Shown here: piece by piece, positions 1-64,000 of the stretch
Layout of the letters: every line of letters starts with the position of its first letter
Position numbering within the stretch: the first letter of the stretch is position 1
Source: Sipunculus nudus
Taxonomy: Eukaryota > Annelida > Sipuncula > Golfingiida > Sipunculidae
Assembly (NCBI GenBank): GCA_026874595.1
Contig: CM049309.1
Coordinates: forward strand, 70,848,926 to 70,912,925
DNA length: 64,000 nt
Reading direction: 5' to 3'
The notes under the pieces: model-generated
Seen by the model: the letters and a program-made list of their open reading frames with translations, nothing else
Database searches by the model: none
What the model was told of the DNA's origin: nothing
Translations under genes and position numbers: made by a program

Positions 1-867
1 GCCCCAAAGTACCCCCCCAGAATAGTCAAAAATTTCATACAAAAATTTCAATATCTCATTAACTACACCACTTATGGTCATGATTTTTGGCATACATATT
101 GATCATGAGATGTTCCATCAGTTCCTGCAGACTGGTGGCGCCACCTGTATTTTTTGATTTTTTACGAATTTTTTTCTCTATTTTTGAGACCTTTAAAAAT
201 GTGAACATCTGTTAACAGGGCACAAATCGTAACAACTGGACCTAGAATCTTCATTCTTGACACACTGAGAGACCTATGAAAGGTCTCCATGGTAACCAGA
301 AATTAGGTCTCTGTTACCCATATCCTTTAAGTTATGGGGCCCCAAAGTACCCCCTCAGAATAGTCAAAAATTTCATACAAAAACTTCAATATCTCATTAA
401 CTACATCACTGATGGTCATGATTTTTGGCATACATATTGACCATGAGATGTTTCATCAGTTTCTGCAGACTGGTGGCACCACCTGTATTTTTCAATTTTT
501 ACGAATTATTTTCTCTATTTTTGAGACCTTTAAAAATATGAACATCTGTTAAAAGGGCACAAATCGTAAAGACTGGACCAAGAATCTTCATTCTTGACAC
601 AGTGAGAGTCCTATGAAAAGTCTCCATGGAAACGAGAAATAAGGTCTCTGTTATCCATATCCTTTGAGCTGTGGGGCTCCCAATACCCCCCTCCCCCCAG
701 AATAATGGAAAATTTGATAAAAAAAAACTGTAACATCTCAATGACTACAACGCTGATGGTCATGATTTTTGGCATTCATATTGATGAAGAGGTGTTCCAT
801 CAGTTTCTGTAGACTGGTGGCGCCACCTGTTTTTTTCAAATTTTTACATATTTTTTTCTCTATTTTT
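1..867. repeat. ~337-bp tandem repeat, three copies, last truncated
   Basis: Three head-to-tail copies begin near 1, 338 and 675. Each opens with a 'gccccaaagtaccccc'-like segment and continues through a conserved 'tctgcagactggtgg' block. Copies 1 and 3 contain the 12-bp palindrome GGTGGCGCCACC (134-145, 816-827); copy 2 has one changed base. Copy 3 is interrupted at about 867 by the next element. A diverged piece of the same family recurs at 3518-3600, and faint similarity exists at 55528-55590. No coding potential is seen; the short ORFs here are not conserved between copies. Confidence 0.85.
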
Positions 868-912
868 AGCTCAGCTGACTATAAGTCATCTGAGCTATAG
901 TCGTGGTCCATT

Positions 913-966
913 GTCCGTCGTCCGTCCGTCTGTCCGTCCGTCCGTCCGTCCGTCCATCCGTCCGTA
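913..966 (+). repeat. (TCCG)n microsatellite
   Basis: A nearly pure tetranucleotide run of TCCG with a few interruptions, just inside the left end of the 868-3735 repeat. A short relative occurs near 9232-9246, inside another repeat. Confidence 0.9.
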
Positions 967-967
967 G

Positions 968-2335
968 ATGTGGCACGTTTTGAAACCGTAAGACCTAGGA
1001 ATCCAAAATTCGGCATAATGTTAGATGTCCCCAAGATCTCCTACCAAGCCGAAAACTGGGTCTTTGCGACTTCGTTCCTTTGAGAAATTAAGGAAAAACC
1101 TCAATTTTTTATTAAAAACCTATTTTCACACTTCAGGACTGCCTAATATCAAAACCACTCATCTGTTTTTCCTCATTTTTACCATAAATATTCCTCTATA
1201 TAGTTCCTATGTACATGCCTTAAATTATGTCTGTATTATTTAATTTAAAAAAGTTATGGGCCCAAACATAATGCATTTTGTAAAAAATCAGGAAAGATAT
1301 TTGATCACTTAACACAAAAAATGTTAAAGCTATCGACCTTTTTTCCAGTAATATAACTTTAATTAATCAAAATTAAATTGTATAGCCAAAATTAGATGAA
1401 AATCTTTTAAATTTTCTAAAATATTAATAAAAATAAAAAATTGGTACCTTAAATTTTGCCCAACTTTGACCATGGCACGTTTTTTTCCTGTAAGTACTGT
1501 GGATTTAATTTTCACAGCATGTTTTTGTTAGCATTTCAACTGTTAACACCAAAAATTTGAAACCAGTTGATCAAAAACTGTAGATTTTAATCAAGTTTTC
1601 AAGCACCATGTAACATATTGTTTACATCAAGCTAGTGTTATGCAGTTTGCAAGAGCTCAGCTCCCCAGCTTCAGCTCTTAGTTCCTTAAATTTGGCATAC
1701 AATTAGATGTCTCCAAAATCCCCTACCATGCCAAGAATTTGGTCACTAGGACTTAATACCTTCGAGATATTAATGAAAAACTTCATTTTTCCATTAAAAA
1801 CCCATTGTTACACTTCAAGACTGCCTAATATCAAAACAACTGATCTGACTTTAATCATATATAATATACATATTTTTCTATACATTCTCTATGCACATGC
1901 CAGATATGATGTCAGTATTGCGTAACTGTTTTAAGTTATGGGCGCAAACATAATGCACTTTGTAAAAAATCAAGAAATAATTTACTCCCTTAACAAGGAG
2001 ATTGCTGAAGCTAGAGATTTTTTTGTCAGGGATGTAACATTATTTATTCAAGATTCATTTGAATACCCAAAATTAGTTCTGAATTTTTCAGATTTTATAA
2101 GTGATTAGTATAAATATAAAATTAGTACCTTATATTTTGCTCAACTTTGACCATGGCACGTTGTTTCCTGTGAGCACTGTTGATATAATTTTCATGTCAT
2201 TAACACATAAGGATTTCAGCTTTTTAATTCAGAAAGCTGAAAGAAAGTGGCCAAAAATTGTAGCTTTTGTTAATGTTTCTATGAGACCATGTCAGACTTT
2301 GGCCCTCTCCAGCCCCTCTTGAGTCACCTGTATGT
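968..2335. repeat. 682-bp tandem duplication inside the interspersed repeat
   Basis: Two diverged copies are offset by about 682 bp. Anchors: 'ttagatgtc' at 1021 and 1703; the segment 'caactttgaccatggcac' near 1461 and again near 2141; 'aaacataatgca' near 1264 and 1946. The similar 72-residue ORFs at 1025-1243 and 1707-1925 arise from this DNA duplication. They carry many substitutions and are probably not genes. Confidence 0.75.
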
Positions 2336-2522
2336 TGACCTTGTTGAACTTTCAGCAAATTATGCAAGCTTGAGGCAACGCATACACTGGGGCAGCCAGG
2401 CAGCTTATGGCCAGCCACTGTTGATCCAGGTGTCCAACCCAACTCATCTAGTAGTTTTAACCAACAACATAACAATAAACAATAAATTAATAAATTTGTG
2501 TTGGTTTTTAATAACAAATTAA

Positions 2523-3480
2523 AGAAAAATAGAAAAGGAATCTGTTAGTTTATAATAACAGGAAATTAACTTGCAGTTACTGATGATATAAGAATCTTGT
2601 ATCGATGGATAGAATGTCATGTATTCCAAATAACACCATGCAGTCACCTATGGTATTTTTCAGTTCAATTTTAATGATAAAAAAGTAAATCATATTATTC
2701 ATTACTAATGATTGGGGATCATATGAAGGAAATTAATGATAGACAAAGATGCAGTTGATAATATTAATCTAGATTCCTACTGTGTCTAGTGTGTACATTG
2801 ATGTGAAATTAGTCCAAAATGAATATATTACATTATTTTTTTAAATATAAATAAAAGCCATAAAACCAGGTACTTATGATCATTATTTAAATGTGTTAAT
2901 TTTGTATATTCTGGATTCTCAACATCATTGTTTGGTGAAAACTGAATAAATACCTGACATGGTGCGATTAATTTGCAATTGTATTTAAATACGAATATGA
3001 ATATGTACTCCATAATAAAATTTCTTGCATAAAGAACGGGAATTCAGGTAAAAATGAAAGTATATGAATACCAGTGCAAATACTTTCAAAATGTATTCAT
3101 GAATGCATTCATGAATATATTCTTTAATATTATTTTAATAATCATTTCAGTTATATTTCATTTTAAAAAATCATAAGATTTTCTTATTATTTTTAATAAA
3201 AATGATATTTGGGACAATATTTGTAAAATTATATAATTAATAGTTAAACTCTTATATTATATGTTCTGCTTATAAGTTATATGGCCAAGTCAAAATCTGT
3301 GTGACAATAGTACTCCATTTGTTAATAAAATAAATGAAATCAATCCTCTTCCCTGTCTCCAAAGATAATATCAAAATCATACATAAGCTAAACAAAAACA
3401 ACTTATAATACAGCTTATATTTATTACCACACAAAACCAGCACGTGAATCATATCTAAATCATATTTTTATCATATATAA
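2523..3480. other. AT-rich stretch, no feature seen
   Basis: Very AT-rich sequence with short homopolymers. I see no ORF, repeat unit or RNA gene that can be supported. It probably belongs to the surrounding interspersed repeat. Confidence 0.5.
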
Positions 3481-3517
3481 CAGCTGAGTGCCGTGACCCA
3501 TAGTTCCCTTGTTATTA

Positions 3518-3600
3518 GTTTCTGCAGACTGGTGGAGCCACCTGTAATTTGTTTAAGTTTACGCATTTTTTCTTTATTTTTGAGATATATAAATACAGAC
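3518..3600 (+). repeat. Fragment of the 337-bp repeat family
   Basis: Contains 'tctgcagactggtgg' followed by 'gccacctg' and an AT-rich run ending in 'tttatttttgaga', matching 125-190 with substitutions. It sits between two tail-like sequences of the 868-3735 repeat, which suggests that element and the tandem repeat have inserted into or recombined with each other. Confidence 0.65.
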
Positions 3601-4194
3601 ACAATCTTGGCCTGTTGGTTAATCTGTTTGATGCTTCAGTTGAATGGGTATATACTACCATTCAGATGATAAAATTTCCTTTTACGAATCTCTTCCCAGT
3701 CAGCTGAGCCTCATGACCCATGGGTCACTTGTTATTAACCCACAAGAGCTAATAGTACAGTCCATTAAAAATAATATGATAAAGTCAGAACCAATGAAAA
3801 TCAAATCCCCCTGAATATATAATTAGGTTCAAACTCAGTAGGGTTTATGGAAGCATTTTTTACTGGGGCTCCATGATTTAGTCATCATAGGAGGTTATGT
3901 AAGATCATTTAAGCCTGCATGATATTTTTTCAGTGTATGTCAGAAAATGGAAGCTTATATTTTCACCTTTTATTGATTTTTCTTTGCAGTTCTGTTAACG
4001 GAGATTATACAGACCAGTGTGTTCATTTGGAAGAAGAGACATTTTTTTATCCGGTGGGAGGCTGGTTCACTGTATGTAGTGGAGATACCTTAGTTACACT
4101 TACAAGGAACTGGAGATGATCCAGAGACGGGCATACATTGTAGTGTTCAGAAACCTGAACCAGGATGTACATAATATGTAGGACAGAACCCAGT

Positions 4195-4287
4195 ACCTGT
4201 ACAGGCATACAGTGCTGTAATGCTTACCTCTACAGGCATACAGTGCTGTAAAGCACACCAGTACAGGCATACAGTCCTGTAATGCTG
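4195..4287 (+). repeat. 31-bp minisatellite, three copies
   Basis: The core 'acaggcatacagtgctgtaa' begins at 4201, 4232 and 4263, giving an exact 31-bp period. The third copy has one G-to-C change in the core. The flanking spacer of the unit varies more than the core. Confidence 0.9.
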
Positions 4288-4355
4288 GCTAAAAGGTTTC
4301 CTTTCTGTAATTCTTGTTTGGCAGCTGAAGGTATATTGTTACTCCAATTATAGTA

Positions 4356-4682
4356 CAGTAGAGCATCAGTTATCTGAATGGTTTTTGTTCAGATAAATGA
4401 TCAATCGGATTAAAAATTTTCAGATTGCATTTGATCACCCCAGCATAAGCTGCCTAATTAAAGGTGAGCCGAGGGTAACACAGGCTGGCTGAGCTGTGTA
4501 TCAGTTAGTCAGCATCATGTTTCACTGCTAATATCTGTACATTTTGTTTGGAACCAGATGATCTTATATACCAAGTTTTTGGATAATTCACTATGTGCAG
4601 ATTTTGGAAAAACAATCAAATACTCGTTTCTCAATTTCAGTTATATTGGATAAACAGTGTTTGGATAAATGATGCTCTGCTC
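4356..4682. mobile_element. pogo/Tigger-like MITE (~327 bp)
   Basis: The left end CAGTAGAGCATCAGTTATC is preceded by TA at 4354-4355. The right end, read on the minus strand, is GAGCAGAGCATCATTTATCC and is followed on the plus strand by TA at 4683-4684. Ends of the type CAGTA...TTATCCGA with TA duplications are characteristic of pogo/Tigger elements. The inverted repeats are imperfect, and the interior has no transposase, so this is an old non-autonomous copy. Confidence 0.6.
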
Positions 4683-4689
4683 TATTGCC

Positions 4690-6640
4690 ATATCCATTTT
4701 CTGTTTGCCTGCAATAATTTTTCCCCAATGAGTTGGAAAGAATGCCAAGTGGTTTGTCTGTCAAGCTTTCTATGTTTGAAGCAATATGTTTTCTTATACA
4801 TTAGCACCACCAGATGGTGGGCATGGAACTACTCGCCAGGGTTAGATAAATGACAAATTTGCACATTAGCATCTTCATGCATTAGGCACAGAGATTGTAG
4901 CAGGTTAAAAAAGTCATAGCTTAGAATCTTTGATACTGTGGACCAGGGTTCAGATAGCGAAAAACTTGTATATATATCTTGATGGAAAAACGAGAAAATA
5001 AATATATATTTAGTGTAGATAGAATTAATAAAGGGGAGGAGCACAAATTGTCAAAATTTAACTAAAGCATACAGCTGTGTGTAACAAGGAATGGTCTTGT
5101 CAAGAAGATGTTCAAATGACAGGAACCAGTATTGTTAAAGACTGCAACATATTTGTTGGAAAAAATATCATCTTCTACAAACAGTTTTTTGTTGCAAAAT
5201 CATTAAACCAAACTACATATAAAGTGGAACCATTATGGCCACCTCTCTTATGAGACCACCTGGATATAGCGACCTTTTTTACTTTCTCAGTATATATGAA
5301 CTTTAATGAGGATTCAGTTTGTTTAGGCCAACTGCAGTCGGCTCATAGTTAGTCTATGTGTAAGGATTCACTGTTCCAAGTAACCTATTTATGAATCGCT
5401 GGATGGTCTATGCTGCATGAATATAGGTTCATACACATCACTGTCTCCAGAATCTGTCAGAGGAACTAGAGAGCAGCTTTTGTTCTTCTTATGTTGCACT
5501 AAACAAAAATCATTCCCATATTTGAAATTTCATACCCTTTGTATGTTCCTTCAGATTCTCTCATGATGTATATGTTAACAAATGCAGAAAAAGAGATAAA
5601 TGGTAATAATTAGTGCACCAGGGAAGTTTTTCAGTGATAATTGTGTACTCATGTCACCCTTGTATATTGTCAGTGTTATTTTTTCATATTTTTATTGCCA
5701 GTATTCCATTATTACAAATAATTATTTTTATTACTGTAAAACACAAGTTCGGCTGTTATTGTAAAAATTGCTAGTGATTCTCATATTAACCACCAGGGGT
5801 CGCTCAAGGCTGAAGTTGTGTTAAAGAAATCCACTTTCAGTTCCGTCAAAGATGTTATGGACAACTATTATATCTTTGGTTTTGGTAATCATATTTATTT
5901 GTTTCCATTGCAGATATAAATATCAGACCTTGTGGAGCTGTCTTTGGAAGTCCAAACCAATATTATAAATCCTGTATCATTTATTCATGGTATTCATAAT
6001 AAATTTGTATATGAGCTCTCTTTATTCTCAATTTGCTTACTTTAAGGTTACAGAACATAGAATAAAGTTGAAAAAATGTGACATGCCACATTTATTTTTT
6101 AACCCAAAGGATTTTGTCATATAATGTAGCATCCAAAGGCCAGTACATATTTCCTTGTGACAATTTTCTGGGTAAAAATGTCATCTGGAAAATTTTTGAC
6201 CAAAATGATTATTAATCTATACAGCATGACGAGTATATGTAATAAACTTTCAGAGAGAAAAGGTTTTTGTCAATTGTTTTGTTTTTGAATGCCCAGCACA
6301 TATATTCCATTATTGAAATTTTCAGATCAAAGAATTTATCGGGAAACATTAATTGGTTAAAACGTATTCTGTCATATCATTGATGACTGATGCATTATTC
6401 CTTATATATATCTCAAGTCAAAGATTTTACTTTAAAATATTGGTAATACTATTTAAACCATTACAATCTCCTTTCATGTATCAATACACAAGTTCTCGTG
6501 TCTGGTTAAAATGTTTTCGGTAATACCTGGGAATTTATCAGTAAAACTTCAATATTATTCCATTATGTACAGTTATTCTTAAAGCCAGCTATTCAACTAC
6601 CTTTTTCAGTATAATTAATGTGATTTCTGGCTTACTCCTA
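4690..6640. other. AT-rich intergenic or intronic DNA
   Basis: No gene can be supported. The stretch 5230-5300 has phrases such as 'ggccacctctcttatgag' and 'atagcgacc' that recall decayed MITE interiors, but no ends were found. The rest is anonymous AT-rich sequence. Confidence 0.4.
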
Positions 6641-6651
6641 GCCGCCGACGT

Positions 6652-6684
6652 CGACGCAACAGGTTTCAGGTTTCTGTTGCGTCG
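6652..6684. other. GC-rich perfect 11-bp hairpin
   Basis: CGACGCAACAG (6652-6662) and CTGTTGCGTCG (6674-6684) are perfect inverse complements around an 11-base loop. GC-rich flanks (gccgccgacgt / ccggcc) could extend the stem imperfectly. It stands out sharply in AT-rich DNA. It could be the end of a small repeat or a structured RNA element; no function is assigned. Confidence 0.6.
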
Positions 6685-7480
6685 CCGGCCCACCAAAGGG
6701 CTAATTGGGGTTATAGCACGATACGATCTGTTACTCTTAGAAAGAAAATTCAATAAAAATATTTCCTATGGTTTTAGCAAACCAATGTCTACATAATGTT
6801 GTATGTCAAAAGGCCTGTAATAAAAAATAACCATTCTGGAAAGCATGAGAACCTGTAACATCAACAACTGATAGTATTTGTCCAGAGAGAATTGAAGCAT
6901 TAACAGTCCCGGTAGATATCTTGCATTTGGTGACAGTCCTGTTTAAGGCTTTAGGCCTGTGTACTATTATGTTCATATTTTAACTTCCTTGGTGCAAAAT
7001 AGGGCTGAGAACAGAACAGTAATGTTTTCTAGTGGTCAAATATACAATACACATAGATGTACTGAACATTAATCAATGGATATATGTTAAATCTCACAGT
7101 TGTGTATGGAGTGTTATAATCACAGTTATCTACAGGTGCAATCTATGGACTCCACAATTCGTCAGGCACTGAAAAAAAAAAGCAATTGAGGAGTTCATTC
7201 TTATGGGCTAGCTTACTCCTTACCTATTAATGAACTGTAGGTAATCATAGTTCCCGGACAAAGAGAAAACCATTTCATCTTATTTATCAGATGCCCTAAT
7301 TGAACGTATTGGATTATTTTGGCCCCCATCTGTTATAAATACATTGATATAAACATAATCAACAGCCTGTGTGCTCTGAGAGTGGCGCTTTTTACTTCTT
7401 TAAAAAAAGGGTCAATTGATTACCTTTATTCAGAAGACGTCGGATATCAGAGTAGGCCCCATAAAAAGCACTTTGTGTCC
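6685..7480. other. AT-rich stretch, no feature seen
   Basis: No gene, repeat or RNA that I can support. Confidence 0.4.
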
Positions 7481-7481
7481 T

Positions 7482-7515
7482 CACGTGACGTAATAATGAG
7501 GTATGTTTGACGTCA
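7482..7515. promoter_or_regulatory. E-box and CRE-like sites
   Basis: CACGTG at 7482-7487 overlaps TGACGTAA at 7486-7493. A perfect palindromic CRE, TGACGTCA, lies at 7508-7515. Two CREB/ATF-type sites within 30 bp are consistent with a regulatory element, but such short motifs also occur by chance. No adjacent first exon is recognised. Confidence 0.3.
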
Positions 7516-7561
7516 TTTGTTATATTAAGGGGCGGAGGAGTGAGGGCATTCAGAATTATTT

Positions 7562-7579
7562 GGGGGGGGGGGGGGGGGG
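7562..7579 (+). repeat. G18 homopolymer
   Basis: An uninterrupted run of 18 G. It can form a G-quadruplex and is prone to length error in assemblies. An A17 run follows at 7701-7717. Confidence 0.95.
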
Positions 7580-8017
7580 TAATTTAAATTAAGTACATTA
7601 ATTAATGTCTTGATGATGATTATCATGTTTAGTATCTCAACAAATATTTGTCTTCTCCTTAACTGTTCGTGACCAATGTAAATTCCATCGGACTTTGGGC
7701 AAAAAAAAAAAAAAAAACCACAGGGATCTTTAACCTTGAGCATTATTTTTTTTAATTTCGGTGTTTCGATTGTTTTTCATACATTGAACATAACTACAGT
7801 TTAACGCACATAAATGATATACAGTAAACATCTCGACACTTGTTTGAATAATTAAGAATTACGTGACACCTTTATCGCAGAAGATTTATTTTCAGGGACG
7901 CAAAGATGATGTAGTCCCCGGGAGAAATTCTGGTGTATAAGAGTCTTAATTAAAATCTTTCCTTCGACTTTGTTTTGGAAATCAGTTACGATTGTCTTAT
8001 AAATGGAACTTGTCGAC

Positions 8018-8045
8018 ACGCGAGCATGCGCGCCGCGCGTAATAA
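8018..8045. promoter_or_regulatory. CpG-dense patch with an NRF1-like half site
   Basis: The segment has 'cacgcgagcatgcgcgccg' followed by 'cgcg', a dense CpG cluster in an otherwise AT-rich region. GCATGCGC resembles part of the NRF1 consensus. This may mark a promoter, but no coding exon was recognised downstream on either strand. Confidence 0.3.
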
Positions 8046-8533
8046 TCGTCTGCTATGCAACCTTCCGCCAAAGGTCGGGTCCACTGAAAACTAACCTCTT
8101 CCATTTGTTATAGTGGGGATGGCCGTGACTACTTGTTACAACTGTCAAACTTCACAATCAAAATTTGTTACATTTCAAGGAAACACTTGTTTACATATCA
8201 CACCCGCATGCTTATAAAATATTACTTATACCGTGAGGACCTTACAACCAAAATCATCCATGTTAATGTAATTTGCCTTGAAACAATTCTTAACCAACAC
8301 ATTTGAATGGATTCCATTACCCTGTTTATTACATTTATGTGTATGTAGAAGCCTCGGTGCATTGTGGGGCAAGGATTTCTATGCCCACAGATCCTAACCA
8401 GCATAGTGGTAGGCCCTACTCTTGTGTGTCTGCTATGTATATATCGTTTCAACGAGTTAGTATTTAGTTTTGCCAAAATATGAACTTTTTTGTCTCCATA
8501 ATGGACCTGAACACTCAATGTCAATCGTCGTCG

Positions 8534-8547
8534 GCAGCAGGTGGCGC
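8534..8547 (+). promoter_or_regulatory. CTCF-like motif
   Basis: GCAGCAGGTGGCGC matches 13 of 14 positions of the commonly used CTCF core CCASYAGRKGGCRS; the first base differs. CTCF is conserved across bilaterians, so an insulator site about 5 kb left of the giant satellite element is plausible but unproven. A single match in 64 kb can be chance. Confidence 0.3.
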
Positions 8548-9184
8548 TATTGCGGTGGGGGAAGTCCATTTTATGTTCACGGAAAATATACTTGCAATGT
8601 AAATTTTATTCTCTGAAGTAAACCATATACGTGCATTATATTTCAAAGTCAAGTAAAATGTGATCCAGACTCGCTCAACCCGCTTCTGAAATTGCTGGGT
8701 ATTTATAAAGACCATTAAAGGCCATTATGATAGAAATACTGAAAGATATTGTTTGCATGTCATGTTCTGTCTGAATTCTACAGATGATTAAATCACTTAT
8801 ACAAATGTTTAATCACTTCAGGTATTTTATACCATTTGTTGCAAGTTTTTATTTGAATACAAGCGGAAGTATCGGATAATTGTTGCCAAGTTTTCAAGGC
8901 TATATAATGCTCTGGCGACTCAATGATATAAATATTTTATAAAAATGTCATTAAAGCTGCATTGAACGTTCATTGCAACTAAAATACCGCCGCCGACTTC
9001 TTCCAGTGGATCGTACAGGGACTTCGCTTTCGCTTTAGGACCAGTGCCTGTTTTGCAGTGCGACAAGAGACCATTCTCGCCGCACAAGCAAGCGTTTCAT
9101 CCGTTTCACTTGAAGACAGTATATTTTAACGTGCGTTTCACTCTTTAATTGTGCTGTTGTAAATGGAGAATGCATGTGCAGTTG
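8548..9184. other. No feature seen
   Basis: Anonymous DNA. The part at 8985-9130 is somewhat GC-richer but has no convincing ORF or splice structure. Confidence 0.4.
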
Positions 9185-9890
9185 TTACTAGTGTCCCGCT
9201 TGAATAAGCGGGTGCTCTGTTATATTAATCACCCTGTCCGTCCGTCTGCCATTCCACAAATTCGTTTCAGATTGATAACTCCAATTTGGATTGACATATG
9301 GATTTCAAACTTAACATATATATGGCCCACAACTAAAGCAAGAACCTTATTGATTTTGGGGTCACAAGGTCAAAAGTCAAGATAACAGAACCGACATATT
9401 TAAAAAGATTGTGGATGCATTTTAACCCAAACTTTTCATCCAAGACCTTCCATCTTGCACATAGAGCCCACCTGCCAGTAGGGGAAGATTCCTATCGATT
9501 TGGGATCACAAGGTCAATGAACAAGGTCATATGAGCCATCCGTCCATAATTTTAACTTCTTAATGATAACTTAAGTTTGAATTTACATACTGATTTCAAA
9601 CTTGATTGATTAATTGTCCATCACAAATGTAAGAACCCTTTTAATTTCGGGTCACGAGGTAACAGGTGAAGGTCACAGGAACCACTTCTTTAAATAGACT
9701 GTGGAGACATTGTTAATGTTTCATCTGAAATCTTTCACTTTGGGATTACGTAACAATACGGGACGAACCATGTTGATTTCAACATCACAAGTTCATAGGT
9801 CAAAGTCACATGCCCATCCTACTGATTTATATGCTGAACAGGTTTACAGTTTAATACATCTGATGTAATTATGCCTCTGTTGCCTGAAAT
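9185..9890 (+). repeat. Diverged dispersed repeat with two internal units
   Basis: Two related units of roughly 300 bp begin near 9250 and 9550. Both contain 'gatttcaaactt', 'aagaacc' and a 'ggtcac..ggt' phrase. A short TCCG-type tract (9232-9246) lies near the left end. This pattern is familiar from bivalve dispersed repeats. The copies are strongly diverged and boundaries are approximate. Confidence 0.5.
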
Positions 9891-11510
9891 GCTCCATTCT
9901 TACACCTTCATACACTATCATCACTGACGCAAACCTTAATATCTTGGTTCAGATGTTTAAATGCTGTTTTGGTCAGTTTCCTTTGTCTCTGCATGTAATC
10001 AGGTCTTATATTATATTTTTGCAAGCGTCACTCAGCCCACTCTAGAAGTCTATGGGCCTTTTGCGGGGCCCTTCCTGACCTGTTAGTATTCTAGTTCTGG
10101 ATTTTTTGTGCAGCTCTATAATTTGAAGTTTGGTCCTAGCTAAAGATTGAAAACCCTTCATGGCCATGAGTGAATAACTAAACTTTATCACTCATATCAA
10201 AGTTATACACCATAAAATTAGCCATGGTGTGAGTTTGCAAATATTCTGTGATGTTGCTCTAATATTTGCATATAATTTCTCGTTTACATTCACAATGCAT
10301 TTTTATTATTATTTGAAAATATATATTACATGAATAATACAATATAATTTTAAAGAAAATATTGTGGAACGTTGACTTTACTTTAGAATTTAGAAGCATA
10401 ACCTCATTTAGCCATACATTCACAGAAATCTCCAATTTCAACAAAGTGTTTTCTGTTAAGTTGTAATCATGTGACATTGGTTCAGGATTAAATAATGGCG
10501 TCCCCAAAAATTTTTTTATAAACTTGACTAAACTTGATTAAATGACTAAAAGGACTAGGTATCGATACCCTTGTCCCTTGGACTTTATAGTTGGCCCTTT
10601 AGGCTTCATTTTATGCTGACCTGCATGAGGACGCATATGTATGCAAGTTTGTGCAGTTCTGAAATTTTCTTAAAACCCCTTTTCCTAGAGAAGAGCAAAT
10701 TTATTATATCCATGCATATGGTTAAACATAATGTACCTACCTAATTTTTGACGGTGATATTATCAAAGGGGTTTCTAGTTTGTACTTGAGTTAAACCGAC
10801 TAACCTGTGTATCCGGATTTCTGGACCAACAGCAGACGAACGTGGCCTTTGACATCATGGCTTTTTCAGTTGGAGTGCGATACTGTGAAAAATATAAAGA
10901 TTTCTCGAATATTCATTTTATCGCATTTCTAATATTATTTATCTGGTGTGATTTGGGTGTCATTCGAGATGATTTTAGGCCTGACCCTAATTCTACCATT
11001 ACAAACTGATCGGTCAGTTTACATATATAAAATGCTAAATTTGGCACCTAGTTGTGGAGCACCGTTTTTCAGAAATTATATTCCAGCTTGAACTGTAACA
11101 GTTTGAGCAAATTGACCTGGTGGGTCCATGAAATACAACGGACTTTGTCCATGAAAACTCCGTAGATTTGAACCTATGTTTATACACTGTGCGACAATGT
11201 CATATCTATGACGTCTCCGCGATCACAACACCAGGCGAGTCAAAAGAATCGCCTGTCACAATAGGAACATGGCTGATGTTCTTCCTCTTTGTCTCCTTTA
11301 CGACATGTTCTAGTCACCAGTCTTCATATCTGGGTCAGAGTTTTTCCGGCAATTGCGTGACGTCTGGTCATCTCGTTTATTTATTTATTTATTACCTTAT
11401 TGCTGTAAAATTTGTATAATATTCGCTAAAAATAAATGGAGAAAAAGTCCATTAATTTTCGTCAAGTCTTTAATTGATGGCATCAATGTTTCTGAAAGGA
11501 AAATGTCCTT

Positions 11511-11513
<3 letters not shown>
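9891..11513. other. AT-rich stretch, no feature seen
   Basis: Short ORFs occur on both strands, but none shows composition, motif or conservation suggesting a gene. Confidence 0.4.

Positions 11514-11578
<65 letters not shown>
11514..11578. repeat. (TA)n microsatellite
   Basis: A 65-bp pure AT dinucleotide run. A shorter one lies at about 11729-11744. Confidence 0.95.
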
Positions 11579-11582
<4 letters not shown>

Positions 11583-12167
11583 AAGTCTGCATGTACGTTT
11601 GAACTTGATGTAAGAAAAAACGCAATCAGTACAATATATACTAGAATATACATGTAAATGTATAAAAACCTAAACCTAAAAGTTACTATCTATTACATAG
11701 TGTCAAGACATCTTTAGGATTGGTCGTTATATATATATATATATTTTTTTATAGGGTTTCTATTTCAGTCAATGTGAACCTCAAAGAAGATTTAGTTTAC
11801 TTGATCCGAACGTTTTTATTTATGAACAAGGCAGTTATTGAAGAAATGTAACATGCATTTCACATGTTTCGTTCAAATTATAGAGGATTGACGCAAAATA
11901 TATGTCCCATTTGTGTGTTAAACATTGCTCCCATACACTAAGAATCGCTGTGATCATGGATTACAAACAATTCTTTAAAATGTTTAACAATAAAATCGAT
12001 AATTTTACGATTATATTCATCAGGCTTAAAGAAATAATTTAGAATATTAACATGTTTTTGCAAAATTTTGTTTATCCGTTATTGCTGAAGTCTGATTATT
12101 TGTAAACGAATAGGTTAAAATGATTTATTAAAGGATACAACCATCTTTCGATATTTTAAGGTTTGGA

Positions 12168-12183
12168 CCAACGTCTTTATCAT
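12168..12183. repeat. SINE target-site duplication, left copy
   Basis: CCAACGTCTTTATCAT, identical to 12585-12600 on the other side of the SINE. A perfect 16-bp duplication is typical of LINE-mediated, target-primed insertion. Confidence 0.9.
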
Positions 12184-12584
12184 TTTTTTTTTTTTTAAGA
12201 TTTTTTTGATGGAGGTAACCGCCTCCATTTTTTAAATGCTTGCTTAACTAAGTCTATATACAACCGCAGAATTTCCATTCCGGTTTCGGACTCCGTGACA
12301 GGGGCTTGCACACAATGCTCTGGCGTCAACCAGGCTCGGTGATTCACTCCTGCGGGTCCTGGGTGTGTCTCATCCCCATTACTGGGTCATAACACCGAGG
12401 AACCCCCGAAAGGCGCACTCGTTTGTGAGTGAAACCCGACTGTTGGGTACAGTCTCCCCATTAGGCCTGCAGTGCACCCACCCTGGGTAGGGGTCGACCG
12501 TGAAAAATCTCACCGGCTCGGCTGAGATTCGAACTCACGATCTCCCGGCTTTGAGCCCTGCGCTCTACCCCTGAGCCACAGAAG
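12184..12584 (-). mobile_element. tRNA-derived SINE (~401 bp), complete
   Basis: Read on the minus strand, it starts at 12584 with 'cttctgtggctcaggggtag'. This holds a pol III A box (TGGCTCAGGGG), and about 35 bases later there is a B box (GAGTTCGAATCTC), as in a tRNA gene. A long body follows. The 3' end is an A-rich tail, seen as T runs at 12184-12196 on the plus strand. A perfect 16-bp duplication flanks it, so length, promoter, tail and duplication are all present. Mobilisation would need a partner LINE, not seen here. A decayed relative lies at about 62535-62640. The flanking duplication argues against a functional tRNA gene. Confidence 0.92.
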
Positions 12585-12600
12585 CCAACGTCTTTATCAT
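12585..12600. repeat. SINE target-site duplication, right copy
   Basis: CCAACGTCTTTATCAT, identical to 12168-12183. Confidence 0.9.
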
Positions 12601-13709
12601 ACTGTAGCAATGTTGAAAAAAAATGACCTCGATATAATTAAGCCACGTTTGCCTACTCTTAAATGTTTTTGCGCGCTTTATGAAGCACAGTGAGGTATTC
12701 TCAAAATACAAACCACAGCTATAGTAATGAATCATCCATTAATGACCCTGTCAATAGCGAATCATTCCTACAATAAAATTAGGCATACCCCTCAACAGAC
12801 ACCTTTAATACATTCGTAGTACCAAAATGTTTTCCAAGATGATTATTTCAGGGGATAACATACACTAAGGATAGGTCTAAAAAATTCCCTAGACACGTTA
12901 GACGTGCATGAGTATATAAAATGGGCTTTAATTTTTAAATAAAAAAAAATAAAACTGTTCGAAAAGTTTTCCCCAGGATGCAAAGTGGCGTCAGTTTGAT
13001 CAATAAAATATAGGTTCTCGACAACCATTTACATAAAAAAAAATCGTAATCATACGCCACACTTTAATAAGGTCAGAATCAGGGTTTGGTTCCCTGATTA
13101 ACAGAGCCAAGAATCATCAGACCAGCCGAGTATTCTGATCAGCGAGAGCGGGTATAACATATTTAAAATTTGGAGCTGAATGTACATTGCGATACCACGC
13201 AATCACCGTTCTGATTACAGTTCTGTGCTCTGTGTCAACTCTCTTGCTAGAATCCAGAGAAACTTGCAATACAAAACAGCGGTTACACGAAAGGAGATCT
13301 TGGACGACTGCAGTATATACATCACCGCTTTGTAGGAAGCATAAAAGACTTGTCCTTCACTCTTAAAAAAGTGAGAGCGACTTGATAACCTGTCCCCATG
13401 GAAACAGGGCCCTCGAATGTATTGTTCCTTTTTTTCTTAAAAAAATCTCATTAAAATTCCTCCATAACGTTTTTAAGTAAAGTTGCTAACAAACCAACCA
13501 AGTAACCAATCATCAAAACAACCAAGACAAAATAAATAAAATACCCACGTCAGTGGTTTAAACATGTGCAGACCTCAATAGCTATAATTAGCGACAATCT
13601 GTCAAGTCAATGGTACAAATGCATTATTTTGACCTTGATTGCTGTTCATTTGCTGTACATTGGCTGTGACGCCATGTATTCCCTGAAAAATCATTAAATA
13701 AGCCCTTGT
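12601..13709. other. No feature seen
   Basis: Anonymous AT-rich flank on the left of the giant element. I find no supported gene. Confidence 0.4.
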
Positions 13710-13718
13710 GTTTCAGCC
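13710..13718 (+). repeat. 9-bp target-site duplication, left copy
   Basis: GTTTCAGCC directly abuts the left terminus of the 40-kb element and matches 53778-53786 exactly. The shared direct repeat is actually 12 bases long (GTGTTTCAGCCA). With element ends ACGACTG the duplication is 9 bp; moving each end in by one base would make it 11 bp. Confidence 0.88.
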
Positions 13719-13932
13719 ACGACTGTGAAGTTCGACGGACGTCCGACGTCCATTTTTCGTGAAAATGCTCCGTGAATGCCTGCTCTTCCTCCGCTTTTAG
13801 CCGGAAACATATTTCCCTGACCAGCCTTCTGTTCACCGCTTTGCAGTGTCTTTCGCTGATCATCGCTGCCCTCAAGGCTTCGTCAAGATCATGTATATCA
13901 AACGGTGCCAATACACGCTTTCTAATAGACAA
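13719..13932 (-). pseudogene. Outward-facing 71-codon open frame in the left TIR
   Basis: A frame on the minus strand runs from the inner part of the TIR to its very end and then 32 codons into flanking DNA. Its first codon is TTG, with a stop just upstream, so there is no obvious ATG start. It may be an exon remnant, since 'tttgtctattag' before the AAAGCG codons could be a splice acceptor. The peptide is highly charged, with segments such as DLDEALRAAM and FRLKAEEEQAF suggesting helix. I do not recognise the family. The right TIR copy differs at two bases, giving one Arg/Ile change (at the residue after MISE) and one silent change. It may be a leftover of the autonomous parent's gene. Confidence 0.45.
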
Positions 13933-14002
13933 ATTTCACTATTAATAATACTAATAATGCGACTATTATTCTTTTTTTTTTTTAAATCTGCTTGATATAA
14001 AA
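13719..14002. repeat. Unique outer terminal inverted repeat, left
   Basis: Inverse complement of 53498-53777. In the outer 214 bp I count two substitutions by eye (about 99% identity). The inner part, next to the satellite, differs by a few indels in A/T runs. It includes the 10-bp palindrome CGGACGTCCG at 13736-13745 and an outward-facing open frame. Confidence 0.9.
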
Positions 14003-14375
14003 AATGTTATAAAATTTTAAATACGCTAAACAACCATCAAGTTTGGTATCAACGGAAAGTACTTTTCACAGGTAGTCGCATGGTATGAATTTTAGAGTGG
14101 CACAAGTGAGCGTTTTAGAGAAGTCAAATACGACTTTTATTCAATTTTATTTTAATTTAGCGTGAATTTTAAAGTGTTATAAAATTTTAATTACGCTAAA
14201 CAACCCATTAAGTATGGTATCAACGGAAAGTACTTTTTACTGGTAGTCATATGGTATGAAATTTAGAGTTGCACAAGTGAGCGTTTTAGAGCAATCAAAT
14301 ACGACTTTTATTTAATTTTATTTTAATTTAGCGTGAATTTTAAAGTATTATACATCTTTAAATACGCTAAACAAC

Positions 14376-17300
14376 CCATCAAGTTTGGTATCAACGGAAA
14401 GGACTTTTTACTGGTATTCACATGGTATGAATTTTAGAGTGGCACAAGTATGCGTTTTAGAGCAGTCAGATACGACTATTATTCATTTTTTTTTAATTTA
14501 GCGTGAATTTAAAAGTGTTATTAATCTTTAAATACGCTTAACAACCCATCACGTTTGGTATAAACGGAAAGGACTTTTTACTGGTATTCACATGGTATGA
14601 ATTTTAGAGTGGCACAAGTGACCGTTTTAGAGCAGTCAAGTACGACTTTTATTCAATTTTTTTAATTTAGCGTGAATTTTAAAGTATTAAACATCTTTAA
14701 ATACGCTAAACAACCCATCAAGTTTGGTATCAACGAAAAGGACTTTTTACTGGTATTCACATGGTATGAATTTTAGAGTGGCACAAGTGTGCGTTTCAGA
14801 GCAGTCAGATACGACTATTATTCATTTTTTTAAAATTTAGCGTGAATTTTAAAGTGTTATTAATCTTTAAATACGCTAAACAACCCATCACGTTTGGTAT
14901 AAACGGAAAGAACTTTTTACTGGTAGTCACATGGTATGAATTTTAGAGTGGCACAAGAGACCGTTTTAGAGCAGTCAGGTACGACTATTATTCAATTTTA
15001 TTTTAATTTAGCGTGAATTTTAAAGTGTTATAAAATTTTAATTACGCTAAACAACCCATCACGTTTGGTATCAACGGAAAGGACTTTTTAGTGGTATTCA
15101 CATGGTTTGAATTTTAGAGTGGCACAAGTGAGCGTTTTAGAGCAGTTAGATACGACTATTATTCATTTTTTTTAATTTAGCGTGAATTTTAAAGTGTTAT
15201 TAATCTTTAAATACGCTAAACAACCCATCACGTTTGGTATAAACGGAAAGAACTTTTTACTGGTAGTCACATGGTATGAATTTTAGAGTGGCACAAGTGA
15301 GCGTTTTAGAGCAGGCGGATACGACATATATTCAATTTTTTTTCAATTTCGCGTTGATTTTAAAGTGTTATATATATTTAAATACGCTTAACAACTCATC
15401 AAGTTTGGTATCAACGGAAAGTACTTTGCACTGGTAGACCCATGGTATATAAATTAGAGTGGCACAAGTGAGCGTTTTAGAGCAGGCGGATACGACTAAT
15501 ATTCAATTTTTTTTCAATTTCGCGTTGATTTTAAAGTGTTATATATATTTAAATACGCTTAACAACCCATCAAGTTTGGTATCAACGGAAAGTACTTTTC
15601 ACTGGTAGTCCCATGGTATAAAAATCAGAGTGGCACAAGTGAGCGTTTTAGAGCAGCCTGATACGACTATTATTCATTTTTTTTTAATTTCCCGTGGATT
15701 TTAAAGTGTTATATATATTTAAAAACGCTTAACAACCCATCAGGTTTGGTATCAACGGAAAGTACTTTGCACTGGTAGTCCCATGGTATATAAATTAGAG
15801 TGGCACAAGTGAGCGTTTTAGAGCAGGCGGATACGACTAATATTCAATTTTTTTTCAATTTCGCGTTTATTTTAAAGTGTTATATATATTTAAATAGGCT
15901 TAAAAACTCATCAAGTTTGGTACCAACGGAAAGTATTTTTTACTGATAGTCACATGGTATAAAAATTAGAGTGGCACAAGTGAGCGTTTTAGAGCAGTAG
16001 GATACGACTATTATTCATTTTTTAAAATTTCTCTTGGATTTAAAAGTGTTATTAATCTTTAAATACGCTAAACAACCCATCACGTTTGGTATAAACTGAA
16101 AGAACTTTTTACTGGTAGTCACATGGTATGAATTTTAGAGTGGCACAAGTGAGCGTTTTAGAGCAGTCAAATACGACTATTATTCAATTTTATTTTAATT
16201 TAGCGTGAATTTTAAAGTGTTATAAAATTTTAATTACGCTAAACAACCCATCAAGTTTGGTATCAACGGAAAGTACTTTTTACTGGTATTCACATGATAT
16301 GAATTTTAGAGTGGCACAAGTGAGCGTTTTAGAGCAGGCGGATACGACTAATATTCAATTTTTTTTCAATTTCGCGTTGATTTTAAAGTGTTATATATAT
16401 TTAAATACGCTTAACAACCCATCAAGTTTGGTATCAACGGAAAGTACTTTTCACTGGTAGTCCCATGGTATAAAAATCAGAGTGGCACAAGTGAGCGTTT
16501 TAGAGCAGCCTGATACGACTATTATTCATTTTTTTTTTAATTTCCCGTGGATTTTAAAGTGTTATATATCTTTAAATACGCTAAACAACCCATCAAGTTT
16601 GGTATCAACGGAAAGTACTTGGCACTGGTAGTCCCATGGTATATAAATTAGAGTGGCACAAGTGAGCGTTTTAGAGCAGTGGGATACGACTATTATTCAT
16701 TTTTTTAAATTTCTCTTGGATTTAAAAGTGTTATATATCTTTAAATACGCTAAACAACCCATCAAGTTTGGTATCAACGGAAAGTACTTGGCACTGGTAG
16801 TCCCATGGTATATAAATTAGAGTGGCACAAGTGAGCGTTTTAGAGCAGGCGGATACGACTAATATTCAATTTTTTTTTCAATTTCGCGTTGATTTTAAAG
16901 TGTTATATATATTTAAATACGCTTAACAACCCATCAAGTTTGGTATCAACGGAAAGTACTTTTCACTGGTAGTGCCATGGTATAAAAATCAGAGTGGCAC
17001 AAGTGAGCGTTTTAGAGCAGTCAGATACGACTATTATTCATTTTTTTAAATTTCCCGTGGATTTTAAAGTGTTATATATATTTAAAAACCCTTAACAACC
17101 CATCAAGTTTGGTATCAACGGAAAGGACTTTTTACTGGTATTCACATGGTATGAATTTTAGAGTGGCACAAGTATGCGTTTTAGAGCAGTCAGATACGAC
17201 TATTATTCATTTTTTTTTAATTTTGCGTGAATTTAAAAGTGTTATTAATCTTTAAATACGCTTAACAACCCATCACGTTTGGTATAAACGGAAAGGACTT

Positions 17301-20300
17301 TTTACTGGTATTCACATGGTATGAATTTTAGAGTGGCACAAGTGACCGTTTTAGAGCAGTCAAGTACGACTTTTATTCATTTTTTTTTAATTTAGCGTGA
17401 ATTTTAAAGTATTAAACATCTTTAAATACGCTAAACAACCCATCAAGTTTGGTATCAACGAAAAGGACTTTTTACTGGTATTCACATGGTATGAATTTTA
17501 GAGTGGCACAAGTGTGCGTTTCAGAGCAGTCAGATACGACTATTATTCATTTTTTTTAAATTTAGCGTGAATTTTAAAGTGTTATTAATCTTTAAATACG
17601 CTAAACAACCCATCACGTTTGGTATAAACGGAAAGAACTTTTTACTGGTAGTCACATGGTATGAATTTTAGAGTGGCACAAGAGACCGTTTTAGAGCAGT
17701 CAGGTACGACTATTATTCAATTTTATTTTAATTTAGCGTGAATTTTAAAGTGTTATAAAATTTTAATTACGCTAAACAACCCATCACGTTTGGTATCAAC
17801 GGAAAGGACTTTTTAGTGGTATTCACATGGTATGAATTTTAGAGTGGCACAAGTGAGCGTTTTAGAGCAGTTAGATACGACTATTATTCATTTTTTTTAA
17901 TTTAGCGTGAATTTTAAAGTGTTATTAATCTTTAAATACGCTAAACAACCCATCACGTTTGGTATAAACGGAAAGAACTTTTTACTGGTAGTCACATGGT
18001 ATGAATTTTAGAGTGGCACAAGTGAGCGTTTTAGAGCAGGCGGATACGACATATATTCAATTTTTTTTCAATTTCGCGTGAATTTTAAAGTGTTATATAT
18101 ATTTAAATACGCTTAACAACTCATCAAGTTTGGTATCAACGGAAAGTACTTTGCACTGGTAGACCCATGGTATATAAATAAGAGTGGCACAAGTGAGCGT
18201 TTTAGAGCAGGCGGATACGACTAATATTCAATTTTTTTTCAATTTCGCGTTGATTTTAAAGTGTTATATATATTTAAATACGCTTAACAACCCATCAAGT
18301 TTGGTATCAACGGAAAGTACTTTTCACTGGTAGTCCCATGGTATAAAAATCAGAGTGGCACAAGTGAGCGTTTTAGAGCAGCCTGATACGACTATTATTC
18401 ATTTTTTTTTTAATTTCCCGTGGATTTTAAAGTGTTATATATATTTAAAAACGCTTAACAAGCCATCAAGTTTGGTATCAACGGAAAGTACTTTGCACTG
18501 GTAGTCCCATGGTATATAAATTAGAGTGGCACAAGTGAGCGTTTTAGAGCAGGCGGATACGACTAATATTCAATTTTTTTTCAATTTCGCGTTTATTTTA
18601 AAGTGTTATATATATTTAAATACGCTTAAAAACTCATCAAGTTTGGTACCAACGGAAAGTATTTTTTACTGATAGTCACATGGTATAAAAATTAGAGTGG
18701 CACAAGTGAGCGTTTTAGAGCAGGCAGATACGTCTATTATTCATTTTTTTAAATTTCGCGTTGATTTTAAAGTGTTATATATATTTAAATACGCTTAACA
18801 ACCCATCAAGTTTAGTATCAACGGAAAGTACTTTTCACTGGTAGTCCCATGGTATAAAAATCAGAGTGGCACAAGTGAGCGTTTTAGAGCAGCCTGATAC
18901 GACTATTATTCATTTTTTTTTAATTTCCCGTGGATTTTAAAGTGTTATATATATTTAAAAACGCTTAACAACCCATTAAGTTTGGTATCAACGTAAAGTA
19001 CTTTGCACTGGTAGTCCCATGGTATATAAATTAGAGTGGCCTAGTGAGCGTTTTAGAGCAGGCGGATACGACTAATATTCAATTTTTTTTTCAATTTCGC
19101 GTTTATTTTAAAGTGTTATATATATTTAAATACGCTTAACAACTCATCAAGTTTGGTATCAACGGAAAGTACTTTTCACTGGTAGTCACATGGTTTAAAA
19201 ATTAGAGTGGCACAAGTGAGCGTTTCAGAGCAGTCAGATACGTCTATTATTCATTTTTTTAAATTTCGCGTTGATTTTAAAGTGTTATATATATTTTAAT
19301 ACGCTAAACAACCCATCAAGTTTGGTATCAACGGAAAGTACTTTTCACTGGTGGTCACATGGTATAAAAATTAGAGTGGCACAAGTGAGCGTTTTAGAGC
19401 AGTCAGATACGACTATTATTCATTTTTTTTAATTTCTCTTGGATTTAAAAGTGTTATATATATTTAAATACGCTTAACAACCCATCAAGTTTGGTATCAA
19501 CGGAAAGTACTTTTCACTGGTAGTCACATGATATAAAAATTAGAGTGGCACAAGTGAGCGTTTTAGAGCAGGAGGATACGACTAATATTCAATTTTTTTT
19601 TCAATTTCGCGTTGATTTTAAAGTGTTATATATATTTAAATACCCTTAAAAACTCATCAAGTTTGGTACCAACGGAAAGTATTTTTTACTGGTAGTCACA
19701 TGGTATAAAAATTAGAGTGGCACAAGTGAGCGTTTTAGAGCAGTGGGATACGACTATTATTCATTTTTTTAAATTTCTCTTGGATTTAAAAGTGTTATAT
19801 ATCTTTAAATACGCTAAACAACCCATCAAGTTTGGTATCAACGGAAAGTACTTGGCACTGGTAGTCCCATGGTATATAAATTAGAGTGGCACAAGTGAGC
19901 GTTTTAGAGCAGGCGGATACGACTAATATTCAATTTTTTTTTTCAATTTCGCGTTGATTTTAAAGTGTTATATATATTTAAATACGCTTAACAACCCATC
20001 AAGTTTGGTATCAACGGAAAGTACTTTTCACTGGTAGTGCCATGGTATAAAAATCAGAGTGGCACAAGTGAGCGTTTTAGAGCAGTCAGATACGACTATT
20101 ATTCATTTTTTTAAATTTCCCGTGGATTTTAAAGTGTTATATATATTTAAAAACCCTTAACAACCCATCAAGTTTGGTATCAACGGAAAGGACTTTTTAC
20201 TGGTATTCACATGGTATGAATTTTAGAGTGGCACAAGTATGCGTTTTAGAGCAGTCAGATACGACTATTATTCATTTTTTTTTAATTTTGCGTGAATTTA

Positions 20301-22700
20301 AAAGTGTTATTAATCTTTAAATACGCTTAACAACCCATCACGTTTGGTATAAACGGAAAGGACTTTTTACTGGTATTCACATGGTATGAATTTTAGAGTG
20401 GCACAAGTGACCGTTTTAGAGCAGTCAAGTACGACTTTTATTCATTTTTTTTTAATTTAGCGTGAATTTTAAAGTATTAAACATCTTTAAATACGCTAAA
20501 CAACCCATCAAGTTTGGTATCAACGAAAAGGACTTTTTACTGGTATTCACATGGTATGAATTTTAGAGTGGCACAAGTGTGCGTTTCAGAGCAGTCAGAT
20601 ACGACTATTATTCATTTTTTTTAAATTTAGCGTGAATTTAAAGTGTTATTAATCTTTAAATACGCTAAACAACCCATCACGTTTGGTATAAACGGAAAGA
20701 ACTTTTTACTGGTAGTCACATGGTATGAATTTTAGAGTGGCACAAGAGACCGTTTTAGAGCAGTCAGGTACGACTATTATTCAATTTTATTTTAATTTAG
20801 CGTGAATTTTAAAGTGTTATAAAATTTTAATTACGCTAAACAACCCATCACGTTTGGTATCAACGGAAAGGACTTTTTAGTGGTATTCACATGGTATGAA
20901 TTTTAGAGTGGCACAAGTGAGCGTTTTAGAGCAGTTAGATACGACTATTATTCATTTTTTTTAATTTAGCGTGAATTTTAAAGTGTTATTAATCTTTAAA
21001 TACGCTAAACAACCCATCACGTTTGGTATAAACGGAAAGAACTTTTTACTGGTAGTCACATGGTATGAATTTTAGAGTGGCACAAGTGAGCGTTTTAGAG
21101 CAGGCGGATACGACATATATTCAATTTTTTTTCAATTTCGCGTGAATTTTAAAGTGTTATATATATTTAAATACGCTTAACAACTCATCAAGTTTGGTAT
21201 CAACGGAAAGTACTTTGCACTGGTAGACCCATGGTATATAAATAAGAGTGGCACAAGTGAGCGTTTTAGAGCAGGCGGATACGACTAATATTCAATTTTT
21301 TTTCAATTTCGCGTTGATTTTAAAGTGTTATATATATTTAAATACGCTTAACAACCCATCAAGTTTGGTATCAACGGAAAGTACTTTTCACTGGTAGTCC
21401 CATGGTATAAAAATCAGAGTGGCACAAGTGAGCGTTTTAGAGCACCCTGATACGACTATTATTCATTTTTTTTTAATTTCCCGTGGATTTTAAAGTGTTA
21501 TATATATTTAAAAACGCTTAACAACCCATCAAGTTTGGTATCAACGGAAAGTACTTTGCACTGGTAGTCCCATGGTATATAAATTAGAGTGGCACAAGTG
21601 AGCGTTTTAGAGCAGGCGGATACGACTAATATTCAATTTTTTTTCAATTTCGCGTTTATTTTAAAGTGTTATATATATTTAAATACGCTTAAAAACTCAT
21701 CAAGTTTGGTACCAACGGAAAGTATTTTTTACTGATAGTCACATGGTATAAAAATTAGAGTGGCACAAGTGAGCGTTTTAGAGCAGTAGGATACGACTAT
21801 TATTCATTTTTTAAAATTTCTCTTGGATTTAAAAGTGTTATTAATCTTTAAATACGCTAAACAACCCATCACGTTTGGTATAAACTGAAAGAACTTTTTA
21901 CTGGTAGTCACATGGTATGAATTTTAGAGTGGCACAAGTGAGCGTTTTAGAGCAGTCAAATACGACTATTATTCAATTTTATTTGAATTTAGCGTGAATT
22001 TTAAAGTGTTATAAAATTTTAATTACGCTAAACAACCCATCAAGTTTGGTATCAACGGAAAGTACTTTTTACTGGTACTCACATGGTATGAATTTTAGAG
22101 TGGCACAAGTGAGCGTTTTAGAGCAGGCGGATACGACATATATTCAATTTTTTTTCAATTTCGCGTTGATTTTAAAGTGTTATATATATTTAAATACGTT
22201 TAACAACTCATCAAGTTTGGTATCAACGGAAAGTACTTTGCACTGGTAGACCCATGGTATATAAATTAGAGTGGCACAAGTGAGCGTTTTAGAGCAGGCG
22301 GATACGACTAATATTCAATTTTTTTTCAATTTCGCGTTGATTTTAAAGTGTTATATATATTTAAATACGCTTAACAACCCATCAAGTTTGGTATCAACGG
22401 AAAGTACTTTTCACTGGTAGTCCCATGGTATAAAAATCAGAGTGGCACAAGTGAGTGTTTTAGAGCAGCCTGATACGACTATTATTCATTTTTTTTTAAT
22501 TTCCCGTGGATTTTAAAGTGTTATATATATTTAAAAACGCTTAACAACCCATCAAGTTTGGTATCAACGGAAAGTACTTTGCACTGGTAGTCCCATGGTA
22601 TATAAATTAGAGTGGCACAAGTGAGCGTTTTAGAGCAGGCGGATACGACTAATATTCAATTTTTTTTCAATTTCGCGTTTATTTTAAAGTGTTATATATA
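14376..22700 (+). repeat. Left-arm higher-order repeat, ~2.7-3.07-kb units
   Basis: Diagnostic monomer variants recur in fixed order. 'caagtatgcg' occurs near 14448, 17171 and 20238; 'caagagaccg' begins near 14953, 17678 and 20742. Offsets are ~2,724 and ~3,065 bp. Copies 1 and 3 also share the 16052/21841 region (offset 5,789), which copy 2 lacks, so copy 2 has been rearranged. Unit edges are approximate. Confidence 0.8.
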
Positions 22701-25024
22701 TTTAAATACGCTTAACAACTCATCAAGTTTGGTATCAACGGAAAGTACTTTTCACTGGTAGTCACATGGTTTAAAAATTAGAGTGGCACAAGTGAGCGTT
22801 TCAGAGCAGTCAGATACGTCTATTATTCAATTTTTTTTAAATTTCGCGTTGATTTTAAAGTGTTATATATATTTAAATACGCTAAACAACCCATCAAGTT
22901 TGGTATCAACGGAAAGTACTTTTCACTGGTGGTCACATGGTATAAAAATTAGAGTGGCACAAGTGAGCGTTTTAGAGCAGTCAGATACGACTATTATTCA
23001 TTTTTTTTAATTTCTCTTGGATTTAAAAGTGTTATATATATTTAAATACGCTTAACAACCCATCAAGTTTGGTATCAACGGAAAGTACTTTTCACTGGTA
23101 GTCACATGATATAAAAATTAGAGTGGCACAAGTGAGCGTTTTAGAGCAGGAGGATACGACTAATATCCAATTTTTTTTTCAATTTCGCGTTGATTTTAAA
23201 GTGTTATATATATTTAAATACGCTTAAAAACTCATCAAGTTTGGTACCAACGGAAAGTATTTTTTACTGGTAGTCACATGGTATAAAAATTAGAGTGGCA
23301 CAAGTGAGCGTTTTAGAGCAGTGGGATACGACTAATATTCATTTTTTTAAATTTCTCTTGGATTTAAAAGTGTTATATATCTTTCAATACGCTAAACAAC
23401 CCATCAAGTTTGGTATCAACGGAAAGTACTTGGCACTGGTAGTCCCATGGTATATAAATTAGAGTGGAACAAGTGAGCGTTTTAGAGCAGTCAGATACGA
23501 CTATTATTCATTTTTTTTTTTAATTTCTCTTGGATTTAATAGTGTTATATATATTTTAATACGCTAAACAACTCATCAAGTTTGGTACCAACGGAAAGTA
23601 CTTTTCACTGGTAGTCACGTGGTATAAAAATTAGAGTGGCACAAGTGAGCGTTTTAGAGCAGTCAGATACGACTATTATTTCTTTTTTTTTTTAATTTCC
23701 CGTGGATTTTAAAGTGTTATTTATTTTAAAATACGCTAAACAACCCATCAAGTTTGGTATCAACGGAAAGTACTTTTCACTGGTAGTCCCATGGTATATA
23801 AATTAGAGTGGCACAAGTGAGCGTTTTAGAGCAGGCGGGTACGACTAATATTCATTTTTTTTCAATTTCGCGTTGATTTTAAAGTGTTTTAAATATTTAA
23901 ATACGCTTAACAACTCATCAAGTTTGGTACCAACGGAAAGTACTTTTCACTGGTAGTCACATGGTATAAAAATTAGAGTGGCACAAGTGAGCGTTTTAGA
24001 GCAGTCAGATACGACTATTATTCATTTTTTTAAATTTCTCTTGGATTTAAAAGTGTTATATATATTTAAATACGCTTAACAACCCATCAAGTTTGGTATC
24101 AACGGAAAGTACTTTGAACTGGTAGTCCCATGGTATAAAAATTAGAGTGGCACAAGTGAGCGTTTTAGAGCAGCCTGATACGACTATTATTCTTTTTTTT
24201 TCAATTTCGCGTTGATTTTAAAGTGTTATATATATTTAAATACGCTTAACAACTCATCAAGTTTGGTACCAACGGAAAGTACTTTTCACTGGTAGACACA
24301 TGGTATAAAAATTAGAGTGGCACAAGTGAGCGTTTTAGAGCAGTCAGATACGACTATTATTCATTTTTTTTAATTTCCCGTGGATTTAAAAGTGTTATAT
24401 ATATTTAAATACGCTTAACAACCCATCAAGTTTGGTATCAACGGAAAGTACTTTTCACTGGTAGTCCCATTGTATAAAAATTAGAGTGGCACAAGTGAGC
24501 GTTTTAGAGCAGGCGGATACGACTAATATTCAATTTCTTTTCAATTTCGCGTTGATTTTAAAGTGTTATATATATTTAAATACGCTTAACAACTCATCAA
24601 GTTTGGATTAACGGAAAGTACTTTTCACTGGTAGTCACATGGTATAAAAATTAGAGTGGCACAAGTGAGCGTTTTAGAGCAGTCAGATACGACTATTATT
24701 CATTTTTTTAAATTTCTCTTGGATTTAAAAGTGTTATATATATTTAAATACGCTTAACAACCCATCAAGTTTGGTATCCACGGAAAGTACTTTTCACTGG
24801 TAGTCCCATGGTATAAAAATTAGAGTGGCACAAGTGAGCGTTTTAGAGCAGGCGGATACGACTAATATTCAATTTCTTTTCAATTTCGCGTTGATTTTAA
24901 AGTGTTATATATATTTAAATACGCTTAACAACTCATCAAGTTTGGTATCAACGGAAAGTACTTTTCACTGGTAGTCACATGGTATAAAAATTAGAGTGGC
25001 ACAAGTGAGCGTTTTAGAGCAGTC

Positions 25025-28000
25025 AGATACGACTATTATTCATTTTTTAAAATTTCTCTTGGATTTTAAAGTGTTATATATATTTAAATACGCTAAACAA
25101 CCCATCAAGTTTGGTACCAACGGAAAGTACTTTTCACTGGTAGTCACATGGTATAAAAATTAGAGTGGCTCAAGTGAGCGTTTTAGAGCAGTCAGATACG
25201 ACTTTTATTCATTTTTTTTAATTTCTCTTGGATTTAAGTGTTATATATATTTAAATACGCTTAACAACCCATCAAGTTTGGTACCAACGGAAAGTACTTT
25301 TCACTGGTAGTCACATGGTATAAAAATTAGAGTGGCACAAGTGAGCGTTTTAGAGCAGTCAGATACGACTATTATTCATTTTTTTAAATTTCTCTTGGAT
25401 TTAAAAGTGTTATATATATTTAAATACGCTTAACAACCCATCAAGTTTGGTATCAACGGAAAGTACTTTGAACTGGTAGTCCCATGGTATAAAAATTAGA
25501 GTGGCACAAGTGAGCGTTTTAGAGCAGCCTGATACGACTATTATTCTTTTTTTTTCAATTTCGCGTTGATTTTAAAGTGTTATATATATTTAAATACGCT
25601 TAACAACTCATCAAGTTTGGTACCAACGGAAAGTACTTTTCACTGGTAGACACATGGTATAAAAATTAGAGTGGCACAAGTGAGCGTTTTAGAGCAGTCA
25701 GATACGACTATTATTCATTTTTTTTAATTTCCCGTGGATTTAAAAGTGTTATATATATTTAAATACGCTTAACAACCCATCAAGTTTGGTATCAACGGAA
25801 AGTACTTTTCACTGGTAGTCCCATTGTATATAAATTAGAGTGGCACAAGTGAGCGTTTTAGAGCAGTCAGATACGACTATTATTCATTTTTTTAAATTTC
25901 TCTTGGATTTAAAAGTGTTATATATATTTAAATACGCTTAACAACCCATCAAGTTTGGTATACACGGAAAGTACTTTTCACTGCTAGTCCCATGGTATAA
26001 AAATTAGAGTGGCACAAGTGAGCGTTTTAGAGCAGGCGGATACGACTAATATTCAATTTCTTTTCAATTTCGCGTTGATTTTAAAGTGTTATATATATTT
26101 AAATACGCTTAACAACTCATCAAGTTTGGTATCAACGGAAAGTACTTTGAACTGGTAGTCACATGGTATAAAAATTAGAGTGGCACAAGTGAGCGTTTTA
26201 GAGCAGTCAGATACGACTATTATTCATTTTTTAAAATTTCTCTTGGATTTTAAAGTGTTATATATATTTAAATACGCTTAACAACCCATCAAGTTTGGTA
26301 TCAACGGAAAGTACTTTTCACTGGTAGTCACATGGTATAAAAATTAGAGTGGCACAAGAGAGCGTTTTAGAGCAGCCTGATACGACTATTATTCATTTGT
26401 TTTAATTTCCTGTGGATTTTAAAGTGTTATATATATTTAAATACGCTTAACAACTCATCAAGTTTGGTACCAACGGAAAGTACTTTTCACTGGTAGTCAC
26501 ATGGTATAAAAATTAGAGTGGCACACGTGGGCGTTTTAGAGCAGTCAGATACGACTATTATTCATTTTTTTTTAATTTCTCTTGGATTTAAAAGTGTTAT
26601 ATATATTTAAATACGCTTAACAACCCATCAAGTTTGGTATCAACGGAAAGTACTTTTCACTGGTAGTCCCATGGAATAAAAATTAGAGTGGCACAAGTGA
26701 GCGTTTTAGAGCAGGCGGATACGACTAATATTCAATTTCTTTTAAATTTCTCTTGGATTTAAAAGTGTTATATATATTTAAATACGCTAAACAACCCATC
26801 AAGTTTGGTACCAACGGAAAGTACTTTTCACTGGTAGTCACATGGTATAAAAATTAGAGTGGCACAAGTGAGCGTTTTAGAGCAGTCAGATACGACTATT
26901 ATTCATTTTTTTAAATTTCTCTTGGATTTAAAAGTGTTATATATATTTAAATACGCTTAACAACCCATCAAGTTTGATATCAACGGAAAGTACTTTTCAC
27001 TGGTAGTCACATGGTATAAAAATTAGAGTGGCACAAGAGAGCGTTTTAGAGCAGCCTGATACGACTATTATTCATTTGTTTTAATTTCCTGTGGATTTTA
27101 AAGTGTTATATATATTTAAATACGCTTAACAACTCATCAAGTTTGGTACCAACGGAAAGTACTTTTCACTGGTAGTCACATGGTATAAAAATTAGAGTGG
27201 CACACGTGAGCGTTTTAGAGCAGTCAGATACGACTATTATTCATTTTTTTTAATTTCTCTTGGATTTAAAAGTGTTATATATATTTAAATACGCTTAACA
27301 ACCCATCAAGTTTGGTATCAACGGAAAGAACTTTTCACTGGTAGTCCCATGGAATAAAAATTAGAGTGTCACAAGTGAGCGTTTTAGAGCAGGCGGATAC
27401 GACTAATATTCAATTTCTTTTAAATTTCTCTTGGATTTAAAAGTGTTATATATATTTAAATACGCTAAACAACCCATCAAGTTTGGTACCAACGGAAAGT
27501 ACTTTTCACTGGTAGTCACATGGTATAAAAATTAGAGTGGCACAAGTGAGCGTTTTAGAGCAGTCAGATACGACTATTATTCATTTTTTAAAAATTTCTC
27601 TTGGATTTCAAAGTGTTATATATATTTAAATACGCTTAACAACCCATCAAGTTTGATATCAACGGAAAGTACTTTTCACTGGTAGTCACATGGTATAAAA
27701 ATTAGAGTGGCACAAGAGAGCGTTTTAGAGCAGCCTGATACGACTATTATTCATTTGTTTTAATTTCCTGTGGATTTTAAAGTGTTATATATATTTAAAT
27801 ACGCTTAACAACTCATCAAGTTTGGTACCAACGGAAAGTACTTTTCACTGGTAGTCACATGGTATAAAAATTAGAGTGGCACACGTGAGCGTTTTAGAGC
27901 AGTCAGATACAACTATTATTCATTTTTTTTAATTTCTCTTGGATTTAAAAGTGTTATATATATTTAAATACGCTTAACAACCCATCAAGTTTGGTATCAA

Positions 28001-31000
28001 CGGAAAGAACTTTTCACTGGTAGTCCCATGGAATAAAAATTAGAGTGGCACAAGTGAGCGTTTTAGAGCAGGCGGATACGACTAATATTCAATTTCTTTT
28101 AAATTTCTCTTGGATTTAAAAGTGTTATATATATTTAAATACGCTAAACAACCCATCAAGTTTGGTACCAACGGAAAGTACTTTTCACTGGTAGTCACAT
28201 GGTATAAAAATTAGAGTGGCACAAGTGAGCGTTTTAGAGCAGTCAGATACGACTATTATTCATTTTTTAAAAATTTCTCTTGGATTTCAAAGTGTTATAT
28301 ATTTTAAAATACGCTAAACAACCCATCAAGTTTGGTATCAACGGAAAGTACTTTGCACTGGTAGTCCCATGGTATATAAATTAGAGTGGCACAAGTGAGC
28401 GTTTTAGAGCAGGCGGATACGACTAATATTTAATTTTTTTTCAATTTCGCATTGATTTTAAAGTGTTATATATATTTAAATACGCTTAACAACTCATCAA
28501 GTTTGGTACCAACGGAAAGTACTTTTCACTGGTAGACACATGGTATAAAAATTAGGGTGGCACAAGTGAGCGTTTTAGAGCAGTCAGATACGACTATTAT
28601 TCATTTTTTTTAATTTCCCGTGGATTTAAAAGTGTTATATATATTTAAATACGCTTAACAACCCATTAAGTTTGGTATCAACGGAAAGTACTTTTCACTG
28701 GTAGTCCCATTGTATAAAAATTAGAGTGGCACAAGTGAGTGTTTTAGAGCAGGCGGATACGACTAATATTCAATTTATTTTCAATTTCGCGTTGACTTTA
28801 AAGTGTTATATATATTTAAATACGCTTAACAACTCATCAAGTTTGGATTAACGGAAAGTACTTTTCACTGGTAGTCTCATGGTATAAAAATTAGAGTGGC
28901 ACAAGTGAGCGTTTTAGAGCAGTCAGATACGACTATTATTCATTTCTTTAAATTTCTCTTGGATTTAAAAGTGTTATATATATTTAAATACGCTTAACAA
29001 CCCATCAAGTTTGGTATCCACGGTAAGTACTTTTCACTGGTAGTCCCATGGTATAAAAATTAGAGTGGCACAAGAGAGCGTTTTAGAGCAGCCTGATACG
29101 ACTATTATTCATTTTTTTTAATTTCCTGTGGATTTTAAAGTGTTATATATATTTAAATACGCTTAAAAACTCATCAAGTTTGGTACCAACGGAAAGTACT
29201 TTTCACTGGTAGTCACATGGTATAAAAATTAGAGTGGCACAAGTGAGCGTTTTAGAGCAGTCAGATACGACTATTATTCATTTTTTTTTAATTTCTCTTG
29301 GATTTAAAAGTGTTATATATATTTAAATACGCTTAACAACCCATCAAGTTTGGTATCAACGGAAAGTACTTTTCACTGGTAGTCCCATGGAATAAAAATT
29401 AGAGTGGCACAAGTGAGCGTTTTAGAGCAGGCGGATACGACTAATATTCAATTTCTTTTAAATTTCTCTTGGATTTAAAAGTGTTATATATATTTAAATA
29501 CGCTAAACAACCCATCAAGTTTGGTACCAACGGAAAGTACTTTTCACTGGTAGTCACATGGTATAATTAGAGTGGCACAAGTGAGCGTTTTAGAGCAGGC
29601 GGATACGACTAATATTCAATTTATTTTCAATTTCGCGTTGACTTTAAAGTGTTATATATATTTAAATACGCTTAACAACTCATCAAGTTTGGATTAACGG
29701 AAAGTACTTTTCACTGGTAGTCTCATGGTATAAAAATTAGAGTGGCACAAGTGAGCGTTTTAGAGCAGTCAGATACGACTATTATTCATTTCTTTAAATT
29801 TCTCTTGGATTTAAAAGTGTTATATATATTTAAATACGCTTAACAACCCATCAAGTTTGGTATCCACGGTAAGTACTTTTCACTGGTAGTCCCATGGTAT
29901 AAAAATTAGAGTGGCACAAGAGAGCGTTTTAGAGCAGCCTGATACGACTATTATTCATTTTTTTTAATTTCCTGTGGATTTTAAAGTGTTATATATATTT
30001 AAATACGCTTAACAACTCATCAAGTTTGGTACCAACGGAAAGTACTTTTCACTGGTAGTCACATGGTATAAAAATTAGAGTGGCACAAGTGAGCGTTTTA
30101 GAGCAGTCAGATACGACTATTATTCATTTTTTAAAATTTCTCTTGGATTTTAAAGTGTTATATATATTTAAATACGCTAAACAACCCATCAAGTTTGGTA
30201 CCAACGGAAAGTACTTTTCACTGGTAGTCACATGGTATAAAAATTAGAGTGGCTCAAGTGAGCGTTTTAGAGCAGTCAGATACGACTTTTATTCATTTTT
30301 TTTAATTTCTCTTGGATTTAAGTGTTATATATATTTAAATACGCTTAACAACCCATCAAGTTTGGTACCAACGGAAAGTACTTTTCACTGGTAGTCACAT
30401 GGTATAAAAATTAGAGTGGCACAAGTGAGCGTTTTAGAGCAGTCAGATACGACTATTATTCATTTTTTTAAATTTCTCTTGGATTTAAAAGTGTTATATA
30501 TATTTAAATACGCTTAACAACCCATCAAGTTTGGTATCAACGGAAAGTACTTTGAACTGGTAGTCCCATGGTATAAAAATTAGAGTGGCACAAGTGAGCG
30601 TTTTAGAGCAGCCTGATACGACTATTATTCTTTTTTTTTCAATTTCGCGTTGATTTTAAAGTGTTATATATATTTAAATACGCTTAACAACTCATCAAGT
30701 TTGGTACCAACGGAAAGTACTTTTCACTGGTAGACACATGGTATAAAAATTAGAGTGGCACAAGTGAGCGTTTTAGAGCAGTCAGATACGACTATTATTC
30801 ATTTTTTTTAATTTCCCGTGGATTTAAAAGTGTTATATATATTTAAATACGCTTAACAACCCATCAAGTTTGGTATCAACGGAAAGTACTTTTCACTGGT
30901 AGTCCCATTGTATATAAATTAGAGTGGCACAAGTGAGCGTTTTAGAGCAGTCAGATACGACTATTATTCATTTTTTTAAATTTCTCTTGGATTTAAAAGT

Positions 31001-34000
31001 GTTATATATATTTAAATACGCTTAACAACCCATCAAGTTTGGTATACACGGAAAGTACTTTTCACTGCTAGTCCCATGGTATAAAAATTAGAGTGGCACA
31101 AGTGAGCGTTTTAGAGCAGGCGGATACGACTAATATTCAATTTCTTTTCAATTTCGCGTTGATTTTAAAGTGTTATATATATTTAAATACGCTTAACAAC
31201 TCATCAAGTTTGGTATCAACGGAAAGTACTTTGAACTGGTAGTCACATGGTATAAAAATTAGAGTGGCACAAGTGAGCGTTTTAGAGCAGTCAGATACGA
31301 CTATTATTCATTTTTTAAAATTTCTCTTGGATTTTAAAGTGTTATATATATTTAAATACGCTTAACAACCCATCAAGTTTGGTATCAACGGAAAGTACTT
31401 TTCACTGGTAGTCACATGGTATAAAAATTAGAGTGGCACAAGAGAGCGTTTTAGAGCAGCCTGATACGACTATTATTCATTTGTTTTAATTTCCTGTGGA
31501 TTTTAAAGTGTTATATATATTTAAATACGCTTAACAACTCATCAAGTTTGGTACCAACGGAAAGTACTTTTCACTGGTAGTCACATGGTATAAAAATTAG
31601 AGTGGCACACGTGGGCGTTTTAGAGCAGTCAGATACGACTATTATTCATTTTTTTTTAATTTCTCTTGGATTTAAAAGTGTTATATATATTTAAATACGC
31701 TTAACAACCCATCAAGTTTGGTATCAACGGAAAGTACTTTTCACTGGTAGTCCCATGGAATAAAAATTAGAGTGGCACAAGTGAGCGTTTTAGAGCAGGC
31801 GGATACGACTAATATTCAATTTCTTTTAAATTTCTCTTGGATTTAAAAGTGTTATATATATTTAAATACGCTAAACAACCCATCAAGTTTGGTACCAACG
31901 GAAAGTACTTTTCACTGGTAGTCACATGGTATAAAAATTAGAGTGGCACAAGTGAGCGTTTTAGAGCAGTCAGATACGACTATTATTCATTTTTTTAAAT
32001 TTCTCTTGGATTTAAAAGTGTTATATATATTTAAATACGCTTAACAACCCATCAAGTTTGATATCAACGGAAAGTACTTTTCACTGGTAGTCACATGGTA
32101 TAAAAATTAGAGTGGCACAAGAGAGCGTTTTAGAGCAGCCTGATACGACTATTATTCATTTGTTTTAATTTCCTGTGGATTTTAAAGTGTTATATATATT
32201 TAAATACGCTTAACAACTCATCAAGTTTGGTACCAACGGAAAGTACTTTTCACTGGTAGTCACATGGTATAAAAATTAGAGTGGCACACGTGAGCGTTTT
32301 AGAGCAGTCAGATACGACTATTATTCATTTTTTTTAATTTCTCTTGGATTTAAAAGTGTTATATATATTTAAATACGCTTAACAACCCATCAAGTTTGGT
32401 ATCAACGGAAAGAACTTTTCACTGGTAGTCCCATGGAATAAAAATTAGAGTGTCACAAGTGAGCGTTTTAGAGCAGGCGGATACGACTAATATTCAATTT
32501 CTTTTAAATTTCTCTTGGATTTAAAAGTGTTATATATATTTAAATACGCTAAACAACCCATCAAGTTTGGTACCAACGGAAAGTACTTTTCACTGGTAGT
32601 CACATGGTATAAAAATTAGAGTGGCACAAGTGAGCGTTTTAGAGCAGTCAGATACGACTATTATTCATTTTTTAAAAATTTCTCTTGGATTTCAAAGTGT
32701 TATATATATTTAAATACGCTTAACAACCCATCAAGTTTGATATCAACGGAAAGTACTTTTCACTGGTAGTCACATGGTATAAAAATTAGAGTGGCACAAG
32801 AGAGCGTTTTAGAGCAGCCTGATACGACTATTATTCATTTGTTTTAATTTCCTGTGGATTTTAAAGTGTTATATATATTTAAATACGCTTAACAACTCAT
32901 CAAGTTTGGTACCAACGGAAAGTACTTTTCACTGGTAGTCACATGGTATAAAAATTAGAGTGGCACACGTGAGCGTTTTAGAGCAGTCAGATACAACTAT
33001 TATTCATTTTTTTTAATTTCTCTTGGATTTAAAAGTGTTATATATATTTAAATACGCTTAACAACCCATCAAGTTTGGTATCAACGGAAAGAACTTTTCA
33101 CTGGTAGTCCCATGGAATAAAAATTAGAGTGGCACAAGTGAGCGTTTTAGAGCAGGCGGATACGACTAATATTCAATTTCTTTTAAATTTCTCTTGGATT
33201 TAAAAGTGTTATATATATTTAAATACGCTAAACAACCCATCAAGTTTGGTACCAACGGAAAGTACTTTTCACTGGTAGTCACATGGTATAAAAATTAGAG
33301 TGGCACAAGTGAGCGTTTTAGAGCAGTCAGATACGACTATTATTCATTTTTTAAAAATTTCTCTTGGATTTCAAAGTGTTATATATTTTAAAATACGCTA
33401 AACAACCCATCAAGTTTGGTATCAACGGAAAGTACTTTGCACTGGTAGTCCCATGGTATATAAATTAGAGTGGCACAAGTGAGCGTTTTAGAGCAGGCGG
33501 ATACGACTAATATTTAATTTTTTTTCAATTTCGCATTGATTTTAAAGTGTTATATATATTTAAATACGCTTAACAACTCATCAAGTTTGGTACCAACGGA
33601 AAGTACTTTTCACTGGTAGACACATGGTATAAAAATTAGGGTGGCACAAGTGAGCGTTTTAGAGCAGTCAGATACGACTATTATTCATTTTTTTTAATTT
33701 CCCGTGGATTTAAAAGTGTTATATATATTTAAATACGCTTAACAACCCATTAAGTTTGGTATCAACGGAAAGTACTTTTCACTGGTAGTCCCATTGTATA
33801 AAAATTAGAGTGGCACAAGTGAGTGTTTTAGAGCAGGCGGATACGACTAATATTCAATTTATTTTCAATTTCGCGTTGACTTTAAAGTGTTATATATATT
33901 TAAATACGCTTAACAACTCATCAAGTTTGGATTAACGGAAAGTACTTTTCACTGGTAGTCTCATGGTATAAAAATTAGAGTGGCACAAGTGAGCGTTTTA

Positions 34001-35192
34001 GAGCAGTCAGATACGACTATTATTCATTTCTTTAAATTTCTCTTGGATTTAAAAGTGTTATATATATTTAAATACGCTTAACAACCCATCAAGTTTGGTA
34101 TCCACGGTAAGTACTTTTCACTGGTAGTCCCATGGTATAAAAATTAGAGTGGCACAAGAGAGCGTTTTAGAGCAGCCTGATACGACTATTATTCATTTTT
34201 TTTAATTTCCTGTGGATTTTAAAGTGTTATATATATTTAAATACGCTTAAAAACTCATCAAGTTTGGTACCAACGGAAAGTACTTTTCACTGGTAGTCAC
34301 ATGGTATAAAAATTAGAGTGGCACAAGTGAGCGTTTTAGAGCAGTCAGATACGACTATTATTCATTTTTTTTTAATTTCTCTTGGATTTAAAAGTGTTAT
34401 ATATATTTAAATACGCTTAACAACCCATCAAGTTTGGTATCAACGGAAAGTACTTTTCACTGGTAGTCCCATGGAATAAAAATTAGAGTGGCACAAGTGA
34501 GCGTTTTAGAGCAGGCGGATACGACTAATATTCAATTTCTTTTAAATTTCTCTTGGATTTAAAAGTGTTATATATATTTAAATACGCTAAACAACCCATC
34601 AAGTTTGGTACCAACGGAAAGTACTTTTCACTGGTAGTCACATGGTATAATTAGAGTGGCACAAGTGAGCGTTTTAGAGCAGGCGGATACGACTAATATT
34701 CAATTTATTTTCAATTTCGCGTTGACTTTAAAGTGTTATATATATTTAAATACGCTTAACAACTCATCAAGTTTGGATTAACGGAAAGTACTTTTCACTG
34801 GTAGTCTCATGGTATAAAAATTAGAGTGGCACAAGTGAGCGTTTTAGAGCAGTCAGATACGACTATTATTCATTTCTTTAAATTTCTCTTGGATTTAAAA
34901 GTGTTATATATATTTAAATACGCTTAACAACCCATCAAGTTTGGTATCCACGGTAAGTACTTTTCACTGGTAGTCCCATGGTATAAAAATTAGAGTGGCA
35001 CAAGAGAGCGTTTTAGAGCAGCCTGATACGACTATTATTCATTTTTTTTAATTTCCTGTGGATTTTAAAGTGTTATATATATTTAAATACGCTTAACAAC
35101 TCATCAAGTTTGGTACCAACGGAAAGTACTTTTCACTGGTAGTCACATGGTATAAAAATTAGAGTGGCACAAGTGAGCGTTTTAGAGCAGTC
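25025..35192 (+). repeat. 5,084-bp higher-order unit, two tandem copies
   Basis: Rare variants in the first copy recur exactly 5,084 bp later: 'ggctcaag' at 25167/30251, 'aagagagcg' at 26357/31441, 'ttagagtgtcac' at 27361/32445, 'gtagtctcat' at 28871/33955 and 'gtataattag' at 29561/34645. Identity breaks near 24950-25020 on the left and near 35200 on the right, so the two copies are adjacent. Smaller partial copies continue to about 37020 (the 'gtataattag' variant again at 36169 and 37015). This amplification is seen only in the left arm. Confidence 0.88.
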
Positions 35193-38100
35193 AGATACGA
35201 CTATTATTCATTTTTTTTTAATTTCTCTTGGATTTAAAAGTGTTATATATATTTAAATACGCTTAACAACCCATCAAGTTTGGTATCAACGGAAAGTACT
35301 TTTCACTGGTAGTCCCATGGAATAAAAATTAGAGTGGCACAAGTGAGTGTTTTAGAGCAGGCGGATACGACTAATATTCAATTTATTTTCAATTTCGCGT
35401 TGACTTTAAAGTGTTATATATATTTAAATACGCTTAACAACTCATCAAGTTTGGATTAACGGAAAGTACTTTTCACTGGTAGTCTCATGGTATAAAAATT
35501 AGAGTGGCACAAGTGAGCGTTTTAGAGCAGTCAGATACGACTATTATTCATTTCTTTAAATTTCTCTTGGATTTAAAAGTGTTATATATATTTAAATACG
35601 CTTAACAACCCATCAAGTTTGGTATCCACGGTAAGTACTTTTCACTGGTAGTCCCATGGTATAAAAATTAGAGTGGCACAAGAGAGCGTTTTAGAGCAGC
35701 CTGATACGACTATTATTCATTTTTTTTAATTTCCTGTGGATTTTAAAGTGTTATATATATTTAAATACGCTTAACAACTCATCAAGTTTGGTACCAACGG
35801 AAAGTACTTTTCACTGGTAGTCACATGGTATAAAAATTAGAGTGGCACAAGTGAGCGTTTTAGAGCAGTCAGATACGACTATTATTCATTTTTTTTTAAT
35901 TTCTCTTGGATTTAAAAGTGTTATATATATTTAAATACGCTTAACAACCCATCAAGTTTGGTATCAACGGAAAGTACTTTTCACTGGTAGTCCCATGGAA
36001 TAAAAATTAGAGTGGCACAAGTGAGCGTTTTAGAGCAGGCGGATACGACTAATATTCAATTTCTTTTAAATTTCTCTTGGATTTAAAAGTGTTATATATA
36101 TTTAAATACGCTAAACAACCCATCAAGTTTGGTACCAACGGAAAGTACTTTTCACTGGTAGTCACATGGTATAATTAGAGTGGCACAAGTGAGCGTTTTA
36201 GAGCAGGCGGATACGACTAATATTCAATTTATTTTCAATTTCGCGTTGACTTTAAAGTGTTATATATATTTAAATACGCTTAACAACTCATCAAGTTTGG
36301 ATTAACGGAAAGTACTTTTCACTGGTAGTCTCATGGTATAAAAATTAGAGTGGCACAAGTGAGCGTTTTAGAGCAGTCAGATACGACTATTATTCATTTC
36401 TTTAAATTTCTCTTGGATTTAAAAGTGTTATATATATTTAAATACGCTTAACAACCCATCAAGTTTGGTATCCACGGTAAGTACTTTTCACTGGTAGTCC
36501 CATGGTATAAAAATTAGAGTGGCACAAGAGAGCGTTTTAGAGCAGCCTGATACGACTATTATTCATTTTTTTTAATTTCCTGTGGATTTTAAAGTGTTAT
36601 ATATATTTAAATACGCTTAACAACTCATCAAGTTTGGTACCAACGGAAAGTACTTTTCACTGGTAGTCACATGGTATAAAAATTAGAGTGGCACAAGTGA
36701 GCGTTTTAGAGCAGTCAGATACGACTATTATTCATTTTTTTTTAATTTCTCTTGGATTTAAAAGTGTTATATATATTTAAATACGCTTAACAACCCATCA
36801 AGTTTGGTATCAACGGAAAGTACTTTTCACTGGTAGTCCCATGGAATAAAAATTAGAGTGGCACAAGTGAGCGTTTTAGAGCAGGCGGATACGACTAATA
36901 TTCAATTTCTTTTAAATTTCTCTTGGATTTAAAAGTGTTATATATATTTAAATACGCTAAACAACCCATCAAGTTTGGTACCAACGGAAAGTACTTTTCA
37001 CTGGTAGTCACATGGTATAATTAGAGTGGCACAAGTGAGCGTTTTAGAGCAGTCAGATACGACTATTATTCATTTTTTTTAATTTCTCTTGGATTTAAAA
37101 GTGTTATATATATTTAAATACGCTTAACAACCCATCAAGTTTGGTATCAACGGAAAGTACTTTTCACTGGTAGTCCCATGGTATAAAAATTAGAGTGGCA
37201 CAAGAGAGCGTTTTAGAGCAGCCTGATACGACTATTATTCATTTTTTTTAATTTCCTGTGGATTTTAAAGTGTTATATATTTTAAAATACGCTAAACAAC
37301 CCATCAAGTTTGGTATCAACGGAAAGTACTTTGCACTGGTAGTCCCATGGTATATAAATTAGAGTGGCACAAGTGAGCGTTTTAGAGCAGGCGGATACGA
37401 CTAATATTCAATTTCTTATAAATTTCTCTTGGATTTAAAAGTGTTATATATATTTAAATACGCTAAACAACCCATCAAGTTTGGTACCAACGGAAAGTAC
37501 TTTTCACTGGTAGTCACATGGTATAAAAATTAGAGTGGCACAAGTGAGCGTTTTAGAGCAGTCAGATACGACTATTATTCATTTTTTTAAATTTCCCTTG
37601 GATTTAAAAGTGTTATATATATTTAAATACGCTTAACAACCCATCAAGTTTGATATCAACGGAAAGTACTTTTCACTGGTAGTCACATGATATAAAAATT
37701 AGAGTGGCACAAGTGAGCATTTTAGAGCAGGGGGATACGACTAATATTCAATTTTTTTCAATTTCGCGTTGATTTTAAAGTGTTATATATATTTAAATAC
37801 GCTTAACAACTCATCAAGTTTGGTATCAACGGAAAGTACTTTTCACTGGTAGTCACATGGTATAAAAATTAGAGTGGCACAAGTGAGCTTTTTAGAGCAG
37901 TCAGATACGACTATTATTCATTTTTTTTAAATTTCTCTTGGATTTAAAAGTGTTATATATTTTAAAATACGCTAAACAACCCATCAAGTTTGGTATAAAC
38001 GGAAAGTACTTTGCACTGGTAGTCCCATGGTATATAAATTAGAGTGGCACAAGTGAGCGTTTTAGAGCAGGCGGATACGACTAATATTTAATTTTTTTTC

Positions 38101-38790
38101 AATTTCGCGTTTATTTTAAAGTGTTATATATATTTAAATACGCTTAACAACCCATCAAGTTTGGTATCAACGGAAAGTACTTTTTACTGGTAGTCCCATG
38201 GTATAAAAATCAGAGTGGCACAAGTGAGCGTTTTAGAGCAGTCAGATACGACTATTATTCATTTTTTTAAATTTCCCGTGGATTTTAAAGTGTTATATAT
38301 ATTTAAAAACCCTTAACAACCCATCTAGTTTGGTATCAACGGAAAGTACTTTTCACTGGTAGTCCCATGGTATAAAAATAAGAGTGGCACAAGTGAGCGT
38401 TTTAGAGCAGCCTGATACGACTATTATTCATTTTTTTTTATTTCCCGTGGATTTTAAAGTGTTATATATATTTAAATACGCTTAACAACTCATCAAGTTT
38501 GGTAACAACGGAAAGTACTTTTCACTGGTAGTCACGTGGTATAAAAATTAGAGTGGCACAAGAGAGCGTTTTAGAGCAGCCTGATACGACTATTATTCAT
38601 TTTTTTTAAATTTCCTGTGGATTTTAAAGTGTTATATATATTTAAATACGCTTAACAACCCATCAAGTTTGATATCAACGGAAAGTACTTTTCACTGGTA
38701 GTCACATGATATAAAAATTAGAGTGGCACAAGTGAGCGTTTTAGAGCAGGGGATACGACTAATATTCAATTTTTTTCAATTTCGCGTTGA

Positions 38791-38798
38791 TTTTAAAA
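38791..38798. other. Inversion junction of the two satellite arms
   Basis: At TTTTAAAA the plus-oriented array ('cgcgttgattttaaa') passes directly into the minus-oriented array ('ttaaaatccaagagaaat'). There is no spacer. The two monomers that meet are different subtypes, so the local palindrome is exact only over the 8 bases, while orientation reverses completely. Confidence 0.93.
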
Positions 38799-39131
38799 TC
38801 CAAGAGAAATTTAAAAAAAATGAATAATAGTCGTATCTGACTGCTCTAAAACGCTCACTTGTGCCACTCTAATTTTTATATCATGTGACGACCAGTGAAA
38901 AGCACTTTCCGTCGTTACCAAACTTATTGAGTTGTTTAGCGTATTTAAATATATATAACACTTTAAAATCCACGGGAAATAAAAAAAATGAATAATAGTC
39001 GTATCAGGCTGCTCTAAAACGCTCACTTGTGCCACTCTAATTTTTATACCATGTGACTTCCAGTGAAAAGTACTTTCCGTTGGTACCAAACATGATGAAT
39101 TGTTAAGCGTATTTAAAGATATATAACACTT

Positions 39132-42100
39132 TTAAATCCAAGAGAAATTTAAAAAAAATGAATAATAGTCGTATCCCACTGCTCTAAAACGCTCACTTGT
39201 GCCACTCTGATTTTTATACCATGTGACCACCAGTGAAAAGTACTTTCCGTTGATACCAAACTTGATGGGTTGTTTAGCGTATTTAAAGATGTATAATACT
39301 TTAAAATTCACGCTAAATAAAAAAAAATGAATAATAGTCGTACCTGACTGCTCTAAAACGGTCTCTTGTGCCACTCTAAAATTCATACCATGTGACTACC
39401 AGTAAAAAGTTCTTTCCGTTTATACCAAACGTGCTGGGTTGTTTAGCGTATTTAAAGATTAATAACACTCTAAAATTCACGGTAAATTTAAAAAAAAATG
39501 AATAATAGTCGTATCTGACTGCTCTGAAACGCACACTTGTGCCACTCAAAAATTTATACCATGTGAATACCAGTGAAAAGTCCTTTCCGTTGATACCAAA
39601 CTTGATGGGTTGTTTAGCGTATTTAAAGATGTATAATACTTTAAAATTCACGCTATATAAAAAAATTTGAATAAAAGTCGTACTTGACTGCTCTAAAACG
39701 CTCACTTGTGCCACTCTAAAATTCATACCATAAGACTACCAGTGAAAAGTTCTTTCCGTTGATACCAAACGTGATGGGTTGTTTAGCGTAATTAAAATTT
39801 TATATCATTTTAAAATTCACGCTAAATTAAAATAAAAATGAATAATAGTCGTATTTGACTGCTCTAAAACACTCACTTGTGCCACTCTAAAATTCATACC
39901 ATGTGAATACCAGTAAAATGTCCTTTCCGTTGATACCAAACTTGATGGGTTGTTTAGCGTATTTAAAGATGTATAATACTTTAAAATTCACGCTAAATTA
40001 AAAAAAAAATTAATAACAGTCGTACTTGACTGCTCTAAAACGCTCACTTGTGCCACTCTAAAATTCATACCATGTGAATACCAGTAAAAAGTTCTTTCCG
40101 TTTATACCAAACTTGATGGGTTGTTTAGCGTATTTAAAAATTAATAACACTTTAAAATTCACGCTAAATTAAAAAAAAAAATGAATAATAGTCGTATCTG
40201 ACTGCTCTTAAACACATACTTGTGCCACTCTAAAATTCATACCTTGTGAATTCCAGTAAAAAGTCCTTTCCGTTGATACCAAACTTGATGGGTTGTTTAG
40301 CGTATTTAAAGATGTATAATACTTTAAAATTCACGCTAAATTAAAAAATTTGAATAAAGGTCGTACTTGACTGCTCTAAAACGCTCACTTGTGCCACTCT
40401 AATTTTTATACCATGTGACTACCAGTGAAAAGGTCTTTCCGTTGGTACCAAACTTGATGAGTTGTTAAGCGTATTTAAATATATATAACACTTTAAAATC
40501 CACAGGAAATTAAAAAAAAATGAATAATAGTCGTATCAGGCTGCTCTAAAACGCTCACTTGTGCCAATCTAATTTATATACCATGGGACTACCAGTGAAA
40601 AGTACTTTCCGTTGATACCAAACTTGATGGGTTGTTAAGGGTTTTTAAATATATATAACACTTTAAAATCAACGCAAAATTTAAAAAAATGAATAATAGT
40701 CGTATCTGACTGCTCTAAAACGCTCACTTGTGCCACTCTAATTTTTATACCATGTGACTACCAGTGAAAAGTACTTTCCGTTGGTACCAAACTTGATGAG
40801 TTGTTTAGCGTATTTAAATATATATAACACTTTAAAATCCACAGGAAATTAAAAAAAAATGAATAATAGTCGTATCAGGCTGCTCTAAAACGCTCACTTG
40901 TGCCACTCTAATTTATATACCATGGGACTACCAGTGAAAAGTACTTTCCGTTGGTACCAAACTTGATGAGTTGTTAAGCGTATTTAAATATGTATAACAC
41001 TTTAAAATCCACAGGAAATTAAAAAAAATGAATAATAGTCGTATCAGGCTGCTCTAAAACACTCTCTTGTGCCACTCTATTTTTTATACCATGGGACTAC
41101 CAGTGAAAAGTACTTTCCGTGGATACCAAACTTGATGGGTTGTTTAGCGTATTTTAAAATATATAACACTTAAAAATCCAAGAGAAATTAAAAAAATGAA
41201 TAATAGTCGTATCTGACTGCTCTAAAACGCTCACTTGTGCCACTCTAATTTTTATTCCATGTGACTACCAGTGAAAAGTACTTTCCGTTGGTACCAAACT
41301 TGATGAGTTGTTAAGCGTATTTAAATATATATAACACTTTAAAATCAACGCGAAATTGAAAAAAAATTGAATATTAGTCGTATCCGCCTGCTCTAAAACG
41401 CTCACTTGTGCCATTCTAATTTATATACCATGGGACTACCAGTGAAAAGTACTTTCCGTTGATACCAAACTTGATGGGTTGTTTAGCGTATTTTAAAATA
41501 TATAACACTTTTAAATCCAAGAGAAATTTAAAAAAAATGAATAATAGTCGTATCTGACTGCTCTAAAACGCTCACTTGTGCCACTCTAATTTTTATACCA
41601 TGTGACTACCAGTGAAAAGTACTTTCCGTTAATACCAAACTTGATGAGCTGTTAAGCGCATTTAAATATATATAACACTTTAAAATCAACGCGAAATTGA
41701 AAAAAAATTGAATAATTGTCGTATCTTACTGCTCTAAAACGCTCACTTGTGCCACTCTAATTTTTATACCACGTGACTACCAGTGCAAAGTACTTTCCGT
41801 TGATACCAAACTTGATGGGTTGTTTAGCGTATTTAAAGATATATAACACTTTTAAATCCAAGAGAAATTTAAAAAAAATGAATAATAGTCGTATCTGACT
41901 GCTCTAAAACGCTCACTTGTGCCACTCTAATTTTTATACCATGTGACTACCAGTGAAAAGTACTTTCCGTTAATACCAAACTTGATGAGCTGTTAAGCGC
42001 ATTTAAATATATATAACACTTTAAAATCCACGGGAAATAAAAAAAAATGAATAACAGTCGTATCAGGCTGCTCTAAAACGCTCACTTGTGCCACTCTAAT

Positions 42101-45100
42101 TTATATACCATGGGACTACCAGTGCAAAGTACTTTCCGTTGATACCAAACTTGATGGGTTGTTTAGCGTATTTAAAGATATATAACACTTTTAAATCCAA
42201 GAGAAATTTAAAAAAAATGAATAATAGTCGTATCCCACTGCTCTAAAACGCTCACTTGTGCCACTCTGATTTTTATACCATGAGACCACCAGTGAAAAGT
42301 ACTTTCCGTTGATACCAAACTTGATGGGTTGTTTAGCGTATTTAAAGATGTATAATACTTTAAAATTCACGCTAAATAAAAAAAAATGAATAATAGTCGT
42401 ACCTGACTGCTCTAAAACGGTCTCTTGTGCCACTCTAAAATTCATACCATGTGACTACCAGTAAAAAGTTCTTTCCGTTTATACCAAACGTGCTGTGTTT
42501 AGCGTATTTAAAGATTAATAACACTTTAAAATTCACGGTAAATTTAAAAAAAAATGAATAATAGTCGTATCTGACTGCTCTAAAACGCACACTTGTGCCA
42601 CTCTAAAATTTATACCATGTGAATACCAGTGAAAAGTCCTTTCCGTTGATACCAAACTTGATGGGTTGTTTAGCGTATTTAAAGATGTATAATACTTTAA
42701 AATTCACGCTAAATAAAAAAATTTGAATAAAAGTCGTACTTGACTGCTCTAAAATGCTCACTTGTGCCACTCTAAAATTCATACCATAAGACTACCAGTG
42801 AAAAGTTCTTTCCGTTGATACCAAACGTGATGGGTTGTTTAGCGTAATTAAAATTTTATATCACTTTAAAATTCACGCTAAATTAAAATAAAAATGAATA
42901 ATAGTCGTATTTGACTGCTCTAAAACACTCACTTGTGCCACTCTAAAATTCATACCATGTGAATACCAGTAAAATGTCCTTTCCGTTGATACCAAACTTG
43001 ATGGGTTGTTTAGCGTATTTAAAGATGTATAATACTTTAAAATTCACGCTAAATTAAAAAAAAAATTAATAACAGTCGTACTTGACTGCTCTAAAACGCT
43101 CACTTGTGCCACTCTAAAATTCATACCATGTGAATACCAGTAAAAAGTTCTTTCCGTTTATACCAAACTTGATGGGTTGTTTAGCGTATTTAAAAATTAA
43201 TAACACTTTAAAATTCACTCTAAATTAAAAAAAAAAATGAATAATAGTCGTATCTGACTGCTCTTAAACGCATACTTGTGCCACTCTAAAATTCATACCT
43301 TGTGAATTCCAGTAAAAAGTCCTTTCCGTTGATACCAAACTTGATGGGTTGTTTAGCGTATTTAAAGATGTATAATACTTTAAAATTCACGCTAAATTAA
43401 AAAATTTGAATAAAGGTCGTACTTGACTGCTCTAAAACGCTCACTTGTACCACTCTAATTTTTATACCATGTGACTACCAGTGAAAAGTACTTTCCGTTG
43501 GTACCAAACTTGATGAGTTGTTAAGCGTATTTAAATATATATAACACTTTAAAATCCACAGGAAATTAAAAAAAAAATGAATAATAGTCGTATCAGGCTG
43601 CTCTAAAACGCTCACTTGTGCCACTCTAATTTATATACCATGGGACTACCAGTGAAAAGTACTTTCCGTTGATACCAAACTTGATGGGTTGTTAAGGGTT
43701 TTTAAATATATATAACACTTTAAAATCAACGCAAAATTTAAAAAAATGAATAATAGTCGTATCTGACTGCTCTAAAACGCTCACTTGTGCCACTCTAATT
43801 TTTATACCATGTGACTACCAGTGAAAAGTACTTTCCGTTGGTACCAAACTTGATGAGTTGTTTAGCGTATTTAAATATATATAACACTTTAAAATCCACA
43901 GGAAATTAAAAAAAAATGAATAATAGTCGTATCAGGCTGCTCTAAAACGCTCACTTGTGCCTCTCTAATTTATATACCATGGGACTACCAGTGAAAAGTA
44001 CTTTCCGTTGGTACCAAACTTGATGAGTTGTTAAGCGTATTTAAATATGTATAACACTTTAAAATCCACAGGAAATTAAAAAAAATGAATAATAGTCGTA
44101 TCAGGCTGCTCTAAAACACTCTCTTGTGCCACTCTATTTTTTATACCATGGGACTACCAGTGAAAAGTACTTTCCGTGGATACCAAACTTGATGGGTTGT
44201 TTAGCGTATTTTAAAATATATAACACTTAAAAATCCAAGAGAAATTAAAAAAATGAATAATAGTCGTATCTGACTGCTCTAAAACGCTCACTTGTGCCAC
44301 TCTAATTTTTATTCCATGTGACTACCAGTGAAAAGTACTTTCCGTTGGTACCAAACTTGATGAGTTGTTAAGCGTATTTAAATATATATAACACTTTAAA
44401 ATCCACAGGAAATTGAAAAAAAATTGAATATTAGTCGTATCCGCCTGCTCTAAAACGCTCACTTGTGCCATTCTAATTTATATACCATGGGACTACCAGT
44501 GAAAAGTACTTTCCGTTGATACCAAACTTGATGGGTTGTTTAGCGTATTTTAAAATATATAACACTTTTAAATCCAAGAGAAATTTAAAAAAAATGAATA
44601 ATAGTCGTATCTGACTGCTCTAAAACGCTCACTTGTGCCACTCTAATTTTTATACCATGTGACTACCAGTGAAAAGTACTTTCCGTTAATACCAAACTTG
44701 ATGAGCTGTTAAGCGCATTTAAATATATATAACACTTTAAAATCAACGCGAAATTGAAAAAAAATTGAATAATTGTCGTATCTTACTGCTCTAAAACGCT
44801 CACTTGTGCCACTCTAATTTTTATACCACGTGACTACCAGTGAAAAGTACTTTCCGTTGGTACCAAACTTGATGAGTTGTTAAGCGTATTTAAATATATA
44901 TAACACTTTAAAATCCACGGGAAATAAAAAAAAATGAATAACAGTCGTATCAGGCTGCTCTAAAACGCTCACTTGTGCCACTCTAATTTATATACCATGG
45001 GACTACCAGTGCAAAGTACTTTCCGTTGATACCAAACTTGATGGGTTGTTTAGCGTATTTAAAGATATATAACACTTTTAAATCCAAGAGAAATTTTAAA

Positions 45101-48100
45101 AAAATGAATAATAGTCGTATCCCACTGCTCTAAAACGCTCACTTGTGCCACTCTGATTTTTATACCATGTGACCACCAGTGAAAAGTACTTTCCGTTGAT
45201 ACCAAACTTGATGGGTTGTTTAGCGTATTTAAAGATGTATAATACTTTAAAATTCACGCTAAATAAAAAAAAATGAATAATAGTCGTACCTGACTGCTCT
45301 AAAACGGTCTCTTGTGCCACTCTAAAATTCATACCATGTGACTACCAGTAAAAAGTTCTTTCCGTTTATACCAAACGTGCTGTGTTTAGCGTATTTAAAG
45401 ATTAATAACACTTTAAAATTCACGGTAAATTTAAAAAAAAATGAATAATAGTCGTATCTGACTGCTCTGAAACGCACACTTGTGCCACTCTAAAATTCAT
45501 ACCATGTGAATACCAGTGAAAAGTCCTTTCCGTTGATACCAAACTTGATGGGTTGTTTAGCGTATTTAAAGATGTATAATACTTTAAAATTCACGCTAAA
45601 TAAAAAAATTTGAATAAAAGTCGTACTTGACTGCTCTAAAACGCTCACTTGTGCCACTCTAAAATTCATACCATAAGACTACCAGTGAAAAGTTCTTTCC
45701 GTTGATACCAAACGTGATGGGTTGTTTAGCGTAATTAAAATTTTATATCACTTTAAAATTCACGCTAAATTAAAATAAAAATGAATAATAGTCGTATTTG
45801 ACTGCTCTAAAACACTCACTTGTGCCACTCTAAAATTCATACCATGTGAATACCAGTAAAATGTCCTTTCCGTTGATACCAAACTTGATGGGTTGTTTAG
45901 CGTATTTAAAGATGTATAATACTTTAAAATTCACGCTAAATTAAAAAAAAAAATTAATAACAGTCGTACTTGACTGCTCTAAAACGCTCACTTGTGCCAC
46001 TCTAAAATTCATACCATGTGAATACCAGTAAAAAGTTCTTTCCGTTTATACCAAACTTGATGGGTTGTTTAGCGTATTTAAAAATTAATAACACTTTAAA
46101 ATTCACGCTAAATTAAAAAAAAATGAATAATAGTCGTATCTGACTGCTCTTAAACGCATACTTGTGCCACTCTAAAATTCATACCTTGTGAATACCAGTA
46201 AAAAGTCCTTTCCGTTGATACCAAACTTGATGGGTTGTTTAGCGTATTTAAAGATGTATAATACTTTAAAATTCACGCTAAATTAAAAAATTTGAATAAA
46301 GGTCGTACTTGACTGCTCTAAAACGCTCACTTGTGCCACTCTAATTTTTATACCATGTGACTACCAGTGAAAAGTACTTTCCGTTGGTACCAAACTTGAT
46401 GAGTTGTTAAGCGTATTTAAATATATATAACACTTTAAAATCCACAGGAAATTAAAAAAAAATGAATAATAGTCGTATCAGGCTGCTCTAAAACGCTCAC
46501 TTGTGCCACTCTAATTTATATACCATGGGACTACCAGTGAAAAGTACTTTCCGTTGATACCAAACTTGATGGGTTGTTAAGGGTTTTTAAATATATATAA
46601 CACTTTAAAATCAACGCAAAATTTTAAAAAATGAATAATAGTCGTATCTGACTGCTCTAAAACGCTCACTTGTGCCACTCTAATTTTTATACCATGTGAC
46701 TACCAGTGAAAAGTACTTTCCGTTGGTACCAAACTTGATGAGTTGTTTAGCGTATTTAAATATATATAACACTTTAAAATCCACAGGAAATTAAAAAAAA
46801 ATGAATAATAGTCGTATCAGGCTGCTCTAAAACGCTTACTTGTGCCACTCTAATTTATATACCATGGGACTACCAGTGAAAAGTACTTTCCGTTGGTACC
46901 AAACTTGATGAGTTGTTAAGCGTATTTAAATATGTATAACACTTTAAAATCCACAGGAAATTAAAAAAAATGAATAATAGTCGTATCAGGCTGCTCTAAA
47001 ACACTCTCTTGTGCCACTCTATTTTTTATACCATGGGACTACCAGTGAAAAGTACTTTCCGTGGATACCAAACTTGATGGGTTGTTTAGCGTATTTTAAA
47101 ATATATAACACTTAAAAATCCAAGAGAAATTAAAAAAATGAATAATAGTCGTATCTGACTGCTCTAAAACGCTCACTTGTGCCACTCTAATTTTTATTCC
47201 ATGTGACTACCAGTGAAAAGTACTTTCCGTTGGTACCAAACTTGATGAGTTGTTAAGCGTATTTAAATATATATAACACTTTAAAATCAACGCGAAATTG
47301 AAAAAAAATTGAATATTAGTCGTATCCGCCTGCTCTAAAACGCTCACTTGTGCCATTCTAATTTATATACCATGGGACTACCAGTGAAAAGTACTTTCCG
47401 TTGATACCAAACTTGATGGGTTGTTTAGCGTATTTTAAAATATATAACACTTTTAAATCCAAGAGAAGTTTAAAAAAAATGAATAATAGTCGTATCTGAC
47501 TGCTCTAAAACGCTCACTTGTGCCACTCTAATTTTTATACCATGTGACTACCAGTGAAAAGTACTTTCCGTTAATACCAAACTTGATGAGCTGTTAAGCG
47601 CATTTAAATATATATAACACTTTAAAATCAACGCGAAATTGAAAAAAAATTGAATAATTGTCGTATCTTACTGCTCTAAAACGCTCACTTGTGCCACTCT
47701 AATTTTTATACCACGTGACTACCAGTGAAAAGTACTTTCCGTTGGTACCAAACTTGATGAGTTGTTAAGCGTATTTAAATATATATAACACTTTAAAATC
47801 CACGGGAAATTAAAAAAAATGAATAACAGTCGTATCAGGCTGCTCTAAAACGCTCACTTGTGCCACTCTAATTTATATACCATGGGACTACCAGTGCAAA
47901 GTACTTTCCGTTGATACCAAACTTGATGGGTTGTTTAGCGTATTTAAAGATATATAACACTTTTAAATCCAAGAGAAATTTTAAAAAAATGAATAATAGT
48001 CGTATCCCACTGCTCTAAAACGCTCACTTGTGCCACTCTGATTTTTATACCATGTGACCACCAGTGAAAAGTACTTTCCGTTGATACCAAACTTGATAGG

Positions 48101-49030
48101 TTGTTTAGCGTATTTAAAGATGTATAATACTTTAAAATTCATGCTAAATAAAAAAAATGAATAATAGTCGTACCTGACTGCTCTAAAACGGTCTCTTGTG
48201 CCACTCTAAAATTCATACCATGTGACTACCAGTAAAAAGTTCTTTCCGTTTATACCAAACGTGCTGGGTTGTTTAGCGTATTTAAAGATTAATAACACTT
48301 TAAAATTCACGGTAAATTTAAAAAAAAATGAATAATAGTCGTATCTGACTGCTCTGAAACGCACACTTGTGCCACTCTAAAATTCATACCATGTGAATAC
48401 CAGTGAAAAGTCCTTTCCGTTGATACCAAACTTGATGGGTTGTTTAGCGTATTTAAAGATGTATAATACTTTAAAATTCACGCTAAATAAAAAAATTTGA
48501 ATAAAAGTCGTACTTGACTGCTCTAAAACGCTCACTTGTGCCACTGAAAAATTCATACCATAAGACTACCAGTGAAAAGTTCTTTCCGTTGATACCAAAC
48601 GTGATGGGTTGTTTAGCGTAATTAAAATTTTATATCACTTTAAAATTCACGCTAAATTAAAATAAAAATGAATAATAGTCGTATTTGACTGCTCTAAAAC
48701 ACTCACTTGTGCCACTCTAAAATTCATACCATGTGAATACCAGTAAAATGTCCTTTCCGTTGATACCAAACTTGATGGGTTGTTTAGCGTATTTAAAGAT
48801 GTATAATACTTTAAAATTCACGCTAAATTAAAAAAAAAATTAATAACAGTCGTACTTGACTGCTCTAAAACGCTAACTTGTGCCACTCTAAAATTCATAC
48901 CATGTGAATACCAGTAAAAAGTTCTTTCCGTTTATACCAAACTTGATGGGTTGTTTAGCGTATTTAAAAATTAATAACACTTTAAAATTCACGCTAAAAA
49001 AAAAAAAATGAATAATAGTCGTATCTGACT
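39132..49030 (-). repeat. Right-arm higher-order repeat, ~2.9-3.06-kb units
   Basis: The variant 'gtatcccactgctctaaaac' occurs near 39172, 42231, 45119 and 48002, giving offsets of about 3,059, 2,888 and 2,883 bp. 'cttaaacgcatacttgtg'-like variants recur near 40206, 43265, 46150 and 49035 with the same spacing. Read on the minus strand, the variants appear in the same order as in the left-arm higher-order unit. Confidence 0.85.
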
Positions 49031-52000
49031 GCTCTTAAACGCATACTTGTGTCACTCTAAAATTCATACCTTGTGAATACCAGTGAAAAGTCCTTTCCGT
49101 TGATACCAAACTTGATGGGTTGTTTAGCGTATTTAAAGATGTATAATACTTTAAAATTCACGCTAAATTAAAAAATTTGAATAAAGGTCGTACTTGACTG
49201 CTCTAAAACGCTCACTTGTGCCACTCTAAAATTCATACCATGTGACTACCTGTTAAAAGTACTTTCCGTTGATACCAAATTTGATGGGTTGTTTAGCGTA
49301 ATTAAAATTTTATATCACTTTGAAATTCACGCTAAATTAAAATAAAATTAAATAAAAGTCGTATTTAATTGCTCTAAAACGCTCACTTGTGCCACTCTAA
49401 ATTTCATACCATGTGACTACCAGTAAAAAGTACTTTCCGTTCATACCATACTTAATGGGTTGTTTAGCGTAATTAAAATTTTATAACACTTTAAAATTCA
49501 CGCTAAATTATAATAAAATTGAATAAAAGTCGTATTTGACTTCTCTAAAACGCTCACTTGTGCCACTCTAAAATTCATACCATGCGACTACCTGTGAAAA
49601 GTTCTTTCCGTTGATACCAAACTTGATGGGTTGTTTAGCGTATTTAAAGATGTATAATACTTTAAAATTCACGCTAAATCAAAAAAATTGAATAAAAGTC
49701 GTACTTGACTGCTCTAAAACGGTCACTTGTGCCACTCTAAAATTCATACCATGTGACTACCAGTAAAAAGTTCTTTCCATTTATACCAAACTTGATGGGT
49801 TGTTTAGCGTATTTAAAGATTAATAACACTTTAAAATTCACGCTAAATTAAAAAAAAATGAATAATAGTAGTATCTGACTGCTCTAAAACGCTCACTTGT
49901 GCCACTCTAAAATTCATACCATGTGAATACCACTAAAAAGTCCTTTCCGTTGATACCAAACGTGATGGGTTGTTTAACGTAATTAAAATTTGATAACACT
50001 TTAAAATTCACGCTAAATTAAAAAAAATGAATAATAGTCGTACCTGACTGCTCTAAAACGGTCTCTTGTGCCACTCTAAAATTCATACCATGTGACTACC
50101 AGTAAAAAGTTCTTTCCGTTTATACCAAACGTGATGGGTTGTTTAGCGTATTTAAAGATTAATAACACTTTAAAATTCACGGTAAATTTTAAAAAAAATG
50201 AATAATAGTCGTATCTGACTGCTCTGAAACGCACACTTGTGCCACTCTAAAATTCATACCATGTGAATACCAGTGAAAAGTCCTTTCCGTTGATACCAAA
50301 CTTGATGGGTTGTTTAGCGTATTTAAAGATGTATAATACTTTAAAATTCACGCTAAATAAAAAAATTTGAATAAAAGTCGTACTTGACTGCTCTAAAACG
50401 CTTACTTGTGCAACTCTAAAATTCATACCATAAGACTACCAATGAAAAGTTCTTTCCGTTGATACCAAACTTGATGGGTTTTTTAACGTAATTAAAATTT
50501 TATATCACTTTAAAATTCACGCTAAATTAAAATAAAAATGAATAATAGTCGTATTTGACTGCTCTAAAACACTCACTTGTGCCACTCTAAAATTTATACC
50601 ATGTTAATACCAGTAAAAAGTCCTTTCCGTTGATACCAAACTTGATGGGTTGTTTAGCGTATTTAAAGATGTATAATACTTTAAAATTCACGCTAAATTA
50701 AAAAAAAAATTAATAACAGTCTTACTTGACTGCTCTAAAACGCTCACTTGTGCCACTCTAAAATTCATACCATGTGAATACCACTAAAAAGTCCTTTCCG
50801 TTGATACCAAACGTGATGGGTTGTTTAACGTAATTAAAATTTGATAACACTTTAAAATTCATACCATGTGAATACCAGTGAAAAGTCCTTTCCGTTGATA
50901 CCAAACTTGATGGGTTGTTTAGCGTATTTAAAAATTAATAACACTTTAAAATTCACGCTAAATTAAAATAAAATTGAATAAAAGTCGTATTTGACTTCTC
51001 TTAAACGCATACTTGTGTCACTCTAAAATTCATACCTTGTGAATACCAGTGAAAAGTCCTTTCCGTTGATACCAAACTTGATGGGTTGTTTAGCGTATTT
51101 AAAGATGTATAATACTTTAAAATTCACGCTAAATTAAAAAATTTGAATAAAGGTCGTACTTGACTGCTCTAAAACGCTCACTTGTGCCACTCTAAAATTC
51201 ATACCATGTGACTACCTGTTAAAAGTACTTTCCGTTGATACCAAATTTGATGGGTTGTTTAGCGTAATTAAAATTTTATATCACTTTGAAATTCACGCTA
51301 AATTAAAATAAAATTAAATAAAAGTCGTATTTAATTGCTCTAAAACGCTCACTTGTGCCACTCTAAATTTCATACCATGTGACTACCAGTAAAAAGTACT
51401 TTCCGTTCATACCATACTTAATGGGTTGTTTAGCGTAATTAAAATTTTATAACACTTTAAAATTCACGCTAAATTATAATAAAATTGAATAAAAGTCGTA
51501 TTTGACTTCTCTAAAACGCTCACTTGTGCCACTCTAAAATTCATACCATGCGACTACCTGTGAAAAGTTCTTTCCGTTGATACCAAACTTGATGGGTTGT
51601 TTAGCGTATTTAAAGATGTATAATACTTTAAAATTCACGCTAAATCAAAAAAATTGAATAAAAGTCGTACTTGACTGCTCTAAAACGGTCACTTGTGCCA
51701 CTCTAAAATTCATACCATGTGACTACCAGTAAAAAGTTCTTTCCATTTATACCAAACTTGATGGGTTGTTTAGCGTATTTAAAGATTAATAACACTTTAA
51801 AATTCACGCTAAATTAAAAAAAAATGAATAATAGTAGTATCTGACTGCTCTAAAACGCTCACTTGTGCCACTCTAAAATTCATACCATGTGAATACCACT
51901 AAAAAGTCCTTTCCGTTGATACCAAACGTGATGGGTTGTTTAACGTAATTAAAATTTGATAACACTTTAAAATTCACGCTAAATTAAAAAAAATGAATAA

Positions 52001-52810
52001 TAGTCGTACCTGACTGCTCTAAAACGGTCTCTTGTGCCACTCTAAAATTCATACCATGTGACTACCAGTAAAAAGTTCTTTCCGTTTATACCAAACGTGA
52101 TGGGTTGTTTAGCGTATTTAAAGATTAATAACACTTTAAAATTCACGGTAAATTTTAAAAAAAATGAATAATAGTCGTATCTGACTGCTCTGAAACGCAC
52201 ACTTGTGCCACTCTAAAATTCATACCATGTGAATACCAGTGAAAAGTCCTTTCCGTTGATACCAAACTTGATGGGTTGTTTAGCGTATTTAAAGATGTAT
52301 AATACTTTAAAATTCACGCTAAATAAAAAAATTTGAATAAAAGTCGTACTTGACTGCTCTAAAACGCTTACTTGTGCAACTCTAAAATTCATACCATAAG
52401 ACTACCAATGAAAAGTTCTTTCCGTTGATACCAAACTTGATGGGTTTTTTAACGTAATTAAAATTTTATATCACTTTAAAATTCACGCTAAATTAAAATA
52501 AAAATGAATAATAGTCGTATTTGACTGCTCTAAAACACTCACTTGTGCCACTCTAAAATTTATACCATGTTAATACCAGTAAAAAGTCCTTTCCGTTGAT
52601 ACCAAACTTGATGGGTTGTTTAGCGTATTTAAAGATGTATAATACTTTAAAATTCACGCTAAATTAAAAAAAAAATTAATAACAGTCTTACTTGACTGCT
52701 CTAAAACGCTCACTTGTGCCACTCTAAAATTCATACCATGTGAATACCACTAAAAAGTCCTTTCCGTTGAAACCAAACGTGATGGGTTGTTTAACGTAAT
52801 TAAAATTTGA
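49030..52810 (-). repeat. 1,966-bp duplication in the outer right arm
   Basis: 'gcatacttgt' at 49041 and 51007, 'catgcgacta' at 49581 and 51547, and the stretch around 50841 and 52807 all share the offset 1,966. This duplication is specific to the right arm. Confidence 0.85.
50840..50880 (-). repeat. Truncated satellite monomer
   Basis: The sequence passes from 'cactttaaaattca' straight into 'taccatgtgaatacc', skipping the part of the monomer that normally separates two copies of the motif TAAAATTCA (about 85-90 bp). The deletion endpoints coincide with that short direct repeat, as expected for slippage or microhomology-mediated loss. The sister copy near 52807 lacks the deletion. Confidence 0.8.
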
Positions 52811-53497
52811 TAACACTTTAAAATTCACGCTAAATTAAAAAAAAATGAATAATAGTCGTACCTGACTGCTCTAAAACGGTCTCTTGTGCCACTCTAAAAT
52901 TCATACCATGTGACTACCAGTAAAAAGTTCTTTCCGTTTATACCAAACGTGATGGGTTGTTTAGCGTATTTAAAGATTAATAACACTTTAAAATTCACGG
53001 TAAATTTAAAAAAAAATGAATAATAGTCGTATCTGACTGCTCTGAAACGCACACTTGTGCCACTCTAAAATTCATACCATGTGAATACCAGTGAAAAGTC
53101 CTTTCCGTTGATACCAAACTTGATGGGTTGTTTAGCGTATTTAAAAATTAATAACACTTTAAAATTCACGCTAAATTAAAATAAAATTGAATAAAAGTCG
53201 TATTTGACTTCTCTAAAACGCTCACTTGTGCCACTCTAAAATTCATACCATGTGAATACCAGTAAAAAGTCCTTTCCGTTGATACCAAACTTGATGGGTT
53301 GTTTAGCGTAATTAAAATTTTATAGCACTTTAAAATTCACGCTAAATTAAAATAAAATTGAATAAAAGTCGTATTTGACTTCTCTAAAACGCTCACTTGT
53401 GCCACTCTAAAATTCATATCATACCACCTGTGAAAAGTACTTTCCGTTGATACCAAACTTGATGGGTTGTTTAGCGTATTTAAAATTTTATAACATT

Positions 53498-53777
53498 TTT
53501 ATATCAAGCAGATTTTAAAAAAAAGAATAATAGTCGCATTATTAGTATTATTAATAGTGAAATTTGTCTATTAGAAAGCGTGTATTGGCACCGTTTGATA
53601 TACATGATCTTGACGAAGCCTTGAGGGCAGCGATGATCAGCGAAATACACTGCAAAGCGGTGAACAGAAGGCTGGTTAGGGAAATATGTTTCCGGCTAAA
53701 AGCGGAGGAAGAGCAGGCATTCACGGAGCATTTTCACGAAAAATGGACGTCGGACGTCCGTCGAACTTCACAGTCGT
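53498..53777. repeat. Unique outer terminal inverted repeat, right
   Basis: Inverse complement of 13719-14002, ending in CACAGTCGT at the element boundary. Near identity with the left end over the outer 214 bp implies recent insertion or gene conversion between the ends. Confidence 0.9.
53564..53777 (+). pseudogene. Outward-facing 71-codon open frame in the right TIR
   Basis: Same frame as in the left TIR, with Ile in place of one Arg. It opens with TTG at 53564, just after an in-frame TGA at 53558-53560, and remains open to the element end, reading 13 codons into the flank before stopping at 53818. The product is not recognised. The absence of an ATG near the start and its confinement to the TIR argue for an exon fragment rather than a complete gene. 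Confidence 0.45.
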
Positions 53778-53786
53778 GTTTCAGCC
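53778..53786 (+). repeat. 9-bp target-site duplication, right copy
   Basis: GTTTCAGCC, identical to 13710-13718, directly abutting the right terminus. Confidence 0.88.
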
Positions 53787-54081
53787 AGGCAGAAGTTTCC
53801 CGAATACCAGAAAAGTGATTTGCTCCTCCATGATTAAAGTTGTCAGGGCAACTGACTCTTTTGATCTCCCTGGTGACATCATGTTAGCGTCGAATGGCCT
53901 TTCGGGAAATTGATTTGAGTACGTTGGGCCTGGCCGCCAAAACATTCACTGCCGACAATTTGGTGGCGGTATTGTACGTCTCAAAGGGCAGATTGTAATT
54001 TATCATGACTATGTGGAATTCAGCTATTGACAGTATGAATATATTCACAGAGGTGAATTATATCTGCCATCGTTGTACATG
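53787..54081. other. Host DNA between two TIR elements
   Basis: About 300 bp separating the 40-kb element from the 4.5-kb element. No supported gene. It should be contiguous with the sequence left of 13710 in an allele lacking the giant element. Confidence 0.5.
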
Positions 54082-54088
54082 CTATATG
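54082..54088 (+). repeat. 7-bp target-site duplication, left copy
   Basis: CTATATG immediately before the left TIR, matching 58622-58628. An alternative reading is a 5-bp TATAT duplication with each end extended by one G/C base. Confidence 0.8.
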
Positions 54089-54252
54089 CACAGGCGCTTG
54101 AATCCCTATTTGTAATAAAGTCTTCATATCCCCAGTGTTCTTAAAAATACTACGAAAGAATCAGTTAAAAAAAAACAATTAAAAAAACGGTCATACCATA
54201 CTATCTATTATATTATGACTCAAGGTAGGTAACTCGGCAAAAACCCTTTCGA
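54089..54252. repeat. Terminal inverted repeat, left, of the 4.5-kb element
   Basis: Runs from CACAGGCGC to 'accctttcga' and is the inverse complement of 58457-58621. Identity stops abruptly after 'ctttcga'. Confidence 0.93.
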
Positions 54253-54254
54253 CG

Positions 54255-54565
54255 GCGGCCATTCCAGATAAATTGCCTGATCCCGCACCGAATATTTTTC
54301 CTCCCTGTGATTGGTCTAGGGAGACTTGCGTTCAGAGGTGTCACGTTTACCAGTTGTTTACATAACAAACCGGTCCACGTGTGCCTTCGCGATCAGCTGA
54401 TCGTTCGTTCCGCTTCGTTTCCTTGCGGTTGAATCAATTTCTTTGATATTATAAAAGAAGAAGAGAATTGCAAACATCCCTTCAAAGAATACCGGACTTT
54501 TGCAAGAAGAAATGTAGATTCATCACTGCTGTCAGATGTCTGCCATTGAATAAGGTAGATCGCAG
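54255..54565 (+). promoter_or_regulatory. Promoter-like / 5' untranslated segment
   Basis: GC-richer than its surroundings, with an inverted CCAAT box (GATTGG at 54308-54313) and several CpGs. It ends in a strong splice donor context, CGCAG|GTAAGT, at 54565/54566. It looks like the promoter and first non-coding exon of a gene whose next exon starts at 54617. The implied 51-bp intron would be very short, so the true splicing may differ. Confidence 0.4.
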
Positions 54566-54616
54566 GTAAGTTTTATGAAACTTTATTTTTCATAACACCA
54601 TGTGTTGTGATGCAAG

Positions 54617-54730
54617 ATGGAGCTGAAGCTCAACGATGAGCAGAGGGGGGTGGCTGAAGCCTGTTATTCAGGGCACAGCCTGATTGTCACAGGCCAGTGT
54701 GGCACAGGAAAGACTGTTCTGTTAATGTCT
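54617..54730 (+). CDS. P-loop exon resembling PIF1-type helicase N-terminus (fragment)
   Basis: An ATG at 54617, directly after a possible acceptor (tgcaag), opens 38 codons that end at a plausible donor (TCT|GTAAAC). The peptide begins MELKLNDEQRGVAEAC and contains GQCGTGKT, a Walker A ATP-binding motif (GxxxxGKT), at residues 27-34, preceded by SLIVT. A layout of L..EQ...A, a short spacer, a beta strand and G.xGTGK[ST] is that of PIF1/RecD-like superfamily 1 helicases (family knowledge); the specific assignment is inference from 38 residues. No later helicase motifs (Walker B, motifs III-VI) were found to the right within the element, so this is a first-exon fragment or its downstream exons lie elsewhere. 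Confidence 0.5.
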
Positions 54731-56754
54731 GTAAACTTTCCATTTAAATATGTGAGCAATTCCAAAAATATAGCATTATCTTAGGGTGGATTATGTGTGG
54801 GCTTATGTACAGGGCTTATCAGTACCATTTGTATGTTGTAAATGTAAATCAACTTTAAAAGTGATTAAGGCCGAGTCAAGGGGCTGAAGTGCTACCATGG
54901 CATACATAGTGCCCTTAGCTTGGAATGTCCCAGACAGAAAACCTAAGGGCTTGTTATCAAATGACTGCCTGCTCACAAATGGCAGAATGGGCAGTGAAAG
55001 AGGAGGCTCTGTTTGCACAGTTTGATTTACAGTGTGATTACCCATGAGTCTGAGAATAAATGATAAAGCATGTGATAAAATAACATGTTGTGTTCGGCTT
55101 GATTATTACACACCATGTGAAAGGACTATTATGAAGTAAGTTATAAGCATGTCTAGTTTTGGAAGAGCTCCATAGTGTTTTCATTCATTAAATGCTTTCA
55201 TTACATATGTAAAGTACAAGTAGTATGAATAATTATGCATAATTTGAATAAATGATGTGAATATACAGCTGCAGTGTTCAAGTTTCCTTTTCTGCAAAGA
55301 AAACAATCAGTGGAAATCTTTAGAAATTGATAACCTGTGTAAGGTACAAGTATTTACATGGAACATTAAATGTGACAATGTTATACCTAATAAGTTTTAA
55401 TTTAAGAAATATATAAAGGCTTCAGTGTGGAGGCTTCAGTGCTCCAGACTACTCAGATTACTTAACTGCTCTGTAAACAGTTTCTAGAAGCCATTTTGCC
55501 CTGGGACCTCTGTCCTTCTGTCCAGCTGGCTGTTAGCAGGGCATAGATCATAACTGTTGGACCTAAAAACCAGTACTTAACATCCAGGGAGGTCCTAGGA
55601 TTGCTGAAGAGAAACAACAAAATTTCACTGTGACAGGTTTAGGTTTTTGCCAAGTTGCAGGAATTTGAACTTTGTCATTTGGCCAAGTAAACACACTAAC
55701 ATAACAATAACAGAAATGACAGGAGCTACCATCACTAAGTTTGATGTAAATGTTGGTCACATGACCCATATTTGCAATTGTGGTTTTTGTGGCACATTGA
55801 CCTGTTTTTTATGGGCAAAAAAACTCATAATTTTAGCCGCTTTCAGCTTAAAAAATGTTTTATGTTAAAACCCTAATGCTGAATGGTTTAATTTTTCATG
55901 AGAATTATCCTAGGGTGGGGTTCTATCAGTTGTATAAGAATGGATTGGGTTAATTGATTTTGGTAGAGTCACAGGAAGCTGAAGTTGGTCTTGTGGCCAT
56001 AAGTAAGCCAATTCACACTGAGTGCTGCAAAAGATGTTGTTTAAACATATGTAACACTGGATGAACATTATTCCTAAGTTGCCTTTGTTTGAGTTTACTA
56101 AAATTATTTTATATCATTATTGTACCTTTAACAATGAAAGGATTGTGAGATACTTTGTTTTACAAAGCTAGTACATTTATTGTGTTAACAAACCAAGCTC
56201 TTTGGGTATATAAGCAAAGCTGTACAGGTGACATAAATAATTGGTGCCCATATCCAGCTTACATGTAAGATATATCTGTATTCTGATTTTATTTTTAATA
56301 GGCATCTGTTATTATTCTAAACATTTGATAAAAAATCTTATGAATATGCAGCTTAAAAAAAGCATTGTAGCCAAATTAAGTCCTCAGTATGTATGATCAA
56401 ATAAGGCAATATGGCAAAGTTTCATTCTGGATCTGTTTATAGCTTTGGCAGACTGCCATCTGTAACATATTATTCAACAGGTCTAGAGTTTACTCTGTAC
56501 AGCAAGGTACAGGTCAAGAGTTCATTCAGTGCTGTAGTGTCATCTTTGATGGCTTTCTCATAAACAAGACTGGTATCGCCACCTACATTGATTTTAGCAT
56601 AGTGTATGTACCTACTTATTTCTCAGACTGGATTTTATTTATCAGCCTGAAACTGTGCATATCTATACATAACTAATATACAAGAATAGTGGCACCACTT
56701 AGAAAAATTTTTGCTCAGAGTATGTGCCTGCTTATTTCACAGGAGGGATTTGAT
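54731..56754. other. Interior of the 4.5-kb element, no gene
   Basis: AT-rich. A segment near 55528-55590 ('ctgttagcagggcat' ... 'ttggaccta') distantly resembles the 337-bp repeat at the left end of the window ('ctgttaacagggcac' ... 'ctggaccta'). Near 56590-56760 a 'tatgt(a/g)cct(a/g)cttattt' phrase occurs twice about 120 bp apart. Short ORFs on both strands have no support. Confidence 0.5.
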
Positions 56755-57352
56755 ATATCACCCTGAATTAATGTAAATAATTCAGTAAATTTTAATTCAT
56801 TATGGTAGGTTGACATATATATTACATGTTTTGTAAGCAGAACAAATTCTATGTTCCAAGTCAATATAATTAATCTGTTTTATTTAATTATATTTGTAAT
56901 TAATGCTGTGATGAGAATCAGGTTTTGATAGCATGTGTTTCATCCCAATTTAGTCAGCCTGAAATCATTAAAATTATCAGTAAAGATTAATTCATTATGG
57001 TAGGTTGACAAATATATATACCATGTTTTGTATTGCAGAACAGATTCCATGTTCCAAGTCAATATAATTAATCAGTATTATTAAATTATATTTGTCATTA
57101 ATGTTGTGATGAGAATCAGGTTTTGATTGCATGTGTGTTCCATCCCAATTTTTTCAGCCTGAAACTGTTGAATCATGCCAGTAAAGTGTAATTCATTATG
57201 GTAGTTTGACAAGTATATTCCATGTTGTGTATTGTTGAACAGAATCTATGTTCAAAGTCAATATAATTTATCAGTATTGTTTAATTATATTTGTAATTAA
57301 TGTTGTGATGAGGATCAGGTTTTGATAGCATGCGTGTTCCATCCAAGTTTAG
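56755..57352 (+). repeat. ~198-bp tandem repeat, three copies
   Basis: The phrase 'taattcattatggtag' begins near 56793, 56988 and 57189 (spacings ~195 and ~201). Each unit also contains 'agtcaatataatt', 'ttaatg(c/t)tgtgatgag' and 'atcaggttttgat'. The copies are moderately diverged (older than the flanking TIR pair would suggest), so the tandem structure predates this insertion. Confidence 0.85.
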
Positions 57353-58456
57353 TAGCTGGGTGCTAAATTTTACATTTTATTGTAAGTAAACTTCACTAGC
57401 ACATTTAAATAAATAACACAAGGTGTCATATTAATTTCTCTTAATTATCTCAACTAGAACTAAGTGTTATGGTTTTTATGCATTTGTCCAGACAAATAAT
57501 TTTATCGGTTCAATAAAACCTTCACTGGAAAAAAAGTACTAGTACAGTACTTATTGCTTTTTTAAACCAGTTTAAATTACACTGATTACTCTAATATATA
57601 TGTTTCAAATAAATATATGTGAACTGTGATTTAAACATTGATTTTTTATGATATTCTGCCTTTTTACCACTGTAAGCAACATTGGTAGTCTTTCATGAGG
57701 TGAACCATTTTTTATGTATTCTAATGTAATGTTATCAGTTAGGAACAATATTATTCAAGCACTTGTACAAGTACAATCCTTCCATACGTTATTGAAGAAT
57801 GTGACAGAAAAAATAGCTGTTGGAATAAGTAATGGACATGACAACTGTATATAAGGATTTTTCTCATTAGATATTTACCATGACAATATTTCTGTACCAG
57901 CACAAGACATTTCTTCTGAGAATATTTCGCCTAAATCGACCTTTTTCTTCAAACTGAGTGTGTTCTATCACAGGCGCTTTAAAATAAAACAACGGTTTTT
58001 TGCACCATGTGCCTTTGTTTACGTTTTTGTTTTTAGTCAGATAAATGTTTATATTTCGACTTTGTTGATTATTTTAGCAATAAATCCCTCAAATGTTCAT
58101 CTTAACCCTATATGTGATTTAATTTTTTTATTTGTGCTGTTTGTGTTAAATGTAAACATTTATTTGTACAACATTTTCAACCAATCGCAACATGGGTCAC
58201 GTAAGGTCATACCACTGCGGATCACTTACCTGTCAACCAATGCCGCTTCCCCCACCGTTTGGAATGGACGACGTCGAAATTCAGACATCACTGCAAAACG
58301 TTATCCTGGTAGCTTGTATTGATGGTTGAAAACAATGGATATAGGATGGATTTGATTCTGTAACTCCCGGAGTATTGAACGGTCATATGGATTACGCAGA
58401 AAAAGAAGATAAAGCGAGTATAAGCGGGTCGAGACCGTTACTTGCCTTATTATCGC
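57353..58456. other. Interior of the 4.5-kb element, no supported gene
   Basis: The 120-codon ORF at 57960-58322 is mostly hydrophobic residues from AT-rich DNA. It has no recognisable motif; I treat it as chance. Confidence 0.4.
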
Positions 58457-58621
58457 TCGAAAGGGTTTTTGCCGAGTTACCTACCTTGAGTCATAATATA
58501 ATAGATAGTATGGTATGACCGTTTTTTTAATTGTTTTTTTTTTAACTAATTCTTTCGTAGTATTTTTAAGAACACTGGGGATATGAAGACTTTATTACAA
58601 ATAGGGATTCAAGCGCCTGTG
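58457..58621. repeat. Terminal inverted repeat, right, of the 4.5-kb element
   Basis: Inverse complement of 54089-54252, with one substitution and one extra base in an A/T run. Confidence 0.93.
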
Positions 58622-58628
58622 CTATATG
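58622..58628 (+). repeat. 7-bp target-site duplication, right copy
   Basis: CTATATG, matching 54082-54088. Confidence 0.8.
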
Positions 58629-58899
58629 TAACCAGAGAACTGTGACTTGTTGAATTTATTATTATGATGTTGCACATTCAAGTAAGGATAGTATAACCAG
58701 TTGATTGTTTCTTTTATTTGTCGTATATCAATATGCAGTATCTTGTACCTATGTTAGTGTGGGAACGTAGGTTTAGAGAACCCAGGTGTTTTATTTGATG
58801 TTGGTTTCAGTACAGTCGTAATTTCGTGAGAATTGGTTCCTGGCGGTCTTAGTCTAGTCAGTTTTCAGTAATAATAATGTTTACTGTAGACTTTAAAGG

Positions 58900-59710
58900 C
58901 AACGCACCTGCGTATTTGATTTTCCCATACTTGAGCCTCCGGAGGCGTGTCCATTTTAATATTCATGCATTGCACGACAGGCCCCATAATATTGTAAGGC
59001 GTTAGGCCAAGAGAGATCAGGATGTGTGACGTAAGCATCAGTATATATGCTGGAAACGCGAAAGTAAGGGCACAATCTAATATGTCAGCGCACCAGATGG
59101 TGTGGTCTGACAGTTTGTCGGTCCAAAGGGTACGAAGTTGTCTGTGTAATAATCAGCTGAGGGACGATTTTTTGTTGTATTGTATGTCAGAGTCTGCGGG
59201 CGACCAACGTAGTCTCACTACTTGTGAGTTGTGTTAACAGAAGAACTTGTAAGCAGCCGATGTGTATCTGCCGTGGTGAAGCCAAGCAAACAGACCAGGA
59301 CAATTCATACGCTGACCATTGTAAATGGGACCGAATATTTTCGTGTGCACTGACATATTCGGGTACAGATTACTTGAAACTGCCAAGGGGAATATATAGG
59401 GACGGACATTGTCTGAGAGATATGCTACAGATAAGGATGCATTCTTGTCTGTACTTCAAAGGTAGAGACTTTGTCAAGACCGTAATTTGTTTTATGGCAA
59501 AAGGCGCTTGTGCGTCCTGTTTACAGTGGTTTACCGCCTGTACTCGAGGAGAACATACTTAAATCACGTGCACGACGATCATGTGACCAGCGGTTCTGAT
59601 GCCAGACTATCTCTGAGTGTCTGGATTAATCAGGACTTAATGAATTTGTGGAATCATATGGACTCTATGGAATAATGTGCATTGTGCGTGTAACGCCTCT
59701 CAAGAGAATT
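58900..59710 (+). other. GC-richer, possibly transcribed stretch with overlapping ORFs
   Basis: Composition is less AT-rich than its surroundings. Overlapping plus-strand ORFs occur at 59022-59237, 59224-59562 and 59487-59675, one of them Cys-rich, but none matches a family I recognise. The stretch ends with a good splice donor context, 'gagaatt|gtaagt', near 59709. This could be a 5' exon or untranslated leader of a plus-strand gene, a long non-coding RNA or a decayed repeat. Confidence 0.25.
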
Positions 59711-60955
59711 GTAAGTCTTATTTTTTTTATTGTTAATGTTACACAAGTTTTTATCATCTTTTTGGAGTGTGTGCGAGCTTCAGCAGGTTTAGATCACCGG
59801 TTAGAAGAACCTGGAAAGTCCATTCCTTCGGGGGTTAGGGGGCTGGTGGAGGGTGGGAATTGCTGTGACACTATAGAACCTTCCGATAAAATAAATATAG
59901 CAAATTGCAACTTCCGTTCAAATTACATAATCGTTGGCGTATAAAGGCTTACTCTTAGTAATGGCAATCATCTCTTTAACACTTACGTTACACGAATATT
60001 GACAGAAACAAATTTGCATTTCCTGTTCATTGTTCACCTGATTAAATAAATCTGTCCTAACCCGCGACCGACATTTTGTTTCGTTTTTATTTACAAGGCA
60101 CTCCTTTTATATCAGATATTTATAGCAGTGTATCATATCATATTACAAAATCAAACCATCTCTATATAATACAATCCAAGACAAATACAACATTTCCGGT
60201 ATTGAACTGAAAACCAAGACGTCCAAGTTAAAAAAAATTCTTTGAACTCTTTTTCACATTGGGAAGATCAGTTAGCTCTACATTTGTTAGATTTCGATCA
60301 CATTTTCTCTTTTCACTTCCAATAAAATATATCCGATATGCGTTCGATATAAATACCTGAATTTATGCGATACTCAGGCGCTGATCCAGACAAAAAATAT
60401 GTGCTCAGAATACCCTAAAATACAAAATTCACCATACTCTTTGACCCTGTTTGAAAAGGTATTAGGCATTATAAATAAAGGAACTCATTACATTGCGTGC
60501 CCATGATTCAATCGCATACCTGTCACTATTAAATATGCGGTTTACCTATTCATAATTTATCTCAAAAGATAATGATTGAAAATCAGAAGTAACAGTTTTT
60601 TATATCTTGATCGACGCATGCAGCATAAAAAACAACAAAAAATATATGTTACTATATATCTACTCCTATAGATATTTTGTCGAAATAATATATCGAGTTA
60701 CATTTATTTTTTTTAATGTTGGCATGAAAAATGGCGCTGATAAAACAGTTCAGTTAAAACCTAAATAAATATTTATACATATTTATATATTTTATATTTA
60801 ACATCTTCTGATCCTCTCCCATCCCCTCTGGAAAAATACTGGCTCCTCGCCTGAATGTTTCTGTCTTATGTATTTGCATTTCAGAAATAGACATATCCAA
60901 CCAAAATAAATAAGCTCTTAAGTTTTAACCTTGTTTAGTGCAGAGTGGACTTTTC
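59711..60955. other. AT-rich stretch, no feature seen
   Basis: No supported gene or repeat. Confidence 0.4.
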
Positions 60956-60959
60956 AATG

Positions 60960-61025
60960 TCTCACACGTACACATACGATCAGACACACACGATCGCACA
61001 CACACATGACACCCCCCCCCCCCCC
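60960..61025 (+). repeat. Low-complexity CA-rich tract and C14 run
   Basis: CA-rich sequence ('cacacgtacacatac', 'cgcacacacacatgac') ends in 14 consecutive C at 61012-61025. Confidence 0.85.
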
Positions 61026-61650
61026 GAGTATACTTGGCTATGGAGTATACGACATAGGCCAAGGTCAAAAATAAATATCAGGTCCGCCCAAAGGTCAGTT
61101 TTTGAAAATCAGCCGAATTTTAAATATATTGCAAACACGAGTAGAAAATGAAAGGATGAAGAAAAAATTGTAAACTATGGTTATAGACGTAGAAAGTCCA
61201 CCAACAAAAAATGTGACCCGAATATTGATATTTAAACTCATCAATATCTAAAAGCCGCCATGGTTAACATGTCAGGTGCGGACCAGACCGTTTGGACACG
61301 TCCGGTACACAGTTTCTGGCTTGACCGGACCGGACCGGCAACGAATACCACCGTTCATTCTGTAGCCATGACAACATGACACTCAGGCCTTCGGAAATAA
61401 ACTGATAGGGCCTGGAGTCATGATGGCAGTCACAACAGGACGCCCATTCTAAGGGTCGGATCAAAATATTTACTGTCTGGTATTATTTGGCATCACAGGC
61501 TTGTAAAGTCGTATTATATGTGCTTAATATCGAAGAAGAAATGTTGTTACACAAAAATAATTACATTTATTACCTCCTTTCATCACTGTGGCACCGATTC
61601 ACGTGAAGCGGTACTTCTCATTCAAAACTAAATGTGTCATGGCGCGGTCA
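61026..61650. other. No firm feature; GC-rich ACCGG-rich patch
   Basis: The segment 61270-61345 is rich in ACCGG/CCGGT words, including three overlapping in 'accggaccggaccgg'. A minus-strand ORF at 61264-61464 spans it but shows no recognisable motif. It may be a decayed exon or repeat. Confidence 0.3.
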
Positions 61651-62534
61651 TATATGTAAACTTGGAAGTCGGAAGCCGGAAGCCGGAAACCAAGGAATTG
61701 TCTTATAAATAAAGCAGTTTAAAGCATGTACAAAATGCTAACGCTTCAATACCGTTTTGTTTTTCCCCGATAGAATAAGATCTTCATTATCATTCTGTGA
61801 AGAATAATAGTGATCCATTCTTTAATCTGAAAGTTATGGTTGATTTTGTGCTCGAAAGCCATCTCGGAAATCAGTCAGAAGTGCTGGGATGTGATCCAAT
61901 GTGTATAACTCGGAAGTCACAGAGACGCACTGGTTAACTTATGGTCAGTTAAGAGCCACAGCCCAAATGCAGTTACATTATAATTATAGTTGCATGCATA
62001 TATTAAAATTTTTTATGCATGATTCTGTGTATAATATTTTTATTTGTAAATTTAATATATATAATACATATGTGTGGGTGTATTTTCACGTAATATATTT
62101 CGCCCCATCTAGAGCTATGATTTTGTTAAAGATATTTATATTTACATGAGGAATGTATGGGAAGGGATTAATTTTTAAAATATGCAATGTAAAGAGGACA
62201 TTTTGAGGCACCTTAAACAAATGATTATGAGGATTTTCTGTTTTCTGCAACTATTCTCCTACATGTTTTTGAACAATATATTCAAACTTAAGGTTGTTGG
62301 GCTTTAATATTTATATTTCTATAAAATTACGGTATAAACTGTAAAGTCCAAATATTCAAAAGTTCGTAAAATGTTAATGTCAATGATGAAATGCGCGTTT
62401 ATACATTTATAACTTGCAAAATGTCACTATTTAAAGGTAGTACTCATTGTAAAATAATTGATATGTTTAAGTCTTATGACAATCTTTGCATTTTACCGAC
62501 TTTTGTGATCTGTGAGTGCCCAGGCGCACAGTGC

Positions 62535-62640
62535 GTGAGTCTGAGTATCAGCCGAGGAGGCGTGAGATTTTTCACGGTCGATCCCACCCCGAGCTGAGCT
62601 CTGTGGGGAGACCGTGCATGACTCGCACGGTAATGCGATG
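62535..62640 (+). mobile_element. Decayed fragment of the window's SINE family
   Basis: 'tcagccgag', then 'gtgagatttttcacggtcga', then 'tggggagac' match in order the body of the SINE at 12184-12584, just downstream of its B box, but in plus orientation and with many changes. The tRNA-like head is unrecognisable and the 3' part is missing; the match ends near a G14 run (62640-62653). Confidence 0.65.
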
Positions 62641-62653
62641 GGGGGGGGGGGGG
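62640..62653 (+). repeat. G14 homopolymer
   Basis: Fourteen uninterrupted G immediately after the SINE remnant. Confidence 0.95.
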
Positions 62654-63719
62654 ATTCCTCAATATACTAGTATATATTTATATGCTCTCAAAGTGGAGTA
62701 AATCACCAACTTATGAATTTGAAAGTCAAAAATATAATAATGAAATTGCTGGGGAATAAAAAAGTAATCTGAAAAAGAAATGAAAATTGATTACGAATTT
62801 ATTGAAAAAGAACTCGATAAAATGAGAGATATTACGCCTAAATGGGCTTGCGCCCTCTATGGATGCACCACTGAATAATAAATATGGTATAATAAACCCT
62901 AATACGGCATTAAAAATAGTTATAAATTACGATGTCATTCAAAATAAAAACAGTAATATATTTCCCATACATTGAACAAATATGAAAATTCAATATATTT
63001 TGATCTTTATAAAAATCCATGCATCTGAATATTCCGTGTATACTCACTATTTTTATTTGATCCTTATATTTTTATCCTCAGAAAACAAAATTAACCGGAC
63101 TATAGTCGGAATTCTCGATACAGTATAGTACCGTGCGCTTTCGGACATCCTTCTCTCTGAACTTAATAGTTGCTGGTATCAGGTTCTATAATTAAACAGA
63201 ATTTTTTATATCTATAACATTTGCTCTGTAACAATTTATTTTTAAACATTTACTGACCTTTTTCCCCCAACATAAAATACGGTAACAGCGTAAAATATTG
63301 ATGAGTTAATATAATCTTGTTTTACAAAATTAAATAAAATATCAATATAATATATTATAAAAAAAACAGCATCATGAATGTTAAAAAACAGATTGAGTTT
63401 ATGAAAAATATGTCATATTGAAATAATTGAAAATGCTTGACACGTTTGCTGACGATATGATGACCAGTGCATTAGCCATTACTGGCTTCCGAGTTTTACA
63501 CATCTGGACCATAACCGGGCATTTCCGAGTCTATAACTTGGGATGGATAACTTTGATTTTTGCATTATGCTAAAAAAACCTAATTCTATCAATAAAAATA
63601 AAATGGTACTTTCCATTAATGTAGTAGCATTTTAATTATGCTTCGATCATTGCTTTATTTTAAAAAATCCTTGCTTCCGACTTCGGACTTCCGAGTTTTA
63701 CACATAGCCGTTTGGGAAT

Positions 63720-63887
63720 CCCCTACCGGAAGTTATGGTTCTCCCGCTAACAGACGTGGAGACGAGTTTTTCTAGTAAAACCAGTCTCGTTATTAAAAAC
63801 TGCTGCACGAATACACGTAAGTCAACCGTTGATGTAATAATTATTATTTTCCCCAACAGAATAACATCACTTTTTGTCTTAACTCAG
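63720..63887 (+). promoter_or_regulatory. Likely promoter, 5' UTR and short intron of the right-edge gene
   Basis: An ETS-type site, CCGGAAGT, lies at 63726-63733. Downstream is a donor-like 'acac|gtaagt' at 63816/63817. Two acceptor candidates follow: 'ttttccccaacag' ending at 63859 and 'tttttgtcttaactcag' ending at 63887, just before the first ATG. Introns of 43 or 71 bp would be short, so the splice model is tentative. Confidence 0.4.
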
Positions 63888-63891
63888 GAAA

Positions 63892-64000
63892 ATGACAGCT
63901 CGAGAAGTAGATGAAGATGAAAAAGTAGTGTCAGAAATGGCGTGCACATCTGCACATACTAGAATTGATGCGAACCCAATAGCTTGTACTGTCACCCCAT
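63892..64000 (+). CDS. 5' end of an unidentified gene, truncated by the window edge
   Basis: An ATG at 63892 in the context GAAAATGACA (A at -3) opens a frame that stays open to the end of the window, 36 complete codons. The peptide starts MTAREVDEDEKVVSEM and continues through a Cys-, Thr- and Ala-containing stretch. Composition is balanced and clearly less AT-biased than the surrounding DNA, which supports coding. The acidic N-terminus gives no family clue, and I do not recognise the protein. A splice acceptor just upstream fits a first coding exon. Confidence 0.55.
   Translation, partial: MTAREVDEDEKVVSEMACTSAHTRIDANPIACTVTP

Follow-up and report, generated by a model that had tools for sequence, protein, structure and literature searches.

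The unit at positions 13719–53777 of the window (the whole stretch of 64,000 nucleotides of Sipunculus nudus DNA analysed here) is likely a non-autonomous foldback DNA transposon, predicted to be of the Mutator type, in which the repeats of each arm would have been amplified by unequal exchange. It measures 40,059 bp and lies between two copies of GTTTCAGCC (Table 1). A preliminary description of this DNA had given the satellite array the boundaries of a single transposed unit, a view that the inverted ends and the target-site duplication support.

Table 1. Coordinates of the element, its parts and its recent internal duplications in the window
Feature	Positions	Strand	Basis or remark
Left target-site duplication, GTTTCAGCC	13710–13718	+	Exact-match count, flank-pair trials
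Left unique outer terminal inverted repeat, ~238 bp, 45% GC	13719–13956	+	Alignment of ends
Left satellite arm, 146 monomers preceded by a partial one (tandem-repeat call starts at 13960)	13957–38794	+	
Recent left-arm segmental duplication: 24877–30132 again at 29961–35216, 99.9% identical (5 mismatches in 5,256)	24877–35216	+	
Central palindrome GATTTTAAAATC, 12 bp	38789–38800	.	Arms meet here in register
Right satellite arm, 87 monomers, one of them a 94-bp partial (50854–50947)	38795–53539	-	
Right-arm repeated blocks, offsets mostly ~2.9–3.1 kb or multiples, 98.8–99.4% identical	39320–49008	-	
Recent right-arm duplication: 48999–50861 again at 50965–52827, 99.7% identical (6 mismatches in 1,863)	48999–52827	-	
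Right unique outer terminal inverted repeat	53540–53777	-	Alignment of ends
Right target-site duplication, GTTTCAGCC	53778–53786	+	Exact-match count, flank-pair trials

The 9-bp duplication reported to abut the inverted ends was recovered to the base and is unique in the window, where GTTTCAGCC occurs twice, at the two ends of the element only. One hundred dinucleotide shuffles of the window contained a mean of 0.32 matches to GTTTCAGCC, and three of them had two or more matches somewhere. The terminal 19-mer is likewise confined to the two ends, where its copies are inverted relative to each other, with two matches at up to three mismatches compared with 0.00 expected. Together with trials on random pairs of flank positions, which shared a 9-mer in 6 of 200,000 cases, these shuffles led us to reject chance repeats as the source of the boundaries. 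An assembly artefact, with collapsed or duplicated arms joined between chance repeats, is very improbable: although very long repeats of 99.9% identity are hard to assemble, the window contains no N, the longest copy pair differs at 5 of 5,256 bases and the flank-pair frequency just given also argues against it. The long near-identical duplications may nevertheless contain assembly error.

Extending the comparison leftward at both ends gives a direct repeat of 11 bp (GTGTTTCAGCC); the two extra bases are the last two of the right end, and the repeat is 9 bp when the inverted repeat is taken as symmetric. A duplication of 9 bp, or at most 11 bp, falls within the 8–11-bp range given for the Mutator superfamily in the parts of the source compared here (PMC6446971). 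The duplication adjoins the element boundary, as in foldback-type DNA transposons.

The ends themselves are inverted repeats, as had been described. The unique outer repeats are identical at 236 of 238 bases (2 mismatches) and, with the first monomer of each arm included, 469 of 475 aligned bases agree (6 mismatches), with 8 internal gap bases. The junction between unique sequence and array is found at the same place on both sides. The close inverted repeat extends over ~400–480 bp per end, beyond which the mirror identity drops: it is 98–99% over the first 400 bp, 92–96% up to 1 kb, ~90% up to 1.6 kb and 81–86% past 1.6 kb, with the exception of one block at 94%. Long inverted terminal repeats with tandem repeats inside them are a foldback-type feature and are present here. 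Helitrons and Helentrons are not known to have long inverted ends or target duplications, and the long inverted ends and 9-bp duplication of this element set it apart from them.

The earlier reading of a Mutator-like or foldback element stands in its foldback part, for which the ends, the duplication and the inverted arms all speak; the Mutator part is a prediction from the length of the duplication alone. Both ends start with ACG and have G/C at two of the first three bases, the first being A. In the excerpt compared here, arthropod MULEs with a transposase are 1.4 to 10.0 kb long, and most have conserved G/C at the first three end bases (PMC13359780). Set against these, the ACG start weakens the Mutator assignment a little.

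The interior is satellite in two opposite orientations, in agreement with the preliminary description, and the tandem arrays occupy positions 13960–53540. All 233 monomers belong to one family; the plus strand carries 146 of them and the minus strand 87. Monomer length is 169–171 bp in 200 of the 233 and 166–173 bp in the full ones; one partial monomer measures 94 bp. The arms join at GATTTTAAAATC in the same monomer phase, with no spacer and no middle domain, and are unequal about the palindrome centre (25,076 versus 14,983 bp).

Mean divergence between monomers is 10.5% (232 aligned, the 94-bp partial being excluded). Both arms show a weak dimer register, mean divergence being lower at lag 2 than at lag 1. 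The outer 50 monomers of the left arm diverge by ~11%, compared with 5–8% further in, where this arm is at its most homogeneous; in the right arm, divergence is highest in the block beside the centre (13.6%). In both arms, the first monomer differs by 1.2% from its mirror counterpart, whereas the nearest monomer of its own arm is 7.6% (left) or 5.4% (right) away, indicating that the terminal unit was passed down as an inverted pair.

We found no significant similarity between the outer repeat and the monomer, since the score was equalled by 88 of 200 shuffles on one strand and by 164 of 200 on the other. A derivation of the monomer from the end sequence is unsupported, as its local score is matched by that many shuffles. 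The lack of a detectable relation between the two would suit an array that arose or was captured separately, for example by recombination of a circular satellite molecule into a short TIR element, with the arms inverted later. We consider such an origin improbable, since the two ends lead into the array at an identical monomer phase, each through the same divergent first monomer; the mirrored zonation of the arms (see below) also speaks against it, although with moderate weight only.

Internal ungapped matches of at least 500 bp at 97% identity or more number 56, of which 55 are on the same strand. The sole inverted match, which links the arms, is 519 bp long and 97.1% identical. Since each of the long near-identical duplications stays within its own arm, with this one exception, the arms most likely expanded separately. 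The pattern fits unequal exchange inside each arm, in which the unique ends and the inversion point would form the edges.

After collapsing, 61 and 36 monomers remain in the two arms and show mirrored zonation with a Spearman coefficient of 0.76, a value reached by none of 1000 permutations and none of 35 circular shifts (best shift 0.71). Runs of at least three collinear monomers shared by the arms number 6 versus 0 in the reversed control at 4% divergence and 15 versus 5 at 5%; at looser thresholds, the counts are 74 versus 63 (6%) and 134 versus 92 (7%). The excess over the reversed control is clear only at the strict thresholds, and we regard the zonation as moderate evidence. Because the first monomers pair with their mirror counterparts, mirror identity declines inward and outer monomers resemble outer monomers after collapsing, the arrangement of inverted arms with repeats in them is probably older than the expansion, with strong evidence over the outermost 0.5 kb and moderate evidence beyond it.

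The two ends diverge by 1.26%, from 6 substitutions (95% interval 0.5–2.7%). Collapsing the within-arm blocks younger than 1.26% leaves 93–101 monomers, or 16.4–17.7 kb (five run-length settings), and across the divergence interval the collapsed size ranges from 11.4 to 25.7 kb. At the point estimate, arm-specific duplications younger than the end divergence make up over half of the length. If the ends have not undergone gene conversion and mutation rates are similar, ~16–18 kb of distinct array existed when the ends were last identical. The insertion would be no older than the end divergence, given no end conversion since and similar rates in ends and array. We rejected the end divergence as a strict insertion clock, as the ends may differ before insertion or be converted after it.

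The preliminary description had offered two histories, in which either a 40-kb element moved or a small one expanded. The sequence points between the two, with ~16–18 kb left, given no end conversion. Because this much (11–26 kb over the uncertainty) remains after collapsing, the element that landed was probably not tiny, and it need not have been 40 kb long. This conclusion fails if the ends were gene-converted later, and conversion between the ends, which would break the size inference, is plausible in a foldback.

Two other histories within the foldback reading were weighed against this one. It is rather unlikely that nearly all of the 40 kb grew in place after the insertion of a small foldback or MITE-like element (~1 kb, one or two monomers per arm). 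Close mirror identity over only ~400–480 bp per end and within-arm duplications as young as 0.1% are consistent with this course of events, but the divergence of the array (mean 10.5%) is far above the 1.26% of the ends, and with ~16–18 kb left after collapsing, this course would require gene conversion to have kept the ends alike. Transposition of the whole 40-kb unit in one step, with little change since, is unlikely. The boundaries are single and clean, the duplication is intact, and composite units with hundreds of kilobases between foldback elements have moved in Drosophila, according to the excerpt compared (PMC6431247); however, duplications at 0.1% and 0.3%, compared with 1.26% for the ends, suggest recent continued growth. 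Such young within-arm duplications do not date the insertion.

In the reading that we prefer, a predicted transposase supplied in trans would have moved a foldback that already carried repeats into GTTTCAGCC by cut and paste. The tandem repeats would have been amplified by unequal exchange, each arm separately, and the ends would have stayed intact because the expansion ran inside the arms. It is possible, although somewhat doubtful, that single foldback transposons can take satellite arrays of tens of kilobases with them and that this unit, which consists solely of two opposed satellite arms and their ends, carried at least some 16 kb of array in one jump. If true, satellite blocks can be delivered fully formed to new sites by cut-and-paste transposition. 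The origin and spread of satellites are a matter of debate. At this sequenced locus, both ends, the target duplication and the whole expanded array are preserved, so that the order of insertion and expansion can be tested via alleles and copies. The locus further illustrates the extent to which foldback arms can expand while their boundaries persist. Should more copies with long arrays exist, transposition would offer a direct route for planting satellite blocks.

No open frame of more than 119 residues lies inside the element. Sixteen open frames from the element and its flanks were compared with Pfam, and none reached a curated cut-off, with no transposase domain and no PHD-finger transposase among them. 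The flank sample consisted of 13 of the 77 open frames of at least 60 residues (E up to 1 or up to 0.1), and these 13 gave no family. For the two array frames of at least 100 residues inside the element, one gave sub-threshold matches only (best E 0.096, 13.4 bits versus 27) and the other none.

A 72-residue open frame lies within the outer repeat (13720–13935, minus strand). No homologue was recovered at E ≤ 0.01, where a single candidate had words in common with the query, and no solved structure at E up to 1. Read with the flank, it shows a weak Pfam match to DUF3323 below the cut-off (E 0.05, 13.9 bits versus 26.6). We considered a captured gene fragment or a transposase remnant; the frame may be due to chance.

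Rfam gave no match at gathering scores. Neither the terminal 23-mer nor the monomer 21-mer was found in viral contigs, and a query with positions 13700–14360 had no match in the plasmid collection. In bacterial and archaeal genomes, the monomer 21-mer had one match, on a chromosome of Catenovulum sediminis; this match (L001, 7315–7338) spans only 24 exact bases, or 31 at 93.5%, when compared with the whole element and is probably due to chance. The collections hold mainly prokaryotes, viruses and plasmids, and these negatives therefore say little.

An element of this kind is already known; what is new is the size, the complete sequence, the absent middle domain and the presence of intact ends and target together with expanded arms. 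The preliminary description knew of no animal element of this size built in this way. The build is in fact known, from Tetris and Rehavkus-1_TC, but the size does exceed that of the foldback elements in the literature compared, for which excerpts of the cited papers were used throughout. In searches of openly licensed literature and in these excerpts (including those of PMC7004042, PMC12628747 and PMC12910113), we found no foldback that had been sequenced at this size with its two ends and duplication intact.

Tetris of Drosophila virilis and Drosophila americana, as excerpted, is an apparently non-autonomous foldback with 8–10-bp duplications and ~220-bp repeats (TIR-220) in its inverted arms, and these repeats have expanded to arrays of up to 66 copies; fibre-FISH shows long TIR-220 arrays flanked by two outer domains (PMC4079207). 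The element described here resembles Tetris in having an outer flanking domain and satellite-sized tandem repeats in each inverted arm. Whereas Tetris has inner and middle domains and inverted repeats of up to 1,735 bp, our element has arms of 25 and 15 kb and no middle domain and, unlike Tetris, keeps its ends and duplication intact around 233 monomers. Tetris shares a 37-bp stretch of its outer domain with the monomer, whereas nothing is detectable between monomer and end here, a comparison made by description.

Rehavkus-1_TC of Tribolium is 9.5 kb long and carries a 164-bp satellite in its inverted termini, mostly as five and eight monomers, according to the excerpt compared (PMC10218199). 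The Rehavkus group is described there as having 9-bp duplications and a PHD-finger transposase (PMC10218199, PMC6446971). The 9-bp duplication, the repeats near the termini and the similar monomer length liken our element to this group, by description and not by end sequences; Rehavkus-1_TC is, however, far shorter (9.5 kb), and we found no transposase here in the 16 open frames scanned.

The Mutator/foldback element Tm1 of root-knot nematodes has composite inverted repeats with tandem motifs, and 45 of 53 copies have duplications of 8–10 bp, mostly 9 bp; it differs in its motif of ~14 bp and in its short elements, with one copy described in the excerpt at 1,080 bp (PMC3169594). Galileo, of the P superfamily, has foldback-like long inverted repeats with internal tandem repeats; in contrast to the present element, its inverted repeats are only 0.5–1.2 kb long and contain transposase binding sites that were tested, as stated in the excerpt (PMC3688188). 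For Galileo, the repeats have been proposed to assist transposition.

In Crassostrea gigas, satellite arrays of up to 89 monomers are tied to mobile elements, and the same satellite forms a standalone array that is interrupted by an assembly gap and comprises 232 monomers (~40 kb) (PMC8268682, as excerpted). The oyster carriers are Helitron/Helentron-like and the 40-kb array is described in that source as standalone, whereas the array described here lies between transposon ends.

No match between flank and element was found within the window. The flanks contain several repeats of their own. Window positions 1–867 hold a 337-bp tandem repeat of 2.5 copies that touches the left window edge, with a related piece (80–81%) at 3514–3593. 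A diverged direct duplication of ~580 bp, 75% identical, is found at 1006–1588 and 1688–2268. A tRNA-Leu-like call of only 72 bases (12514–12585) overlaps 12485–12539, which has an inverted relative (82%) at 62534–62589; the two may represent a tRNA-derived dispersed repeat. In the right flank, a 170-bp sequence occurs as two inverted copies, 98% identical (54084–54252 and 58457–58627), and is possibly a short dispersed repeat; a 199-bp tandem repeat of 2.9 copies lies at 56782–57353.
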